Part shown: positions 1 to 64,000 of the stretch, piece by piece | Position numbering within the stretch: the first letter of the stretch is position 1 | How the letters are laid out: each line of letters starts with the position of its first letter | Origin: Colwellia demingiae | GTDB taxonomy: Bacteria; Pseudomonadota; Gammaproteobacteria; Enterobacterales; Alteromonadaceae | Assembly (NCBI RefSeq): GCF_007954275.1 | Contig: NZ_VOLT01000015.1 | Location: forward strand, 1 to 64,000 | DNA length: 64,000 nucleotides | Reading direction: 5' to 3' | Translations under genes and position numbers: made by a program | Notes under the pieces: model-generated | Told to the model about the DNA's origin: nothing | Seen by the model: only the letters and a program-made list of their open reading frames with translations | Databases searched by the model: none

Positions 1-557
1 CTCAGCTTGACCAATTAATTGGCCAATCAAGCGCTGGTGGCATTATTTTACATGAGCATAAGTTATTGGGTCACCTTAACTTACGTGGCAACTGTGCCGA
101 TGCTGAATTTTTAGCGGGTGTGCAAGAAGCTTTAGGGGTCGCATTGCCTATTACGCCATGTAGCAGCGCCAAGAGTGAGCTTGCTCAAATCATGTGGTTA
201 GCGCCAGATGAATGGTTAATTATTGTTGCCTCAGGCAGTGAAGTGGATGTTGAGCAAAAGCTTCGGTCGTATTTAACAGGCCACTTTGCGGTCAGTGATG
301 TCAGTGGCGCGCAAACCCTTATTGAACTGAGCGGCGAGCATGTTATCGACTTGATGAAAAAATCGACCGGTTATGATTTACACCTAGATAGTTTTCCGAT
401 TGGCAAAGTGGTTGGTACCACGTTTGCTAAAACGGGCGCACATATCTTGCGCGTGAGTGAAGACAAGTTTCAGCTCGTCGTTCGTCGCAGTTTTTCTGAC
501 TACGTGTGGTTATGGATACAACAAGGTAGCCAGGAATACGGCCTGACGATTGTTTAA
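1..557 (+). CDS. soxG: Sarcosine oxidase gamma subunit (5' truncated by window edge)
   Basis: The reading frame is open from base 3 to the stop at 555-557, so the true start lies upstream of the window; the TTG at 66 is not a needed start. The visible part (about 184 residues) has the SoxG/YgfZ-like pattern, including MWLAPDEWLII near the middle and the VSDVSGAQTLIELSG segment that follows. SoxG is the small structural subunit of heterotetrameric sarcosine oxidase, which demethylates sarcosine to glycine and loads the one-carbon unit on tetrahydrofolate. The soxB, soxD and soxA genes are expected just upstream, outside the window. The following purU fits the same one-carbon pathway. The family call is firm; the gene is incomplete only because of the window edge. 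Confidence 0.9.
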   Translation, partial: QLDQLIGQSSAGGIILHEHKLLGHLNLRGNCADAEFLAGVQEALGVALPITPCSSAKSELAQIMWLAPDEWLIIVASGSEVDVEQKLRSYLTGHFAVSDVSGAQTLIELSGEHVIDLMKKSTGYDLHLDSFPIGKVVGTTFAKTGAHILRVSEDKFQLVVRRSFSDYVWLWIQQGSQEYGLTIV

Positions 558-623
558 TGATTTTTTAACTTTTTTTTAACGCTTTTTTAGCTTTGGTTAA
601 GCACAGTGTTAACTAAAATCAAT

Positions 624-737
624 CGCCCCTTAACGCAAATTGTTTGTTGTTTCAATGCGCGTTAAGGGTAGCGATCACTCATCATAAAGCCGCTTACGTT
701 TCACTGAATGGTTTGAATGGAACACTATTCAGTGAAA
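624..737. promoter_or_regulatory. Two consecutive hairpins in the soxG-purU gap
   Basis: The 243-base gap between soxG and purU contains two clean inverted repeats. The first has 10-bp arms CCCTTAACGC (627-636) and GCGTTAAGGG (659-668). The second has perfect 11-bp arms TTTCACTGAAT (699-709) and ATTCAGTGAAA (727-737). Neither ends in a T-run, so they do not look like ordinary intrinsic terminators. They could be a processing or attenuation structure before purU, or dispersed palindromes. I recognise no known riboswitch. Confidence 0.5.
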
Positions 738-800
738 ACTACTCAATTAACATTATTCAGTTAACACTAAGCTGTTTTAACTTCAAAAATAGGATCGAAC

Positions 801-1679
801 ATGTCCGATATCAAACCCGTCTCGCAAACGCATATTATCACCGCAGATTGTCCAAGTAGACCGGGCACGGTTGATGTAGTGACCCGTTTTTTGTGTGAAA
901 AAGGGTTCTATATTAATGAAATTCACTCGTTTGATGATACCGCGGTCAACCGTTTTTTCATCCGCATAGAATTTAGAGCACAGACGGCGACAGACTTTAG
1001 CGCAGAAGCATTTAGCCAAGAATTTGAGCAACGCGCCAGTGAATTTGAGATGCAATGGCAATTGGCATCCAGTCCGTATAAATCTAAAGTTGTGATCATG
1101 GTATCAAAGCACGATCATTGCTTGAATGACTTATTATACCGTTATCGCACGGGCGATCTAGATATCGACATTCCGGCGATTATCTCTAATCACCCCGATT
1201 TAGAAGACTTGGCGAAATGGCATGGTATTCCTTATTACCACCTGCCCATTACGAAGGAAACTAAACCCGAGCAAGAAGCCAAAGTGTGGCAGATAATACA
1301 AGAATCTGACGCTGACTTAGTGGTATTAGCGCGTTATATGCAGGTATTATCGAGCGACTTGTGTAAAAAGCTGTCCGGTAAAGCCATTAATATTCACCAC
1401 TCGTTATTGCCCGGTTTTAAAGGCGCTAGACCTTATTTCCAAGCCTATGATCGCGGCATTAAATTAGTGGGCGCGACTGCGCATTATGTCAGTGATGATC
1501 TCGATGAAGGGCCAATCATTAGCCAAGGCGTTGAGACGGTTGATCATGGTTACTATCCTAAGGACTTAGCGGCTAAAGGGCGTGATATAGAATGTTTAAC
1601 GCTGTCTCGCGCGGTGCGTTGTCATATCGAGCATCGAATATTTATGTACGGGAAAAAGACCGTGGTCTTTTCTAAATAG
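801..1679 (+). CDS. purU: Formyltetrahydrofolate deformylase
   Basis: A 292-residue protein with the PurU architecture: an N-terminal ACT domain (about residues 9-90) followed by a formyltransferase-fold catalytic domain (about 95-292). The hydrolase motif HHSLLPGF is at 199-206 and the GATAHYV...DLDEGPII segment at 224-240. It hydrolyses 10-formyl-THF to THF and formate in the cytoplasm. Placement after the sarcosine oxidase genes is common, because sarcosine demethylation overloads the folate pool with C1 units and PurU recycles free THF. The ATG at 801 follows a gap with two hairpins, so it may have its own promoter. A weak TGCCT/AGGCA stem with a T-run follows the stop near 1691-1731. Confidence 0.95.
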   Translation: MSDIKPVSQTHIITADCPSRPGTVDVVTRFLCEKGFYINEIHSFDDTAVNRFFIRIEFRAQTATDFSAEAFSQEFEQRASEFEMQWQLASSPYKSKVVIMVSKHDHCLNDLLYRYRTGDLDIDIPAIISNHPDLEDLAKWHGIPYYHLPITKETKPEQEAKVWQIIQESDADLVVLARYMQVLSSDLCKKLSGKAINIHHSLLPGFKGARPYFQAYDRGIKLVGATAHYVSDDLDEGPIISQGVETVDHGYYPKDLAAKGRDIECLTLSRAVRCHIEHRIFMYGKKTVVFSK

Positions 1680-1908
1680 TGAGTTATTAATTGCCTGCTC
1701 TTAGTAGTCACTTCCTAATAGGCATTTTTTATTAACAGTAAACAACGACAACGTTTATTAATTTTATCGTAAATATTGTCGCTGTTTTTTTAAGTATTAA
1801 CCCTTCATTTGCAAAGACACGTTTGTTTCAAACGTATTAATGTCTCTTGTTCTGCTCACATCGGATACAAAGTTACGTGATGAGCAATAGTGAAAAAAGG
1901 ACATCTAT

Positions 1909-2508
1909 ATGTCAATGACGGTAGCAAAAAGTAAACATGACGTGCGCGCAGTTAGGGCTATTGGTATCGGCGCACAATTAAAGTCGATCCGAATGCGGAA
2001 TAAGCTCACCCTTAAAGAAGCGGGTAACTTGACTGACTTGGCACCTTCAACCTTATCTAAAATTGAAAATGAACAAATATCGCCAACCTTTACCGTGATG
2101 CAGAAGTTAGCAACCGGTTTAAATATCGAATTGCCACAATTATTTACTAAGCCAACAGTGGCTCAAGCTGCAGGGCGCCGAGATGTAACGTTAAAGGACA
2201 AAGGTAATTATCATTTAACCTCAACTTATGAGCATGAATTACTTTCTACGCAATTTAGCCATAAAAAAATGATGCCCTACAAGTGCAGAGTTCACGCGCG
2301 TAGCTTCGATGATTTCGGTGAGTGGGTACGCCATAGTGGTGAAGAATACATGTTGGTGTTAGAAGGGGAAGTGCAGTTGCTTACTGAATTCTATGAACCA
2401 GTGAACTTGGTGGAAGGTGATAGCGTCTATTATGATGCCATGATGGGGCACTTGGTTATTTCGATGAGTGAAGATGATGCACAAATTCTTTGGGTAACCA
2501 CCAAATAG
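1909..2508 (+). CDS. XRE-family regulator with C-terminal cupin domain
   Basis: A 199-residue protein with an N-terminal Cro/C1-type helix-turn-helix (about residues 22-76, with LKEAGNLTDLAPSTLSKIEN) and a C-terminal cupin-2 barrel (about 110-197, with GEEYMLVLEGEVQL and EGDSVYYDAMMGH). This layout is typical of small-metabolite-responsive regulators such as PuuR-like proteins. The start has an AAAAAGG Shine-Dalgarno at good distance. It follows the soxG-purU genes on the same strand after a 229-base gap, so control of sarcosine/glycine-betaine catabolism is plausible but inferred only from position. Confidence 0.85.
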   Translation: MSMTVAKSKHDVRAVRAIGIGAQLKSIRMRNKLTLKEAGNLTDLAPSTLSKIENEQISPTFTVMQKLATGLNIELPQLFTKPTVAQAAGRRDVTLKDKGNYHLTSTYEHELLSTQFSHKKMMPYKCRVHARSFDDFGEWVRHSGEEYMLVLEGEVQLLTEFYEPVNLVEGDSVYYDAMMGHLVISMSEDDAQILWVTTK

Positions 2509-2521
2509 CTTTGGTTTATAG

Positions 2522-4237
2522 CTAGCTACAAGCGGCCAGCCCATTTATTAATTTCTTATTTTGTTTATATTTATACATTCGTTGGTCAGCTAGTGATAAA
2601 CACTCTGATTGATTTAGCGTTTCAAAACTGGTGGCAATACCAAAACTAAGACCAGCCTCACTCCATCCTCTTTGTTTTAGCTCTTTTTCCGTTTGAAGAA
2701 GGAGATCAGACAATTGTATTAATATCGATTCAATTTGCTGCGCAGTTTTAATATCGACTACCCAAATAAATTCATCACCACCACAGCGAAAGATAGAACC
2801 GAGGCCTTGTAGTTTCTTTTGCATAATATCGGCGGTAGCAATTAGCACTTTATCGCCTTCCTCATGGCCGAGTTTGTCATTAATTTTTTTAAACCCATCA
2901 AGATCAATAAAAGTGATGCAGTAGTGTCCTTTTAAACTAGCCAGCTTTTCATTTTGAGCAAAACGATTGCCTATTTGCGTTAATGGGTCAATACGAGAAA
3001 TAGCATAGCTGCGATGAAATTCTTTTTGTTGAATTTGCAGCCATTCTGATAAAGACAGCAGAATGCACATGCAATCAATAGTTAATGCAATTTGCACAAT
3101 AACTTCGAGAGAAATATCCCAGTCGATTTTATAGAGGTGAGATAATATATAGCCAGCTAAAGTGAGACCATATACAAGGTTGCCTATTAAGTAATACTTC
3201 GCTCTGAAATCCTTTTTCGCGAGCATAAATATACCAGTACCAACACAAAGTGGGATCCATATAGTTGCGATGATATGTGATATTAAGAAGCTCTGCGTAA
3301 AGGGAATAAAAGGCATAATAAGGCCTAAAATCAAGCAGACTATTGATAGTAAGTTAAATGTTGAGGCCAATTTAGGGTGTTCTTGCGGACAGTTAAACAG
3401 CAATTTAGTGAACTGGCTGGCAGAGGCTATAGCAAAAGGAAAGATAACGATGCCACTATACACAGGATTAAATGCCGACACAGTAAATAGATGGCCAAAG
3501 CTTCCTGATGCAGTAAACCAACCTAGGCCTTGTATGCCAATATAACCCGTACAAGCTAAGGTAACTAAATATTTGGTTCTGAGGTAAATAAAGAAAGCGA
3601 TTAAAGCTAGCGTCATCATTACTGTAAATGAAATTGAGGTGATACTATTGGTAAGGAACTGTTTTCTATAGAACTCTTTTTTACTGTAAAGCTCTACCAC
3701 AACGGGTGTTGCGAACATTTTCGCTTGAATATAAACCCAAAGCGTGCCGCTTTCTTCCTGGTTTAATGGAAGAGAAAAAGCTTGTGAATGAGCCAGCTTT
3801 GGATTTTCACTTCCCATCTGACCAAAGTTTTCTAATGGTATTGCTTCACCATGCTCAGGTTGCCAATAAGCGGTTCCTACATCTAAGTAAACCGCATGAA
3901 TATTAACAAACCAAGTATCTTTTTTACCCTTAGTATTGGTTAATTTAATTTTTGTAATATAGGCGCCACTCCCGCCAAAGGTAGACGTGACTCTATTGGT
4001 GTTTTGGTGCAATTTACTTAATGCTACAAAGCTAGGATTGGTATCAAGGGACTGAGTTTGGAACCAGAGATTATGTTCATTTAATTCAATTTTATTGCGA
4101 TTATCTAATGCTACGTAGGGTTGTGCATTTATAGAATTGACGAACATTGAAAATAAGAAAAAAACACAGAATATAGAATATTTTGTCATAATGTTAACGT
4201 TTTTTAGGGTGCCAATACCTATTTGAGCGTTATGCAT
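2522..4237 (-). CDS. Diguanylate cyclase with 7TMR-DISM sensor region
   Basis: A 571-residue membrane protein. It has a signal-like hydrophobic start (cleavage near NSINA), a periplasmic 7TMR-DISMED2-like beta domain with a tryptophan-rich VYLDVGTAYWQ segment (about residues 40-185), about seven hydrophobic helices (about 195-400) and a C-terminal GGDEF domain. The catalytic GGDEF is intact in FRCGGDEFIWV. I see no RxxD inhibitory site just before it. It should make cyclic-di-GMP from two GTP in response to an extracellular ligand. Two starts are possible: 4237, with an AAGGA 12 bases upstream, or 4189 (MTKYSIF...), which gives a shorter signal peptide but has no clear ribosome-binding site. 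It converges tail-to-tail with the XRE gene. Confidence 0.88.
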   Translation of the reverse strand: MHNAQIGIGTLKNVNIMTKYSIFCVFFLFSMFVNSINAQPYVALDNRNKIELNEHNLWFQTQSLDTNPSFVALSKLHQNTNRVTSTFGGSGAYITKIKLTNTKGKKDTWFVNIHAVYLDVGTAYWQPEHGEAIPLENFGQMGSENPKLAHSQAFSLPLNQEESGTLWVYIQAKMFATPVVVELYSKKEFYRKQFLTNSITSISFTVMMTLALIAFFIYLRTKYLVTLACTGYIGIQGLGWFTASGSFGHLFTVSAFNPVYSGIVIFPFAIASASQFTKLLFNCPQEHPKLASTFNLLSIVCLILGLIMPFIPFTQSFLISHIIATIWIPLCVGTGIFMLAKKDFRAKYYLIGNLVYGLTLAGYILSHLYKIDWDISLEVIVQIALTIDCMCILLSLSEWLQIQQKEFHRSYAISRIDPLTQIGNRFAQNEKLASLKGHYCITFIDLDGFKKINDKLGHEEGDKVLIATADIMQKKLQGLGSIFRCGGDEFIWVVDIKTAQQIESILIQLSDLLLQTEKELKQRGWSEAGLSFGIATSFETLNQSECLSLADQRMYKYKQNKKLINGLAACS

Positions 4238-4688
4238 AAATTTAAAATATCCTTATAACGAGTTAAGACTACACACTACATATTATGTAAAATAAACAAT
4301 AATATAACAATAAGATAACTAGAATAATTGATAAAAAAACATAGTATAATATTCAGGATCACGTTTATTATAAGCTTGTGGATAATATTTCGGTATTAAG
4401 TGCTTGTCACTAATAAAAGGGGCAGGGATGTTAACTATCTATGGGTTGTCATATATTGTCTAATGAATTATTCCTGTACAGTTAGCTAAGATCACTTCGT
4501 TCAATATTTTAGCCACTACTAAATTAACCCGTTGATTGTGCATTAGATATATACAATCTAATCCGAATCAAATGTATCACCTGAATGAGCTATGACCGCT
4601 TTGTGGTAAGGTGAGCTTTAGCTTTTAACAATGAATAGTGAAAAATTGTTTACCTGAGTTACTTGTTATTGCGCGAAAGGTGGCTAGT
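4238..4688. other. AT-rich intergenic region upstream of the csp unit
   Basis: About 450 bases with no supported gene. It separates the divergent diguanylate cyclase and cold-shock units and should hold both promoters. A long untranslated leader for the cold-shock mRNA would be usual for the CspA family and would fall in the last 200 bases, but I cannot fix a transcription start. No strong hairpin was noticed. Confidence 0.4.
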
Positions 4689-4832
4689 ATGAAAAATAAA
4701 AAGGTAAGCATCGTTAATCAGCAATACAATTTGCAGCTTAAAGTAGCTGAATTAAATTCAAAATCTGATTTTGTAATGGTGATAGCAAATCAGAATTATA
4801 TTTTTTCACCAAAAATAAAGAGAACATTATGA
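4689..4832 (+). CDS. Small protein translationally coupled to cold-shock gene
   Basis: A 47-codon ORF starting at ATG 4689 ([12 protein letters not shown]...) with a good AAAGGTGG Shine-Dalgarno six bases before it. The in-frame GTG at 4638 lacks this support. Its stop overlaps the csp start as ATGA (4829-4832), the arrangement expected for translational coupling. The product is basic and hydrophilic to mildly amphipathic, without signal peptide or membrane segment. I do not recognise the family. It could be a real small protein or a leader peptide controlling csp translation. Confidence 0.5.
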
Positions 4833-5035
4833 GTAAAGGTATAGTTAAGTGGTTTAATGCAGATAAAGGTTTCGGATTTATTACTCCAGAAGACGGAAGT
4901 AAAGATTTGTTTGTTCATCATTCAGAAATTCAATCAGGCGGTGAATATGCAACATTGGCTGATGGTCAAGCCGTTGAGTATGAAGTGGGACAAGGACAGA
5001 AAGGCCCATGTGCAAATAAAGTTGTTGCTGTTTAA
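4829..5035 (+). CDS. CspA-family cold-shock protein
   Basis: A 68-residue single cold-shock domain, the normal family length. It carries RNP1 KGFGFI and RNP2 LFVHH, plus the N-terminal [15 protein letters not shown] run. These proteins bind single-stranded RNA/DNA and melt mRNA secondary structure in the cytoplasm. It overlaps the preceding small ORF by ATGA, which is unusual because csp genes are normally monocistronic with a long leader. An imperfect inverted repeat follows the stop. The exact paralogue (cspA, C, D or E) cannot be decided from the sequence alone. Confidence 0.95.
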
Positions 5036-5043
5036 ACCGTAGC

Positions 5044-5099
5044 ACATAACAAGTAAGTAAGCGGATGCGTTACACGCACTCACTTACTTATGCGTTATC
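5044..5099. repeat. Imperfect inverted repeat after csp (attC-like or terminator)
   Basis: ACATAACAAGTAAGTAAG on the left faces CACTTACTTATGCGTTAT on the right, so ATAAC pairs with GTTAT and AAGTAAGT with ACTTACTT, with unpaired bases between the two blocks. That two-block layout with a GCGTTAT end resembles an integron attC site. The core does not match GTTRRRY, and there is no T-run as in a strong terminator. Either reading is possible. Confidence 0.35.
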
Positions 5100-5405
5100 G
5101 ATAGAAAAACTAATCCAAATTAGCTTCATCACCTAAATCCCTAATGTCGTCTTTGTGGCAAAAGTGATCCTAAACCGACTACCCCAAGCAGTTTCTTTTT
5201 TTGGCAGTAATAGTGGGTGGTGCCAATGTTGACTTAGTGCGCTTAGTGGAAGCTATAACTCATTAATCCTAAAGTTTGCTTCAAGCTCTCTGGGGATATT
5301 AGCTTTTCCATAAAGTTCTTGGTGCACTTTTACCTGAGTTAAACGCATAAGTCTGTCAATATTTAGGAAACTTGTTACAATGCTATTTTTGATTTTAGGT
5401 AGACT
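5100..5405. other. Intergenic region with a short orphan ORF
   Basis: About 300 bases between the csp repeat and the VF530 gene. The minus strand holds a 31-codon ORF (5348 down to 5253, MRLTQVKVHQELYG...). It has a protein-like composition but I do not recognise it, so it may be a gene remnant. No other feature is supported. Confidence 0.2.
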
Positions 5406-5735
5406 ATGAATAAAAGTAATGACCCGCTACACGGCGTGAAACTTGAACAGATTTTAACCGAGCTGGAGAAAAAAATTGGTTGGGATAAGATGGGTGAATT
5501 ACTTAATATTCGTTGTTTCACCAATAAGCCGCGTCTTAAATCAAGTTTGAAATTTCTGCGTACAACCCCTTGGGCACGCAGTAGAGTTGAAATTCTATAC
5601 CTAAAAACATTTTGTAGTAAGCATAAAGAAACGGGGAAATTAATCAGGGGGATACTCGCCCAGAATACAGCAGTAGCAAAAACGACTTCCACCAAGCCCG
5701 CTCCCTTTGTTTGGCCAACATCGAAAAACAAATAG
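5406..5735 (+). CDS. VF530-family (DUF2132) DNA-binding protein
   Basis: A 109-residue protein matching the VF530/DUF2132 family. The N-terminal DPLHGVKLEQIL is followed by IGWDKMGELLNIRCF, then the hallmark SLKFLRTTPWARSRVE. The conserved domain covers about residues 5-70 and is an all-helical fold described as DNA-binding; its physiological role is not established. The tail (about 75-109) is basic and low in complexity. It is expressed alone, with free intergenic space on both sides. Confidence 0.85.
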   Translation: MNKSNDPLHGVKLEQILTELEKKIGWDKMGELLNIRCFTNKPRLKSSLKFLRTTPWARSRVEILYLKTFCSKHKETGKLIRGILAQNTAVAKTTSTKPAPFVWPTSKNK

Positions 5736-6144
5736 ACTTATGCCACACTGAAGACGTTAGCATTTGAAGAATTTTGTATGTTTTGATCTACAGCGGACAT
5801 GGCTTAACAATCACATTCCTCTAGCAGTTTCCCGATAGCTGCCGTTGACTTCCATCACTTGATGTTAACTTTAGCCTAAAACTGCAATTTTCATTTAAAA
5901 AATCACAACCATTTACAATTGAAATTTGGCCTATGATTTTTGCATGGCGTTAGGTCTCAAATCCCCAAAGCGGACATTGGAATCATTCAAGTTTCAATGC
6001 TGTTGTTTGCTCTCTGCATTTGATAAAGCCATTGTATAGATTGCCGCCTTAGTAAATAACCCTCAATTTTAGATTGAAACATTCAAAAAAATTGAACTAT
6101 AATTTAGAATACTCTTTTAGATATTACTCCTGTAAGGAAGAATC
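5736..6144. promoter_or_regulatory. Upstream region of lysR with three TTGAA half-sites
   Basis: This 409-base gap holds the lysR promoter. Three half-sites lie at 6074-6078 (TTGAA), 6082-6086 (TTCAA) and 6092-6096 (TTGAA), just ahead of an AT-rich -10-like stretch. The last 130 bases resemble the region 9987-10120 upstream of a decayed lysR copy, including the same half-site order. This suggests an autoregulatory operator shared with the doxX promoter. Two copies of the dispersed motif AGCGGACAT (5792-5800 and 5968-5976, minus orientation) are also present. Confidence 0.5.
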
Positions 6145-7047
6145 ATGTACAGCACACCTTTAACACTTGATGCACTACTTGTTTTAGATGCGATTGAACG
6201 TCGTGGTAGTTTTGCTGCAGCCGCAGAGCAGCTAAATAAAGTACCCTCTGCACTTTCTTACGTTGTCCAAAAATTAGAAGAGCAGTTAAGTGTCACCCTT
6301 TTTGTCCGTCAAGGTAGACGTTCTGTTTTAACGCCTGCAGGTGTGCATTTACTAGAAGAAGGAAGAAAGATACTTGGTGCGGTAAGTAAAATTACAGAGC
6401 AAACGCAAACAATTGCACATGGTTGGGAGCCTAAAATAAAAATAGCGATAGACTCTATAATAGAAACCTCCTTGATATTTACTGTTATTGAAGAATTTTT
6501 ATCACTGCATCCATCTATTGAAATTGATATTTCTGAGGAAGTAATGAATGGTACTTGGGAAGCACTTATTGATAATGATGTAGATTTAGTTATTGGCGCG
6601 GCTGCCCCAATGCCAACGCAACAAGGGTTCCGTTCTATTAAGCTAAAAAGCCAAGAGCATGTTTTAGTTGCTACTAACGGTCATGATATTTTACAACTCT
6701 CACACCCTATTAATAAGACTGACTTAAGCCAGTTTAGAACCGTTATCGTCCACGATTCAGTCAAAAAAGAAATACCTCGGTCAACCAATATAATTGAAGA
6801 GACCTCTCATTTTTATGTTTCTTCGGTAGAACAAAAAATAGCGGCCATTTTGGTTGGAATAGGTGTCGGTTTTTTACCAACTGATAGAATAAAACATCTC
6901 CTTCAATCGGGAAAATTAGTAGAGATCCCTTTTAATGCTACAGCACAAATTTCTGACGCCTTATTAGCATGGAAAATAGTTAACAAGGGCAAGGGCTTGC
7001 AAGCATTAAGAACCTTACTTGAAAAAGCTTTTCAGGATCAACCTTAA
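6145..7047 (+). CDS. LysR-family regulator, probable controller of the doxX-GHR-pirin operon
   Basis: A 300-residue LysR-type regulator. The N-terminal winged helix-turn-helix is at about residues 5-64 (GSFAAAAEQLNKVPSALSYVVQKLE), followed by an effector-binding domain (about 90-295). The start has GTAAGGAAG as ribosome-binding site. Its N-terminus and promoter are duplicated in broken form at 10120, right beside the divergent doxX operon. Intact LysR genes of this kind usually sit divergent to doxX/pirin/GHR genes, so this copy probably regulates that operon from 2.9 kb away. The inducer is unknown; quinone or electrophile stress would fit the enzyme set. Confidence 0.9.
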   Translation: MYSTPLTLDALLVLDAIERRGSFAAAAEQLNKVPSALSYVVQKLEEQLSVTLFVRQGRRSVLTPAGVHLLEEGRKILGAVSKITEQTQTIAHGWEPKIKIAIDSIIETSLIFTVIEEFLSLHPSIEIDISEEVMNGTWEALIDNDVDLVIGAAAPMPTQQGFRSIKLKSQEHVLVATNGHDILQLSHPINKTDLSQFRTVIVHDSVKKEIPRSTNIIEETSHFYVSSVEQKIAAILVGIGVGFLPTDRIKHLLQSGKLVEIPFNATAQISDALLAWKIVNKGKGLQALRTLLEKAFQDQP

Positions 7048-7426
7048 ATTCATATCAATAATACATTTAAGCGTTACAAATACCGCACGAGTGAATTCGG
7101 GCCGACAGGTAACGCAATAACGACATAGTTGAGTATAAGGAATATAAACATCCCATTCGATACAGTCAATCTTTAGTGTAAACGAAAAAAACTCCTTATA
7201 GCGATGACACCAAACCAATACTCTGATAATTTGACGTTAGTCTGTTATTTTTAAGGCCGATTATGTCTTCATTCTTTTCATTTACAAAAAAACAAACGCT
7301 ACCCTGCTAGCGCAATGGCAACATTATCCTTTTTTGCTATATTTTTTCCTAATATGTTCATGACTTCACAAAAGTTAATATCAGCTTTTGGCTATCAGTT
7401 GCCCTAAAAAACAACCCGTAGCTAAC

Positions 7427-7627
7427 GACAAAAAAGAAGGTATTATTAAGACTAGGTTAGAAGGTCGTTATCGTGGACGACCAATAGATATAGAATTACA
7501 ATAAAAGGTTGAAGGCATGTTGTCGGATAAAAAATCCTATGACTATATTGAGCACATTTTAGGTTATTCTCGCTCAACAATTTATAAAGTTTCGAAAAAA
7601 CTACAGTTAAATAATCTGAAACCCTAA
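7427..7627 (+). pseudogene. C-terminal remnant of a serine recombinase (resolvase)
   Basis: Reading from 7427 gives DKKEGIIKTRLEGRYRGRP..., a TAA at 7502-7504, and then an open stretch ending at the TAA 7625-7627 with SYDYIEHILGYSRSTIYKVS. The GRYRGRP hinge and the Y..I...LG.SRSTI.KV helix-turn-helix are typical of the DNA-binding end of Tn3-type resolvases. The catalytic N-terminal domain is missing and one in-frame stop is present. It marks a former mobile element and is not functional. Confidence 0.7.
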
Positions 7628-7714
7628 ATATAACCTAGCCTTTACAGGTTATGCCCGTCATAGGGTACAGATATTTAAGCGAAAAAAATTCCGTTGATGC
7701 ACAGAGCCCCTATA

Positions 7715-8425
7715 TTATGACTTAGGTGTATCAATCACTAATATTTCACAGTCTTCTAGCGCAATAATTTCCATTGAGGGTGTTTTAGTTACTTCAGCTC
7801 CATCGCCTTTATTTAAGGTCACCGCATTGTTTGTTATTATTTCAAATCGACCACTTGAAGCTAACACATACGCTTGGTGTGTAATAGGGTGTTCAAAACG
7901 AGAACCTTTAGCAACTTTACCACCATAAATCCTAGCTTCTTGGTGAATGAATAAGGCTTCATTTTTATCTTCAGGATAACCTGATACGAGTAATGACAGG
8001 CCATTATTCTTTACTTTACTTGGAAAAGACTTTGTATCCCATCTAGGTTTAACATTATGTTCATTCGGTTCAATCCAAATTTGATAAAGCGTTAAAGGCC
8101 CATTTGAACGATTATATTCTGAATGGGTAATTCCTGAACCCGCGCTCATTACCTGTACTTCACCGTTTTTTGTCATACCTTTATTTCCTACACTATCTTC
8201 ATGTGTTACAGAGCCCGTTCTAACAAAAGTAATGATCTCCATATTTTTGTGAGGATGAGGGGGCATCCCTCTACCTGATGCGACCCAATCATCATTGATA
8301 ACTCTTAATGCTCCAAATCCCATGCGGTTAGAATTATAGTAATGGGCAAAGCTAAAGTGGTAATTTGCTTTTAACCAACCATAATTTGCTTTACCCAATT
8401 CTGCATGTTTATAAAGTTTAATCAT
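7715..8425 (-). CDS. Pirin-family protein (YhhW-like bicupin)
   Basis: A 236-residue bicupin of usual pirin length. The metal-binding set is visible: H57 and H59 in MPPHPHKNMEI, H101 and E103 in GSGITHSEYN. YhhW-type pirins bind Fe or Cu and can act as quercetin 2,3-dioxygenases; the natural substrate is often unknown. Its ATG overlaps the TGA of the upstream reductase gene by ATGA, showing one operon and translational coupling. With a hydroquinone reductase and DoxX upstream, a role in quinone/aromatic detoxification is likely by context. Confidence 0.92.
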   Translation of the reverse strand: MIKLYKHAELGKANYGWLKANYHFSFAHYYNSNRMGFGALRVINDDWVASGRGMPPHPHKNMEIITFVRTGSVTHEDSVGNKGMTKNGEVQVMSAGSGITHSEYNRSNGPLTLYQIWIEPNEHNVKPRWDTKSFPSKVKNNGLSLLVSGYPEDKNEALFIHQEARIYGGKVAKGSRFEHPITHQAYVLASSGRFEIITNNAVTLNKGDGAEVTKTPSMEIIALEDCEILVIDTPKS

Positions 8426-9384
8426 AATTTTTCCTTAATAAAAATACTATCGCGCTCATGAGGCAAATCAAATTGAGGCTTTGGACCTTTCGCAACAATT
8501 AATGAAGGATTCACTAGTGTATGGCTTGCATAATAATGTGTTTTTATATATTCCATATCGACTGTTTCAGCAATCCCCGGAACTTGGTATAACTCACGTA
8601 AATAATGACTGATATGATGAAACTCACTTAACTTGTTTCTATTACATTTGAAATGGCCATGATAAACAGAGTCAAAACGAATAAGAGTAACAAATAAGCG
8701 CCAGTCAGCCTCTGTTAAAGTGTCGTCTAATAGGTAACGTTGTGTAGCTAGCGTATTTTCAAGCCAATCTAAGTTCTCAAACAAATCATCAAATGCTGTC
8801 TCATAAGCGCTTTGGGTTGTTGCAAAACCACAGCGATAAACACCATTATTAATACTGTTGTATATTTTATCGTTGATATTATCTATATCACTACGAAGCG
8901 CTTCAGGATAATAATCATCTGTATTTTGTGTTAAGTCATTAAATGCCGTGTTAAACAGTCTAATTATTTCACTTGATTCATTATTAACAATACTTTGTGT
9001 TTTCTTATCCCACAATATAGGAACAGTGACTCGGCCTTCATAAGTTTTATCAGCCTTTAGATAAAGTTGATAAGCATAATCTAAGTTATATAATGGATCG
9101 CCTTTATCACCAAAGGTCCAGCCATTTTCTAACATTTCAGGCTCAACCACACTAACACTAATAATATCTTCTAGGCCTTTAAGGTTTCTAAAAATTAAGG
9201 TGCGATGTGCCCATGGACAAGCAAGTGAAATATACAAATGATATCTCCCTGCTTCTGGTTGATAAACATTATTACTGTCAGTTGAAATTGTATTTCTAAA
9301 GCGACTATCAGGACGTTTGAAGTTTCCTTTTGAATCTTCGTCGTACCATTGCTGAACCCACTTTCCGTTAACGATCAATCCCAT
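8422..9384 (-). CDS. Glutathionyl-hydroquinone reductase (Xi-class GST)
   Basis: A 320-residue protein of the YqjG/EcGHR family. I place the start at ATG 9384 (MGLIVNGKWVQQ) because GAGGAG lies directly ahead; the frame continues upstream to 9453 without support. The catalytic cysteine is C56 in SLACPWAHR, and the C-terminal all-helical GST domain follows from about residue 150. It reduces glutathionyl-hydroquinones to hydroquinones, using glutathione. It sits between doxX and pirin on the same strand and overlaps pirin by four bases, so the three genes form a detoxification operon. Confidence 0.93.
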   Translation of the reverse strand: MGLIVNGKWVQQWYDEDSKGNFKRPDSRFRNTISTDSNNVYQPEAGRYHLYISLACPWAHRTLIFRNLKGLEDIISVSVVEPEMLENGWTFGDKGDPLYNLDYAYQLYLKADKTYEGRVTVPILWDKKTQSIVNNESSEIIRLFNTAFNDLTQNTDDYYPEALRSDIDNINDKIYNSINNGVYRCGFATTQSAYETAFDDLFENLDWLENTLATQRYLLDDTLTEADWRLFVTLIRFDSVYHGHFKCNRNKLSEFHHISHYLRELYQVPGIAETVDMEYIKTHYYASHTLVNPSLIVAKGPKPQFDLPHERDSIFIKEKL

Positions 9385-9464
9385 GATTTTCTCCTCGATA
9401 TTGTTACAATTTTCATTGTGAATTGTTAATGCACGACGAGATACGTAGTGCATTTATAGATAGA

Positions 9465-9914
9465 TTACTTGCTTAATTTGTGATCAATCGAGTATTTACC
9501 GCCACCTTGAATTAACAAAGCAAGTGTAATGGCCAATAATGACAAGGCAAATTCGTAGCCGTTAGTAGCCATAAATAGACCATTACCGATATGAACACTT
9601 AAGATAGCGACAATCATAGTGATAGCTAATACGAAGGCTGAAGGTCTTGTGAGTAGACCAACAATAAGGAATAAACCACCGAAGAATTCAGCGCTACCGG
9701 CAAGTAAAGCCATAACGAAACCCGGAGACATACCAATAGAGTCCATCCATTGGCCAGTACCTTCTAAACCGTAACCACCAAACCAAGAAAAAAGTTTTTG
9801 CGCACCGTGAGCAGCAAATATAATTCCGGATAATACACGTAAAGGCAACGCAGATAATGTTGCTTCTGTTTTAATAATTTTGTTAAATGTTGATGTGATT
9901 TTTGATGTAGTCAT
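9465..9914 (-). CDS. DoxX-family membrane protein
   Basis: A 149-residue protein with four hydrophobic helices and the DoxX signature FAAHGAQKLFSWFGGYG (about residues 33-49). DoxX-like proteins of this type are inner-membrane proteins linked to thiosulfate:quinone oxidoreductase or oxidative-stress complexes. The exact function here is open. It is the first gene of the doxX-GHR-pirin operon. The promoter faces a decayed lysR at 10120, so the gap 9915-10119 probably contains the operator. Confidence 0.9.
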   Translation of the reverse strand: MTTSKITSTFNKIIKTEATLSALPLRVLSGIIFAAHGAQKLFSWFGGYGLEGTGQWMDSIGMSPGFVMALLAGSAEFFGGLFLIVGLLTRPSAFVLAITMIVAILSVHIGNGLFMATNGYEFALSLLAITLALLIQGGGKYSIDHKLSK

Positions 9915-10044
9915 AATATTCTCTTAGTTAGTGTTTAAAGTTAGTTTAAAAAATTTTGTTTAAAGCTGTTGAGCGGATTAATTGCTTCCTCTATTTGATG
10001 AAGCTATTGTATAGTTTGCTTTTAAAATGAATAACCCCTATATT

Positions 10045-10071
10045 TTGAACGAATCATTCAAAAATATTGAA
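10045..10071. promoter_or_regulatory. TTGAA half-site cluster in the doxX promoter
   Basis: Three half-sites lie at 10045-10049 (TTGAA), 10057-10061 (TTCAA) and 10067-10071 (TTGAA), about 130-155 bases upstream of the doxX start. The same order with nearly the same spacing occurs upstream of the intact lysR at 6074-6096. This supports binding of that LysR protein to both promoters. Confidence 0.5.
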
Positions 10072-10119
10072 CAAAAATTTAAAACGTATAATTAGCTGTG
10101 TTTTGTTATAGGAATAATA

Positions 10120-10184
10120 ATGTATAGCTCTCCACTAACATTAGAAGCACTCATAGTGCTAGACACGGTAGCTTTGCTACAGCT
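10120..10184 (+). pseudogene. N-terminal remnant of a second lysR
   Basis: ATG 10120 begins MYSSPLTLEALIVLD, closely matching the intact LysR start (MYSTPLTLDALLVLD). About 13 bases are then missing, which shifts the frame, before GGT at 10167 resumes GSFATA, equivalent to GSFAAA of the helix-turn-helix. The rest of the gene is absent. Its promoter region (9987-10120) is also paralogous to that at 6017-6145. It was probably the original divergent regulator of doxX. Confidence 0.7.
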
Positions 10185-10376
10185 GGTGATTTTGTTCCTC
10201 TTTATATTGGTTATGATCCTAAGTCTAAAGTGAAATACATCAATGTATTTGATCAAGTATTAATAAGGCTAAGAGCAACAGGTCAACTATCAAAAATATT
10301 AAAGCGTTACGGTTTCATGATTGGCAAGCGAAGAGTCTCAATTAGTTTAATGATATGTCGGCTTTTGGCTAAATGA
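10185..10376 (+). pseudogene. C-terminal remnant of a periplasmic solute-binding protein
   Basis: In the frame continuing from the lysR debris, bases 10185-10376 encode GDFVPLYIGYDPKSK...YINVFDQVLIRLRATG...ILKRYGF and then stop. The pattern FDQVL..LRATGQL.KIL..YG is typical of the C-terminal end of SBP_bac_3 proteins. There is no start or N-terminal part. A deletion seems to have fused this tail to the lysR fragment. Confidence 0.5.
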
Positions 10377-10929
10377 AGTCATAAGGTAGTCATTGATGAT
10401 AATGTCTGCATTGTCGCTGTCATTAGTAAAGCAATAGCTAACGTCAGAAATACGAACAAAATGACCATTATCCCTATGGCACTATGTGCCCCTTTGCGTC
10501 TTAGAACTATGAAAGGTTTAAAGCATAAAAGTTATGTTAATTGAATGTCTGCTTTCAGTAATTTAAATCAAGATTAAATATTGATTTTTCAAACTTCACG
10601 TTGAGAAATTGGAACGACTTTATTCTCTTCTGTATTGCTGCTTTATCGGAAGAGTTGTAGCTTTAATTTAAAGCATCAATGACTGCTGTGGTGGCAAATC
10701 GGACTATTTATTAAGATAAAGTTATGTCTAAATTAGGTCGGTTTTGTGGTATTTAGCGACATTTTAGTGATATTATTTAAGCAATAAATATTGCAAATAA
10801 AAACGCTACACATGTGCTAAAAATAAAATACAAAACCTATATAAGGTAACTGTAAGTATTTAAATTAAAATGATTAGTTTGTTTTATTGTAAGTTATTGT
10901 TAGGGCGTTAGCATACTCAAGGAGGATTG
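10377..10929. other. Gene-free accessory region with dispersed motifs and an attC-like end
   Basis: About 550 bases with no supported gene. ATGTC-N-GC-(T/A)TT motifs occur at 10355 (just before), 10402 and 10545. The end, TTGTTAGGGCGTTAGC near 10897-10912, resembles the right end of the attC site at 12201-12211 (GGGCGTTAGAC), although AGCA does not fit the RRRY core. It may mark the left border of the cassette group. Confidence 0.35.
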
Positions 10930-11556
10930 ATGTTCCCCATCGAAGTTTGGATTACATATACATTGGCGTGTTTACTTTTAGTTATTTCGCCAGGACCGGA
11001 TAATATTTTGGCTATTGGTCGAGGTTTAAGCCAAGGTAAACTTGCAGCATGTTTTTCGGGGGCGGCCTCGGGGACTGGTATTCTATTTCATATACTAACC
11101 GCGACATTTGGACTTACGTTGTTAATACAAACTTCAGAGTTAGCTTTTATTACTGTGAAATTAATAGGCGCAGGTTATCTTATTTGGCTAGGTATCAAAG
11201 TATTAAGGTCTCGAAGCCTTATAAATTTAGCACCTACTGAAAAACAGCCACTTAGTAGCATATTTGTAACTGGATTCTTATCCGCTGCACTCAACCCGAA
11301 ACCTGGGATTTTTGTTCTTGCATTTATACCGCAATTTGTGGACCCTGAGCTTGGATCAGTGACTACCCAAATGATTGTTTACGGAGTCTGGTTTGCCTTG
11401 TTAACTGCTGTCGGCTTCGCACTTATGGGCATTTTTGCATCACGATTGGCAGGTTGGCTTCATGAAAAACCTAAAATTGTAAATGGGTTAAATATTGGAG
11501 CAGGATTAACCTTTATCACATCAGGTTTAGCTATAGCAGTATTAAAGCAGCGTTAG
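10930..11556 (+). CDS. LysE/RhtB-family amino-acid exporter
   Basis: A 208-residue membrane protein with about six hydrophobic helices and the LysE/RhtB signature SPGPDNILAIGRGLSQG near the N-terminus. It also has the ALNPKPGIFVLAFIPQFV motif. The ATG at 10930 is chosen because AAGGAGG lies four bases ahead; the TTG at 10927 would be too close. The family exports amino acids such as homoserine, threonine or lysine using proton motive force; the substrate is not predictable. It lies between two attC-like sites and may be a cassette gene. Confidence 0.9.
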   Translation: MFPIEVWITYTLACLLLVISPGPDNILAIGRGLSQGKLAACFSGAASGTGILFHILTATFGLTLLIQTSELAFITVKLIGAGYLIWLGIKVLRSRSLINLAPTEKQPLSSIFVTGFLSAALNPKPGIFVLAFIPQFVDPELGSVTTQMIVYGVWFALLTAVGFALMGIFASRLAGWLHEKPKIVNGLNIGAGLTFITSGLAIAVLKQR

Positions 11557-11567
11557 TGTACTAGTAT

Positions 11568-11666
11568 GCCAACAAGAATTTAAATCGGGACTGGTAACAG
11601 CTTTTTGGGTTCTGCTGAGCTACACATTTTAGCAAATTATTATCAGCCCTATAAATGGGCGATGGC
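11568..11666. repeat. attC-like recombination site
   Basis: Starts GCCAACAAG, contains GAGCTACACATTTTAGCA, and ends in the pair GCCCTATAAATGGGC followed by GATGG where an intact attC would read GTTAGG. The ACATTTTAG block recurs in the next site (12168-12176). The layout follows marine gammaproteobacterial attC sites, but the core has decayed (GTT to GAT). Confidence 0.55.
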
Positions 11667-11712
11667 TGCTTTCGATGTTTAGCAATGTTTTCTATTTAAT
11701 AAGGAAATTAAT

Positions 11713-12147
11713 ATGAATATGATCATCAAATCTACTCTAATTGTAGTTACTGCAATTACTTCAAACTTTAGCCTGGCTAATAATATTTCACCAGACTTCT
11801 TACTCAATGAAATCGATATTTCTTATAAAAAATATGTGTACAGTTCTCTTGAAGTAGGCATTTATGCTATGGAATCAGTAATCAGACTACAAGAATCAGA
11901 TCGCTCTAGTGAACTATTACATAAAACAGGCCCAGCTAGCCTAGCATTATCATATCTTCGTCTAGGGCTTTTATATGAAAAATTAGGTTTGAATAAAGAT
12001 GCTGATAAAGTGTTTTATAAAGCAGTTACTAGCTATAAATCACAAGTTACTGATAGTGAAAACGTATCATTAATAGAATTAAAAAAATTTGTTGTTGGTA
12101 TAGATGCAAGTATCGCAGCTAACAAGAACAGCAACAAAGACACGTAA
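11713..12147 (+). CDS. Secreted small protein with TPR-like helical region
   Basis: A 144-residue protein with an N-terminal signal peptide (about residues 1-22, cleavage after SLA) and a mostly helical body. The segment SLALSYLRLGLLYEKLGLNKDADKVFYKAV looks like one or two TPR units, so protein binding in the periplasm is plausible. I do not recognise a named family. AAGGAAAT precedes the start. The gene lies between two attC-like sites, and its stop falls within the second, as expected for a cassette gene. Confidence 0.7.
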   Translation: MNMIIKSTLIVVTAITSNFSLANNISPDFLLNEIDISYKKYVYSSLEVGIYAMESVIRLQESDRSSELLHKTGPASLALSYLRLGLLYEKLGLNKDADKVFYKAVTSYKSQVTDSENVSLIELKKFVVGIDASIAANKNSNKDT

Positions 12148-12211
12148 CAGTTGGCTACATGTCGCTTCACATTTTAGTAAACAATTTTTTCCTGTTATTA
12201 GGGCGTTAGAC
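12142..12211. repeat. attC-like recombination site
   Basis: Begins ACGTAACAGTTGGC, has TCGCTTCACATTTTAG in the middle, and ends CCTGTTATTAGGGCGTTAGAC. GTTAGAC fits the integron core GTTRRRY, ACGTAAC is close to the inverse core, and TAACAG pairs with CTGTTA. It is the best-preserved site of this set. It overlaps the stop codon of the preceding gene. Confidence 0.65.
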
Positions 12212-12259
12212 GTTTATTGATTAATATCAGCAGTCATCAAATAATAAAAAGGAAAAATT

Positions 12260-12712
12260 ATGATTAGAGTTATGAGCTTTGCAATTTTTATCTTAATAGC
12301 TTCTTCTTATGTTAGTGCAGAAGAAAGCCTGGTTACACTTGAAAGTGAATACTCAGCCAAAGAAACTGCGGATAGGTTTGAGTCCATAATAAAAAGCAAA
12401 GGGTTAACACTATTTGCCAGAATTGATCACAAAAAAAATGCCTCTGGTGTTAATTTAGAACTAAGGGCAACGGAAGTTATTATTTTTGGCAACCCTAAAA
12501 TTGGTACTCCATTAATGCTGTGTGCTCAAAATGCAGCAATTGATCTTCCTCAAAAAGTTCTAATTACTGAAGATTCAGAACAAAAAGTTTGGCTCTCATA
12601 TAATAATCCTGCATACATTAAAGTACGTCATGATATTCAGGGTTGCGATAAAGTCATAAATAAAATTACAGCGGTACTTAATAAACTAAGCATTGCCGCA
12701 ACATCTAAGTAG
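12260..12712 (+). CDS. DUF302-family periplasmic protein
   Basis: A 150-residue protein with a signal peptide (residues 1-20, cleavage at SYVSA) followed by a DUF302 domain over nearly the whole mature part. The diagnostic run is IDHKKNASG...L..TEVIIFGNPKIGTPLM, then DLPQKVLI and WLSYNNP. The biochemical role of DUF302 is unknown. A good AAAAAGGAAA precedes the ATG. It lies directly after an attC-like site and is followed by half of another, so it reads as the third cassette. Confidence 0.85.
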   Translation: MIRVMSFAIFILIASSYVSAEESLVTLESEYSAKETADRFESIIKSKGLTLFARIDHKKNASGVNLELRATEVIIFGNPKIGTPLMLCAQNAAIDLPQKVLITEDSEQKVWLSYNNPAYIKVRHDIQGCDKVINKITAVLNKLSIAATSK

Positions 12713-12713
12713 C

Positions 12714-12770
12714 CAGCGTATAACAGGCCTTTTAACAAGGGACAAAACAGTTAGTGTTGCTCCAGTATCG
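12714..12770. repeat. Left half of a further attC-like site
   Basis: CAGCGTATAACAGGCC followed by AAGGGACAAAACAGTTAG resembles the left half of attC sites. GTATAAC fits the inverse core RYYYAAC apart from one base. No matching right half with GTTRRRY is visible downstream, so the site looks truncated and probably marks the end of the cassette group. Confidence 0.4.
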
Positions 12771-12908
12771 ATTATTCCAATAACCTCTTCTTAAAATTTT
12801 CTCACCGAAAGTACTAGCACTAAAGCCCTAATTCTTTTGGATTAATACTAATTATCGATTGTTAGTCATTACTTTATTAGTGATATTTGATTCACAAAAA
12901 TAATACTT

Positions 12909-13076
12909 ATGAGTACCTGTGCGATTCCTGATTCAGCCGGTTTTACTAGCACGATCGATGATTTAGTTTCTATTAACGCCCCTAAAACACTTAAAAATGC
13001 AATTGAACTGTGCTTAAAGTCTATTACCAAACTGTCAGGTGAGTTTGAGTTATTAGCTTTAAGTAATAAAAAATGA
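12909..13076 (+). CDS. Short hypothetical ORF (possible remnant)
   Basis: A 55-codon ORF starting MSTCAIPDSAGF. It has no clear Shine-Dalgarno. The composition is protein-like, with a helical C-terminal part (LKNAIELCLKSITKL). I recognise no family. It sits in otherwise empty sequence between the cassette remnant and the chemoreceptor gene, and may be debris or a real small protein. Confidence 0.25.
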   Translation: MSTCAIPDSAGFTSTIDDLVSINAPKTLKNAIELCLKSITKLSGEFELLALSNKK

Positions 13077-13137
13077 CGGTAAATTTATCTATGACCTTAA
13101 TAACATTGTCATAAACTAAACTTTGGAGTAATAACTT

Positions 13138-14640
13138 ATCAAGATTTTTTCTAACTTGAGTATTAAATTTCGATTGATCGTAATGTCGACCATTCTGGTC
13201 AGTATTGTGTTAATTGCAAAAGGAGCTTATGACTATAAAGTTGTAAAGTCCTCTTTATTAGTAGAAGCAAATAGAAGTATTACTCTAGTGTCAGAAAGAT
13301 TAAAACTGAATTTACCAGCGGCGATATGGATGGATTTATCTGAACAGATACTCAAAATAGCTTCATCTGAATTACAAACCCCTTTTGTTTACGGTATTGA
13401 AATAAAAACAGTAGACGGTGAAGTTAAATATACCAAACATAATCATGGCATAAAGGGAGCAGAAATAAAGCAACCTCTGGTACATGATGAATACGACGAA
13501 AAAACTATTGTGGGTGATATTATCATTAGCATTAATCAACAAGCGATTAATACAAAAACTCAAGCGGCATTAGTACAAATCATTATCGGTGTGGTGTTAG
13601 TGGACGTTTTACTGGTGCTTATCTTATTCATTCTTACTCGTGTCATTGTCACTAACCCGTTAAAAAAAGTTATTCTCGCTGTGACCGATATTGCACATGG
13701 TGATGGTGACTTAACTAAAAGGTTAGAAATAAACACTCAAGATGAAATGGGTGAATTAGCGGGACAAATCAATCATTTTTTTGATAAAACTCAGGCAATG
13801 ATTAATACCATTATCAGCACTGCTCAAGTCATAAGTGATACTTCAAGTGCAGTAAAATCAGATGTAAGTGAGGCTAACACATTATTTGAAAAGCAATATA
13901 TTGAAATCGACATGTTAGCGACAGCTATCACTGAAATGGCAGCCAGTACAAAAGATATTTCATTAACATCTCAGCAATCATCACAGTCAGCATTTGACGC
14001 AAAAGAACAAGCTAATGAAGTTGGTCTAGTGGTCAACAAATCGATGTTATCAGTGAATGAACTTTCTTCTGATTTGGATAATGCCAGCCAAGTGATAAGT
14101 GCACTCGCGACAACAGTTGATCAAATGGTAAGTGTTATTGATGTCATTAAAGCCATTGCAGAGCAAACTAATTTATTAGCGCTTAATGCTGCAATTGAAG
14201 CGGCGCGAGCCGGAGAGCAAGGACGTGGTTTTGCTGTCGTTGCTGATGAAGTAAGAGCTTTAGCTAGCCGAACTCAACAGAGCACCGAAGAAATTAGTCA
14301 AATGATTGCTGAATTACAACAAGGAACGAGCTCAGCTGTAGTGGTTGTACAAAACAGCAAAACCAAAGGAGAAGAGACAACTAAAATGATGCTGCATTCG
14401 GTTGAATATATTACAAAAATCATCTCAGCAAGTGATGATATCAGTGATACTTCACTACAAATTTCCACCAGTGTGCAAGAACAAAGTAGTGTGACGTCTT
14501 CTTTAGACGTTAATATCAATGGCATTGTCAGTAGTGGCCAAGAAAGTAATGGGCTTATCAATCAAATCAAAGTGAAAGCCAATGAGCTAGACGACCATGT
14601 TAATAATTTACAAACATTAACGAGCCAATTCAAAGTTTAA
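13138..14640 (+). CDS. Methyl-accepting chemotaxis protein
   Basis: About 500 residues: TM1 near the start ([17 protein letters not shown]), a small periplasmic region with [13 protein letters not shown] motifs, TM2 (about residues 145-170), HAMP ([21 protein letters not shown]) and the conserved signalling hairpin [26 protein letters not shown]. No ATG exists at the N-terminus. GGAG at 13124-13127 sits 10 bases before ATC 13138, which would give [16 protein letters not shown] 13144 is also possible and TTG 13156 is 28 bases away. An ATG may have mutated to ATC. I use 13138 with caution. It signals through CheA/CheW to the flagellar motor; the ligand is unknown. Confidence 0.85.
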
Positions 14641-14740
14641 CCGTTAAATGTGGTACTTCTTGTAGTACATCACCAGTAAATAGATGACCTGAATAGATTG
14701 AAATATTTAAGTCATCTTAGATCAAATTATAGGTTATTTA

Positions 14741-15130
14741 ATGATTTTCATGGAACATGGTTTATTTGAGGTCAAAATTGAAGGCAAGTTATTGCTAGTC
14801 GATGCAACAGGGCCTTTTAATAAAGAATTGCTAATACAATATGAAAAGGCTCTAGATACCTGCATCCGCACTTTGGAAGTATCTGAGTGGAATCAAGTCA
14901 TCACACTTCATCAATTAAGCTTATTTACGCCTGAAGCAGAACAAGTACTAACTAACACGGTGATAAATAGAAGATCAAGAGGGCTGATAGCCTGTGCGAT
15001 AGTATTGATGAATGTTGAAGGAGAATCATTAATAAAAACTCAAATGAGCCGCTGCTATGACCATGCACGCGTAAAACACAACTACACTGCATCAATTCAT
15101 GATGCTAATAAATGGTTTTTAACGTTATAA
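14741..15130 (+). CDS. Conserved hypothetical protein, STAS/SpoIIAA-like fold possible
   Basis: A 129-residue soluble protein with no signal peptide or membrane segment. The pattern HGLFEVKIEGKLLLVDATGPFNKELL...VITLHQLSLFTPEAEQVL suggests an alternating beta/alpha SpoIIAA- or STAS-like fold, which I infer only from the pattern. ATG 14750 (MEHGLF) is an alternative start. It follows the chemoreceptor by 100 bases on the same strand and may be co-transcribed, but a function in signalling is not shown. Confidence 0.6.
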   Translation: MIFMEHGLFEVKIEGKLLLVDATGPFNKELLIQYEKALDTCIRTLEVSEWNQVITLHQLSLFTPEAEQVLTNTVINRRSRGLIACAIVLMNVEGESLIKTQMSRCYDHARVKHNYTASIHDANKWFLTL

Positions 15131-15270
15131 AAGTTGCACTGGAATAAATCTATACCGGTTTACCAATCAAGGTTCATATTTTAGAGTGTTTGAACAGTTT
15201 CAATACAAGGCGTTACGAACTATAAAGGAATTAACTTAGTTTTGACTGTAATGGATAGAGCTAGGTAGAT

Positions 15271-15861
15271 TTATTTGAGCTTATTTCGAATACGACTTAG
15301 CGCTATTGGGGTAATACCAATATGCGAGGCGATCATTTTAAGCGATATTTTGTTACGTAGTTGTGGGTTCATATCTAAAAAAGTTAAATATCTCTGCTCA
15401 GCACTTTGTTGTACAAAAGCAAATTCACGTTCTTCTTTTTTAATGAACATGTTTTCAAGTAAGTGGTTGTACGCGGCCATAAATCCGGGTTGCGATTGCA
15501 TTTTTTCAAAAAAAACATGCCATTCAAATTCCAAACAAATCACATCATCTAAAGCTTCGATACTAAACAGGGCATCTACATTTCTTGTCATCGCCCGAGT
15601 TGACCCACTAATACCGGGTGCAAAAGCGAAAGACTGAGTGAATTCTTTGCCTTCAGCAGAAACACTCATGTAACGAACCATACCTTTGATTAGAAAAAAT
15701 AACTTAGGCGCGGGTTGTCCTTGAGTAATTAATTGCTGACCTTTTTTATAATGTTTGAGTTTGCCTTTAAGACCAAACTTATCAAAATTAGCTGTATCAA
15801 TATTCAGGTTGCTACCTGAAAAGAATTGGATAAAGTCTTCCATATGAATTTGCAGGCTCAT
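15271..15861 (-). CDS. Crp/Fnr-family transcriptional regulator
   Basis: A 196-residue protein with a cyclic-nucleotide-binding-type beta barrel (about residues 25-125, KKGQQLITQGQPAPKLFFLIKGMVR) and a C-terminal helix-turn-helix (about 168-195, KMIASHIGITPIALSRIRNKL). Cysteines needed for an Fnr iron-sulfur cluster are absent. The helix-turn-helix is short, as in many Bacteroidetes/gamma Crp-like proteins that regulate a neighbour. The DMT exporter and arylamine acetyltransferase genes lie immediately upstream on the same strand. Confidence 0.85.
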   Translation of the reverse strand: MSLQIHMEDFIQFFSGSNLNIDTANFDKFGLKGKLKHYKKGQQLITQGQPAPKLFFLIKGMVRYMSVSAEGKEFTQSFAFAPGISGSTRAMTRNVDALFSIEALDDVICLEFEWHVFFEKMQSQPGFMAAYNHLLENMFIKKEEREFAFVQQSAEQRYLTFLDMNPQLRNKISLKMIASHIGITPIALSRIRNKLK

Positions 15862-15898
15862 GTATTTACGCTATCCATTTATTGTGTTCCAAAGGTAA

Positions 15899-16774
15899 TT
15901 ACTGATGTTTAGGGGAGATCAAATAAAGCGCTAGAAAGGTTAACATTATTCCTGGTACCGCGCTGTATAGTTGAGACATATTTGTTACCCCTTGCGGTAT
16001 AAGTACAATACTTGGAATTAAATAGGTGAAACCTAAGAGGCGATTAGGACCCACTTTTTTTAATAAATGTTGTTGTAAGAAAAAAGTTGCGATAGTGGTA
16101 AATAACGTTAAATATAATAATGCTTTCCAGAACTGATCTTGTTGCCAAGCTATATTATTTAAGTCTCCAAAAAACACTAAAAATGGCAATAAAATTAAGC
16201 TACCTAGTAGCATAATATAAAATGCTCCTAACATTGGCTGAACGTCAGTTGCCCACTTTTTGATTAAAATCACGTGTAAAGCTAAACAACAGCAAGCGAC
16301 TAAAAATATACTATCGCCGAGTCGCCATTCTACCAAGACTAATTTATCTTGTGTAAACGCCACTAATACCCAAATGGCACCTAGTGTGCCAATCAAGAAG
16401 CCGGCTATTTGCTTGTTAGGTGTTACGAGTTTAAGACCGATATAAGTTAGTACTACGCTGATTAAAGGCAGCAGGGTATAAATAACCGAAGTACGCATAG
16501 CATTGGTGGTTTTTAGTGCCTCAAATAACCCAATAAAGAATAGAACTAAAAATAAACTGATGACGCTATAGCGTAGCAATATTTTGTAGTTCAATTGTTT
16601 AATGAATGCTTTCCCTATAAAGGGCATCATCAATAATGTTGCCAATATAAACCTTAATGCTGTACTTGCAATAGGATTAGCATAAGGGAGTAATTGCTCT
16701 GAAACGACAAATGAAGATGCCATTAAACTAACCCAAAGCAGTAAAGTAAAATTATCAATTATTGTAGATTTCAT
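15899..16774 (-). CDS. EamA/DMT-superfamily transporter
   Basis: A 291-residue membrane protein with about ten hydrophobic helices in two EamA repeats. The N-terminal MASSFVVSEQLLPYANPIASTALRFI matches RhaT/YdcZ-type drug/metabolite exporters. Substrate is unknown; amino acids, drugs or small metabolites are exported by relatives. It ends 37 bases before the Crp-like gene and starts 10 bases after the acetyltransferase stop, so nat-eamA-crp look like one transcription unit from the promoter near 17650. Confidence 0.88.
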   Translation of the reverse strand: MKSTIIDNFTLLLWVSLMASSFVVSEQLLPYANPIASTALRFILATLLMMPFIGKAFIKQLNYKILLRYSVISLFLVLFFIGLFEALKTTNAMRTSVIYTLLPLISVVLTYIGLKLVTPNKQIAGFLIGTLGAIWVLVAFTQDKLVLVEWRLGDSIFLVACCCLALHVILIKKWATDVQPMLGAFYIMLLGSLILLPFLVFFGDLNNIAWQQDQFWKALLYLTLFTTIATFFLQQHLLKKVGPNRLLGFTYLIPSIVLIPQGVTNMSQLYSAVPGIMLTFLALYLISPKHQ

Positions 16775-16783
16775 CTGCTTTTA

Positions 16784-17605
16784 TCAAACTTTATTATGCG
16801 AGGGAATGACAAACTTATTAAATAAAAACTCTGATATAGCAATATCAATATCTAGTTGATAAACATCAATTAATAATTGATGTAATTGCTTGGCACTGGT
16901 TATTTTTGTTGTTTGTGTAAGACCATCTCTAACGTGATGAAATTCATTGTTTCGCAGTGATTGAATATCATTGAAGAACTTACGACAAATAACTAAATTA
17001 TTGACAAAAGCTGCGTTAGGATGCTTATGTGAGTAGAAGTGACCTAACAAACAATCTGATTCGGTATAGTGTTGTAAATCAAAGGTATATAGCGTAAAGA
17101 AATCGCCATCCTTAAATACTTGATAACAGTAATCGCCATGAATAATTTTGGTAATACGATATTGAGCATCTCCTTGGTCTTGTATTAAGCCAAGCGCTAT
17201 TTTTACTGGAAAACGCGCGCCTAAATGCCCAAAGCCAGCATCAACAATATAATCTTCGCCTGCTAACGTAAGTAGCGTCATTCTATGAGTTCTGGCAACT
17301 TCGATATCTTGGTTATAAATAACTTTAGACAGCAACAAACGCACATCAAAATCAAGTTCGGATAATACGGTAAATACAAGCTTATTATGCTCAAAACAAT
17401 AACCGCCACGTCGTCTTTCAACAATTTTAGTAAATAGTGACTCAGAGTCTAGTGGTAATTCTTGTCCTAATAGCACGGCAACATTATTAAAACTATATTG
17501 TGCAATATGTTTGCTTTGCAGTTCATTTAGAAAGTCTATATCTAGCGAACTTTTGTTAATCTTTAAGTCGGCTAGATAGGATTGGGCTATTTGGGCGTTG
17601 GTCAC
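16784..17605 (-). CDS. nat: Arylamine N-acetyltransferase
   Basis: A 273-residue NAT with the complete catalytic triad: C70 in RRRGGYCFEHN, H107 in RTHRMT and D122 in VDAGFG. Length and motif spacing fit bacterial NAT. The enzyme moves the acetyl group of acetyl-CoA to arylamines or hydrazines by a ping-pong mechanism in the cytoplasm. Its start faces the NAD(P)-binding protein gene across a 228-base gap that contains two large inverted operator-like repeats. It is the first gene of the nat-eamA-crp unit; acetylation plus export would suit detoxification, but this is inference. Confidence 0.93.
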   Translation of the reverse strand: MTNAQIAQSYLADLKINKSSLDIDFLNELQSKHIAQYSFNNVAVLLGQELPLDSESLFTKIVERRRGGYCFEHNKLVFTVLSELDFDVRLLLSKVIYNQDIEVARTHRMTLLTLAGEDYIVDAGFGHLGARFPVKIALGLIQDQGDAQYRITKIIHGDYCYQVFKDGDFFTLYTFDLQHYTESDCLLGHFYSHKHPNAAFVNNLVICRKFFNDIQSLRNNEFHHVRDGLTQTTKITSAKQLHQLLIDVYQLDIDIAISEFLFNKFVIPSHNKV

Positions 17606-17676
17606 GTTGTTATTCCTTTACTTAATACGGGTATCAATTAATAAGTGAAGTTTAACCGAGAAAAGCTCGAAGGTAA

Positions 17677-17757
17677 TTAACCTAGGTTTAGTTAAAATAG
17701 TTATTTCGTTATTAGGGTCTGTTGATTAATATTATTAAAGCACTAAACCTAGGTTAA
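17677..17757. promoter_or_regulatory. Pair of inverted 16-bp operator-like repeats between nat and 17834
   Basis: TTAACCTAGGTTTAGT (17677-17692) and its exact reverse complement ACTAAACCTAGGTTAA (17742-17757) lie 49 bases apart. Each holds the perfect palindrome AACCTAGGTT. They lie 72 bases from the nat start and 77 bases from the 17834 start, so they could serve both promoters by cooperative or looped binding of one regulator. Confidence 0.65.
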
Positions 17758-17833
17758 TGTTGTTATCAAAACTTGTTTGTAGACTGGCTCTATCAAATCG
17801 ATGACAAGCTCAACTTAATAAAGGGTATTACAA

Positions 17834-18475
17834 ATGAAAATTACAGTTTTTGGTGCAACGGGTAATGTAGGTACTAGGGTCATAACTGAAGCGTTATTAC
17901 GGGGTCATGAGATCACGGCTGTGTTACGAAATAATGCTCGGGCTAATGAATTTGATGCCTCGGTGAAGGTTGTTATTGGTCATGCGGATAATGTCGATGA
18001 CATTGTTAAGTGGAGCGATGGACAAGATCTTATCATTAGTGCAACACGCCCACCACAAGGGTTAGAGAGTCAACTAGTCGACACAGCAAAAGCATTGTTA
18101 TCAGGGCTTGCACAAACCAAAGTACGATTGTTATTGGTGGGAGGCGCAGCCAGTTTAACCGTGCCAAACAGTAACGGTATTCTCGTGGTTGATGATACTG
18201 ACTTAGTTCCTACTGCTTGGCGAGATATCGCTTTGGCGTGTCTAGCGCAGTACAAGCTTTGTCAAGAAAATGAGTTGGTCGATTGGAGTTATTTAAGTCC
18301 TCCTGCTGTCATTGTTCCAGGAAAACGAACCGGAACATTTCGAACAGGAACTGATGAGTTGTTAGTCGATGAGCAAGGAGAATCAACTATTTCACTTGAA
18401 GATTTTGCAATCGCTTTGTTAGATGAAGCTGAGCTAGCTAAAAATAAAAGAAAACGCTTTACGGTTGCTTATTGA
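17834..18475 (+). CDS. NAD(P)-binding NmrA/YwnB-like oxidoreductase
   Basis: A 213-residue atypical short-chain dehydrogenase with the nucleotide-binding motif GATGNVGTRV at the N-terminus and no YxxxK pair, as usual for the YwnB/NmrA group. It may reduce small carbonyls or act as a redox-sensing regulator; no substrate can be assigned. AAAGGG precedes the start. Transcribed divergently from nat, it shares the paired AACCTAGGTT repeats in the gap. A 12-bp hairpin follows it downstream. Confidence 0.85.
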   Translation: MKITVFGATGNVGTRVITEALLRGHEITAVLRNNARANEFDASVKVVIGHADNVDDIVKWSDGQDLIISATRPPQGLESQLVDTAKALLSGLAQTKVRLLLVGGAASLTVPNSNGILVVDDTDLVPTAWRDIALACLAQYKLCQENELVDWSYLSPPAVIVPGKRTGTFRTGTDELLVDEQGESTISLEDFAIALLDEAELAKNKRKRFTVAY

Positions 18476-18537
18476 TATTGCTAACTGTAATGCGGAAAAC
18501 TAATAAAATAACTGTCAGTTAATCAAATATCGATTAT

Positions 18538-18567
18538 GTATGTTACTGAAGTGTCTCAGTAACATAC
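18538..18567. terminator. Perfect 12-bp hairpin between convergent genes
   Basis: GTATGTTACTGA (18538-18549) and TCAGTAACATAC (18556-18567) with a 6-base loop. It lies between two convergent genes (ends 18475 and 18666), the place for a bidirectional terminator, but lacks a T-run on either side. Confidence 0.5.
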
Positions 18568-18665
18568 GCGATATCATTCGTTAGATAATATATGGAAACT
18601 ATTCCAATATATTCGACTATGAATTAATCTGTGTAAATGAAATCCTTGTTCAGTTGGTAACAACC

Positions 18666-19691
18666 TTAATTCAAATACTCCTTAACCTTTGATACCTGCC
18701 TTTTATAATTACTTTGTTTATCTTCAAATAGTTTTAGTAAATCAACGGTAATGAAAACACCTGCTTCATCATCATGTTTTGTCACACCAATAGAATAGTT
18801 GTTATCAACATGGAACATTAAACCATGACCTACATCATCAACCGACGCTCTATCTGAATAGAGGGTAACCAAAGAGACACCTAACGGCAGTGAAGAATCC
18901 CAATTATTGTAGCCAAACCATTCAACAACTAACGCCTCTTTAAACTGCTCCCCGTCTGTAGCACCATCAACATATTCCAAAACAATAGAAGGGTGCAATG
19001 CAAACCATTGCTCACTTGGTGGCGAGACAGGCTCACCTTTTTGATAGTCTTTTCGGTTAATGTAGCTGTTCAAGAGAATATCAATAAATGTCTGTGACCG
19101 AGCTTTGGTGTAATAATTTTGCCACTGTTTTGAGTAGAGGTTTAACTGCTTTAATGCATTACCACTTTGTATCGTTTTAATAGGCTCAGCTGGTAAGTTA
19201 GCAACTGAAACATAGTTGCTGATCACATCTCTACAATTTGCAGCTTTTATAAAGGTATTCGCACATGCACTTCGATCACCAAATACTGACCGTATGACAG
19301 TATTATCTGTTTTTATTGATAATTGATCACTGCCTTTACTCGTTACAGTCTTAACTGGATAATCATTAATAAATGAATTGTTTAATATACTAGGATAGGT
19401 AGATAAGTTAGGGACTAATTGTATCAAGGCTGCACTTTCTAATAGTAGCTGTGCTTGCCAATCATTTGATAGCCTAGTTAATTCTTCGAAAGTAGGGCTT
19501 TGTTCATGACCGGTATAAAATTGACAAAGTGCTTCACCATATATTTTACCACTTGAGTAGGATCCTTTAAAAATTATTGTTTCACTGGTGTTAAACGATG
19601 AGCAATCGTTTTTGTTTTCAGGATTATCTTCAGCGTAGACATTAAAACTAATCAACACCCCGAGTATCAATAACGTTAGTATTTTACTCAT
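18666..19691 (-). CDS. Secreted protein of unknown function, partner of the hydrolase
   Basis: A 341-residue protein with a clear signal peptide (residues 1-20, cleavage at VYA-ED) and about five cysteines in the mature part (C30, C56 and a CANTF..CRD group) that could form disulfides. I recognise no family. Its ATG lies inside the end of the preceding hydrolase gene, an 8-base overlap, so the two are surely co-expressed. A chaperone, inhibitor or periplasmic partner of the hydrolase is possible, but nothing in the sequence proves it. Confidence 0.75.
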   Translation of the reverse strand: MSKILTLLILGVLISFNVYAEDNPENKNDCSSFNTSETIIFKGSYSSGKIYGEALCQFYTGHEQSPTFEELTRLSNDWQAQLLLESAALIQLVPNLSTYPSILNNSFINDYPVKTVTSKGSDQLSIKTDNTVIRSVFGDRSACANTFIKAANCRDVISNYVSVANLPAEPIKTIQSGNALKQLNLYSKQWQNYYTKARSQTFIDILLNSYINRKDYQKGEPVSPPSEQWFALHPSIVLEYVDGATDGEQFKEALVVEWFGYNNWDSSLPLGVSLVTLYSDRASVDDVGHGLMFHVDNNYSIGVTKHDDEAGVFITVDLLKLFEDKQSNYKRQVSKVKEYLN

Positions 19692-20739
19692 CCTTGAGCT
19701 CCTTAATATAGTCGGTAAAGGATTTCATCATGTTTATAAATTCTGCTATTCCTTCAAGATCCAATTGTTCTAATTTTTCAACATACTCTTTAATTTTCAG
19801 ATAATCTCCTTGAATATTTTTAAACTGATTATCGCCAGCTTTTTTCACATCATCAGGTGGGTAAAAATCAAAAAAGGTATTAAAGAAATCATGGCAAACA
19901 TCAGGATCTTCAATATAACCACCAATGTCATGTGTATTTTTACGGCTGACTTTAGTTGTCATAATTCCTTTGTAATCATATTTAAAGGAATCTGGCGTAA
20001 GCCAATTTTTTTTACCATTTGGGTCGAATCGCTTAAATGGCTTTAATGTGAATGGATCAAGTGCATGTCTAATATTATAAAACATCGAAATAAAGCCTTG
20101 GTGTCCCGGCTTGACCACAGAATCAAATGGTGAGGGTAATCCTGTAAATGACGTTACTAGTCGGCTAACGTTAGCGAATGCCCAATAGCTAGTGATAGGG
20201 AAGGATAGGGTATGTAACTGAGCAGGTAATGGAGAATTATCATTGGTATAAATTTGATTAAACGCATCATGGGCAACGGCTGTACCTAATGAATGACATA
20301 ATACGTGAATAGGTCGGTGATGGTTTTTATGTATCACCTTCACAATTTCTTCACTGACTTGTGCCCTTACATATTGACCAACTTCAGTTATATATAACAC
20401 AACGTCTAAGATATGCGTATAAGCAAACTTGTCATCACCCAGCGAACTTTCCAAATCGAGTAAGTTTTGGATAATACTCGGAACATTAACACCAGGTAAC
20501 TTTGCCTTTAACACATCTGTGATACTGCTTGAATTATCTGCAAGTTGCTTTCTAATTTGTTCAAAATGCTTGTCATAACCAATAGAGACAATATCTACTT
20601 TGTCTTCAAACTTAATGTTGCCATATCCCTCATATCGGCCTAGAGCATTATTCGCGGCACTAACAACCTCATTTTTAAATGAATTAGCGGTATGAACGCC
20701 CATACCATGAAATAGTATTAAAATTGGTTTTTCACTCAT
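19684..20739 (-). CDS. Alpha/beta-hydrolase (lipase-like), cytoplasmic
   Basis: A 351-residue alpha/beta hydrolase. The oxyanion-hole region HGMGVH is at residues 10-15, and the nucleophile elbow reads CHSLGTA (G-x-S-x-G relaxed to H-S-L-G). No signal peptide is present. The rest is helical with little resemblance to named lipases. Relatives include large lipase-like proteins annotated as alpha/beta hydrolases or effectors. It overlaps the secreted downstream gene by 8 bases on the same strand. Being leaderless beside a secreted partner is odd, and an effector/immunity pair is one thing to test. Confidence 0.8.
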   Translation of the reverse strand: MSEKPILILFHGMGVHTANSFKNEVVSAANNALGRYEGYGNIKFEDKVDIVSIGYDKHFEQIRKQLADNSSSITDVLKAKLPGVNVPSIIQNLLDLESSLGDDKFAYTHILDVVLYITEVGQYVRAQVSEEIVKVIHKNHHRPIHVLCHSLGTAVAHDAFNQIYTNDNSPLPAQLHTLSFPITSYWAFANVSRLVTSFTGLPSPFDSVVKPGHQGFISMFYNIRHALDPFTLKPFKRFDPNGKKNWLTPDSFKYDYKGIMTTKVSRKNTHDIGGYIEDPDVCHDFFNTFFDFYPPDDVKKAGDNQFKNIQGDYLKIKEYVEKLEQLDLEGIAEFINMMKSFTDYIKELKDE

Positions 20740-20960
20740 TTTAATCAGTCCTTTGTTGACATAAAAAATGGAGAAACATCTAGGAAGGTAAGCTCAAAAA
20801 TTTATTCCCTTGCTCAGTCGATAAATATAGTTACCAGATTAAATGTTGTCCAATTACGATACCTATAAAAAGAAAAGATAATTCAACCAAAATATCATCT
20901 TACTCGTAACTACCATCGTTTTTCATACTGTACAGTCAACAGATCTACAGCTAATCAAAC

Positions 20961-20979
20961 GATAATGATTAGCATTTAC
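20961..20979. promoter_or_regulatory. Fur box upstream of the siderophore receptor
   Basis: GATAATGATTAGCATTTAC matches the 19-bp Fur consensus at 15 positions and lies about 63-81 bases before the receptor start. It predicts repression of the receptor and the downstream PepSY gene under iron sufficiency. Confidence 0.75.
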
Positions 20980-21041
20980 ATCGAGGGTTTGCTTATGTAT
21001 TATGTACTCAATTAAAACAAGATACTTATTAGGCTATAGCA

Positions 21042-23165
21042 GTGAAAAACCTCCCTTTAAATTTGATTACCATCACCATTTTAATGACAACAAATGCATT
21101 TGCCGAAGGCAGTAAAGATAAAGATGTAGAGAAGATTGAAGTTCAAGGCACCTATATCGAAGGATATGGTGCCCATGAAGTCAGTGGGGCATCACGTTTA
21201 GATTTATCTATTATAGAAATACCGCAATCTGTGTCCGTAATTACCAGTGCACAAATGAGAGACTTTCAATTATCTGACATCAATGCAGCACTAGACTCTG
21301 CAACAGGTATCAATGTTGAACGAATTGAAACAGATAGAACTTATTACACAGCACGCGGTTTTGACGTAACAAACTTTCAGATTGATGGTGTAGGTTTACC
21401 TTTAACGTCTGGCAATAACCACGCGGATGAAGATACTGCTATTTATGAACGTATAGAGGTTATTCGTGGTGCAAATGGTTTGATGACGGGTGTTGGTAAT
21501 CCATCAGCAACCATTAATTTTATTCGTAAACGCCCAACAGAAGAAACAGAAGTGAATGTTAGAGGAACGGTTGGTTCTTGGGATAAAACGCGTCTAGAGG
21601 TAGATGCGTCAACTCCACTTACTGATAAAGTGAGTGCTCGTGTTGTGTTAGTTAAACAAGACAATAAATCTTATTTAGATCGATACGAACAAGATAAAAG
21701 CGTCGCCTATGCCTTTATTGGTGCAGAATTGACAGACAGCACCTATCTATCAATAAGTCATAGTTATAATGAAAGCGATGCCAAAGGCAATAATTGGGGT
21801 GCTAATCCTCTTTATTATACTGATGGCAGCGCGACCGATTATGAAACTTCAACGAATACTTCAGCAAATTGGTCAAACTGGCAAGTCGTTAAAAATAACA
21901 CTGTTGTTGAATTAGCACATTATTTCAATTCCCAATGGAGTTTACGTGCAACTTACTCACATAAAACAACAGATGAAGACACTGAATTATTCTATGTTTA
22001 CGGCACACCAGATAAAACCACTGAGTTAGGTCTGCTTGGTTATGCGAGTGAATATGATCTAGATGATAAACATAATTCATTTGATGCTTACATCAATGGG
22101 GATTTTTCATTATTCGGCCGTGAACATCAAATAGTCGCGGGTATCAATTACGCGAAGATGAGTTATGTTGATAAATCACTCTATGATTACACAACAGGTA
22201 ATGGTTTCCCTGCTATGCCACCGTTACCTCAATGGGACGGGAATACACCTAAGCCAACATTTAATGACGGCTTAACGGGCAGTGATATCACTAATGAACA
22301 AAAAGCAGCCTACTTTACCGCACGTTTTGAAGTGTTAGACAATTTACATGTGATAGCTGGTGGACGTTATAACGATTGGAAAGTGAAAGGCAGTTCATAT
22401 AATGTTATTCAAGACGCATCTGATAAAGAATTTATTCCCTATTTAGGCGCGGTATATCAAATTACGCCAGAATTAGTTGCGTATACCAGTTATACCGAAA
22501 CATTTTTATCACAAACAAAATTAGATATTAACGATAAAATTCTCGCTCCTATTACAGGTGAAAGCAAAGAGATAGGCATTAAAAGTGAATTCTTCGATGG
22601 CCTATTGATAGGATCTTTTGCCTACTTTGACGTTCAGCAAACGAATGTCGCTAAACTCAATGAAGACACAATAAACTTACCTATTGATCAACAACGCTAT
22701 ATTGGTGCTGACGGTATTAAGAGTCATGGTTTTGAATTGGAATTAGCAGGGCAAATATATGATAACTTGCAGATAAGCTTTGGTTTTACCGATTTCAATA
22801 TTTCAGGTGATGAAGTTGTGGCAAGTTACACACCATCGACCTTACTTAAGTTAGCTGCTACCTACACAGTTCCCGCCATTGAAGGGTTATCAATAGGTGT
22901 CAATATGAATTGGCAAGATGATATTTCACGTAAACAAGGTGTTGTTGGTGATGGATTCGCTAACGCAGGTGATGAAATAATCACCAAACAAGACGCCTAC
23001 GCGGTTGTTAATTTAATGATGGCGTATGCTATTACCGACAATGTCAGTTTATCACTTAATGCCAATAATATAACCGATGAAAAATATATCAACAGCTTAT
23101 ATTGGGCTCAAGGATATTACGGTGCACCCGCTAACTATTCAGCCACATTAAGCTGGTCACTTTAA
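21042..23165 (+). CDS. TonB-dependent siderophore receptor
   Basis: A 707-residue outer-membrane receptor. It has a signal peptide (cleavage at NAFA), a TonB-box-like EKIEVQG near residue 30, a plug domain (about 50-160, IPQSVSVITSAQM...YERIEVIRGANGLMTG..NPSATIN) and a 22-strand barrel ending in a C-terminal W-S-L signature. The plug wording fits the FhuE/FpvA/FoxA hydroxamate group, so import of a ferric hydroxamate siderophore is likely. The start is GTG at 21042. It follows a Fur box and is followed by a PepSY gene, a common pair. Confidence 0.92.
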   Translation: MKNLPLNLITITILMTTNAFAEGSKDKDVEKIEVQGTYIEGYGAHEVSGASRLDLSIIEIPQSVSVITSAQMRDFQLSDINAALDSATGINVERIETDRTYYTARGFDVTNFQIDGVGLPLTSGNNHADEDTAIYERIEVIRGANGLMTGVGNPSATINFIRKRPTEETEVNVRGTVGSWDKTRLEVDASTPLTDKVSARVVLVKQDNKSYLDRYEQDKSVAYAFIGAELTDSTYLSISHSYNESDAKGNNWGANPLYYTDGSATDYETSTNTSANWSNWQVVKNNTVVELAHYFNSQWSLRATYSHKTTDEDTELFYVYGTPDKTTELGLLGYASEYDLDDKHNSFDAYINGDFSLFGREHQIVAGINYAKMSYVDKSLYDYTTGNGFPAMPPLPQWDGNTPKPTFNDGLTGSDITNEQKAAYFTARFEVLDNLHVIAGGRYNDWKVKGSSYNVIQDASDKEFIPYLGAVYQITPELVAYTSYTETFLSQTKLDINDKILAPITGESKEIGIKSEFFDGLLIGSFAYFDVQQTNVAKLNEDTINLPIDQQRYIGADGIKSHGFELELAGQIYDNLQISFGFTDFNISGDEVVASYTPSTLLKLAATYTVPAIEGLSIGVNMNWQDDISRKQGVVGDGFANAGDEIITKQDAYAVVNLMMAYAITDNVSLSLNANNITDEKYINSLYWAQGYYGAPANYSATLSWSL

Positions 23166-23175
23166 GGAAAAACGT

Positions 23176-23202
23176 AGTGGTATTACGATAGGTAATACCA
23201 CT
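23176..23202. repeat. 11-bp hairpin between receptor and PepSY genes
   Basis: AGTGGTATTAC (23176-23186) pairs with GTAATACCACT (23192-23202) over a 5-base loop. No T-run follows, so partial attenuation or mRNA stabilisation between the two co-oriented genes is more likely than full termination. Confidence 0.5.
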
Positions 23203-23219
23203 TGTCATTGTAAAATATT

Positions 23220-24338
23220 ATGAGAAAAAAATTATATAAATGGCATTCTGTTGGAGCGCTTTTTGCCATGTTACCCTTGTTAATTATTTCCCTTACAGGA
23301 AGTATTTTAGTCTTTAAGGTTGAGCTAGATACTTTATTAATGCCTGATAAAATGCAAGTGAGTAACACTAGTTCTGGGGAGAGACTCTCGTTAGATGTAC
23401 TCATGGCGAACGTGAAATCAAAATACCCTGATCATGAAATAGGCAGTTGGGAATTATTTGATGATAAAAGTAGAACCGATACCGCTTATCTCATTAAGCA
23501 GCATACAACGGATTGGTCGAAGTTATATTTAAACCAATATACCGGGAAATTGCTTTCAACACCGGTTGGTTTGTCAGATGATCTGAGTGATTGGTTATTA
23601 GATTTACATTATAAATTACTGTTAGACACCTACGGCATGTTTCTAGGGGCTATTGTATCGTTATTGCTTTTGTTTTTAGGCATTAGTGGCATCATTTTAT
23701 ATCGTAAGTTTTGGATCAATTTTTTCACTTTACGATTAAGACTTGCCCGCAGAATATTTTTTAGTGACCTACATAAGATGATTGGTATATCAAGCTCACC
23801 CGTTATCCTTATTCTCGCGTTTACGGGGGCATATTGGAATATTTCACTGGTGATACATGAGGTATCAGAACATATTGTTGAAGCGCCGTATTTAATTGAA
23901 AAACAATTACATAATCAAGAGCTTTCAATACAGACATTATTAGACAGTAATCAAGAAACGATTAAAAACTTTGAAGCAACTTACCTATTAATGCCATTTG
24001 AACCAGGAATGGATATCATGTTTTACGGCACAGTGAACTCAGCAAATCCACTAAATAGTAACTATTCGAGTACGATATCTTACGATAAAAATTCAGGGGA
24101 AATGATTCATTCAGAAGATGTGAGATCGGCGAATGCATTACATGTAACCATTGACAGTTTTAGAAAGTTACACTTTGGTCATTTTGGTGGTTTAACCAGC
24201 AAGTTAATTTGGTGTGTTTTAGGATTAAGTCCATTAATTTTAGCGTTTACAGGTTTGTATCTTTATTTATATAAAAACAGGAATAGAAAGTTATTGTTTG
24301 TTTCTCGCGTTAAAACGCCGATAAAACAGCTAATTTAG
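23220..24338 (+). CDS. PepSY-associated inner-membrane protein (siderophore uptake)
   Basis: A 372-residue membrane protein of the PepSY_TM family with four hydrophobic helices: one near the N-terminus (WHSVGALFAMLPLLIISLTG), two near residues 140-165 and 180-205, and one at the C-terminus. Conserved helix histidines are visible in WHSVG and DLHKMIG. Relatives such as PiuB act in iron-siderophore release, probably as ferric reductases in the inner membrane. It starts 54 bases after the Fur-controlled receptor and ends before a convergent stem-loop, so it is in the same iron-regulated unit. Confidence 0.88.
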   Translation: MRKKLYKWHSVGALFAMLPLLIISLTGSILVFKVELDTLLMPDKMQVSNTSSGERLSLDVLMANVKSKYPDHEIGSWELFDDKSRTDTAYLIKQHTTDWSKLYLNQYTGKLLSTPVGLSDDLSDWLLDLHYKLLLDTYGMFLGAIVSLLLLFLGISGIILYRKFWINFFTLRLRLARRIFFSDLHKMIGISSSPVILILAFTGAYWNISLVIHEVSEHIVEAPYLIEKQLHNQELSIQTLLDSNQETIKNFEATYLLMPFEPGMDIMFYGTVNSANPLNSNYSSTISYDKNSGEMIHSEDVRSANALHVTIDSFRKLHFGHFGGLTSKLIWCVLGLSPLILAFTGLYLYLYKNRNRKLLFVSRVKTPIKQLI

Positions 24339-24347
24339 CCGTATAAC

Positions 24348-24394
24348 AATAAAGTCTGCTTAGGTGTCTACTAATTTACAAAGCACACTTTATT
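24348..24394. terminator. Bidirectional terminator-like stem between PepSY and racemase genes
   Basis: AATAAAGT (24348-24355), then TGCTT, pairs with AAGCA and ACTTTATT (24387-24394), giving two stacked arms around an internal loop. It lies between two convergent genes. Confidence 0.55.
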
Positions 24395-24439
24395 ATTTAA
24401 TTAAATGACTATGCAGGTGTTCTGAGTAGCAGTGGTTTA

Positions 24440-25609
24440 CTAAAAAGTTACCACGCCACTTTTTTTAAATGCCGTTATTTTGCTATTGCTTAAGCCCAAT
24501 TCAGATAGTATTTGCTTGCCATCAACACCAACCTCACCACCTGCTTGTTGATACTCAGGTTGGTAACCTGAAAACTTAATGGGACAAGCTAGTTGCTTTT
24601 GTATACCTGTTTGCGGGTGCTGCACATCGACAATCAACTCTCTGGCAACAATATGAGGATGCTCACAGGCTTCTTTTAAATTAAGTACAGGTTCAACACA
24701 TAAATCAAGTTTGATAAATATTGCCTGCCATTGCTGATAAGTTTTTTGCTTAAAAGCGAGAGTAAAACTGTCTTTAATTTGTTGCTGCGCTGAGGGCTTG
24801 CTCGCTAGTGGGAGTAAGTGTTCTAAATCGAGTAGTTGGCACAAACCACTGAAAAACTTTGGCTCTAAGCTACCAACGGAAAGGTAACGACCATCGCTGG
24901 TCTGATAATAATCATAAAAAGTACCCCCATTAAGCAGTTGAGATTCAGCTCCTGGTATTTCATTACCCGCGAGTGCTCCTGCACCACTCATTGCATTCAA
25001 TGCAAAAGCACAGTCGGTCATGCTGATATCAATCATTTGACCTTCACTTGTACGTTGACGGTGATGTAGTGCGGTTAATATACCAATAACACCATGCAGA
25101 GACCCGCCGGCAACATCAGCTATTTGAATGCCCTGAGGAATGGGAGATTGTTCTTTTCTTTTGGAATAACTACTGATGCCAGCAATAGCGAGGTAATTTA
25201 AATCATGTCCCGCGCGATCTTTGTAAGGACCTGTTTGACCGTAACCTGTGATTGCACAATAAATTAATTTCGGGTTTATTGCTTTTAGGGTTTCATAGCC
25301 AATACCAAGCCTATCCATAACGCCAGGCCTGAACTGCTCAAGCACCACATCATACTCTTGGACAAGCGCTTTAATAATTTCAATGGCTTCTGGTTGTTTT
25401 AAGTCCAGTGCAATGGATTCTTTAGAACGGTTCAAATATTGATGAGCAGCAGAAGAAGTGCCTACTTGGGGTGACATTTCTCTGACTAAATCTATGCGTG
25501 TTGGCGATTCGACTCGTAAAACTTTTGCGCCGAGATCGGCAAGCACCATGGAGGCGTATGGGCCGGGAAGTAGGGTAGAAAGATCTAAAATTTTAACATC
25601 GCTTAACAT
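24440..25609 (-). CDS. CaiB/BaiF-family protein, alpha-methylacyl-CoA racemase-like
   Basis: A 389-residue type-III CoA-transferase-family protein. The AGHDLNYLAIAG motif (His and nearby Asp) and IADVAGGSLHG (Asp) match the catalytic His/Asp pair of alpha-methylacyl-CoA racemases rather than a transferase. It would interconvert 2R- and 2S-methylacyl-CoA, allowing beta-oxidation of methyl-branched acids. It is the last gene of the unit with the acyl-CoA dehydrogenase and the SDR upstream, but a strong terminator separates it from the SDR, so it may be transcribed at a lower level. Confidence 0.85.
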   Translation of the reverse strand: MLSDVKILDLSTLLPGPYASMVLADLGAKVLRVESPTRIDLVREMSPQVGTSSAAHQYLNRSKESIALDLKQPEAIEIIKALVQEYDVVLEQFRPGVMDRLGIGYETLKAINPKLIYCAITGYGQTGPYKDRAGHDLNYLAIAGISSYSKRKEQSPIPQGIQIADVAGGSLHGVIGILTALHHRQRTSEGQMIDISMTDCAFALNAMSGAGALAGNEIPGAESQLLNGGTFYDYYQTSDGRYLSVGSLEPKFFSGLCQLLDLEHLLPLASKPSAQQQIKDSFTLAFKQKTYQQWQAIFIKLDLCVEPVLNLKEACEHPHIVARELIVDVQHPQTGIQKQLACPIKFSGYQPEYQQAGGEVGVDGKQILSELGLSNSKITAFKKSGVVTF

Positions 25610-25642
25610 GGACTACTCCAACAGAAAAATTAAAACTAGCAG

Positions 25643-25673
25643 AAAAAAAAGGGGGCTAATAATTTGCCCCCCC
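25643..25673 (-). terminator. Strong intrinsic terminator between SDR and racemase genes
   Basis: On the minus strand GGGGGC, a 9-base loop and GCCCCC are followed by eight T residues. It lies inside what otherwise looks like an operon, 78 bases before the racemase start, and should limit read-through from the SDR gene. Confidence 0.85.
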
Positions 25674-25686
25674 AAAAACGCAAACT

Positions 25687-26454
25687 TTATTTAGGTTCCA
25701 TTCGAATAGCGCCATCAAGACGTATAACTTCGCCATTGAGGTAACTATTGGTAATGATGTGAGCGGCTAAAGCAGCATATTCGACCGGATCGCCAAAACG
25801 CTTAGGACTTTGCACCATTTTGATTAGTGGTTCGCGAACTTCATCACTGAATCCTTTCATCATAGCCGTATCGAAAATACCAGGTGCTATGGTCATAATA
25901 CGAATGCCAAATGGTGCTAAATCGCGGGCAATAGGCAAAGTCATCGAAACAATACCGCCTTTACTAGCGCTATAGGCTGATTGACCAACTTGACCATCGT
26001 AGGCAGCAACTGAGGCTGTATTGATAATTACGCCACGTTCGCCTTTAGCATCAGGTTCGTTTTTAGCCATTTGCTCAGCAGCTAAACGTAGTACATTAAA
26101 GGTACCAATCAGGTTAATATTGATAACCTGTGAAAATTTATCTAAAGCTAATGCGCCATTACGACCAACGGTTTTACCGCCAGGAGCAATACCTGCACAA
26201 TTAATACAAGCGTGAATGGTGCCAAAGGCATCAACGGCTGCTTTTATACCGGCAACAACTGAAGTTTCGTCAGTAACATTTACTTTAGCGAAAATCGACT
26301 TTTCGCCTAACATTGCAACAAGGGAATTTCCTGCATCTTCGTTCAAGTCAAAGGCAACAATTTTTGCACCTTGTTTGGCCAATTCTTGGCAAGTAACTAA
26401 ACCTAAGCCTGAAGCGGCGCCAGTTACGACAACGACTTTGTTATTTAAATCCAT
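25687..26454 (-). CDS. Short-chain 3-hydroxyacyl-CoA dehydrogenase (HSD17B10-like)
   Basis: A 255-residue classical SDR with the cofactor motif TGAASGLG (residues 11-18), the NCAG motif in CINCAGIAP and the catalytic S..YSASK pair. The overall wording (PGGKTVGRNGALALDKF and PSPKRFGDPVEYAALAAHI) fits HSD10-type 3-hydroxyacyl-CoA or 3-hydroxy-2-methylbutyryl-CoA dehydrogenases. It would oxidise a 3-hydroxyacyl-CoA with NAD. Co-transcribed with the acyl-CoA dehydrogenase upstream (14-base gap), it suits branched-chain or methyl-branched fatty acid breakdown. Confidence 0.9.
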   Translation of the reverse strand: MDLNNKVVVVTGAASGLGLVTCQELAKQGAKIVAFDLNEDAGNSLVAMLGEKSIFAKVNVTDETSVVAGIKAAVDAFGTIHACINCAGIAPGGKTVGRNGALALDKFSQVININLIGTFNVLRLAAEQMAKNEPDAKGERGVIINTASVAAYDGQVGQSAYSASKGGIVSMTLPIARDLAPFGIRIMTIAPGIFDTAMMKGFSDEVREPLIKMVQSPKRFGDPVEYAALAAHIITNSYLNGEVIRLDGAIRMEPK

Positions 26455-26468
26455 GGTAAATCCTTAAA

Positions 26469-27626
26469 TTAGTTTATTTCTTGTAACAAATCACGCGCGA
26501 TAATCACTCTTTGAATTTCGCTCGTACCTTCATAAATCGATGCCACACGTACATCTCGTGCATAGCGTTCTAGTGGATAGTCTTTAATGTAGCCTGCGCC
26601 GCCCATTAGTTGCAGTGCGGTATAACAAACCTGATTAGCTTTTTCAGAAGCAAAAAGTTTGGCCATTGAAGCTTCTTTTCCAAAAGGTTGTCCTTTATCT
26701 TTTTTATCCGCTGCGTTCATCAGTAATAAACGTGCTGCTTCTAGATCAGTATAAGCATCGGCTAGCATCCATTGAATGCCTTGGAACTTTGCTATCTTTT
26801 GACCAAATTGTTGACGCTCGTTAACATAATCACGGGCAAAATCGATGGCAGCTAAACCTATGCCTAAAGAAAGTGAACCAATACCAATACGACCACCAGC
26901 AAGTTCGGATACCGCTACTTTAAAACCTTGGTTTAGTTTGCCCATTAAGGCATCTTTAGGCAGTCGACAATTATCAAAGACCACTTCGTTAGTAGCAGAA
27001 GCATGTTGGCCCATTTTTTTCTCGGCTGGTGATATAATTAGACCTGGCGCATCGGCTTCAACTAAGAAGCACGAAATACCTTTACCTCTTGGCGCACTAG
27101 GGTCAGTTACTGCCCATAATACGAATACACCAGCATATTCACCGCTAGTGATATATTGTTTAGCGCCATTAATAACCCATTCATCACCTTCTAAAATGGC
27201 TTTAGTTTTCATACCTGATGGATCTGAACCCGCACCAGACTCGGTCAAACAAAAGCCACCTGCTGCATATTCACCACTACAAAGTTTAGGTAGATACTTT
27301 TCTTTTTGCGCTTCACTAGCCACAGACTCAATGACTTCACCAACCATATTTGTTACTGACATGGTGACTGCTGTTGAAGCGCAGGCACGTGAAATTTCAG
27401 TCATTGCTAGGCTAAAGACTACAGTACCAGCTTCAGCTCCACCGTATTGTGAACCCACATTTAGTCCCATAAAACCGAGCTCAGCGAGTTTTTTCAAATT
27501 ACTTAAGAACAGTTCGCGGTCACCATGTTGATCGAGTTTTTCAGCCACAGGCGCAAGTTCAGTTTGTGCAAACTTAGCCGCCATGTCTTTTATCATCGCT
27601 TGGTCTTCAGTTAGTGAAAGGTCCAT
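26469..27626 (-). CDS. Acyl-CoA dehydrogenase
   Basis: A 385-residue flavoprotein with both family signatures: FCLTESGAGSDPSG (substrate/FAD contact) and QLMGGAGYIKDYPLERYARDVRVASIYEGTSEIQ near the C-terminus, where the glutamate in YEGTSE is the usual catalytic base. It introduces the alpha,beta double bond into acyl-CoA and passes electrons to ETF. The wording suggests a short/branched-chain enzyme. It is the promoter-proximal gene of the unit, divergent from an AraC regulator with a palindrome in the gap. Confidence 0.92.
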   Translation of the reverse strand: MDLSLTEDQAMIKDMAAKFAQTELAPVAEKLDQHGDRELFLSNLKKLAELGFMGLNVGSQYGGAEAGTVVFSLAMTEISRACASTAVTMSVTNMVGEVIESVASEAQKEKYLPKLCSGEYAAGGFCLTESGAGSDPSGMKTKAILEGDEWVINGAKQYITSGEYAGVFVLWAVTDPSAPRGKGISCFLVEADAPGLIISPAEKKMGQHASATNEVVFDNCRLPKDALMGKLNQGFKVAVSELAGGRIGIGSLSLGIGLAAIDFARDYVNERQQFGQKIAKFQGIQWMLADAYTDLEAARLLLMNAADKKDKGQPFGKEASMAKLFASEKANQVCYTALQLMGGAGYIKDYPLERYARDVRVASIYEGTSEIQRVIIARDLLQEIN

Positions 27627-27835
27627 AATAGTTCTCTTTTAGTTTTTCTTAGTAAAATTAGGTGCTTATTAATTATTGCTCGCACTTATTTGGAGAAGTA
27701 CAAGCACGTTATTTCTAATCTCATGTATCGACACTTGGATATTGAAAGATAAGACTTAAAAATAGATGCTAATACTATAAGTAGAATTAAAGTTAATTTA
27801 AATGACAAAAGGTAACGATATAACTCACTAAACAT

Positions 27836-27850
27836 TACACGTTAAGTGTA
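27836..27850. promoter_or_regulatory. Palindrome TACACGTTAAGTGTA between acyl-CoA dehydrogenase and araC
   Basis: TACAC and GTGTA are inverted around GTTAA, 210 bases from the dehydrogenase start and 47 bases before the araC start. It is a candidate operator for the divergent AraC protein or another acyl-CoA regulator. Confidence 0.45.
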
Positions 27851-27896
27851 GTTAAGGTATAGTTGATTATAAATATAGGCGATAGAAACGATAATC

Positions 27897-28892
27897 ATGG
27901 CCAAAGTAGATATTCATTATTTTCACCAAGCGCTCGATTGTGCTGTACGTAAAGGCTTTGATGGTGACAAAATATTATTATCATTAGGTATTACTATTAC
28001 GCCCAACCAACAACGAGTTGATGGTGAACAAATGACTCGTTTAGTGCAATATGTGTGGGCAAACCTAAACGATGAATTCCTAGGCTGTACTAAAAATCCT
28101 TGTAAGACGGGGATATTTCCTTTTATGGCTCATCATGTGTTTCACTATAAAAGCCTTGGAAAAATGCTTGAGCAAGGTATTTTGTTTTACAATTTAGTGA
28201 CAAATGATATGCAAATGAAGTTAGTTAGGGGAGGTGACGTTGCTGAATTAGAATTTGTTTTTACCCATCCTGAATGTGACCCTAAGCATTTCTTTCTCGA
28301 GTTCTGGTTAATTATTTGGCATCGTTTTTCTAGTTGGTTAATTGATGTGAAAATTCCGTTGAGCCAAGTTTGTTTTTCTCATCCAAAACCAAAGCACTCT
28401 CAGGAGGTAAAGTTACTTTTTTCATGTCGGCATAGTTTTAACCGTCCAGTAGTAAAATTATGTTTTCATGCGAAATATTTAGATTTACCCTGCGTTAGAA
28501 CGAGGAAAGAACTCACTCGATTTTTACGAAATTCACCTGAAGATTTAATAACTATTCCAGGAAGTGGGCAAAGTTTTAAAGCCAAAATTAGAGCAATACT
28601 GATACATGATGAGAACGATATTCTTTATTGTCCAAGTTTTGAAAGACTTGCCCTGAACTTAAATATGAGTGCACAAACGCTACGCCGTCGTCTTAAAGTT
28701 GAAGGGACAAGTTATCCGATGATTAAGGATGAAATCAGGCGCGACTTGGCAATTGATTATTTAGTTATGAGTAACCGCAACATTACCGATATTTCCAATA
28801 TATTGGGTTTCAGCGAACCACGCTCATTTACCCGCGCTTTTAAACACTGGACGGGAGTATCACCATCAAAATACAGCCGTTCTAAGGTGTGA
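27897..28892 (+). CDS. AraC-family transcriptional regulator
   Basis: A 331-residue regulator with an N-terminal arabinose-binding-type domain (about residues 10-200) and a C-terminal HTH_18 double helix-turn-helix (about 230-328, ALNLNMSAQTLRRRLK and ITDISNILGFSEPRSFTRAFKHWTGVSPSKYR-like). The type is that of OruR/ArgR-like AraC proteins. It is divergently transcribed from the acyl-CoA dehydrogenase unit and probably activates it in response to an acid or acyl-CoA. The effector is unknown. Confidence 0.92.
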   Translation: MAKVDIHYFHQALDCAVRKGFDGDKILLSLGITITPNQQRVDGEQMTRLVQYVWANLNDEFLGCTKNPCKTGIFPFMAHHVFHYKSLGKMLEQGILFYNLVTNDMQMKLVRGGDVAELEFVFTHPECDPKHFFLEFWLIIWHRFSSWLIDVKIPLSQVCFSHPKPKHSQEVKLLFSCRHSFNRPVVKLCFHAKYLDLPCVRTRKELTRFLRNSPEDLITIPGSGQSFKAKIRAILIHDENDILYCPSFERLALNLNMSAQTLRRRLKVEGTSYPMIKDEIRRDLAIDYLVMSNRNITDISNILGFSEPRSFTRAFKHWTGVSPSKYSRSKV

Positions 28893-28942
28893 TCTAATTA
28901 ACTTGGTGCGGACCACTTCATTAGTGAGATAGCATTAGACTA

Positions 28943-29662
28943 CTACGGATTTAACGGATGATTTTCTAAAGATGCTTTAAGGCTCTTTAACCCTTTATCA
29001 AGTAACTTCATCATTGCTTTCGTGTCACTTTTTTTACTAAATGCGACATATATATTACTTTGATGATTCACCTGTCCTTGTTTGATGGATGAATGTTCTA
29101 AACCCATTCTTGTCATTGTATCTTTGGCTACTTCATCAAACATGATTGCCATATCTACTCTTTTTTTACGAAGAAGATGGACTATTTGTTTTTGAGTTCC
29201 CACTCTAACTTCTTGAAATCGATGTTTGTTTTGTTGGAAAGCGTCGCCATATTCATAACCCAATATTAAAGCGATTGTTGTTCGGTCAGGAATGTCACTT
29301 GCCGATGAAAAGTCTAGATCAGAATCATTATTATAATAAAATGAAGCTGTAGCTTGTAATAGAGGCTCTTCACCAAAATTGAATATACTCTCGGTATTGG
29401 CTTGTTTGGTGACATTAAAGGCACCATCGGCGCTACCCACCTTAACCATATGTAGTGCTCTGGCATAAGGGACTACTATAAACTCAACCTCTACATTGAC
29501 AGCATGATAGGCTTTTTTGATGATTTCTTTAGATAAGCCATTCCCTTGATTATTAGAATATGGGGGCCAGCTATTTTCAACGGCAAGTGTCACTTTACTA
29601 TTTGAATAACTATTAAAGCTAATACTAGCAAGGATAAATAGGCATACTAGTCGAGTTATCAT
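28943..29662 (-). CDS. Periplasmic amino-acid-type solute-binding protein
   Basis: A 239-residue protein with a signal peptide (cleavage near SYS) and one SBP_bac_3 domain, recognisable by ENSWPPYSNNQGNGLSKEII and the ADGAFNVTK segment. No permease or ATPase gene is nearby, so it may serve as a sensor or work with a distant transporter. Orphan proteins like this in Alteromonadales are often linked to signalling. It lies between the AraC gene and the nitrilase-like gene and has its own gap on each side. Confidence 0.85.
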   Translation of the reverse strand: MITRLVCLFILASISFNSYSNSKVTLAVENSWPPYSNNQGNGLSKEIIKKAYHAVNVEVEFIVVPYARALHMVKVGSADGAFNVTKQANTESIFNFGEEPLLQATASFYYNNDSDLDFSSASDIPDRTTIALILGYEYGDAFQQNKHRFQEVRVGTQKQIVHLLRKKRVDMAIMFDEVAKDTMTRMGLEHSSIKQGQVNHQSNIYVAFSKKSDTKAMMKLLDKGLKSLKASLENHPLNP

Positions 29663-29802
29663 ATTAATTTGAAGACCATAGTTATAGCAATTGTACTAAG
29701 TGATTATTTTCAATAGTAATTATATTAATGGATTTATAATTGAAGTGCTAATCTGATAGTGGCAAGGACTTTGTGCTGTTCCCAGCCATCAGCTTAAATT
29801 AA

Positions 29803-31626
29803 TCACTTAGTACAGGCTGCAATAGGATGAACCACCGCTTTGGTGATTTTACCGTACTGAAGTTTAACGAGAGGTTGGTTGATATAGCCAGTAAACTGTC
29901 GTGTTCTCCACTGAGGCAATAAAGCAGGGTCGGTAGTTAAATTAGCAATTAATCCTGTGGATTTCTGTGCTTTTACTTTGTTTTTACCATAAATATTGTC
30001 ACTAGCGTTATCAGTTGGTAAATGGTTAGCGAAGCTTTTTTCACGACTTGCTGCCACAATGCAAATTCGATTTTCAGCGGCGCGAGATAACAAACTATAT
30101 TCAACCTCGCTTGGCTCTTGAATATCAAACGGAACCAGTAATACGTGGATGCCATGTAACGTCGCAATGTTGACTATTTCAGGGATATTAGCGTCATCTG
30201 CTGTTAGCATAGCAACGATGATATTCCCTTGCTCTAAGGGTAATTCAATAATAGTTAACTCATTACCGAGTGAAGTCCATTGATATCGTTGGCAAAAATG
30301 TAACTGCTGCTGTGTTGCCAATAAGCCATGTTCATTTATTAGCACTGCCTGATGAACACCCTCAATAATTAAACTAGTACATAAGTATTGAAAAGGTCTA
30401 AGCACGGAACTGACTTGTTCGATTAGCTGTTTGCTCAAATTTTCAATCTGAGTTCTTTGTTCAATCTCATGGGTGATTGTTTTATCTGCAATAAAGAATA
30501 ATTCAGGTAATTGAATAATGTCAGTAACATTATTCTCAATATACTGACAAACATCTTCAATGGCTTGCTCGTTAGACTTATATGTTGCAAATATCGCAAC
30601 ATTAGCCGTTAATGGCACCTTATTAGCATTCACATGCTGTGGCGCTCCTTCGATATTATCTGTTTGTTTTATAGCTGCTGTTAGCTTTTGATAAAGCTCA
30701 GGGCGCAATTGTTTTGAAAACTGTGTGCCATCAGGACGAAATTTTTGATTAAGCCCGACATTTGTTTTAGTTTCTGATCCAGTTATCACTTCAGTTAACT
30801 CTATATCAGCAAAAATAAAACCTTCTTCATTATTAGTGAGCTTTGCTAGTATCTTGCCATCAGGAGAAACTATTTGGCTTTGACCAGCACCAACGCTAGT
30901 ACAATCAAGATCTTCTTCCGCTTGTTCTGATGGTCTCAATGTACCCACTTTATTTGCCGTTGCTACGAATACATTGTTTTCGAAAGCTCGAGTTGGGTCA
31001 TGTAAATTGCTTTGATCGATTGCGAAGGTATTGATGGAGTTACACAGTAATTGCGCACCACTTAAGGCTAACTCCCGTGATGCTTCGAAGCTCATGCTAT
31101 CGTTACCTGTGAGTAGTCCGAATTTTCCAATTGGGGTTATTACTACTTCATGTTCTGTACTCATATTAGTGAAAAAATCACTTTCATGCCCAGTTAACGT
31201 GTGTTTATCCGTTTGGTTGATGAGATCTCCACGTGGGGAAAATAAGCATGAGGTCACACTAATGTTCGATTTAAACGAACTACCTTGCTTAGTACCAGTG
31301 ATATTGCGGGACTGGTCTCGTCGTAACGTGACATTGAGCACAATATAACAACCATGCTTTTTCGCTTGCTGCGCTATCTCTTGTAAAAATTCACCATCAA
31401 TCTGTAAAGCTTCATCCCAAGCCTGATTATGGTCGACGTAACAAGTTTGAGCCTTATCAAAAGATATATTACTAATAGGGGTATTAGTAAAAAGGGTATT
31501 ACAATATTCAGGAAGAACGATCAGTGCCGGCTTACAGGTTGCAGCCTCATTTATCATACGTACGCAACTTGCTAGGTTTTCTTGAGAATTTGAAGAGGTG
31601 GCAAACTGAGAAACGGCTACTCGCAT
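29803..31626 (-). CDS. Tandem nitrilase-fold protein lacking both nucleophilic cysteines
   Basis: A 607-residue protein with two carbon-nitrogen-hydrolase domains (about residues 1-280 and 340-590). In domain 1, E40 (VLPEY) and K141 (TDKHTL) are present, but the cysteine expected in the ICxD motif is G174 (LLTGND). In domain 2, E375 (QLPEL) is present and the motif reads LTADD, with A476 for cysteine and no clear lysine. It is either a scaffold or binding protein, or an enzyme with an unusual mechanism. The frame is intact, so it is not a pseudogene. It is probably cytoplasmic, as no signal peptide is visible. The solute-binding protein gene lies 141 bases downstream on the same strand. Confidence 0.8.
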   Translation of the reverse strand: MRVAVSQFATSSNSQENLASCVRMINEAATCKPALIVLPEYCNTLFTNTPISNISFDKAQTCYVDHNQAWDEALQIDGEFLQEIAQQAKKHGCYIVLNVTLRRDQSRNITGTKQGSSFKSNISVTSCLFSPRGDLINQTDKHTLTGHESDFFTNMSTEHEVVITPIGKFGLLTGNDSMSFEASRELALSGAQLLCNSINTFAIDQSNLHDPTRAFENNVFVATANKVGTLRPSEQAEEDLDCTSVGAGQSQIVSPDGKILAKLTNNEEGFIFADIELTEVITGSETKTNVGLNQKFRPDGTQFSKQLRPELYQKLTAAIKQTDNIEGAPQHVNANKVPLTANVAIFATYKSNEQAIEDVCQYIENNVTDIIQLPELFFIADKTITHEIEQRTQIENLSKQLIEQVSSVLRPFQYLCTSLIIEGVHQAVLINEHGLLATQQQLHFCQRYQWTSLGNELTIIELPLEQGNIIVAMLTADDANIPEIVNIATLHGIHVLLVPFDIQEPSEVEYSLLSRAAENRICIVAASREKSFANHLPTDNASDNIYGKNKVKAQKSTGLIANLTTDPALLPQWRTRQFTGYINQPLVKLQYGKITKAVVHPIAACTK

Positions 31627-31761
31627 GATTTATACTTTCCAGATAACTTATGATGTTTGAATTTAACAATGTGAAAGCATGATGCTTTATCGAAGAGATT
31701 TTACATGAAAAATGTATGGTTGAGGCTATTTTAATAGATTTTTTCTGGGGTAATTACAGGC

Positions 31762-31794
31762 TGTCGATCTTTCATCCAAAATGGGTGATCGACA
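31762..31794. terminator. Stem-loop between lipoprotein and nitrilase-like genes
   Basis: TGTCGATC (31762-31769) pairs with GATCGACA (31787-31794); an inner CATCC/GGGTG helix adds five pairs. Transcription of both neighbours runs leftwards, but no T-run follows on the minus strand, so termination strength is uncertain. Confidence 0.45.
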
Positions 31795-31849
31795 ACCTTT
31801 TACTGTAAAACACAGCGTGTGGGTTTTTCACACACACTGTTTCCAATCA

Positions 31850-33370
31850 TTAGCCTTCACAGGCAATCCAAACCACGCCATCTACACTACATTCGAAGAG
31901 GGTGGTGTTGTCTTCTTGTTTGATTGATTTGACCCAGTTATTCTCATTATCTTTGTCAATAACAATGTTGTCGTATTCCAGGCGTTTACGCCAATAATCG
32001 GTATCAACAAGCACATCTTGGTTCCAACCGATCGCAAAGGAAGACATGTTGCTGATTATCTCAGTAGCAGCTAACATGTCGCTTTTGTCTTTAATGTTGA
32101 TCCAATCAGGTAGAGCCGTGAACTCTTGGTTTTGTTCTCTAAAGTGTAATTCAGTGGAATAGGTCGAATTTCCTTCGGCGAAGCGGTATGAGTAGCTACG
32201 CTCATAAGGGTTTTCTAGATTATCATTTGAGCATTCTTCTATTGTTGCAAATGATACGGTGGGTACAATATTACTAAGTTCATATTGCACGCTGTTTTCT
32301 TCGAAACTGACACGTTCTATATTGCCACAACGATAAGAGTTATCATCGTTACGATAGATATCTTGACGAACACGCAACCAGCCTCCAACGTTTTGATCGC
32401 CCCAAGGTTGTCCGCTTTCATGAAATTTAGATAAGATTATATCTGCCTTAGAGAGTGATTGATCGTCAGCTAGTTTTACAAATTCTGAAAAATCTTCTGT
32501 ATCAAGGAAAATAATTTCATCGCGATACCATGCATCTGTGAATCCTAGCTCTTCATCTCTGACTGCATCTTGGTATACAGTGACCCGTATTTCTGCTGCG
32601 TCAGGGTAAATTTTTTCAAGCTTTTTCTTGTGTTTGTATGCTGCTTTTAGGCCTTTGACGATTGCTTGAGCATGATCATACGTCTCAGTATCTTTAGAGG
32701 CGATAAAGTCGGAATATATTTGCTCTTCTGATAGGTTGTAGTGCTGCACTAGGTTTAGCATTACATTTTCAACTTCATTTTTTATTTCGTTGCGAAGGGC
32801 ACTGTCTTGTTTAAGTTGGTCACAGGTTAAATTGCCTTTACCGCTAGCTTTGAGTTGGCGTTTTAGCTGTCCCCAAATAACCGTGGTGAGTGGTGAAATG
32901 TTGCGGATATCATTATCAGATATTGCTTCGATGGATGGTGGGAATGACATTTGGTAAGCTTCGGTAACTTCACCGAGGTCAAGATCCATAGCCCCTACGG
33001 GAACGTCGACATAAGTGGTTGAATACGGGACACATGCAGCTTGATCTTCAGAGAATTCAAAGCTGTAATCACCGGACTCACCTGAGACGGTAGAGGGTTC
33101 TGTTTGTTGGTCATATTTTCCATCCCCGTCAAAATCTAACCAAACGGTTGCACCGACGACATAGCCATCAATAACTTTTCCGCTTGATCTTATTGTCGTC
33201 TCGGAAGGTAGTGGCGCGGGTTTTGTTATAGGCACTGGTACTGGTATTGGTTTTTCTACGGTATCTGGTGTTAGTAGTATCTCTGGGGTGTCAGAGCCAC
33301 CACCGCCGCAAGCGGTAAGTGAAAGTGCGAACACTGATGAGATGATTAGTTTGTTATTGTTATTAATCAT
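31850..33370 (-). CDS. Lipoprotein of unknown function with calcium-type loop
   Basis: A 506-residue predicted lipoprotein with lipobox LTAC followed by GGGGS, a proline-rich linker (about residues 30-55), an early GYVVGATVWLDFDGDGKYD segment with an EF-hand/dockerin-like DFDGDGKYD loop (about 70-80), and a long C-terminal part with no recognised domain. The start at 33370 (MINNNNK) has AGGGACA upstream. Such proteins are common outer-membrane-anchored surface proteins in Colwellia and relatives. Function unknown. Confidence 0.75.
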   Translation of the reverse strand: MINNNNKLIISSVFALSLTACGGGGSDTPEILLTPDTVEKPIPVPVPITKPAPLPSETTIRSSGKVIDGYVVGATVWLDFDGDGKYDQQTEPSTVSGESGDYSFEFSEDQAACVPYSTTYVDVPVGAMDLDLGEVTEAYQMSFPPSIEAISDNDIRNISPLTTVIWGQLKRQLKASGKGNLTCDQLKQDSALRNEIKNEVENVMLNLVQHYNLSEEQIYSDFIASKDTETYDHAQAIVKGLKAAYKHKKKLEKIYPDAAEIRVTVYQDAVRDEELGFTDAWYRDEIIFLDTEDFSEFVKLADDQSLSKADIILSKFHESGQPWGDQNVGGWLRVRQDIYRNDDNSYRCGNIERVSFEENSVQYELSNIVPTVSFATIEECSNDNLENPYERSYSYRFAEGNSTYSTELHFREQNQEFTALPDWINIKDKSDMLAATEIISNMSSFAIGWNQDVLVDTDYWRKRLEYDNIVIDKDNENNWVKSIKQEDNTTLFECSVDGVVWIACEG

Positions 33371-33757
33371 GAATGATTGTCCCTGTTAAAATAAATTCCA
33401 TAAACCAGCTTGTCGTTTGAAACGTTGTCTTGCGCTATAAGCACATATTATTCACGACAGTAATATCGTTGCATTGTGTCCTTTAATAAAGGAGCTATCA
33501 GCTGAAAACTATCCATTAACGTTTTAAAGAAGCGCTAAAATTGTAAGATAGAATTTCTGCTGAATGTTATAAGAAGACATTAATCTTTTTAAGTACTTAG
33601 GTCAACTATGTCCTAAATATGGCCCAATATATGATCTAATTTCCCATATAAATCATTAATACGGATTTCAACTTTGATATGGGAACCGACATCATTAGAT
33701 TTGAGAGTAGGGAGGGTTTGTATGAGGGGGATAAATCAGTTGGTGTTAGAAGTTAAA
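33371..33757. other. Intergenic region, nothing recognised
   Basis: About 390 bases upstream of the lipoprotein gene. It should contain the lipoprotein promoter. I see no gene, tRNA or convincing repeat. Confidence 0.4.
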
Positions 33758-33787
33758 ACAGTGAATGAAATTTACTTCATTCACTGT
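33758..33787 (-). terminator. Intrinsic terminator downstream of the interrupted SYLF-like gene
   Basis: ACAGTGAATGAA (33758-33769) and TTCATTCACTGT (33776-33787) form a 12-bp stem with a 6-base loop; on the minus strand the stem is followed by TTTT. It lies 60 bases after the original stop codon (33848), supporting the longer gene frame. Confidence 0.7.
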
Positions 33788-33847
33788 ACTCAATAGCAAA
33801 GTTACCTAATGCCTTTACATTAAGGCAATAAACAGAAGACGGCCAGT

Positions 33848-34426
33848 TTACTCAGCGTTCTGCACTACATCATCAGTAAAGTCAGTTGGCCAAAATTTAT
33901 AACCTTGCACCGTCGCTTGTGCTGCTGCACCCCATAATGCGGATTGATATATTCTTACTCCTTCGACATCATAAGAAGTATTGGCTGCTGCTTGTCCACC
34001 TTCTTCTTCGTGCTTTGCACTTGCTTCAGCTCGAGCACCGGCATCCCAACCTTCTTATTTAAAACGTTTTAATGCATCAGCACTGCTATAAGCATAAACA
34101 AAAGCTACCGATTTAAAACCAATGCCAACACCAACACCTAACGAAGCAAAGCGATAAAATTCAGACTGGCCATTCTCTTTAAGAACACAAACACCACCAC
34201 CAGTAGATGCGGCAAATAAATAACTATCACTACCGGTACAAACCAAATAACCCAAGCTTTTACTTAACACACCTTTAGCGGTTGGATGATCTTCATAAAT
34301 TTGTTCTAGCGCTTCAGACGTTTCTTTAACGGCATTTTTCTTTTTATCAGCTGGGGTATTACCTGTAGCACAACCCAATAATAAACTGGTGGTTACGCCT
34401 GCCAAAATAAGATTTTTTACTGTCAT
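33848..34426 (-). pseudogene. SYLF/Ysc84-like lipoprotein interrupted by an in-frame stop
   Basis: The 5' part (34426-34058, 123 codons) encodes a lipoprotein: lipobox SLLLGC, then a helical linker and SYLF-like TGGGVCVLKENGQSEFYRF. Codon 124 is TAA (34057-34055). The same frame then stays open for 68 codons, from EGWDAGARAEASAKHEEEGG to a TAA at 33848-33850, and is protein-like. A terminator follows the long frame, not the short one. The simplest reading is a recent nonsense mutation; read-through or a sequencing error cannot be excluded. Relatives of this family bind lipids, but the role of bacterial SYLF lipoproteins is unclear. Confidence 0.7.
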
Positions 34427-34579
34427 TAGTTATCCCTCAAGAGTTAATTGTAAATCAGTTTTTTATTATTTAACTTTTTTAGTAAATCAATTAATTAATA
34501 TAGGATTAATTAATTGATAAAGATAATGTTTTTACATCATTTTTTTTAAATTCGTAGACTGACATGTTATCAAAAGTAA

Positions 34580-34717
34580 TTTACCCACAAAATAGCACCA
34601 AATATTGTAAAGGTTGGGGTAGGGCTTTCATTATTTATCAGTGGTAATGTTATCAATAGTATAATGGGTGCTTTATTTGCGTTTCAGTTTGCTAAACAAT
34701 TAGCGTTAATGAAATAG
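34580..34717 (+). pseudogene. Possible membrane-protein fragment
   Basis: After a TAA at 34577-34579 the frame reads FTHKIAPNIVKVGVGLSLFI... to the TAG at 34715-34717. The hydrophobic composition is membrane-like. There is no ATG near the start and no ribosome-binding site. It may be the tail of a lost gene; I do not recognise it. Confidence 0.2.
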
Positions 34718-34833
34718 TTAATACTTCATGTAACCGTAACACCGTAAAATGATGCTTTTTAAGACAACTTGTTTTTAAAATACTCGATTTATATGTTTAT
34801 ATAACTTTATTTAACAATTTTTATATTTAACGC

Positions 34834-34862
34834 TTTACAAATAGAGCACCAGTATTTAGAAT
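34834..34862 (+). promoter_or_regulatory. Sigma-70 promoter of tRNA-Ser
   Basis: TTTACA (34834-34839), a 17-base spacer, then TAGAAT (34857-34862). The tRNA starts 46 bases after the -10 box. Confidence 0.7.
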
Positions 34863-34907
34863 GCGCCCACTTTTGAGGAATAGCAGAATCTTTCTTTAAA
34901 GTAACTT

Positions 34908-34998
34908 GGTGAGATGGCTGAGTGGTCGAAAGCACCGGTCTTGAAAACCGGCAAGGGTTTGTAGCCCTTCTAGAGTTCAAATCTCTATCTCACCGCCA
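34908..34998 (+). tRNA. tRNA-Ser(TGA)
   Basis: A 91-base gene including an encoded CCA. The acceptor arms are GGTGAGA and TCTCACC, with G as discriminator. The anticodon loop CTTGAAA is flanked by ACCGG and CCGGT-type arms and gives anticodon TGA, serine UCN. The long variable arm (AGGGTTTGTAGCCCT) is typical of class II tRNA-Ser. A sigma-70 promoter precedes and an intrinsic terminator follows. Confidence 0.95.
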
Positions 34999-35004
34999 CA
35001 TTCA

Positions 35005-35038
35005 AAAAAGCCGCTAACTGAAAAGTTAGCGGCTTTTT
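35005..35038 (+). terminator. Intrinsic terminator of tRNA-Ser
   Basis: AAAAAGCCGCTAACT and AGTTAGCGGCTTTTT form a 15-bp stem around GAAA, with the T-run in the 3' arm. It starts seven bases after the tRNA end. Confidence 0.92.
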
Positions 35039-35122
35039 GCTTTTATAATTTTATAAAAGTGATATAAAAAGCTATTGCTGATTATAAAGTGATTGAATAT
35101 TGTTAATACTTAAGGACTGCGC

Positions 35123-36595
35123 GTGATCATTATGGATACGAATAAAAATTCCAATAAGGCAAATACACAACATGTTAAACGTATTGCTTTAGCCGTATCA
35201 CTCGTAACATCCTCTTTATTACCTATTCACTCATTTGCTCAAGCAGAAGCCAGCCAAGACATTGAACCGCAAGTGTCTGTTGCATCACAACAAGCAGAAA
35301 CTGATGTAGCGCTGAGTCCCGCAATTACCGTTGAAAATCTTGATGAAATTTATCGAGAAATGGCGACTAATACCCGTTTTGAGAATTTATCACCATCAAA
35401 TGATTTTTTCGAATCACCTTATCAGATTTCTATTTTTTCGAATCCAAACGGTGAGGATAGTGAAAGACTTTGGTCTCAAACTAACTCGATTTTTGCTTAC
35501 GGTTTTGGTGTCATCGGTTTAATTGCTTTATTACCAGAAGACATCTCAAATTGGGATAAAGAAGAAGGCGTTTTTAATAAATGGACTGAGAACGTGAAAG
35601 CTGGCCCTGTATGGGACAGAGACACGGGCATGTTAAACCTGATCGGTCATCCTTATTTTGGTGGTGTGTATTATCAAGTAGCCCGTAAGTCAGGTTATCG
35701 TCAGTGGGATTCATTTGTATACGCAACCATTATGTCGACCTTCTACTGGGAATACGGCATTGAAGCCTTTGCTGAAGTACCTTCAATTCAAGATTTAGTT
35801 ATTACTCCTGTACTTGGTTGGGCCTACGGTGAGTGGGCATTCAATACCGAAATGGATATTAGAGAAGACGGTGGTGATGTTTGGGGTTCAAGCATTCTTG
35901 GTAGCACTGCATTATTCTTTCTCGACCCGGTTGATAGTATGAGTGTTGGTATTAACAACATGTTCGGTAAAGAAATTATCAGAGCGGGTACTGGTTATGT
36001 AAGCTTTAACGAAATCCCTTACGGTGATACAGGTCAAACTGATAGTCAAGTTAGCTTCAATATTTCATTACAACTGGGTGATGGTGGTCATTACTCGCCA
36101 AGTACAGCCAAACGTTCATCAAGAGATAGAGATCCTATTGATACTGGTATTATTGGTGTTAGTTATGGTGTGGGTCAGACACAGCTAGATGACTTATGGG
36201 ATGTTGAAGGCGACACAACCACTGAATACAGTTTAGGCTTATATTTTACCCGCCAATTTTCGAGCAGGGTGACTTATTCTAAAGGAAAGTTTACTGACGG
36301 TTTGAGTCCAGCAGAAATAAATTATGAAAACTATAGCTTAGACAGTCAATTCTATTTTAATAGTGAAAACGACATCAGACCGTACTTAACGACAGGTTTT
36401 GGTGAAACGTTGTGGAAAAGAGACATAGACACTAAGAGATTCCAAGTAAATGCAGGTGTTGGTGCGCATTATAAACTCAATGATAATTTTGCCTTACAGT
36501 TAGATTGGCGTTTTTACCACAGTACTAATGCGAATACCTCTGATCATAATACCTCACTACGTTTAGTTTACTTATTAGGTAAGGGTGAGAGATAA
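35123..36595 (+). CDS. DUF3943 outer-membrane-type protein
   Basis: A 490-residue exported protein. The N-terminus is hydrophilic, then hydrophobic (IALAVSLVTSSLLP), with cleavage near SFAQA. The DUF3943 region is about residues 120-260 (NLIGHPYFGGVYYQVARKSG..., and the LDPVDSMSVGINNMFG end). The C-terminal half has alternating beta-barrel strands, aromatic at their ends. GTG 35123 is preferred, with AAGGA at six bases; ATG 35132 is an alternative. Function unknown; the family lies in the outer membrane. Nearest neighbours upstream are tRNA-Ser and its terminator, so it has its own promoter. Confidence 0.85.
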   Translation: MIIMDTNKNSNKANTQHVKRIALAVSLVTSSLLPIHSFAQAEASQDIEPQVSVASQQAETDVALSPAITVENLDEIYREMATNTRFENLSPSNDFFESPYQISIFSNPNGEDSERLWSQTNSIFAYGFGVIGLIALLPEDISNWDKEEGVFNKWTENVKAGPVWDRDTGMLNLIGHPYFGGVYYQVARKSGYRQWDSFVYATIMSTFYWEYGIEAFAEVPSIQDLVITPVLGWAYGEWAFNTEMDIREDGGDVWGSSILGSTALFFLDPVDSMSVGINNMFGKEIIRAGTGYVSFNEIPYGDTGQTDSQVSFNISLQLGDGGHYSPSTAKRSSRDRDPIDTGIIGVSYGVGQTQLDDLWDVEGDTTTEYSLGLYFTRQFSSRVTYSKGKFTDGLSPAEINYENYSLDSQFYFNSENDIRPYLTTGFGETLWKRDIDTKRFQVNAGVGAHYKLNDNFALQLDWRFYHSTNANTSDHNTSLRLVYLLGKGER

Positions 36596-36732
36596 ACGCT
36601 TATATTTCGTAATAATTTAAGCTATTAGTCATGGCATAAATTGTAATTAAATATGAATAGTTAGTTGCCTAAGTAGCAAGTTATTCACTTTTATAATACG
36701 CTTTGATCATTCCTCGTTCTATTGGAGTGATC

Positions 36733-37917
36733 ATGAAAAGTAAATTCTGCAGTCTTTTACTATGCTTGCCACTTTTACTTGCTTGTCAAAGTAATCAAAA
36801 CCCCCACGTTAGCCAAGTTACTTCTCCAACCGATTTATATTTAGACAATCAATACCTCTCTATAAAACCCATGAGTATCGAAACTGAACAAGAAATTTTT
36901 CAGCTTGATGATGATATGCGTGGCATGGTTCAGAATAAGTTAAGTAATAACCTAACCACTCAGCAAAAAGCTCGAGTTTTACTTGATCACCTGTTTAATG
37001 AAGAGAATATAGCGTTAAGTTACGACGGTAATGCCAATGTTACTGCACAAGAGGCTTATCATAGTAAATTAGCCAATTGCATGTCACTTACCATTTTAGC
37101 GTACGCTTTAGCTGATGAAGCGGGCATGAATATTAGCTTTCAAAATGTCGATGTTCCAGAATACTGGGTACGTAATGGCCAATATAGTTTATTAACCGGT
37201 CATGTGAATTTACTCGTAGAAGAAAGCAAGGATGTTGATAAGCGAGTTGTTTGGGGGAAAAGAAAAATCCGAATAGATTTTGACCCTTTTGTTGCTAAGA
37301 AAAGCTTCCCTTCTCATACGATTGAAAAACATACTTTACTCGCTATGTTTTATAATAATAAAGGGGCAGAGGAGATGCTAAATAAAAACTACCCTCTGGC
37401 TTATCAATACCTTAAAAGAGCTACAATCACAGATAGCCAGTTTTCTTCCGCCTGGGGGAACTTAGGTATTTTATATAAACTTTCGGGTCATTACGATATG
37501 GCTGAAAGCGCTTATAGTCATGCTATTAACTTAAACCGTGACAATCTTACCTCTCTAGGTAATCTAGCTTTACTTCTTAATAAACAAGAGCGTTATAACG
37601 AAGCAAAGCCAATAGAAGAGTTTATACATAAAGCGCGTGTTAAAAATCCTTATTATCATGCTCTACTCGGTAATGAAGCCTTCTTTAAACAGTCCTATGA
37701 ACAATCGATAAAGCATTACAAAAAAGCGATTCAACTTGATGATGAACAACATGAGTTTTATTTCGGCTTAGCTAAAGCTTATTACAAACAAGATAAATTA
37801 GCCTTATCTAAACATGCCATGAAAAAAGCGGTCGCACTAACAAAAACGAAAGACACGCAAAAACAATATATTGCGAAGCTAAATTTTCTTAAATACCATG
37901 AGACAACCACTCCTTGA
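36733..37917 (+). CDS. Lipoprotein with transglutaminase-like domain and TPR repeats
   Basis: A 394-residue lipoprotein (lipobox LLLAC, lipidated Cys18). The start at 36733 (MKSKFCS) is chosen for the GGAGTG ahead; the frame opens 30 bases earlier. Residues about 70-160 carry a transglutaminase-like core with the cysteine in ANCMSLTILAYALADEAGM and a histidine in GHVNLLV. From about residue 205 several TPR units follow (AWGNLGILYKLSGHYDMAESAYSHAI and similar). Likely outer-membrane-anchored and periplasmic. Its stop overlaps the next gene's TTG start by four bases (TTGA), so it is coupled to the M28 peptidase. Confidence 0.8.
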   Translation: MKSKFCSLLLCLPLLLACQSNQNPHVSQVTSPTDLYLDNQYLSIKPMSIETEQEIFQLDDDMRGMVQNKLSNNLTTQQKARVLLDHLFNEENIALSYDGNANVTAQEAYHSKLANCMSLTILAYALADEAGMNISFQNVDVPEYWVRNGQYSLLTGHVNLLVEESKDVDKRVVWGKRKIRIDFDPFVAKKSFPSHTIEKHTLLAMFYNNKGAEEMLNKNYPLAYQYLKRATITDSQFSSAWGNLGILYKLSGHYDMAESAYSHAINLNRDNLTSLGNLALLLNKQERYNEAKPIEEFIHKARVKNPYYHALLGNEAFFKQSYEQSIKHYKKAIQLDDEQHEFYFGLAKAYYKQDKLALSKHAMKKAVALTKTKDTQKQYIAKLNFLKYHETTTP

Positions 37918-38912
37918 ATAAAAGTATAATACCTTTTGTATTGATATACATATTATGTATATCAATAGCTTGGGGTAGTCCTTGGCGAAGCATAGAACAA
38001 TTACCAGCAGTTATAACTGAGAAAGACAATTTATCAGTGCTTGAGCATTTAAAAAATTTATCATCTGATCAATTTACAGGACGTAAATTTGCTAGCCAAG
38101 GCAGTGTTGAAAGTCAGGCCTATCTTGTCTCTGCGCTTAAGGCGCTCTCAATACCCGCATTTAACAATCAATATCACCACAACTTCAAGCAATCAGGTTT
38201 ATTTCAGTCAAAGCAGGGCACTAATATTATTGCTTATATACAAGGTACTCATCAAAAAGATGAATACATAGTACTAACTGCTCATTATGATCACCTTGGC
38301 ACTAAACGAAATAAAGTCTATAACGGCGCAGATGACAATGCTTCAGGGACCGCAGCCTTATTACTTTATGCTAAATTGCTAAAGAAGAGTCCATTGAAGT
38401 ACAGTGTTATTTTGTTATTTACTGATGGCGAAGAAGTTGATTTGTTAGGCGCTAAAGCTTTTATTGCTCAGCAGTCTAAGATACTAAGTAAGATTAAATT
38501 AAACATAAATCTAGACATGATTGCAGGAAGCAAAAAAACTAAAAAATTACACTTTTTAAAAAAGGATCTTTCACAAATACTTTCAACGCAGAAACTTGAA
38601 GCGTTAACTCAACTTCAAAATCACTTTAAAACCAACTCAAGCGTTAACTTAACGCCTGGTTTTAGACGTGTTAAAAGCGTAGGCTCTAATGTCAACCGAG
38701 CAAATTGGCTTATGGCAAGTGATCATGGTGTGTTCAGTAAAGCAGGAATCCCCTTTATATATTTTGGCGTAGGTACCCATAAAAACTATCACAGTGAATT
38801 TGATAATTATGCCAATATTAATCAGAATTTCTATTTAGCTGCTATAAACATCATTTTTCAACAATTGGTTTACATAGATAATGCTATGTATGAGGGAGCA
38901 ATACCTGATTGA
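37914..38912 (+). CDS. M28-family metallopeptidase, exported
   Basis: A 332-residue protein with an N-terminal signal segment (residues 1-21, ending AWGS). The di-zinc site is visible: H124 and D126 in LTAHYDHLG, D140/D141 in NGADDNASG, E173/E174 in TDGEEVD, NLDMI and the final H in YHSEFD. M28 enzymes of this type are aminopeptidases acting on extracytoplasmic peptides. The TTG start overlaps the end of the lipoprotein gene by TTGA, so the two are translationally coupled; they may form a periplasmic peptide-processing pair. Confidence 0.88.
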   Translation: MNKSIIPFVLIYILCISIAWGSPWRSIEQLPAVITEKDNLSVLEHLKNLSSDQFTGRKFASQGSVESQAYLVSALKALSIPAFNNQYHHNFKQSGLFQSKQGTNIIAYIQGTHQKDEYIVLTAHYDHLGTKRNKVYNGADDNASGTAALLLYAKLLKKSPLKYSVILLFTDGEEVDLLGAKAFIAQQSKILSKIKLNINLDMIAGSKKTKKLHFLKKDLSQILSTQKLEALTQLQNHFKTNSSVNLTPGFRRVKSVGSNVNRANWLMASDHGVFSKAGIPFIYFGVGTHKNYHSEFDNYANINQNFYLAAINIIFQQLVYIDNAMYEGAIPD

Positions 38913-39040
38913 TTTAGTAAATTATCTGACCTAAAACAAAGTTAACGATAATTTATTGCAAAGCTACAAAAATGATACAGATGACAGCTACTAAAATTAG
39001 TTACACTTAGCGCTCATTTATATTGAACAGATAAAGGCAA

Positions 39041-39505
39041 ATGAATAATACAAAAACAGCTGGCGTTGAGAATAATAAACCATGGAATCTACTTTTCGTC
39101 GCATGGGTATTAGCCACAAGTGGTACTTTAATCAGTCTATTTTTCAGCGAAATAGTGCAGTTACCCGTTTGTGTCTTGTGTTGGTATCAACGGATTGCGC
39201 TTTACCCTTTAGTAATTATGCTGCCTTTGGCACTATTTCCTTTTGATGTAAGCATTATTCGCTACGCAAACCCATTGGTTATCTTTGGCTGGTTTGTTGC
39301 GCTATTTCATGTGTTAGTTGTTGCTGGCATTATCCCTGAAGCGGCACAACCTTGTGTGCTTGGAGTTCCTTGTTCTGAAACCCACTTTAACTTACTTGGT
39401 TTTATAAATATCCCAGTGATGTCATTGATCGCGTTTTCTCTTTTAGGGCTGTTACTCTTTCTTGCTAAAAAATCATTTATTCAAACTAATAACAAAAACA
39501 CTTAA
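39041..39505 (+). CDS. DsbB/BdbC-type disulfide bond formation protein
   Basis: A 154-residue protein with four hydrophobic helices. It has the redox pairs C44-x-x-C47 in VCVLCWYQR and C105...C111 in QPCVLGVPCSE, the pattern of the BdbC-like quinone-linked DsbB family. It reoxidises a periplasmic thiol oxidoreductase and passes electrons to quinone. The following gene, 46 bases on, encodes the matching thioredoxin-fold partner, so the pair forms a self-contained disulfide-generating module. Confidence 0.9.
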   Translation: MNNTKTAGVENNKPWNLLFVAWVLATSGTLISLFFSEIVQLPVCVLCWYQRIALYPLVIMLPLALFPFDVSIIRYANPLVIFGWFVALFHVLVVAGIIPEAAQPCVLGVPCSETHFNLLGFINIPVMSLIAFSLLGLLLFLAKKSFIQTNNKNT

Positions 39506-39551
39506 CAGAACATAAACTCTAAATTTACTAGGATCTTTACTCGGAATAATC

Positions 39552-40193
39552 ATGAATAATAAAACTATTTTTATCAGTGTTGCAGCATTTATCGGCGTCA
39601 TATTTATCGCAGCAGTTGGGGTATACAAAAGCCAACAGCCATCAACGATAGCTAGCGAACAATTACCGGCATTAGAACGTATTGGTGCTCCCTCTAAAGG
39701 TGGCAAACAAGCGAAAGTGACAATTGTTGAATTTTTCGATCCAGCTTGCGGTACTTGTAGTCAATTCTATCCATTAATTAATAACTTAGTTAAAAAGTAT
39801 CAAGGTAAAGTTAACGTTGTTATGCGTTATGCGCCATTACATCAAGGCTCTGAAGATGTAGTGAAAATGTTAGCAGCAGCGAACCTACAAGGAATGTATT
39901 GGCCAGCACTTGAATTATTATTTGCTAACCAACAGCGCTGGGTTGAACATCACGTATCAAATCCTACTCGTGCTTTAGCGGGCATAAAAACGATAAATGT
40001 AGACCATGACCAACTTGATAAAGATTGGCAAAGCAGCAAAATAGCCAAAATAATTGCTCAAGATATTCAAGATGGACAAACATTAAAAGTACGGGCGACA
40101 CCGCAGTTTTTTGTTAATGGAAAACCTTTAGTTGTGTTTGGTTATGAGGAGCTTGTTAACTTAGTAGAAGAGGCAGTTGCCGAGGCTTATTAG
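39552..40193 (+). CDS. DsbA-like thioredoxin-fold oxidoreductase
   Basis: A 213-residue protein with an N-terminal membrane anchor or signal (residues 5-25) and a DsbA-type thioredoxin fold. The active site is C66-G-T-C69 in FFDPACGTCSQF and the cis-proline sits in VRATPQFFVNGKPL. It introduces or shuffles disulfides in exported proteins and is reoxidised by the adjacent DsbB-like protein. It is convergent to a LysR gene across a 15-bp bidirectional terminator. Confidence 0.9.
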   Translation: MNNKTIFISVAAFIGVIFIAAVGVYKSQQPSTIASEQLPALERIGAPSKGGKQAKVTIVEFFDPACGTCSQFYPLINNLVKKYQGKVNVVMRYAPLHQGSEDVVKMLAAANLQGMYWPALELLFANQQRWVEHHVSNPTRALAGIKTINVDHDQLDKDWQSSKIAKIIAQDIQDGQTLKVRATPQFFVNGKPLVVFGYEELVNLVEEAVAEAY

Positions 40194-40217
40194 TTAACCT
40201 CATTAGCAAAATAGTCA

Positions 40218-40254
40218 AACACAGTACAAATATAAGCATTATTTGTACTGTGTT
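40218..40254. terminator. Bidirectional terminator between dsbA-like and lysR
   Basis: AACACAGTACAAATA (40218-40232) and TATTTGTACTGTGTT (40240-40254) form a perfect 15-bp stem with a 7-base loop, placed exactly between convergent genes. Confidence 0.8.
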
Positions 40255-40298
40255 ATTTGTCTAATGATTTGCATTATGATTATAACCCTTCTTAGTTA

Positions 40299-41189
40299 TT
40301 ATTTTGAATCATCAGAAAACTCTGTTGTTAAATAGGATAGAAACTCTTGGCTCACTTTAGAAAGACATTTGTTTTCTAGATACAAGGCTTTGACAGGAAA
40401 TGTTAATGGTGGATTAAAAGATGCAATAGCCGTATTATCTGATAAATTTCCTTCAGCGGTAAAACGATCTACCACGCAAACTCCAACGCCTTGAGCAACG
40501 AGTCTGGCGGCAATAAAATAGGTTTGTACTTTTATTAACGCTTCTAGGCTGATGTTGTCTTTCATCATTCTAGTCCATAATAAATCTGCCAACGGGCCAC
40601 TGTCACCAATATCGATATATTCAAACTCTTTTAGTTGGTTTAAGGTCAACTCTTTAGGGCAGTCTGGGAAACTTAATTTTGGATAAACAATGACTAACTC
40701 TGACTGAGCTAACTCAATTGAGGTTACGCCTGGCATGATATTTGGTGCAAATAATATCGCTAGATCACATTTATGTTCTAACAAGGTTTGCATTACAGCA
40801 TCGTTATGCACGGTTTGTACATTGAAGTTCACCTGATGATGTTTATGATGGTATTTTGCGATTGCACTAGGAATAACGTCAAAGCCTAATGCAGGGCTAC
40901 CAGCAATATTTATTTGGCCGTACTCTGATTTCTTTATGTTCTCTGCGGTATTTTTTATCGAACGCATCTGTTGGTATATTTTGTCTACTTCATCAAAGAG
41001 CATTTCCGCTTCGTCGGTTGGAGTCAAACGGCCTTTAACCCGTTCAAATAAGTCAAAACCGAGTTGCATTTCAGCATGAGATAGCACTTTACTAACAGAG
41101 GGCTGTGAAACGTGTAATATTTTTGCCGCATTGGTAATTGAGCCAGTAGTGTAAATGGCATGAAAAATTTCAATATGTCTTAAGCGCAT
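40299..41189 (-). CDS. LysR-family regulator, candidate controller of the glutamate locus
   Basis: A 296-residue LysR protein with its helix-turn-helix at residues 3-62 (GSITNAAKILHVSQPSVSKVLSHAE) and an effector domain (about 90-290). The style is that of the NocR/OccR group that responds to opines and amino acids. Just ahead of its start lies an inverted repeat TTATTTCCTAA...TTAGGGGATAA (41192-41218), a possible autoregulatory site. The palindromes at 43106, 46007, 51497 and 60771 fit a LysR T-N11-A site (TAACC...GGTTA). This gene is the nearest candidate, but binding is inference. Confidence 0.88.
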   Translation of the reverse strand: MRLRHIEIFHAIYTTGSITNAAKILHVSQPSVSKVLSHAEMQLGFDLFERVKGRLTPTDEAEMLFDEVDKIYQQMRSIKNTAENIKKSEYGQINIAGSPALGFDVIPSAIAKYHHKHHQVNFNVQTVHNDAVMQTLLEHKCDLAILFAPNIMPGVTSIELAQSELVIVYPKLSFPDCPKELTLNQLKEFEYIDIGDSGPLADLLWTRMMKDNISLEALIKVQTYFIAARLVAQGVGVCVVDRFTAEGNLSDNTAIASFNPPLTFPVKALYLENKCLSKVSQEFLSYLTTEFSDDSK

Positions 41190-41191
41190 TT

Positions 41192-41218
41192 TTATTTCCT
41201 AAGTTAGTTAGGGGATAA
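41192..41218. promoter_or_regulatory. Inverted repeat ahead of lysR 40299
   Basis: TTATTTCCTAA (41192-41202) and TTAGGGGATAA (41208-41218) are inverted around GTTAG, with two mismatches in the arms. They sit immediately upstream of the start codon and may be an autoregulatory operator. Confidence 0.45.
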
Positions 41219-41259
41219 TTTATTATGAGGCTTAGGTAAAAAATTAACTAAGCACTTCT

Positions 41260-42981
41260 TTAGGCAAACAGGTAAACGGTTAGTGTCCATAAGCAAGCGG
41301 CAAATGTTGCGGCAAACGTTGCAGGAACTAATTGTGATTTAACATGATCCATTAAGTCACAACCAGTAGTCATAGCACTTAGTATAGTTGTATCCGAAAT
41401 GGGCGAGCATTGATCACCAAATACACTGCCGTTAAGTACCGTCGCAAAACAAACCATCATATAAATTTCTGGATTTTCCAGTCCTTGAGACTGACAAACA
41501 GCCCACGCTAATGGCATGGCTAACGGAAATGCTATGGCATAAGTTCCCCAACTTGTGCCGGTAGAAAAGGCAATAACCATAGTGATTAACTGTAATATAA
41601 ACGGTAAGATCCAAAAGGGTAATTGCTCACCAAGTTGTGAGACCAAATATAAACCACCACCAATTTCTTTACTGATGCTACCTATAATAACGGCTAACAT
41701 TAATATCACCGAAGCAAGTACTACACCTTTTAAGCCATTGCCAAAGCCATCAATAAGATTTGTTAATGACATACCTTTTGCTAATGCGATGCCCGCAGAC
41801 AACAATAAGGCAGTACCAAAAGCCCAATTGATCTTAGGTGATCCTAAAAATATAAAAGTGAACACTGCAATAGCGATTAAGGTGACTAAGGGTAAAATAA
41901 ACTCTAAAACATGGGGTTTATATCCAGATGGTACATCACAGCGTTGTAACTCTTTAGCACTTAATGGTCTTGCACCTTCAGCGTCTAGTTGGCCAGATGA
42001 TAAAGCTCGTTGATGGGCAGCACGAATCCGTTTACCTGAGAAGGTGGTAATATTTAAACTTAATAACAAAGTACCTAGTACGGCAAAAATGGCATAAAAA
42101 CTAAAAGGGATACTACTAAAAAAGAAGTTTAATCTATCCGTTTCTGTTGCTAAGAAGGATACGCCGGGAACAAATATTAACGCTTGAACATAAGCTGGCC
42201 ACGCATTAAAGGCAATAATAGTTGCAATAGGGGAGGCGGTAGAATCGACAATGTAGCTCATCTCTTCATGGCTTACATTGGCTTTGTCCGCTAAAGGTCT
42301 AACGGTAGTACCTACTAATACGGTGCTCATAGTGCCACCTTGGAAAAATAAAATACCAAGTAACCAAGAAATTACTTTAGCTGAGCGCGGACCTCTAACG
42401 TAATGTTGTGTCATATAGTTAGCAAAGGCTTGTGCAGCACCTGTTTTAGACCAAATGCCTAATAAGCCACCCAACAACCATAAATAGAGTAATAGTAACG
42501 CGGCTGTGCCTTCTTTAGCTAAGTTGGGAATGATAACAGCATCAGTTAAATCATATTGACCCAACATTAATGAGCCGACCACTATACCGCTAAAGAGTGA
42601 GGTAAGCGGCTCTCGAGTTAATAAACATAAAGCAATCGTGATAAAAGCAGGCAGTAGCGACCAAAAACCAAAATGAAAAGCGGGCCTAAGTAGCGTTATT
42701 TTATGGGCTGAATCTTTAACCCATTGTTGTTCTAATAAGGGATCTTCGGTGAGTCTATTTAAGTTTTCTTGCCTAAGTGGTGATTGTTGATAAGGAACAA
42801 TCGTTGCAATAAGAACTTCTTTACCTTTATATATATAGGCGTGATTACCTGAGTCTGTTTGGTAAGTATCATAAACATAAGATTGCTCCAGCCAGGTTTT
42901 ATTAACCGAATTACCGACAAATATTGCAGCAATTAAGCCTAATATAGCAATGACTAATGCCAGGGTATTATTGCTACTCAT
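41260..42981 (-). CDS. NhaC-family Na+/H+ antiporter-like transporter
   Basis: A 573-residue transporter with about 12-13 hydrophobic helices. The NhaC superfamily motif [25 protein letters not shown] is at about residues 510-535. A large soluble loop (about residues 32-100) is unusual in the N-terminal part. Family members exchange Na+ (or Na+-linked organic anions) for H+; recent relatives also import amino acids or lysine-like substrates, so the true cargo is uncertain. Located between the LysR regulator and GltS; the palindrome at 43106-43122 lies 125 bases upstream of its start. Confidence 0.9.
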
Positions 42982-43105
42982 TTCTGAAACCCTCGCAGAT
43001 AAGGATTTTATAGTGTTTAATCATTCTTTTTCCCTTTGGAAGCTAATCCATAAAATAAAATTTTGATGGAAAAACAACACGAACTTTATTATTTTAGCTC
43101 TAAGT

Positions 43106-43122
43106 TATAACCTAAGGTTATA
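43106..43122. promoter_or_regulatory. Palindrome TATAACCTAAGGTTATA, candidate operator
   Basis: A perfect 17-base palindrome (8-bp arms around a central A) 125 bases upstream of the NhaC-type gene. The ATAACC-N3-GGTTAT pattern recurs at 46007, 51497 and (weaker) 60771. Confidence 0.7.
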
Positions 43123-43269
43123 GGATAGACTTAAGTAGATAAAGGAAGTAATGATTTTATTTTAAAATTGCACCAACATCTTGTAGATAACTGGTTTATA
43201 AACAATCTTCGTTGTTTTATAAACCATATCGTTCATCTAAATGGCATATTTACTAGTAGTTATTATTAA

Positions 43270-44493
43270 CTATGGGCTGACAAAAGGAAGACTCAAGTAG
43301 AGTTGAATAACCAGAGCATTGGTAATATCTATAAAGAATGCGCCAACTAAAGGGACGACTAAGAAAGCCTGTGGTGAGGGACCATGTCTTGCGACAAGAG
43401 ATTCCATATTGGCTACTGCAGTTGGAGTAGCGCCTAAACCAAAACCACAATGACCACCAGCAATAATGGCAGCATTATAATTTTTCCCCATTATTCTAAA
43501 GGTAATAAAATACGCAAACATCATTAGCATGACAGTTTGAATCAAAATGATCACCACCATAGGACCAGCTAAGCTTGCTAATTGCCATACCTTTAATGAC
43601 ATTAAGGCTAAGGCTAAGAAAATAGAAAGTGCCATCGTTCCCCATAAATCTATGCAAGCTCTGCTGATAGTGTACCGTTTAGATACTTCACATAAGTTGG
43701 TGGCCATCACGCCAAATAACAAAGGCATTAAAAAAGCGGGTAGGACAACATCAGCTTCTTTTAAGCTAAGGTAAACGACATGACCAACCGTCATACACAA
43801 TAAGATGACAAATAAGGTTTCCATCATTTTTTTAGGCGTCACTAAATCATGATCTTCAGGATTGAATGTTACTATGTCATCGAGCTCTTCATGATATTCA
43901 TCAGCTTTAAGATTATAACGAGTAATAAGTCTTTTACTCACCGGACCACCAACCAAACCGCCTAAAACCAAGCCCATTGTTGCAGCAGCCATAGCCAATT
44001 CAAAGATGTTAGCGGGCATATTATACTCAGTAATGAATAAATCAGCGTAAGTTGCGCCATTACCGTGGCCACCTGATAAAGTGACGGAACCGCCAATTAA
44101 ACCCATTAATGGATTCATTCCAGTCCCTATTGCGATTGAAACACCGATAGCATTTTGTACGAGTAAGTACACGGTTGCCACACCTAGAAATAAAACAACT
44201 TTAGGGCCACCTTTTAGTAACAGTGAATAACTAGCACCTAAACCTACGGTGGTAAAAAATACTGTCATGAGTGGATTTTTAAAACTCATATCAAAATTAA
44301 AGTGAATGTCAAAAATTGAGTGTGCGATTGCAGCCAATATTGAAAAAATAATGCCGCCAACAACAGGCTCTGGAATGTTGTTATTTCGTAAGATTGAAAC
44401 TTTGCTATTACAATAATACCCTGAAAAAAGAATGATGAGTGCTACCACGAGCGTTTCAAGAATACTGACATTTATTTCCATAGCTAAGCTCAC
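43270..44493 (-). CDS. gltS: Sodium/glutamate symporter (GltS family)
   Basis: A 407-residue protein of the GltS family with about ten hydrophobic helices. The N-terminal NIPEPVVGG motif and the pore motif GGHGNGATYADLF are conserved, as is the second GGHCGFGLGATPTAVANM. GltS imports L- or D-glutamate (and analogues) with Na+ at the inner membrane. It lies downstream of the PLP enzyme gene on the same strand, with a 116-base gap. Confidence 0.93.
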   Translation of the reverse strand: MSLAMEINVSILETLVVALIILFSGYYCNSKVSILRNNNIPEPVVGGIIFSILAAIAHSIFDIHFNFDMSFKNPLMTVFFTTVGLGASYSLLLKGGPKVVLFLGVATVYLLVQNAIGVSIAIGTGMNPLMGLIGGSVTLSGGHGNGATYADLFITEYNMPANIFELAMAAATMGLVLGGLVGGPVSKRLITRYNLKADEYHEELDDIVTFNPEDHDLVTPKKMMETLFVILLCMTVGHVVYLSLKEADVVLPAFLMPLLFGVMATNLCEVSKRYTISRACIDLWGTMALSIFLALALMSLKVWQLASLAGPMVVIILIQTVMLMMFAYFITFRIMGKNYNAAIIAGGHCGFGLGATPTAVANMESLVARHGPSPQAFLVVPLVGAFFIDITNALVIQLYLSLPFVSP

Positions 44494-44609
44494 TTTATTA
44501 TTAGTAACTCAAAAAGTAGGCTTTGCTGTTAATTAAAACAAAGTAAACTAGATTGAGTATTTTTAATTGAGGTTTTATTTTTTTATGCTTTTTTATCGGA
44601 TAACAATCG

Positions 44610-45887
44610 TTACATTTTGTTTAGAACATCCTCAAGAGATTCGCCTTTGCGGATACATTTGATTGTTAGATCATCATCGTTACCTGTTACGGTATAGATC
44701 GCCACTCTAGGTAGGCTGTTATAATCAAAATGATTGGTAAAGTAATAGCCACCAGTATCGTGCACCATCACATAATCGTTGCTTTCTAGTTTTGGTAAGG
44801 CTTGATTACTACAAATAAGATCACCAGCAAAACAACAGGGACCTGCCACATCGGTTGTTACTACTTCTGATGTTCGCGCGGTTTTTTCTTCACCATCTGT
44901 TGTATAGCCAGTCACTCTTATAGGCCATGATTTAGGTAAAAAAGCAGTGCGGGTTATAATTTGTGCACCAGCATGAGTCGTTGCAATATGGCGTCCGCCA
45001 GAGTTTTTAGTGTATTCAACGCGAGTGATAATAACGCCATTTTTAGCAACAATAGCACGACCAAATTCAGTTTTTACTTGATACTTATCGGTAAATAATA
45101 AGGGGACTTCGGCTTTTAAAATATCAGCATAATCTTTAAAACTTGGCTTAATGATCTCTGAACTAAAATTAACAGGTAAGCCGCCGCCAATATCTAAACG
45201 CGTTATTTGTTGAACGCCGACCAGTGAATTGATTTCCTCTGCAAGTTCGGTAATTATTTTAATCCCATTTGCCATTAAAGATAATTCACAGCCATGAGAG
45301 CCAGAGTGCGTATGAATGCTATTTAACCATGGACGCTTTTTATAAATGTTGATGAGTTCATTACGATTGTCACCATCTACTAAGGCGTAACCAAATTTAG
45401 AGGTTGCTGTCGCTGTGCTCGTTGAACCTATTTTTCCACCACCAATTTGAGGGTTTACACGAAAACCTATCACGGATTTACTTTCAGGAAATTCAAGCAT
45501 TAATGCATCAATACGCTCAAGTTCCTGCAAGTTATCTATGTTTAGTGCTATGCCACTCTTTATACAAGTTCTTAAGTCCTGAATTGTTTTTGCTGGCGAA
45601 TCAAAAATAATATTTTCGGTTGAAAATCCGGCGGTAAGGGCTATTAATAGTTCTCCAGGACTAGCAACTTCGGCTCCCATGCCATATTCACGCAAAGGCT
45701 CTAACACTTTAACTAATGCATTAGCCTTGACCGCAAAGGTATGAAAAAAGTTGGCAGGAAAAGCTGCATAGGCGTCATTAACTGTTTTTCTCAAACCATC
45801 TAAATCCATTACGCCAATAGCAGTTAAATTGTGATCAATAACTTGATTGTTAATAGCCGTTTTAATTATGTTTTGTTTTCTGTTCAT
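44610..45887 (-). CDS. Fold-III PLP enzyme (Orn/DAP decarboxylase family)
   Basis: A 425-residue fold-type III PLP protein, related to diaminopimelate and ornithine decarboxylases. The PLP lysine lies in HTFAVKANALVKVL, GGGLP is a phosphate-binding motif, and AGPCCFAGDLI holds the cysteine expected at the active site. Glycines and HSGSHGCEL are in place. The substrate cannot be told; D-amino acids, ornithine or diaminopimelate relatives are possible. I put the start at 45887 (MNRKQNIIK) because the extra 28 codons to 45971 begin with an unsupported TTG. A palindrome lies 120 bases upstream. Not lysA by context. Confidence 0.82.
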   Translation of the reverse strand: MNRKQNIIKTAINNQVIDHNLTAIGVMDLDGLRKTVNDAYAAFPANFFHTFAVKANALVKVLEPLREYGMGAEVASPGELLIALTAGFSTENIIFDSPAKTIQDLRTCIKSGIALNIDNLQELERIDALMLEFPESKSVIGFRVNPQIGGGKIGSTSTATATSKFGYALVDGDNRNELINIYKKRPWLNSIHTHSGSHGCELSLMANGIKIITELAEEINSLVGVQQITRLDIGGGLPVNFSSEIIKPSFKDYADILKAEVPLLFTDKYQVKTEFGRAIVAKNGVIITRVEYTKNSGGRHIATTHAGAQIITRTAFLPKSWPIRVTGYTTDGEEKTARTSEVVTTDVAGPCCFAGDLICSNQALPKLESNDYVMVHDTGGYYFTNHFDYNSLPRVAIYTVTGNDDDLTIKCIRKGESLEDVLNKM

Positions 45888-46006
45888 ATTGGTATCTTTT
45901 AAATTAAGGAAACATGCAACTGTTGTGGTAACAGGTGATTCTTTGTCGATACCTTTAAGATAATGTAGCAAGGTGTAAATGGATAATAGTTAATCTTTGC
46001 TCGGTA

Positions 46007-46021
46007 ATAACTTTGGGTTAT
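46007..46021. promoter_or_regulatory. Near-palindrome ATAACTTTGGGTTAT, candidate operator
   Basis: Differs by one arm base from the ATAACC-N3-GGTTAT pattern. It lies 120 bases upstream of the PLP-enzyme start, the same distance as the other copies from their genes. Confidence 0.5.
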
Positions 46022-46153
46022 GTGCTTAAGTAGTATGTGATTAAGTTCCATAAGCTGCTATTAGCGAATAAAATTACTGCTACAACGTTTGGTTATACCC
46101 TCGACAAAGAAATGAATTTGCCTGTAAAAGCGGCAATAGCTACGCTTTTACTT

Positions 46154-46417
46154 ATACCAAATGAAATAATGAATGGGTCAAGTTAGAGCTGTGTCAGGGA
46201 AGTTAGAACAAGTAAAGTTTGTGCGTATATAGTCGTTCTATATCAAACAAATTTGTGACGTTATCACTTTCCTGACAAGCTCCCAAGGGCGAGTTTAAAA
46301 GGTATATATGCAGCGTTATTGATTTTGACAAGGGAATAACCATTCTCTTCAATCAATGCCTTGCCTCTACACCTTTTAATTCTCGCTGAATGATCTATTC
46401 ATTACTTCAATTGGTAT
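46154..46417 (-). repeat. MITE-like dispersed element, copy B (264 bp)
   Basis: Bounded by ATACCAA (46154-46160) and TTGGTAT (46411-46417). It is the inverted counterpart of the 263-bp copy at 60848-61110, recognisable by GAGTTTAAAAGG, ATTCTCTTCAATCAATGCC and CAGCGTTATTGATTTTGA. The left arm AAAAGGTGTA pairs with the right TATACCTTTT (minus orientation). A copy-A reading frame is interrupted by a stop here (TGG to TGA), so it is unlikely to code for protein. It lies between the PLP gene and GDH. Confidence 0.8.
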
Positions 46418-46509
46418 TACACCAACTGGATTCATTAATAAACCATTTGGTGTTAGCACCTTCTCCCTTATGAGAATGGCTCTTATTATACCAATTAAGG
46501 CAATTTATT

Positions 46510-49500
46510 GTGACTGTCACTACTGATTTAGAATTATGTCGTTTTATAAATGAAAGCTACCAGGAAGCAGACGTTATTGCTTTTGAAAGATTCTCTCAGC
46601 AAATGTTTAACAGCGCGCTCAGTGCTGATTTAAAAACGCTTTCAACGTTACAGCGTTATCAAATAGCCTTGTTATTATGGCAATCTTTTTGCTGTCGTAG
46701 TACAAATGAAAATAAAGTTGTTATCGAAAATAGAACACAACAAGATGCGCTAGCTGATGGAGCAATCATATCAATTATTACTGATGATAAAGCTTTTATT
46801 GTTGATTCAATCTCTGCGTTAATGATGGCACATGGGTATAAAATTAATATGTTTTTGCACCCAGTCGTCAATCGAAATCAAATTTTAGAAAGCAAAGAAC
46901 AAACGGATAATTTTTTTCAAGATGAGTCAATTTTATATATAGAGCTTGCTAATCAACTAGGGCCAATAGTGATTGGAGAGCTGGTTGAAACAATCCAGAA
47001 ATTGTTGGCTGATATCGCTAGAGTGACTCAAGATTGGCCTTTAATGATGGCCAAAAGTGAAGAAATAACGCATGAGTCGTCGAGTTTCGATGGTATTAAT
47101 GCCAAAAGGTTTTTATCCTGGCTTTGTCAGGAACACTTTGTTTTTATTGGTTATAATTTTATTGGTGCAAATAATATCGGTAACGCGATACTAGAAAACA
47201 ACTGTTTAGGTGTATTCAATGATGATGTTAAAGCAAGTAATCCCGCGTTAACGCTTACTAGTGCGGAATTTAAACAATTTATTGCCACGCAAAGCACACT
47301 GAAAGTAAGTAAGTCATTAGTAAAATCAACTATTCATCGGCATGACTATCTTGATTTGGTCAGTGTTAAAGAGTTCTCAAAAGATAGAAAGCTAATTGCT
47401 ATTCATCAGTTTTCAGGTTTGTTTACTCAAGTTGCTAATAACCTCCACCCGAATAAGATTCCTTTTTTGAATGCGAAGTTAGCACAAGTCCTACAACAGC
47501 TTAACCTGAAATTGGATAGTCATGATTATCGTAATTTTATCCATATTCTTGCGGTTTTACCCAAAAGGGAATTATATGAAAGTAGCGTTGAACAACTACT
47601 TGTTTTAGCGAAGAGCATACATAGTCTTAACGTGAGAAGTAACTCAGGTGTTTTTATCAGAGAAAATGATTTTGATGAACAAATTTCCGTGCTGGTATTT
47701 GTTTCTAAAGATGCATTTTGTACGGATTTACGCGATGAAATTGAAGGTGAGTTATCAAGGGCTTATCAAGGCGAAATATTATCACGTAATTCGATGCTCA
47801 ATGATAATTACCTAGCGCAATGGCATTTTATTGTTAAAAAAGGCGAATGCCTTAATCAAGAAGTCGATATTAGCGCGCTGATAGCAAGTATCGAGACTAA
47901 AACGCAAAGTTGGAATGAAAATTTAATCACGCTGGTTTCGCAATTATGTCAGGGCCAACAAGTAAGTTTATTACTTAAGAAATATAATAATGCTTTTTCA
48001 AAAAGCTATCGAGAGCACTTTTCTCCAAAACAAGCCATCGGAGCGATAAATAACATCGAGTGTTTACATGCTAATAATACTCATCAGTTTCAAATTTATC
48101 GTTCAGCACAAAGTCAAAGTGAGCTTACCTTAAATATATATACCGTAGAGAAAACCATTGCGTTAAGTGATTCTATCCCCATTCTAGAGCAGTTTGGTTT
48201 CAGACCTGTGGATGAATTTAGCTTCAAAGTCAGTTGTTCAAATAGCGATGCTAGGAGCAAAGTTTATAGTTATACCCTTGAGTACTCTAATGAAGATGTA
48301 GATATTGATGCTATAAAAATCAATCTTGAACACGCATTAGCAGAGGTTTGGGTGGGTAAAATTGAAAGTGATGGTTACAACAAGTTATTACTTGGTGCCA
48401 ATCTCAATATCAGACAAATTGTTGTTATCCGTGCATACGGTAAATATTTACGTCAATTAGGTCTTGGTTACTCTGAAGAGTACTTCCAGCAAGCTTTGAT
48501 TAGTTACCCTAGTATCGTTCATGGCTTAGTCAACTTATTCGAAGCACGTTTTGCACTAAGTGATCAAGGTATTGAACAACGAAAAGCAGTAACTGAGCTC
48601 ATCAAAGCGGATCTACTGCAAAGCTTAACTACCGTCTCAAAAATAGATCATGACAGGATTTTGCGTAATTTTATTGCTGCTATCTCGGCAACAGTAAGAA
48701 CTAACTTTTATCAAAAATCGTCTACGGGTGAGGCAAAAACTTATTGCTCCTTTAAAATACGCAGCGGCGAAATAGATGATGCACCACAACCGAGACCTTA
48801 TGTAGAAACCTTTGTTTATTCTCCTCAAGTTGAAGGCGTTCATTTAAGGTTTGCTCCCGTTTCTCGGGGTGGTTTACGATGGTCCGACAGGCAAGAAGAC
48901 TTTAGAACTGAAGTATTAGGATTAGTTAAAGCGCAACAAGTTAAAAATGTTGTTATCGTGCCACAAGGTGCTAAAGGCGGCTTTGTACCTAAGCAACTAC
49001 CCGACAACGGCTCGCGTGAAAGTGTTACTAACGAAGCGATTAGTTGTTATAAGGTCTTTATCTCTGCTTTATTAGACATCACTGATAATAATACTGCTAA
49101 CGGAATAGTTAAGCCTCAAAATGTTGTTTGTTTTGACGATGATGATAGTTACCTCGTTGTAGCTGCGGATAAAGGTACGGCTACCTTTTCTGATATTGCT
49201 AACAAAATAGCTAATGATTATGGCTTTTGGCTGGGTGATGCGTTTGCCTCGGGAGGTAGTGTTGGCTACGACCATAAAAAGATGGGTATCACTGCTAAAG
49301 GTGCTTGGGTATCAGTACAACGGCATTTTAGTGAGATGGATATTGATGTCCAACAAGATGAAATCAGTGTGATTGGTATTGGTGATATGTCCGGAGATGT
49401 CTTTGGCAATGGCATGTTATCTTCCAAAACGATAAAACTGGTGGCTGCTTTTGACCATCGCGATATATTTATCGATCCTAATCCTGATAGTGCCTTGAGT

Positions 49501-51255
49501 TATGTTGAACGAAACAGGCTTTACCACCTTGAACGTTCATCGTGGCAGGATTACGACAAAGCATTAATTTCTTACGGTGGTGGTGTTTTTAGTCGCTCGG
49601 TCAAACATATTGAATTAACGACAGAAATAAAACAATTACTTAATATTGATAACCAGATAAAACAGTTGTCGCCAGATGAATTAATTCGTCAGATTTTACA
49701 GTGTCAGGCAGATTTACTTTGGTTTGGTGGCATTGGAACTTATGTCAAAGCTAGTACTGAAATTAATACCGAAGTAGGGGACAAGGCTAATGATCTATTA
49801 CGTATTAATGGTAATGAATTACAGTGCAAAGTCATTGGTGAAGGTGGCAACTTAGGTTGCAGTCAGCTTGCCCGAGTAGAGTTTTCAAAAGGTGGTGGTA
49901 AAATTAATACCGATGCAGTTGATAACTCAGCAGGTGTTAATTGTTCAGACAGTGAAGTGAATATTAAAATTTTGCTTAATGGTTTAGTTGATAATAAAAG
50001 TATGACAAAAGCTGAACGTGATCACTTATTAGCAACCATGACAGACGAAGTTGGCGCTATGGTACTGCGTAATAATTATTATCAAGCGCAAGCGTTAAGT
50101 ATTGATGAGGCGAACAGTCAGTCTCACTTTGATAGTTTTACCCGTTTGAGCCAATACTTGGTTAATAATGTTGGCTTAAATCGTGAGTTAGAATACTTGC
50201 CTGATGATGAAGAACTACAATCGAGAAATTTAGCACAACAAGGGTTAACTAGGCCTGAGTTAGCGGTGTTGATGGCGTATTCAAAAATGGATGTGCATGA
50301 TGCTCTATTAGAAGAAAAACAATTACTAACGGATGGGTATTTCCAAAAGTACTTATTATCAGCGTTTCCTAATGTGTTAGCTAAAAAATATACTCAAGAC
50401 ATTCTCAGTCATCCTTTAGCACAACAAATTATCGCTACCAGTGTCGCTAATGAAATCTTTAATCGTGGTGGAATACATGCTGTAAGAGAGCAGACAGGTG
50501 CGACTATAGCCGAAATTGTTAAAGCTTTTATTATTGCGAAAGAAGTTTTTTCACTTGATAATATTTGGTCTGAAATTGAGTCTTTACATGGGAACGTCTC
50601 GGCACAAGTACAAATTAAGATGATGATAGAGGTGCAACGATTTTATCGTCTGATGGCTATCTGGTTTATCAACCATTCTAGCTCAGGTGATAGTATTGCT
50701 ACTATAGTGCAGCGTTATTCCCCTGGAATTAACACCCTACAGCAACTTAATGGTGATGAAATCACTTTGCCTTTTTCGCCAGTTGATGAATCACTGTATC
50801 AACTTAAAAGTGAAGTTGACGGTTTAGTCTTAGTGGATACTATTCATCAATTAAAAGTATCGAGCGTGGTTTTTTGCGACATTGTTAAAACGGCTTCAGA
50901 GCTTAATTTATCGGTGACAGAAATTCTTCCTTGTTACTGTCAAGTAAGTAAAATACTTGGTCTTGCTTGGTTAATTGAGCAAACGGAAAAAGTGCAGGCT
51001 AAAGATCATTGGTCAAGGTTAGCACGTTTTAGTTTGTTACTTGATTTGTTAGAGTTCAGGGAAAAACTCGTACTTACGGTGCTCAAGAATAACCGAGAGT
51101 CATCTACTGATATTGCAATTGAACTATGGGCTACAAGCAAAAAAACGGAATTAAATAGGGTGCATAGAGTGTTGGACGATTTAAAGGTTGCCGGTACGGT
51201 ACACATTAATAAACTCTACTTCGCCAATCGCCAACTAAAAGCTTTAATCGCTTAA
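46510..51255 (+). CDS. gdhB: NAD-specific glutamate dehydrogenase, large (180-kDa) type
   Basis: A 1581-residue GDH of the L_180 type. The catalytic core (about residues 740-1240) has RGGLRWSDRQEDFRTEVLGLV near 787 and the catalytic lysine region VPQGAKGGFVPKQ near 819, with a GDMSGDVFGNGML dinucleotide-binding segment. The N-terminal 700 residues carry ACT-like regulatory domains. It oxidises L-glutamate to 2-oxoglutarate and ammonia with NAD, typically in catabolism. GTG start with AAGG at 10 bases. Central to the locus: it links glutamate import to the TCA cycle. Confidence 0.95.
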   Translation: MTVTTDLELCRFINESYQEADVIAFERFSQQMFNSALSADLKTLSTLQRYQIALLLWQSFCCRSTNENKVVIENRTQQDALADGAIISIITDDKAFIVDSISALMMAHGYKINMFLHPVVNRNQILESKEQTDNFFQDESILYIELANQLGPIVIGELVETIQKLLADIARVTQDWPLMMAKSEEITHESSSFDGINAKRFLSWLCQEHFVFIGYNFIGANNIGNAILENNCLGVFNDDVKASNPALTLTSAEFKQFIATQSTLKVSKSLVKSTIHRHDYLDLVSVKEFSKDRKLIAIHQFSGLFTQVANNLHPNKIPFLNAKLAQVLQQLNLKLDSHDYRNFIHILAVLPKRELYESSVEQLLVLAKSIHSLNVRSNSGVFIRENDFDEQISVLVFVSKDAFCTDLRDEIEGELSRAYQGEILSRNSMLNDNYLAQWHFIVKKGECLNQEVDISALIASIETKTQSWNENLITLVSQLCQGQQVSLLLKKYNNAFSKSYREHFSPKQAIGAINNIECLHANNTHQFQIYRSAQSQSELTLNIYTVEKTIALSDSIPILEQFGFRPVDEFSFKVSCSNSDARSKVYSYTLEYSNEDVDIDAIKINLEHALAEVWVGKIESDGYNKLLLGANLNIRQIVVIRAYGKYLRQLGLGYSEEYFQQALISYPSIVHGLVNLFEARFALSDQGIEQRKAVTELIKADLLQSLTTVSKIDHDRILRNFIAAISATVRTNFYQKSSTGEAKTYCSFKIRSGEIDDAPQPRPYVETFVYSPQVEGVHLRFAPVSRGGLRWSDRQEDFRTEVLGLVKAQQVKNVVIVPQGAKGGFVPKQLPDNGSRESVTNEAISCYKVFISALLDITDNNTANGIVKPQNVVCFDDDDSYLVVAADKGTATFSDIANKIANDYGFWLGDAFASGGSVGYDHKKMGITAKGAWVSVQRHFSEMDIDVQQDEISVIGIGDMSGDVFGNGMLSSKTIKLVAAFDHRDIFIDPNPDSALSYVERNRLYHLERSSWQDYDKALISYGGGVFSRSVKHIELTTEIKQLLNIDNQIKQLSPDELIRQILQCQADLLWFGGIGTYVKASTEINTEVGDKANDLLRINGNELQCKVIGEGGNLGCSQLARVEFSKGGGKINTDAVDNSAGVNCSDSEVNIKILLNGLVDNKSMTKAERDHLLATMTDEVGAMVLRNNYYQAQALSIDEANSQSHFDSFTRLSQYLVNNVGLNRELEYLPDDEELQSRNLAQQGLTRPELAVLMAYSKMDVHDALLEEKQLLTDGYFQKYLLSAFPNVLAKKYTQDILSHPLAQQIIATSVANEIFNRGGIHAVREQTGATIAEIVKAFIIAKEVFSLDNIWSEIESLHGNVSAQVQIKMMIEVQRFYRLMAIWFINHSSSGDSIATIVQRYSPGINTLQQLNGDEITLPFSPVDESLYQLKSEVDGLVLVDTIHQLKVSSVVFCDIVKTASELNLSVTEILPCYCQVSKILGLAWLIEQTEKVQAKDHWSRLARFSLLLDLLEFREKLVLTVLKNNRESSTDIAIELWATSKKTELNRVHRVLDDLKVAGTVHINKLYFANRQLKALIA

Positions 51256-51496
51256 CTATTAACTTTTAACAACTGCAGCAGCATTAATTACCTGTCACTT
51301 GCTTGTAATAAGCAGTGATAGGTAATGATCACTGCTTAATGATTTTATCTGTCACCTTTAACCGTCCACTTTCTTAATTAAATCAATAGCTATCAACAAA
51401 TCATTCTTCTATTTCATAATAGTTTTCTATAATTTATCTGAATAATGCTACTTTTTCCGTTAAAGATAGCATTAATATACTTAGATAAAATTCAAC

Positions 51497-51515
51497 CTAT
51501 AACCCTAGGTTATAG
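51497..51515. promoter_or_regulatory. Palindrome CTATAACC-CTA-GGTTATAG, candidate operator
   Basis: Perfect 8-bp arms around CTA, about 121-133 bases upstream of the TonB receptor start. It repeats the pattern at 43106. Confidence 0.7.
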
Positions 51516-51647
51516 ATAAGCAATAAAGGGTCAATTGTTAAAGCTGTAATTTAAGTTCATGGTTAAGGTGAATGAAACGTAACTAAATGATCAGGTAGCT
51601 AATAACCTGACAATTATAAAACAAGCGAAATTACAATGGTGGATGTC

Positions 51648-54600
51648 ATGAAAGATAGATCAATGCTTAAGTCTAAACTATCACATTTGAGTTTATGTGT
51701 GCTAACAGCACTTACTTCTCAAGTTGTCTTTGCTGCAGAGAAAGCAGAAGTGAAAGAGGAAGAAATTGAAAGAATTTCTATCGTAGGTTCAAATATCAAG
51801 GGTAGCACTATGACAAGTGTTTTACCTGTTACCGAGCTTGATGCTGAAGACATCGCTGCAACTGGCGCTTTAGATGGAGATGAACTTTTACGTTCTATTC
51901 CTCAAATAGGTGCTGTTGGCTTTACAGGCACTCGAGGTGGTAATACCGGAACGAATGCCGCACGTGGTGATGTTGGCTCAGTTAACTTACGTAGCATAGG
52001 TGAAGGTAATACCTTAGTTTTACTTAATGGTCGCCGTATGGTTAATCACCCGATTACTCAAACAAACTTTGGCGTACCGGTAACCTCGGTTAACTCTAAT
52101 ACCTTACCTATTTCAGGACTTGCGCGTGTTGAAGTTTTACGTGATGGTGCTGGCGCACTGTATGGCTCTGATGCTGTTGCGGGCGTAGTGAACTACGTGA
52201 CCAAAGAAGATTTTGAAGGTGGCAATTTTAAAGTGCGTTATGGCGCAGAGCAAGGCACCGATCGTAATGATTTCACCTTATCTGGTAACAAAGGTTTTGA
52301 ATTCAATAATAGCCAAACATTTTTCATGATTAGTGCAAACTACGCCAAGAAAACGGGTTTACAAGCGTCAGAAAATGGTTTCTCTAGTAATCAAGATTTA
52401 CGCTCAAGAGCACCTGAAGAATTTGCCGGCGATACCGATTTTGATAACCGTTCTACATTAGAGCCTCATGCAGATCTACATTATATAGGTTTACCGAGCA
52501 AAATTGATGATTACATCGTTCGCCCAGTGTCATATATTAATAATGCGGGTGAACAACAATCCGCTGGCAGTTGTGGTGGTGGAGCTTTAGCTTCCGGTGG
52601 CGGAGTTATGGGTGATGTATGTCTTGATGCCGCAGGTAGTCACGATAGAGCATTACGTCCTAACCGTAATGAAGAACGTACCTTAGTACCTGATATTGAT
52701 CGATTAAATCTTTTTACTAACTTAAGTCATGAATTTAATAATGGTGTAGAATTTTATAACGAGTCTACTTATTACCGTTCTAAAACTAAGCGTCAATGGG
52801 AACAATCAGCCATATTAAGTAATGGTACTTTTGATGTACCAGCACACAGTTATTACAATCCATTTGGTCCTGTAAACTTTGCCGATGGCCGTGTTAATCC
52901 TAATCGTATTGCTGGTTTAGACCCTGCGGTAGTACCCGTTGAAGGTCTTGCTTATAATTTACGTATTCGCCCAACTGATGTTGGTCCACGTCAAGTTGAA
53001 GTTGAAAGTACTAGTTACCGTTTCTTAAATGGTTTTCGTGGTACCTACGACGATTGGGATTGGGATACGGGTGTATTATATAGTGAAGCAAAAACTGACG
53101 ATAACATGAGTAATCGTATTAGTTCTCCTTTATTACTAGCACAGTTAAGTTTAGATACTGCTGACGCTTACAACCCTTTTACAGGTGTTAATCCAGATAA
53201 CCCAGCGAGCATCATAGATTCAACGCCTAACCCACAATCTAGTATTAATCCGTTTTTAACTACCGCTCAACGTAGTGCAAAAACATCATTAACAATGCTA
53301 GATTTCAAAGCTTCAAATCCATTTATGTTTGAATTACCTGGCGGTGAGGCCGGTCTAGCTTTCGGTTTAGAATATCGTAAAGAAACGTTAGATGAAGACA
53401 ATAGTTCAAACTTTGATGGATCAGAACCTTTTGTTGAAGGTAATGCTGATCCGGTTAACCTAAGTAGTTTACAAGGTAGTAGTGTTCGCCTAGATGTTTC
53501 TGGTGAGCGTGAAGTTTATTCTGCTTATGTAGAGCTTGCTTTACCATTACTCGCAGATCTTCCTGCTATTCATAGTTTAGATGTGCAATTAGCCGCACGT
53601 TATGAAGACTTTAGCGATATAGGTAATATAACTCGACCTAAAATGGCCGTGTCATGGTTCCCCGTTGAAATGCTTCAATTTAGAGGTGCCGTATCTAAAG
53701 GCTTTAGAGCGCCAAACCTCATTCAGCTAAATTCACCAGGCGCTACATTGACTACAGGTGTAGATGATTATGCTGAAAATTCCTTGGATGCCAATGGAAA
53801 CGTTGTTGTTAATTCTGATACTTTAGCAGATGGCGGCTCTGGTAATGGTAACTACAATCTATCAACATCAGGTAACAAAGATTTAGAGGCTGAAGAAAGT
53901 GAAAATATAAGTGTAGGTTTAACATTACAAGTTATGGATAACTTAACCTTTACTTATGATTGGTGGGAAATTGAGACAACAGGTACTGTTGGTGTTCTTT
54001 CTGATGAGAATATTTCACGTTTAGACTTGATTGCAAGAGGAGAAGGTTCATCAAATCCTGACGTTATTCGAGGCCCTATTGACGCGGATAATCCATTAGG
54101 AGAAATTGTTCAAATTAATCGCCGCTATGAAAACCTAAACACTCGTACAATTACTGGTTACGATATTGCTATCAATTATGATTTGAATACTTCAGTGGGT
54201 GATTTTGGCCTATCATTAAATGGTGCTAGAACATTAAAATTTGACCAAGAAGCTGGCGGTGATGCGTCGTTAATTGTCGATGCGGGTGCTGATCCTGAAG
54301 TATTAGGTACTGCAGTGGGTGATATCGTTGGAACAAACAGTATTCCAGAATGGCAAGCAACAGCATCATTAAAATGGAAATCAAATGATGCGCTATGGGG
54401 CGCAGGTTTATTTGTTAAATACGTTGGTGAAGTTGACAATACCAGTGTATCCAAAACCGTTGATAGCGTAACAACATTCTATACCTCCAAAGCGCAAACT
54501 CGAGCAAATACTTACGTAACTCGTAATGACTTCATGGGATACGAAGGTGTGAGTCTAAGTTTTGGTATTAATAATGTCTTTGATCAAGAACCACCATTGG

Positions 54601-54683
54601 CTGATACTACCTTTGGTTATGACGGTTCATTACATTCAAGCCGTGGAAGATACTTCTATACCAGTGCTAATTTCAGTTTTTAA
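51648..54683 (+). CDS. TonB-dependent outer-membrane receptor (oligomer/peptide type)
   Basis: A 1011-residue TonB receptor. It has a signal peptide (cleavage near FA-AEK), a TonB-box-like EEIERISIVGS, a plug (about residues 50-190, with LRSIGEGNTLVLLNGRRMV and VEVLRDGAGALYGSDAVAGVVNY) and a barrel ending ASFSF-like (SANFSF). The style is that of large SusC-free receptors for peptides or glycans rather than siderophores. ATG 51648 has GGTGG ahead; 51636 is an alternative. It heads the receptor-M14-deacylase set and has the palindrome upstream, so it should import the polymer or oligomer that the next two enzymes process. Confidence 0.93.
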   Translation: MKDRSMLKSKLSHLSLCVLTALTSQVVFAAEKAEVKEEEIERISIVGSNIKGSTMTSVLPVTELDAEDIAATGALDGDELLRSIPQIGAVGFTGTRGGNTGTNAARGDVGSVNLRSIGEGNTLVLLNGRRMVNHPITQTNFGVPVTSVNSNTLPISGLARVEVLRDGAGALYGSDAVAGVVNYVTKEDFEGGNFKVRYGAEQGTDRNDFTLSGNKGFEFNNSQTFFMISANYAKKTGLQASENGFSSNQDLRSRAPEEFAGDTDFDNRSTLEPHADLHYIGLPSKIDDYIVRPVSYINNAGEQQSAGSCGGGALASGGGVMGDVCLDAAGSHDRALRPNRNEERTLVPDIDRLNLFTNLSHEFNNGVEFYNESTYYRSKTKRQWEQSAILSNGTFDVPAHSYYNPFGPVNFADGRVNPNRIAGLDPAVVPVEGLAYNLRIRPTDVGPRQVEVESTSYRFLNGFRGTYDDWDWDTGVLYSEAKTDDNMSNRISSPLLLAQLSLDTADAYNPFTGVNPDNPASIIDSTPNPQSSINPFLTTAQRSAKTSLTMLDFKASNPFMFELPGGEAGLAFGLEYRKETLDEDNSSNFDGSEPFVEGNADPVNLSSLQGSSVRLDVSGEREVYSAYVELALPLLADLPAIHSLDVQLAARYEDFSDIGNITRPKMAVSWFPVEMLQFRGAVSKGFRAPNLIQLNSPGATLTTGVDDYAENSLDANGNVVVNSDTLADGGSGNGNYNLSTSGNKDLEAEESENISVGLTLQVMDNLTFTYDWWEIETTGTVGVLSDENISRLDLIARGEGSSNPDVIRGPIDADNPLGEIVQINRRYENLNTRTITGYDIAINYDLNTSVGDFGLSLNGARTLKFDQEAGGDASLIVDAGADPEVLGTAVGDIVGTNSIPEWQATASLKWKSNDALWGAGLFVKYVGEVDNTSVSKTVDSVTTFYTSKAQTRANTYVTRNDFMGYEGVSLSFGINNVFDQEPPLADTTFGYDGSLHSSRGRYFYTSANFSF

Positions 54684-54773
54684 TGATTAATTAGTAACAA
54701 ACCATATGGCTTGGCTAACTCAAAGTAGTCAGGCCATATTTTCTTTCTCATGCAAGTTTATAAAGAACCAATT

Positions 54774-56063
54774 ATGAAAAATGCACTTAACTCATCAACT
54801 TTGCTTTTACCGTTATTATTAGTAGTATTTTCCTGTTCAGCACCTCAAAAAAATATTGAAAACACAGCACCAATTCTCTCTGAAGACACGAAAACCGATA
54901 CTTCAGCAAACGTTTATCGTCCTGTAAAAGAACAATTTAAACCTGAAGTAAATAAAGTTTCAAACGTTAATAGTCAGTCCTGTAGCGACGGTAAGGTAAA
55001 GCTGACCAGTGATTTTGCTGCAGGGCGTATGGATGAATGTAAAAGAACAGGTGAAAATGAATATTCAATAATATTAGTGCCAGAAAACACGCCTATCAAC
55101 TCAAGCCCTTGGTATGCTTTTAAAATACAGGCTGAGCAAGTTACGGATATCACTATTACCATGAAGGTACGTGGCGATAAGCATCGTTACCCCCCTAAAA
55201 TTAGTCGTGATGGTAAGTCGTGGCAGCTACAAAGTTACCAACAAAAAGGTGAGCGCTTAATCATGAAAGTGAAAGCATCTCCCCAACCAGTGACTATTGC
55301 CGCACAAGAAATTATAAATAATCAATATTATGTTAATTGGGCAGAAGAACTTATCGAAGAGAGCGCTTTCACCCAAAGCATTTTAGGAGCATCTACTCAA
55401 GGTCGTCCTATCTACAAAATCGAAAGTCGAGGTGAAAATACTAATGAGTGGGTCGTTATTCTAGGACGACAACATCCACCAGAGGTTACCGGTGCTCTGG
55501 CTTTATTTCCGTTTGTCGAGACACTATTATCAAATAGCGAACTTAGTAAGTACTTTCTTAGAAAATATAATGTGCTAGTTATTCCTAATATAAATCCAGA
55601 TGGAGTACATGCTGGTAATTGGCGTAGTAATGCTAATGGTAAGGATTTAAATCGTGATTGGAATGATTTTTCACAGATCGAAACTCGATTAATAAATGAC
55701 TATTTGCAGGGCTTAGTAGCACAAGGGCAAAAAATTAAGTTTGCTGTTGATTTTCACTCCACTAAAAATGATATTTTTTATACTATGCCAGTAGACTATG
55801 GCGTTGAAAGCTCATACTTTGTTAGGCATTGGTTAGGTGAACTCGATAGACAAATGCCAAACTTCAATGTGGTTTTAAGACCAGGGAATAATCCAAACTT
55901 AGGTGTATCAAAGCAGTATTTTTCTGATCAGTTTGGCGTTCATGCCATTACCTATGAAATGGGTGATAATACCGATCGTACTAAAATAAAAAGTATTGCA
56001 TATAAATCAGCTAACATATTGATGATTAACATGTTATCAGATGTTGACCATGAAAAAGAATAG
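54774..56063 (+). CDS. M14-family carboxypeptidase lipoprotein, CCP-like
   Basis: A 429-residue lipoprotein (lipobox VVFSC, Cys21). A beta-sandwich domain with PWYAFKI and VTDITITMKV (about residues 110-170) precedes the M14 catalytic domain. This N-domain is typical of cytosolic carboxypeptidase (CCP/Nna1) relatives, known deglutamylases in eukaryotes. Zinc ligands are H234 and E237 (GRQHPPEVTG) and H328 (VDFHST); E395 (TYEMG) is the catalytic glutamate, with the NPDG...GKDLNRDW substrate motif intact. It probably removes C-terminal glutamates in the periplasm or at the cell surface. It lies 90 bases after the receptor. Confidence 0.85.
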   Translation: MKNALNSSTLLLPLLLVVFSCSAPQKNIENTAPILSEDTKTDTSANVYRPVKEQFKPEVNKVSNVNSQSCSDGKVKLTSDFAAGRMDECKRTGENEYSIILVPENTPINSSPWYAFKIQAEQVTDITITMKVRGDKHRYPPKISRDGKSWQLQSYQQKGERLIMKVKASPQPVTIAAQEIINNQYYVNWAEELIEESAFTQSILGASTQGRPIYKIESRGENTNEWVVILGRQHPPEVTGALALFPFVETLLSNSELSKYFLRKYNVLVIPNINPDGVHAGNWRSNANGKDLNRDWNDFSQIETRLINDYLQGLVAQGQKIKFAVDFHSTKNDIFYTMPVDYGVESSYFVRHWLGELDRQMPNFNVVLRPGNNPNLGVSKQYFSDQFGVHAITYEMGDNTDRTKIKSIAYKSANILMINMLSDVDHEKE

Positions 56064-56071
56064 GAAAGACT

Positions 56072-57643
56072 ATGAATGTCCTTAACAAAACAGCAATCAG
56101 CTTAGCGATCAGTATGGTATTTTTGAGTGCCTGCTCGACTGAAGAACAAAAGCTTACCGATAATAACGTTGATTTATTGATCACCAATGGCACTGTTTAC
56201 ACCGGAGAAAATGGTCAAGCTCAGCAACTCGATGTAGCGATTTGTCAGCAAATTATTTGTGGTTTATATCCCCGTGGTGAGCACAGTATTGAGGCCAAAA
56301 AGGTAATTGATGCTAAAGATAAAATTGTTAGCCCTGGTTTCATTGACCCACACACTCACTCTTTAGCAGAGCTGCTCAGTAAAGATAAAAACCATAACTT
56401 AAATTACTTAACTCAAGGTGTAACTACCGTGGTCAATGGTAATGATGGTGGTGGTCCAGTTGATATAACAGCGATGGCTAAAAAGCTAAAAACTAATGGT
56501 ATTGGCACTAACACTGCATTATTAGTGGGTCATGGCAGTTTAAGAGAACAAGTCATGGGCAGAGCAGAGCGTTTTGCCACGCCTGAAGAACTCAGTGAAA
56601 TGTCGGCGCTATTAACAACAGCGATGGAAGCCGGCGGCATTGGTTTATCAACGGGGTTATATTACGTGCCAGGTAGTTATGCTAATACAGATGAAGTCAT
56701 CACCTTAGCTAAAATTTCTAGTCACTTTGGCGGAATTTATGATACTCATTTACGTGATGAAAGTACCTTTAATATAGGCTTTAATGCCGCCTTAGACGAA
56801 GCCATTAATATTGCTGATAAAGCGGATATACATTTGCACTTAGCACATATAAAGGCATTAGGCGTTGATGTTTGGGGGCAAAGTAAGCAAGCAATTGACA
56901 CTATTACTCAAGCACAACAAAAGGGTACCTCAATATCTGCTGACCAATATCCTTGGTTAGCATCAGGTACTAAGCTACGTAGTGCGGTAATTCCTAAATG
57001 GGTAATGGCTGATTCAAAAAATGCTTTTCATCAACGTCTACATCAAACTGATTTATCAGCAAAATTAGCGGAAGAAATTACTGAGAATATTCGCCGAAGA
57101 GGTGGTCCAGATTCGCTTTATATTACTGAGTTTAATGATTCAAGCTTAGTAAGTTTGAATTTACTGCAGGTTTCAGAGTTGAAAGGTTTATCTGTCGTTG
57201 ATACCGCTATTTGGATGGTACTACAAGGTGATGTTAGAGTAGCGTCTTTTAATATGTCCCCTGAGGATGTTGAACGTTTTATGGTACAACCTTGGGTGGT
57301 CACTTCATCTGATGGCACAAACGGTCACCCCAGAAAATATGCAAGTTTCCCGCAGAAATATCAAAAATATGTAGTCGATAAAAAATTGCTCACTATTGCT
57401 GAGTTTATCAATCGAAGTTCTTCCCAAACAGCCAAACTCCTTGGTCTTAATGAACGAGGTCTTTTAAAAGTAGGCTATAAGGCCGACGTTATTGTTTTTG
57501 ATCAACAAGGTTTTGCGCCTAAGGCAAACTTTAGCCAGTGGAATAATTACTCGGTAGGAGTAGAGCAGGTTATTGTCAACGGCACACTGGTGATAGAAAA
57601 CGAAAAGTTTAGCGGAATCTTAGCCGGAAAGTTTATTCAATAA
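56072..57643 (+). CDS. N-acyl-D-amino-acid deacylase (D-aminoacylase) lipoprotein
   Basis: A 523-residue amidohydrolase with a lipobox (LSAC, Cys21). Metal-binding H94 and H96 lie in GFIDPHTHS; further motifs are STGLYYVPGSYANTDEVI, THLRDEST and the C-terminal KVGYKADVIVFD. These mark the D-aminoacylase group, which hydrolyses N-acyl-D-amino acids such as N-acyl-D-glutamate. AGGAAAG precedes the start and the gap to M14 is only 8 bases, so both are in one operon with the receptor. It would free D-amino acids in the periplasm for GltS-like uptake. Confidence 0.92.
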   Translation: MNVLNKTAISLAISMVFLSACSTEEQKLTDNNVDLLITNGTVYTGENGQAQQLDVAICQQIICGLYPRGEHSIEAKKVIDAKDKIVSPGFIDPHTHSLAELLSKDKNHNLNYLTQGVTTVVNGNDGGGPVDITAMAKKLKTNGIGTNTALLVGHGSLREQVMGRAERFATPEELSEMSALLTTAMEAGGIGLSTGLYYVPGSYANTDEVITLAKISSHFGGIYDTHLRDESTFNIGFNAALDEAINIADKADIHLHLAHIKALGVDVWGQSKQAIDTITQAQQKGTSISADQYPWLASGTKLRSAVIPKWVMADSKNAFHQRLHQTDLSAKLAEEITENIRRRGGPDSLYITEFNDSSLVSLNLLQVSELKGLSVVDTAIWMVLQGDVRVASFNMSPEDVERFMVQPWVVTSSDGTNGHPRKYASFPQKYQKYVVDKKLLTIAEFINRSSSQTAKLLGLNERGLLKVGYKADVIVFDQQGFAPKANFSQWNNYSVGVEQVIVNGTLVIENEKFSGILAGKFIQ

Positions 57644-57957
57644 GTATGGTGTGGTTAAACTAATTACTCAGAGTAATAGTTGATGCTTCTCTTATTGATG
57701 GTTTTTATTTTAAATAGACCGTCATTTTTTATATAATGATAGCTTGTTGGTAACGCGGCAGTAATTCGGCATTGCCAATGGAAAATAGAAAAACCATATA
57801 TAACCTTAAGTAAATATCAAAGTAAGCCAAAATAACGCTATAGTCATACTTAACAATGCCTATAGCGATGTTTTCAACCAACCTATCTCGTTTTTATCAA
57901 CTCATTAGTACTGAACTATAGACATAACTTCTACGCTCATTCCTTCAAGTGAAATGT
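57644..57957. other. Intergenic region after the deacylase
   Basis: About 310 bases between the deacylase stop and a convergent LysR gene. It has AT-rich sequence and no gene. No strong terminator stem was noticed. Confidence 0.35.
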
Positions 57958-58848
57958 TTAATCTAGTATCATAGTATTTTCAAAATACTCCTGCATGTAA
58001 ACTTTTAAGCATTTAGCTCTAGCACTTAACAGTTTACCACTGGGCCATACAGTATAAAGATCTCGATTTGGCCCCTGCCAAGCTTGTAATACTCGTACTA
58101 ATACTCTCGACTTTATTAAATGACTGACCTCGCTCATTGGTAAAAGTGAAATACCCAGATCGTCACATACCAGCTGAGTTACCATGTTTACATCGTTTAC
58201 TAAGGTCGAAAATCGAGGGCGAAGTTCCTGTTTTTTACTAGCCATTACATTCGACATGCTCCAACTTAGTAACGTATTTGTTCCTATTAAACGATGCAGT
58301 TCAAGTTCCTCAAGGCTTTTTGGCTCTCCTTGAATGGCTAAATATTCTGAAGTTGCAACTAAGACAGTTTGCAACGAGCCTAAACGTTTTTGATAAAGCA
58401 TTGAGGATTCTTGCGGACCAATCCGCAGTGCGATATCAGCCCCAGATGACAGCATGCTGTCCACACTATTACTTAGCATCAATTCAAGCTTAATATCAGG
58501 ATAAGTTTTAATAAAACCTGACCACATCGGCTGCAGCAAACCTGTAGAGATATTAGTCGGCGCTAATACTTTTAAAGAACCCGCTAATATATTTAATTCA
58601 CCACTAAGCTGTTGCCGAGTTTGTTCAAACTGCTCGACTAAACCTGCATAAGACTGATAGAAAGACTCTCCCTCCTGAGTTAGTCCAAATTGGCGCGCAG
58701 AACGGTGAATCAACTGGTGGCCAATAGACGTTTCTAAACGCTGTAAACGCCGTGTTACCGTAGCCGCAGGTAAGTCTAGCTTCTTAGCAGCTGACGCTAA
58801 TCCTTGTTTCTGTACTATGTGTACAAATAGAACTATATCATCGAACAT
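57958..58848 (-). CDS. LysR-family regulator, divergent from an ABM/DUF2798/RidA operon
   Basis: A LysR protein of 296 residues from ATG 58848 (MFDDIVLFVHIVQK); the frame runs to 58896 without support. Its helix-turn-helix is at about residues 3-60 (GLASAAKKLDLPAATVTRRLQRLE). The type matches DmlR/CrgA-like regulators, which often control a divergent small-enzyme operon. The 110-base gap to the ABM gene holds both promoters. Confidence 0.88.
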   Translation of the reverse strand: MFDDIVLFVHIVQKQGLASAAKKLDLPAATVTRRLQRLETSIGHQLIHRSARQFGLTQEGESFYQSYAGLVEQFEQTRQQLSGELNILAGSLKVLAPTNISTGLLQPMWSGFIKTYPDIKLELMLSNSVDSMLSSGADIALRIGPQESSMLYQKRLGSLQTVLVATSEYLAIQGEPKSLEELELHRLIGTNTLLSWSMSNVMASKKQELRPRFSTLVNDVNMVTQLVCDDLGISLLPMSEVSHLIKSRVLVRVLQAWQGPNRDLYTVWPSGKLLSARAKCLKVYMQEYFENTMILD

Positions 58849-58958
58849 GATTTCATATTTGGAATTAATGATTGATAAATACAGTATATATTTCATATTC
58901 GTAAGTGTATATCTTTAGATTCCCTCAAATATATAACAAAGACACAACAGAGATAACC

Positions 58959-59270
58959 ATGACAACACCTAAAGCCTTACCTCAGAAGAAACTATGGATC
59001 AGCGCTGGTCTAAAGGTTTCAGCCGATATCTCAGCAGAAAAAGCCAAAGAAGAACTGCAAACATTGCAACAACAAACAGTCAAAGAGAAAGGCTGTATTT
59101 TCTTTGAGGTATTACAGCATAACGAAGACCCTGATTTATTTATCCTTTGGGAAGAATGGATCAACGAAGACGCCTTAAAAGAACATTTCAACCAACCCCA
59201 TACGAAAGCTTATTTAGCCCAAGCATTGACAGAAGTTCGTTACATAGAAAAACTAGAGAAGTTTTCATGA
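58959..59270 (+). CDS. Antibiotic biosynthesis monooxygenase (ABM) family protein
   Basis: A 103-residue single-domain ABM/YgiN-like protein. The start at ATG 58959 (MTTPKALPQ) is preferred over the frame opening 54 bases earlier. The pattern GCIFFEVLQHNEDPDLFILWEEW and the HFNQPHTKAY end are typical. Relatives act on quinols or as heme-related oxygenases; function here unknown. The stop overlaps the next gene's start (ATGA), so they are coupled. Confidence 0.85.
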   Translation: MTTPKALPQKKLWISAGLKVSADISAEKAKEELQTLQQQTVKEKGCIFFEVLQHNEDPDLFILWEEWINEDALKEHFNQPHTKAYLAQALTEVRYIEKLEKFS

Positions 59271-59509
59271 TTCATCGTATTTTATTCTCACTAATAATGT
59301 CATTACAGCTGTCATTTCTAATGACAGCTTGGGTCACTTGGATAAATCTAGGCTGGTCTACTGAATTTTATCAGCAATGGCTCCATAGCTTTATTTTAGC
59401 TTGGCCCGCAGCCGCATTGATTTCATTATTCAGTGCACCAGAAATCCACAAACTTGCGACTGTCTTGAGTAATAGAGCTAAATCGAAAGCAGAGCTAAAA
59501 TTAAAATAA
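59267..59509 (+). CDS. DUF2798 small membrane protein
   Basis: An 80-residue protein with two hydrophobic helices (LIMSLQLSFLMTAWVTW and the FILAWPAAALISLFSAP region). The wording MIHRILFSLIMSLQLSFLMT.. and the PAAALISLFSAPEIHKLA end fit DUF2798. Function is unknown. The ATGA overlap with the ABM gene supports this start over the longer frame, which begins in the ABM gene. Confidence 0.8.
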   Translation: MIHRILFSLIMSLQLSFLMTAWVTWINLGWSTEFYQQWLHSFILAWPAAALISLFSAPEIHKLATVLSNRAKSKAELKLK

Positions 59510-59511
59510 TC

Positions 59512-59886
59512 ATGAGCATACAACGAAAAAACTACAATAAGTTGGGTGAAGTACTTGGCCCATATACCCAAAGTGTTATTCACAGCAATACCTTGTACAC
59601 ATCTGGACTCACGGCATTTGGTAGTTCAGCGCAAATGGCAGGAATAGAAGTACAAACACGGACTATTTTTTCTCAGCTAAATCATATCTGTCAGGCGCAC
59701 AATGTTACGATGAAAAATCTGATCAAAGTAACAATATTTGTCAGTGATTTTAGTGATATGGATTTGTTAAGATCAACTCTATTTGATTTATATGGACATG
59801 ACATTCCCGCGAGTTCTTTAATTAAAGTTGATGCTCTTTTTTCTAAAGATTTTAAAATAGAAATTGAAGCCATCATTGGCCTATAG
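59512..59886 (+). CDS. RidA-family (YjgF) protein with altered active site
   Basis: A 124-residue RidA/YjgF homologue of normal length, with GPYTQSVI near the start. The conserved Arg in PARTxV, needed for imine deamination in RidA, is replaced: the motif reads PASSLI, with S101 at that position. It is therefore more likely one of the Rid2-7 or YoaB-like groups. It starts two bases after DUF2798, giving an ABM-DUF2798-RidA operon facing the LysR. A role in clearing reactive imines made by amino-acid enzymes is possible but unproven. Confidence 0.85.
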   Translation: MSIQRKNYNKLGEVLGPYTQSVIHSNTLYTSGLTAFGSSAQMAGIEVQTRTIFSQLNHICQAHNVTMKNLIKVTIFVSDFSDMDLLRSTLFDLYGHDIPASSLIKVDALFSKDFKIEIEAIIGL

Positions 59887-59956
59887 TAGAAAATTAATGG
59901 CCTAAAGAATTAATATCAAGATTGCAGGTTAATCATCATCACAGGTAGGAGGTTTA

Positions 59957-60109
59957 CATGAAACGACTGGTATTGGAGGCCTATTTTTTAAGGCAAAAGA
60001 TGTACCCCTGATTCATCTTTGATACAAATGTCACCTAGGCAGCCATTTCAGGAATGGGCCGATTCAACCATCTGCTCGGTTAGTTCGGAACAAGATTGAG
60101 TTATGGTAA
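59957..60109 (+). pseudogene. VOC/glyoxalase-family remnant
   Basis: From 59957 the frame reads HETTGIGGLFFKAKDVPLIHL, TGA, then YKCHLG, and stops at 60107-60109. GIGG.FFKAKD and YK.HLG match the N-terminal part of a VOC protein, where the usual EWYKKHLG has W as TGG; here it is TGA. The rest is missing. It is debris of a lost gene downstream of RidA. Confidence 0.55.
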
Positions 60110-60394
60110 CCGCCTATTGTTCCTGCCAACTAAAATAGCTGGGCATAACAAATCACAAATAAGCGTTGTTTTTTTTCGTGCTGGTTTTAGGTCGAGCAGC
60201 TCATAATCAGCAAGTGACAAAAATATACCTTTGTTATTGTTAAGACGATAACGACAAATTCTTATTGAAAGAGCTATCAAACAAAAACTCTTTATTTAAA
60301 TGAGTCTTAAGCATTACTAACATAAAAAACACCTGGTATTAACAACTAAGGTAATTGTTTTCACAAAGCACTATTTATCCGAAAAGCTATTATC
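60110..60394. other. Intergenic region, nothing recognised
   Basis: Between the glyoxalase remnant and the small acidic peptide gene. It probably holds the peptide's transcript end, though I see no strong terminator. Confidence 0.3.
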
Positions 60395-60598
60395 TTAGTT
60401 ATAACCTAATACATAGCTATAGTTCGCTTCATCGGCTAAATCGAAGTATCTTATTAGCGGCGCATCTGTTTGCATCATTTTATTCTCAGTGGTGTAACTT
60501 TCATCTGCAGCACTAGACGTTGAACTAGTTACGCAACTATCTGCCGAGTTAATATTGTCTGTTGTCATTTGCGCTTGGGTATTGTCAGTATTAGCCAT
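60395..60598 (-). CDS. Small acidic Ser/Thr-rich peptide, candidate peptide precursor
   Basis: A 67-residue peptide, start at ATG 60598 (MANTDNTQAQM) with AAAAGG eight bases ahead. The N-terminal half is rich in T, S, N and acidic residues. The C-terminal part (APLIRYFDLADEANYSYVLGYN) is aromatic and quite different, with one Cys at about residue 22. There is no signal peptide. I do not recognise the family. The leader/core division of style could suit a ribosomally made, modified peptide, but no modification enzyme is adjacent. The palindrome at 60771 lies 173 bases upstream, between it and capA. Confidence 0.55.
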   Translation of the reverse strand: MANTDNTQAQMTTDNINSADSCVTSSTSSAADESYTTENKMMQTDAPLIRYFDLADEANYSYVLGYN

Positions 60599-60770
60599 TA
60601 TCATCACCTTTTAAAAACCGTTATTAATCACCTTGGATTACCATCATGTAATTATATTTTGAAAAAGGAAAAGACTTAAGTTTTGCTTAGCCATAAAGAG
60701 AGGTTATGACTTGATTATCCTGCAGCTAAAGCAACGCTTTCAGGCTATCTTATTAAGAGAGTCTCAAGCC

Positions 60771-60785
60771 ATACCCTTAGGTTAT
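60771..60785. promoter_or_regulatory. Near-palindrome ATACCCTTAGGTTAT, weaker copy of the locus operator
   Basis: Matches ATAACC-N3-GGTTAT with one arm mismatch (C for A). It lies between the divergent small-peptide gene and capA-like gene, 173 and 365 bases from their starts. Confidence 0.4.
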
Positions 60786-60847
60786 ACATCATCTATAGAT
60801 AGGAATGAATTTATTGTTTTTGTTTGTATATACTTGATTGATAACTT

Positions 60848-61110
60848 ATACCAATTCCAATAACTTTCTTTTCACTCAGCGAGAGTTAAAAGGCTTAGAG
60901 GCAAGGCATTGATTGTAGAGAATGGTTATTCCCTTCTCAAAATTAATAACGCAGCATATAAGCCTTTTAAACTCGCCTTTAGGAGCTTTCCAGCGATCCG
61001 ATAACTGCACATAATTTCTTTCATATAGAGTAACTATATGCAAAAAAATTCTATTTGTTCTCAAACCGCTGGTAAGCTCTGAGTGGGAATAAACTTAATG
61101 GACTTGGTAT
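60848..61110 (+). repeat. MITE-like dispersed element, copy A (263 bp)
   Basis: Bounded by ATACCAA (60848-60854) and TTGGTAT (61104-61110), in opposite orientation to the 264-bp copy at 46154. GCGAGAGTTAAAAGGCTTA (60879-60897) pairs with TAAGCCTTTTAAACTCGC (60959-60976). The same stem exists in copy B with altered, still pairing bases. A 62-codon frame inside (minus, from 61064) is not conserved in copy B and is not a gene. Confidence 0.8.
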
Positions 61111-61149
61111 TATTAATAGCCCTTTAGAGGCAACAAACTTGGAACAAAT

Positions 61150-63288
61150 ATGCGACAGTTTATAACTATAATAATTTTAATAACTGCTTTTGGTTTTCAG
61201 CTTAATGTTAATGCAAGTCAAATGGTCAACATTAAAGGCCGTTTGCTTGATGAATTTCAACTCCCTCTTAGTATGGTAAATATCACCTTAAACAATAAAT
61301 CAGTTACCAGCGATAAACAGGGACGCTTCGTTATACCTAGTGTCGCTAAAGATATTTATCAGCTCAGCTTTGTTAAAAAAGGCTACTTTAAAAGTATTCA
61401 AACGTTTAGTCATTATGAACTTTTTTCTCAGAATAAAGAAAAAGCTAATACTGCTATTGCAGATCTCACTTTAGTTACCAAAAAAGCCAAACGCGTAATG
61501 TTAGCCTTTGGTGGTGATGTCATGATGGATCGCCGTTATTATAAACCTTACTTTGGAGATTCTATTTTGATTCATCCAGAAACTAGGCTCAGTGATAGTA
61601 AGGCGATTGTCGAAAACATAAAACCTTATATGAGTATCGCTGATTACGCAGCGGTTAATTTAGAAACACAAATTGCCGATAAAACACCTGGAGATCGCGC
61701 GCCTAAATCTGTTACCTTTTATTCTAGACCTGAAATACTCGACGCTTTAGTGTGGGCGGGTGTGGATTACGTCAGTTTGGGTAATAATCATACTTATGAT
61801 TATTTAGAGCCAGGAATGGAGTCGACTTTAGCATTTTTACAGCAAAGTCCTCTGGGATTTTCCGGTGCAGGTATGAATGCAAAACAAGCGTTAAAAGCTC
61901 ATCGCGATACCATCAACAATACTGAATTCTCTATGCTAGGTTATGTCGGCTGGGAAGGGCGTTCAGAGCCTACGCAAACAGCTAACCACAAACACGGCGG
62001 CGCTGCTTATGGTTCAATGACTAATATCATTAACTCTGTTCAACAAGAAGTGAATCAAGATAGAGTCACTATAGTGCAATATCATGGTAGTCAAGAGTAC
62101 GCTAACAGCCCAACGGGTGTTACCGAACAACGATTAAAATCAGCCTTAGATAATGGCGCGGCACTGGCTATTGCCCATCATCCACATGTAACTCAAGGTC
62201 TAGAGCTGTATAACAACAAGTTAATTGCTTACTCAATGGGCAATTTTATCTTCGATCAAAATTTTAGCGCCACACAACATAGTTTTATTTTGTATGTTTG
62301 GTTAGATGAAGGGGAATTTCATCGCGCGGAGATAGTGCCTTTATACGTTAAAGGTTATAAACCAACGCCTGCTACAGGGTCTAATCGTTATACTGTGATG
62401 AAGCGTTTAACTGAACTTTCTAAGGTTAGAAATACCCTTATTACCCAATCAGGTGGTCACGGTGTAATTACCGCTAAAAGACCAACAGTGACCGTTAAAT
62501 CAGTTAGCAATACACAGGTTAAAGTCAAAGCCGATATCAACACATCCGTTAAACATGAGTTAACTTTTTCAGAAGGCAGCAAGATAGCGAGTTTGTATCA
62601 CCTACCATGGCATCAACAACTTAGTGAGGTATGGATAGAAGACGAAAAGGTAAAGTATCGTCTGGGTAAAAATTTAGTTAACGGCAGTAACTTTGAAAGT
62701 TTTTCAACGTTTAATAGCCCAGAACGTGGTTTGTTTTTTGATAGAAGTTTAATGAGTTTAAATAATTATGGTGTTAGTGGTAATACAAGTATTGCTTTAG
62801 CACTTAATAACCAACAGCCAACGTCCTTTGGCGTAAAAAGTTTTTGGCGTGTTTATTCTGCCAGTAGACAAGTTACCATTAAAGCCAGTTATCAGAGTAA
62901 AAAAGCCGTTAAATTACACTATTATTGGCAGGGAAGAAAAAAGAGACAAAAATTATTTGATGCCTTTGAAAATAGCCCTAAAAACTTAATTAAAACTGTT
63001 GAATTATCTGGTTCAGATACATGGCAAAACGTAGAAGTTGATTATAATTCCCCAAGAGTTGGTTATAAAAGTTATCGTGTATTGGTCGAGGCCGAATTGG
63101 TGGATGGCACCACAACCCAGTTAGATATTGACGACTTTGCTGTCATTGAATGGCATAGCGCTTTTACAGATAATCCAATACCACAGTTTTTTTCCCTTGA
63201 TAGCCGACAATCAGCTTACTTGGGTTTATCTAATGTAAGTAAAACGATTAAAACCAAGCCAAGTGCGGTTGTTGTTATCACCAAGTAA
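61150..63288 (+). CDS. CapA-like secreted protein (poly-gamma-glutamate family)
   Basis: A 712-residue exported protein. A signal peptide (about residues 1-22, end NVNAS) is followed by a carboxypeptidase-regulatory-like beta domain (about 27-95). The PGA_cap/CapA domain (about 115-400) has AFGGDVMMDRRYY near 119, NLETQI near 170, LGNNHTYDY near 209 and AHHPHVTQG near 343, a metallophosphoesterase-like metal site. The C-terminal 300 residues are beta-rich and may bind carbohydrate or polymer. CapA proteins take part in making or trimming poly-gamma-glutamate; other members have unknown roles. It ends before a strong terminator and stands alone on its transcript. Confidence 0.85.
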   Translation: MRQFITIIILITAFGFQLNVNASQMVNIKGRLLDEFQLPLSMVNITLNNKSVTSDKQGRFVIPSVAKDIYQLSFVKKGYFKSIQTFSHYELFSQNKEKANTAIADLTLVTKKAKRVMLAFGGDVMMDRRYYKPYFGDSILIHPETRLSDSKAIVENIKPYMSIADYAAVNLETQIADKTPGDRAPKSVTFYSRPEILDALVWAGVDYVSLGNNHTYDYLEPGMESTLAFLQQSPLGFSGAGMNAKQALKAHRDTINNTEFSMLGYVGWEGRSEPTQTANHKHGGAAYGSMTNIINSVQQEVNQDRVTIVQYHGSQEYANSPTGVTEQRLKSALDNGAALAIAHHPHVTQGLELYNNKLIAYSMGNFIFDQNFSATQHSFILYVWLDEGEFHRAEIVPLYVKGYKPTPATGSNRYTVMKRLTELSKVRNTLITQSGGHGVITAKRPTVTVKSVSNTQVKVKADINTSVKHELTFSEGSKIASLYHLPWHQQLSEVWIEDEKVKYRLGKNLVNGSNFESFSTFNSPERGLFFDRSLMSLNNYGVSGNTSIALALNNQQPTSFGVKSFWRVYSASRQVTIKASYQSKKAVKLHYYWQGRKKRQKLFDAFENSPKNLIKTVELSGSDTWQNVEVDYNSPRVGYKSYRVLVEAELVDGTTTQLDIDDFAVIEWHSAFTDNPIPQFFSLDSRQSAYLGLSNVSKTIKTKPSAVVVITK

Positions 63289-63313
63289 TAAACTTCATCT
63301 AGCGTTATATCCA

Positions 63314-63353
63314 CGGTCAGTACCACTTAACTATAATTAAGTGGTACTGACCG
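63314..63353 (+). terminator. Intrinsic terminator after the capA-like gene
   Basis: CGGTCAGTACCACTTAA (63314-63330) and TTAAGTGGTACTGACCG (63337-63353) form a perfect 17-bp stem with a 6-base loop, followed by TTATTTATTATTATT. Confidence 0.85.
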
Positions 63354-63466
63354 TTATTTATTATTATTACGATAGAAAGCGGAAAGCGCTTGAAATAGTC
63401 TTAATTCATACCAAGATATGAGTAAGGTTCACTATTTTAATACATTGGTATCATTAAGGTTTTATT

Positions 63467-64000
63467 TTGATTATTCTTTTGCCCCTATTTATTGGTATGG
63501 CGATTATTGGCTACTTAATGGCAAAGCCGTATTGGCGTGAACATAAGCGCGATAAAATAAGAAGCCTGCCTTTCAAAAAACAATGGCGCAAAATAATCCA
63601 GCAACGAATGCCTTATTTTAAGCAAATGCCAACAGATTTACAGCTACAGCTTAAACAACATATTCAAGTATTTATTGCAGAAAAAGACTTCATCGGTTGC
63701 AATGGCATTAAAATAACTGAAGAAATACAAATCACTATTGCTGCTCAAGCTTGTTTGTTACTACTAAATAGAAAAACGGATTATTACCCTAAATTAAAAA
63801 CGATTTTAATCTATCCAAGCGCTTTTCTTAAAGAGCAAAACCAGCGCAATGCTGATGGTGTTCAATACACAAAAAAAGTCGCTTTAGCAGGTGAGTCATG
63901 GGACTTTGGGAAAATAGTCTTATCTTGGCAAGACAGTCTGCAGGGTGCAGAATTACCCAATGATGGCCACAACGTGGTAATCCATGAGTTTGCTCATCAA
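63467..64000 (+). CDS. mtfA: MtfA-family zinc peptidase (3' truncated by window edge)
   Basis: Starts at TTG 63467 (MIILLPLFIG) with AAGG ahead; ATG 63497 is a second option. The visible 178 residues show an N-terminal hydrophobic helix, then a body with IQVFIAEKDFIGCNGIKI and LAGESWDFGKIVLSWQD, and end in the zinc motif VIHEFAHQ. This is the M90/MtfA family. In E. coli MtfA binds the Mlc repressor and has aminopeptidase activity. The frame is still open at 64000; the rest is outside the window. Confidence 0.85.
   Translation, partial: MIILLPLFIGMAIIGYLMAKPYWREHKRDKIRSLPFKKQWRKIIQQRMPYFKQMPTDLQLQLKQHIQVFIAEKDFIGCNGIKITEEIQITIAAQACLLLLNRKTDYYPKLKTILIYPSAFLKEQNQRNADGVQYTKKVALAGESWDFGKIVLSWQDSLQGAELPNDGHNVVIHEFAHQ

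Follow-up and report, generated by a model that had tools for sequence, protein, structure and literature searches.

The window, a stretch of 64,000 nucleotides from the start of Colwellia demingiae contig NZ_VOLT01000015.1, contains a group of genes transcribed in both directions. On the reverse strand lie lysR1 (40299..41189), which encodes a LysR-type regulator with Pfam HTH_1 and LysR_substrate domains and is linked to the cluster in relatives; nhaC (41260..42981), encoding an NhaC-family (PF03553) transporter predicted to import glutamate (Pfam 97.2 bits); gltS (43270..44493), encoding a sodium/glutamate symporter (TIGR00210, 440.9 bits against a cut-off of 310.75); and a gene for a LysA-like fold-III PLP enzyme (44610..45971), a predicted D-glutamate decarboxylase assigned through two Pfam domains and residue alignment. 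The forward strand carries gdh (46510..51255), encoding an NAD-glutamate dehydrogenase of the large type (PF05088, 838.6 bits), and genes for a TonB-dependent receptor termed 'type B' (51636..54683; Pfam and comparison with relatives), a lipoprotein-like M14-family metallopeptidase (54750..56063; Pfam 62.1 bits) with PDB relatives of CCP type, a D-aminoacylase-like amidohydrolase lipoprotein, hereafter the deacylase (56072..57643; profile and PDB comparison), and a CapA-like (PGA_cap) secreted protein, capA (61150..63288; Pfam 176.1 bits). Profile searches recovered all of the families named in the initial annotation (LysR, GltS, fold-III PLP, NAD-GDH, TonB receptor, M14, D-aminoacylase-like and CapA-like), and a genome search located a second NAD-glutamate dehydrogenase of the genome on contig C6. 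Also inside the originally delimited interval, at 57958-59886, are genes for a second LysR, ABM, DUF2798 and RidA proteins. Among mapped loci, the sole other occurrence of this stretch is in a near relative (one genome, represented by L033 and L124), and the stretch looks like a local insertion rather than part of the cluster.

The conservation of this neighbourhood in related genomes had been suggested as a check, and the cluster does recur: lysR1, nhaC and/or gltS, the TonB receptor, M14 and deacylase genes are found together across genera of marine Gammaproteobacteria. The deacylase gene adjoins the M14 gene in 28 of the 30 M14-bearing loci fetched, capA is often within the cluster, and the TonB receptor present at this place in most relatives is only about 40% identical to that of the window. 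The complement of importers is variable, with 26 distinct lysR1-bearing loci, counted from maps, having gltS only (13), nhaC only (nine), both (two) or neither (two). These are predicted to be alternating importers, nhaC standing in for gltS in other genomes.

A palindrome scan identified the sequence ATAACC-N3-GGTTAT, a T-N11-A dyad of LysR type shared upstream of linked operons, in exact form 133 bp upstream of nhaC (43107..43121) and 130 bp upstream of the TonB receptor gene (51499..51513). A copy with one mismatch (ATAACTTTGGGTTAT, 46007..46021) precedes the PLP gene, 127 bp before the likely ATG and 43 bp before the listed TTG; M29 of the listed protein is invariant in 10 aligned rows, and the true start is probably the ATG at 45887. 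Another one-mismatch copy lies 372 bp upstream of capA (60771..60785), and a weak one with two mismatches lies 421 bp upstream of gdh (46082..46096), the gdh genes of 10 relatives having two-mismatch boxes about 90-165 bp upstream. The palindrome had originally been reported 120-130 bp ahead of three transcription units and, in weaker form, ahead of capA; it is exact in only two of the three, the PLP unit having the imperfect copy, and the capA copy exists at a greater distance. At up to two mismatches the window holds 13 boxes, whereas 100 shuffles gave 3.96 +/- 2.15 and in every case fewer than 13. The 5.2 Mb genome has three exact boxes, two of them at the locus, and none in a reversed control; an exact palindrome at C21:400423 is inside an outer-membrane efflux-type gene (L055, type judged by eye) and was taken as a chance occurrence rather than a regulon site. 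One-mismatch boxes number 36 in the whole genome against 24 in the control, hence weak boxes elsewhere carry little meaning; the 31 such sites fetched comprise 22 within coding sequence and nine intergenic.

The strongest evidence for a genuine box is its conservation in relatives. In 36 distinct sequences, a box with at most one mismatch precedes the TonB receptor gene in 31/35 cases, nhaC in 12/12, the PLP gene in 14/17, dgcN in 7/9, gltS as first gene in 6/13 and gdh in 6/13, against 1/94 for other first ORFs, while permuted half-sites (n = 50) averaged no more than 0.6% in every gene class. For capA, such a box is close to the start in 8/18, the window's copy being too distant to count. 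These counts leave out loci that were duplicates, too short or non-cluster (L027, L033, L034, L039, L043, L049, L054, L055, L130 and L137), as well as short loci from genome searches. Exact boxes are distributed as 34 in 86.6 kb of intergenic sequence versus two in 607 kb called as coding. A search allowing one mismatch found no box for gabDT in L196-L203, nor any for gabD as first gene in mapped loci (0/4, one of the four being a weaker relative in L125). LysR1 is predicted to bind the box, and the proposal in the initial annotation of co-regulation towards a single use is supported by a neighbourhood conserved across marine gammaproteobacterial genera with one LysR-type box common to its genes.

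Under the same box, genes of the DgcN and DgcA families follow lysR1 in 7 of 30 loci, those of L050 exceeding the NCBIfam equivalog cut-offs (495 bits against 480 for DgcN, 409.5 against 400 for DgcA). This arrangement points to D-glutamate as the product of the locus, in agreement with the earlier suggestion of D-glutamate use. In the window locus dgcN and dgcA are both absent, and the window's own genome has no DgcN match at E 1e-30. Thirty genomes were compared on the basis of a deacylase of at least 57% identity, 18 of 48 matches falling under 57% having been dropped beforehand; by hand count the PLP gene is nearby in seven, DgcN in 20, both in none and neither in three (hypergeometric 1.8e-5, a statistic blind to kinship). 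DgcN is also nearby in three of the dropped matches (G374, G436 and G454). The deacylase tree implies at least five switches between PLP and DgcN types. At the genome level the PLP gene occurs in 8/216 and DgcN in 55/216 with no overlap, a weak exclusion when taken alone, the count conditioned on the deacylase being stronger. Across 369 genomes of the class, a wider search at E 1e-70 found the PLP gene in two, the window's own genome among them. In G006, one of the eight genomes with the PLP gene, that gene (50%) is unlinked to the locus; in G003 it belongs to the locus, and a separate contig encodes a DgcN (53%). L044 contains gdh, receptor, M14 and deacylase genes, yet no PLP gene where relatives have one, and four of the 26 lysR1 loci have neither PLP gene nor DgcN in view.

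The PLP protein retains the PLP Lys, the H-x-G-S and E-x-GR motifs, the Cys of GPxC (as GPCC) and both Pfam domains. The GPxC Cys of LysA has a catalytic role. In the diaminopimelate decarboxylase TmDAPDC, two Arg residues are described as holding the far carboxylate of the substrate and E315 the far amine (PMC8277567). By this numbering the window protein keeps EFGR and the equivalent of R285, and has Phe at the E315 position, as do the gammaproteobacterial relatives aligned, including L204-L206; two plasmid homologues, the only ones checked, have Tyr (L210) and Phe (L211). LysA proper was rejected as the identity of the protein on account of this Phe, of a score of 227.4 bits against the lysA equivalog cut-off of 297.9 and of a separate lysA elsewhere in the genome (481.3 bits). 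In TmDAPDC, D-glutamate activity is reported as undetectable with E315F, E315Q alone being slightly active at 5.9 mU/mg (PMC8277567), and the lack of activity in E315F counts against the window enzyme being a D-glutamate decarboxylase.

The company kept by the PLP gene was also compared. GabT is found in 7/8 PLP genomes versus 1/20 DgcN-linked genomes (Fisher 5e-5, blind to kinship), an association amounting to two or three phylogenetically independent pairs, which cannot reach significance when counted in that way. In the eighth PLP genome, G395, the PLP gene adjoins one for a class III aminotransferase (L128); the same pairing is seen in L129, in L204 the aminotransferase gene is two genes away, and L051 has the family with no PLP gene in view. 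These occurrences of the family come from maps of individual loci, the comparison with DgcN genomes having been made for GabT. In L029-L031 gabD-gabT is inside the locus, the L030 copies being over the cut-off, and in the window genome gabT and gabD are located away from it. On an Embleya plasmid, the genes after a PLP homologue include one of the M55 D-aminopeptidase family and a GABA-permease-like one; two of five actinobacterial plasmids have D-aminopeptidase and GABA-permease-like genes adjacent, or gamma-glutamyltransferase (GGT) near. ORF calls on these GC-rich plasmids are partly wrong, and only those with a profile match or record annotation were used.

With a probability of about 0.6, we consider that the LysR1-controlled locus scavenges D-glutamate from glutamyl conjugates, the PLP enzyme decarboxylating D-glutamate to GABA. 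Oligomers would enter the periplasm through the TonB receptor and be trimmed by the M14 peptidase, after which the deacylase would release D-glutamate, or another acidic D-residue, for transport into the cell by GltS and/or the NhaC-family carrier; this order of the periplasmic steps is one that we infer. Many relatives would then convert D-glutamate to L-glutamate by DgcN and DgcA. In the window the LysA-like enzyme would replace this pair, both its substrate, D-glutamate, and its reaction, decarboxylation most likely yielding GABA, being deduced from sequence and gene context. GABA would pass to succinate through GabT and GabD, the GABA shunt, and the second NAD-glutamate dehydrogenase would recycle the glutamate made by GabT. 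The wider proposal, to which we attach roughly even odds, is that an unassigned branch of the LysA family constitutes a natural D-glutamate decarboxylase, forming GABA, that has been exchanged several times with DgcN-DgcA in marine bacteria and is also carried on actinobacterial plasmids, with the NhaC-family protein an alternative glutamate importer. The initial annotation was largely right about the locus, and missed the NhaC-family transporter, its alternation with gltS and the significance of the PLP enzyme.

The polymer at the head of this route may be peptidoglycan peptides or poly-gamma-glutamate. The M14 protein and its listed variants (37 aligned rows) keep the active-site motifs HPPE, NR, H and E, which we take to be catalytic. 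The deacylase scores 179.5 bits against a cut-off of 340 for the nearest curated model and has Asp in place of the metal-binding Cys of GNCG (GNDG), as do listed variants in 30 of the 33 rows shown. The site of N-acyl-D-glutamate deacylase is described as combining Cys/His/His metal ligands with a catalytic Asp (PMC12017989), and, given the low score and lost Cys ligand, specificity for N-acyl-D-glutamate is at most putative. An OngB-like GlcNAc1A deacetylase, a relative in sequence, was considered and set aside, the cluster context favouring D-glutamate. That poly-gamma-glutamate rather than peptidoglycan is the source, acted on by the CapA-like protein and the GGT of relatives, is a realistic though lesser possibility and would be compatible with D-glutamate scavenging. 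It would account for the recurrence of capA in the cluster, often with a box, and for the position of GGT, which neighbours the type-B receptor in four loci (L043, L049, L051 and L128) and in two others (L130 and L209) occurs close to distant homologues of the PLP enzyme; however, profile scans matched no gamma-PGA depolymerase family among the window genes, and the PGA_cap domain name is uninformative on degradation.

It is unlikely, by comparison, that the PLP enzyme acts like a racemase, supplying L-glutamate from D-glutamate for oxidation by the second NAD-GDH. L-glutamate is the product of the replaced DgcN-DgcA pair (PMC10845958), gdh adjoins the PLP gene in Colwellia-type loci, and the second GDH is equally compatible with such a product. 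Nevertheless, two Pfam domains and the GPxC Cys place the protein in the ODC/LysA decarboxylase type, GabT co-occurs with its gene, and the 11 mapped DgcNA loci all lack gdh, though L-glutamate is formed there too. Some M14 peptidases cleave gamma-D-Glu-DAP, which, with the LysA-like fold, favours a locus for whole stem peptides in which the PLP enzyme decarboxylates diaminopimelate from imported peptidoglycan. Marine bacteria are also reported to use DAP through LysA (PMC9602339). We regard this as improbable, given the over-cut-off lysA elsewhere in the genome, the mutual exclusion with DgcN, which indicates D-glutamate, and the Phe replacing the amine-binding Glu in aligned relatives, although in TmDAPDC E315F reduces activity on DAP from 675 to 36 mU/mg without abolishing it (PMC8277567). 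That genes of unrelated function are adjacent by descent alone, the box being a general site, fits the background-like behaviour of most one-mismatch genomic sites but is very hard to reconcile with a box before the same genes across arrangements and genera, or with the repeated exchange of PLP for DgcN and of nhaC for gltS.

Were D-glutamate indeed decarboxylated here, the locus would nominate a new enzyme among the few decarboxylases acting on a D-centre. The passage of a 2021 study on this topic names diaminopimelate decarboxylases only (PMC8277567); PDB entries add D-ornithine/D-lysine decarboxylase, neither kind being for D-glutamate, and no D-glutamate decarboxylase was found described in open-licence literature. 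Some 'diaminopimelate decarboxylase' annotations, such as those given to the PLP homologue in two plasmid records, may consequently be wrong. Cell-wall D-glutamate belongs to the marine organic matter that is broken down slowly, and the locus would connect a known D-glutamate pathway with uptake across the outer membrane, release in the periplasm and import, making the steps from polymer to D-glutamate directly testable and offering a test of the NhaC-family carrier's substrate.

The window M14 protein shares catalytic motifs with CCP-type carboxypeptidases (4a37, 3l2n) but is lipoprotein-like, and its glutamate preference is putative. The deacylase belongs to the same amidohydrolase family as the N-acyl-D-glutamate deacylase BbDam (3gip/3giq) and OngB (9kb1), differing in the Asp that replaces the metal Cys. 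Of the fold-III relatives of the PLP enzyme, BtrK, the L-glutamyl-[BtrI acyl-carrier protein] decarboxylase (2j66, 7ru7), handles a glutamyl group according to its PDB name, but one that is the carrier-bound L-isomer, and is farther from the window enzyme than DAPDC; D-ornithine/D-lysine decarboxylase (6n2h, 8d2y; NF052544) is named for D-amino acids, but for basic ones, and the window protein reaches only 92.6 bits against its cut-off of 700. LysA shares the fold family, the PLP Lys, the GPxC Cys and both Arg residues for the distal carboxylate, whereas the window enzyme has Phe for the distal-amine Glu, scores below the cut-off and is separate from the genome's LysA. The DgcN-DgcA pathway for D-glutamate was reportedly set out by Yu et al. 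in the ISME J in 2023. It is also described second-hand in PMC12363236 and PMC10845958. In many relatives the locus includes this pair, preceded by the box shared with the window, whereas the window locus, without either, has the fold-III PLP enzyme instead.

All genes named in the initial annotation were found within the locus by gene calls and profile matches, together with an additional NhaC-family transporter gene (nhaC) between gltS and lysR1. The palindrome ATAACC-N3-GGTTAT (hereafter the box), a predicted target of LysR1, is exact at 43107 and 51499 and has one mismatch at 46007 and 60771 in a scan of the window. Its proposed position about 120-130 bp ahead of three transcription units largely held, the distances to the start being 133 bp for nhaC, 130 bp for the TonB receptor and 127 bp for the gene of the LysA-like fold-III PLP enzyme (the PLP gene; 44610-45971, minus strand), the last measured from the probable ATG start (M29), which all 10 aligned rows share, although the PLP copy carries a mismatch. 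The weaker copy described before capA is that at 60771, 372 bp upstream. The box fits T-N11-A, the usual shape of LysR sites. Only three exact copies exist genome-wide, the third inside an efflux-type gene; with one mismatch allowed there are 36 copies, and the reversed control gives 24, which means that an isolated weak site does not count as evidence. Just outside the locus, adjacent genes at 39041-40193 appear by eye to encode a DsbB-like membrane protein and a DsbA-like thioredoxin-fold protein.

The neighbourhood proved to be conserved in relatives. With the M14 protein as query and one genome per species, 30 loci were obtained, and the deacylase gene adjoins M14 in 28 (all except L043 and L054), among them loci from Colwellia, Litorilituus, Thalassotalea, Psychrobium, Pseudoalteromonas, Shewanella, Alteromonas, Aliiglaciecola and Aliikangiella. 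A small SBP_bac_3-type protein is encoded 3' of the deacylase or M14 gene in 10 of the 30 (L026, L028, L034, L037 and L039-L044, with a Pfam match for the L044 copy), and none is present in the window map. A second LysR gene with ABM-domain, DUF2798 and RidA genes lies between capA and the deacylase gene (57958-59886); among the loci mapped, this stretch recurs only in one near relative (L033/L124).

The box was also counted, allowing at most one mismatch, between 250 bp ahead of a called start and 90 bp within it; the 36 different sequences covered include several from close species. The box precedes the receptor in 31/35 cases, nhaC in 12/12, the PLP gene in 14/17, dgcN in 7/9, gltS as first gene and gdh in 6/13 each, capA in 8/18, lysR1 in 2/7 and M14 in 2/18, versus 1/94 other first ORFs; no such box precedes the SBP gene (0/4) or gabD (0/4). 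These classes are not independent, as some upstream regions are common to divergent genes. With 50 permuted half-sites, class means ranged from 0 to 0.6%, and individual permutations gave as much as 25% in the small classes. Intergenic sequence (86.6 kb) contains 34 exact boxes and called coding sequence (607 kb) contains 2.

The initial interpretation of the locus, as serving to scavenge glutamyl polymers or N-acyl/D-glutamate, appears largely right, and the freed product is now clearer. The two genes following lysR1 in 7 of the 30 loci are, from L050 copies exceeding the NCBIfam equivalog cut-offs, dgcN and dgcA, whose products are described as converting D-glutamate to L-glutamate in PMC12363236 and PMC10845958. 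Their position after lysR1, with a box preceding dgcN, is the best evidence that the product would be D-glutamate or an acidic D-amino acid close to it, with which GltS is consistent. A map count of the 26 different loci in which lysR1 is visible found gltS alone in 13, nhaC alone in 9, neither in 2 and both in 2, namely the window and one near relative; from this alternation, the NhaC-family protein probably serves as another importer for the freed product.

As to the source, the data fit peptidoglycan stem peptides and poly-gamma-glutamate alike. The M14 protein retains its catalytic motifs. The deacylase (56072-57643, plus strand) belongs to the D-aminoacylase family, and among the variants listed the metal-ligand Cys (GNCG) is Asp (GNDG) in 30 of the 33 rows shown, such that cluster deacylases may have a different metal site. 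The window receptor ('type B'; 51636-54683) is 95-96% identical to those of L025 and L026 and shares about 40% identity with most of the receptors that adjoin M14 in other loci; its relatives adjoin a gamma-glutamyltransferase (GGT) gene in four other loci (L043, L049, L051 and L128). This recurrence of GGT, with that of CapA in the cluster, leans towards gamma-glutamyl compounds.

The PLP gene stands in for dgcN-dgcA. Of the 26 loci, 11 show the PLP gene, 11 dgcN-dgcA, 4 neither and none both; of 216 family genomes searched, 8 have the PLP gene (E 1e-60), 55 have DgcN (E 1e-30) and none has both. Among 30 genomes with a deacylase of at least 57% identity (18 weaker matches being left out), the PLP gene lies within about 12 kb in 7, DgcN in 20 and both in none, the remaining three (G328, G350 and G352), with neither nearby, each being <90% complete and G352 having DgcN on another contig. 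An order-level draw of 21 genomes with M14, overlapping in part with the family set, contained 4 with the PLP gene and 11 with DgcN; G003 has both, its locus holding only the PLP gene. A 37-row deacylase tree, which has long branches and seven open forks, implies at least five switches of state. L044 is a counter-example, having gdh, receptor, M14 and deacylase genes but no PLP gene in the usual position.

GABA is the leading guess for the PLP enzyme's product, based on the following associations. Genes gabD and gabT lie inside the locus in L029-L031, the L030 copies exceeding the SSADH and GABA-transaminase cut-offs. GabT (E 1e-120) is present in 7/8 PLP genomes, and 6/7 of those with the PLP gene linked to the deacylase, versus 1/20 DgcN-linked genomes (Fisher 5e-5 for 7/8), although close species were entered separately and there are only 2-3 independent pairs, none contrary, too few for significance. 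In the PLP genome lacking GabT (G395; L128), as in L129, a class III aminotransferase gene adjoins the PLP gene; in L204 (6995-10999), from another family, one follows the PLP and LysR genes and is 79% identical to the L051 query copy. L051 is itself a counter-example, its aminotransferase occurring with the PLP gene absent from view. The gdh gene was seen next to the PLP gene and is in 0/11 mapped dgcN-dgcA loci; the genome carries a second glutamate dehydrogenase, which would recycle the glutamate produced by GabT.

Homologues of the PLP gene (45-51% identity) occur in five actinobacterial plasmid records (L207-L211), two being annotated 'diaminopimelate decarboxylase'. After the L207 homologue come an M55 D-aminopeptidase-family gene, which scores 292.5 bits in Pfam but falls short of the DppA equivalog cut-off, and a gene resembling those for GABA permeases (572.5 bits versus a cut-off of 678.1), and the L209 homologue is near GGT and APC permease genes; none of the genes scanned or annotated in L208, L210 and L211 relates to GABA or glutamate. 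In L211, a gene annotated as D-cysteine desulfhydrase lies about 3 kb from the homologue. In L208 (Streptomyces sp. NBC_01237), an encapsulin gene adjoins a DyP-type peroxidase gene (2131-4067), ~5 kb from the homologue.

The best PDB match of the PLP protein is a diaminopimelate decarboxylase (8.5e-38), yet it scores 227.4 bits against the lysA model (cut-off 297.9), and a separate lysA elsewhere in the genome reaches 481.3. In the Thermotoga maritima enzyme, according to PMC8277567, the distal carboxylate is bound by Arg249 and Arg285 and the distal amine by Glu315. When the PLP protein was aligned with the LysA of this genome, both arginines proved to be retained (EFGR, TRTAF) and the Glu315 equivalent to be Phe (GPCCFAGD). 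This Phe is kept in relatives as far as the L130 homologue, at 50% identity, and also in L204-L206; among plasmid homologues, L210 has Tyr and L211 Phe. This combination fits a D-amino acid that, like D-glutamate, bears a carboxylate but no amine at its distal end. As a caution, the same paper reports that D-glutamate activity was not detectable for the E315F variant, only E315Q being slightly active, hence a shorter substrate would need further changes. The PLP enzyme is a new candidate for a natural D-glutamate decarboxylase.
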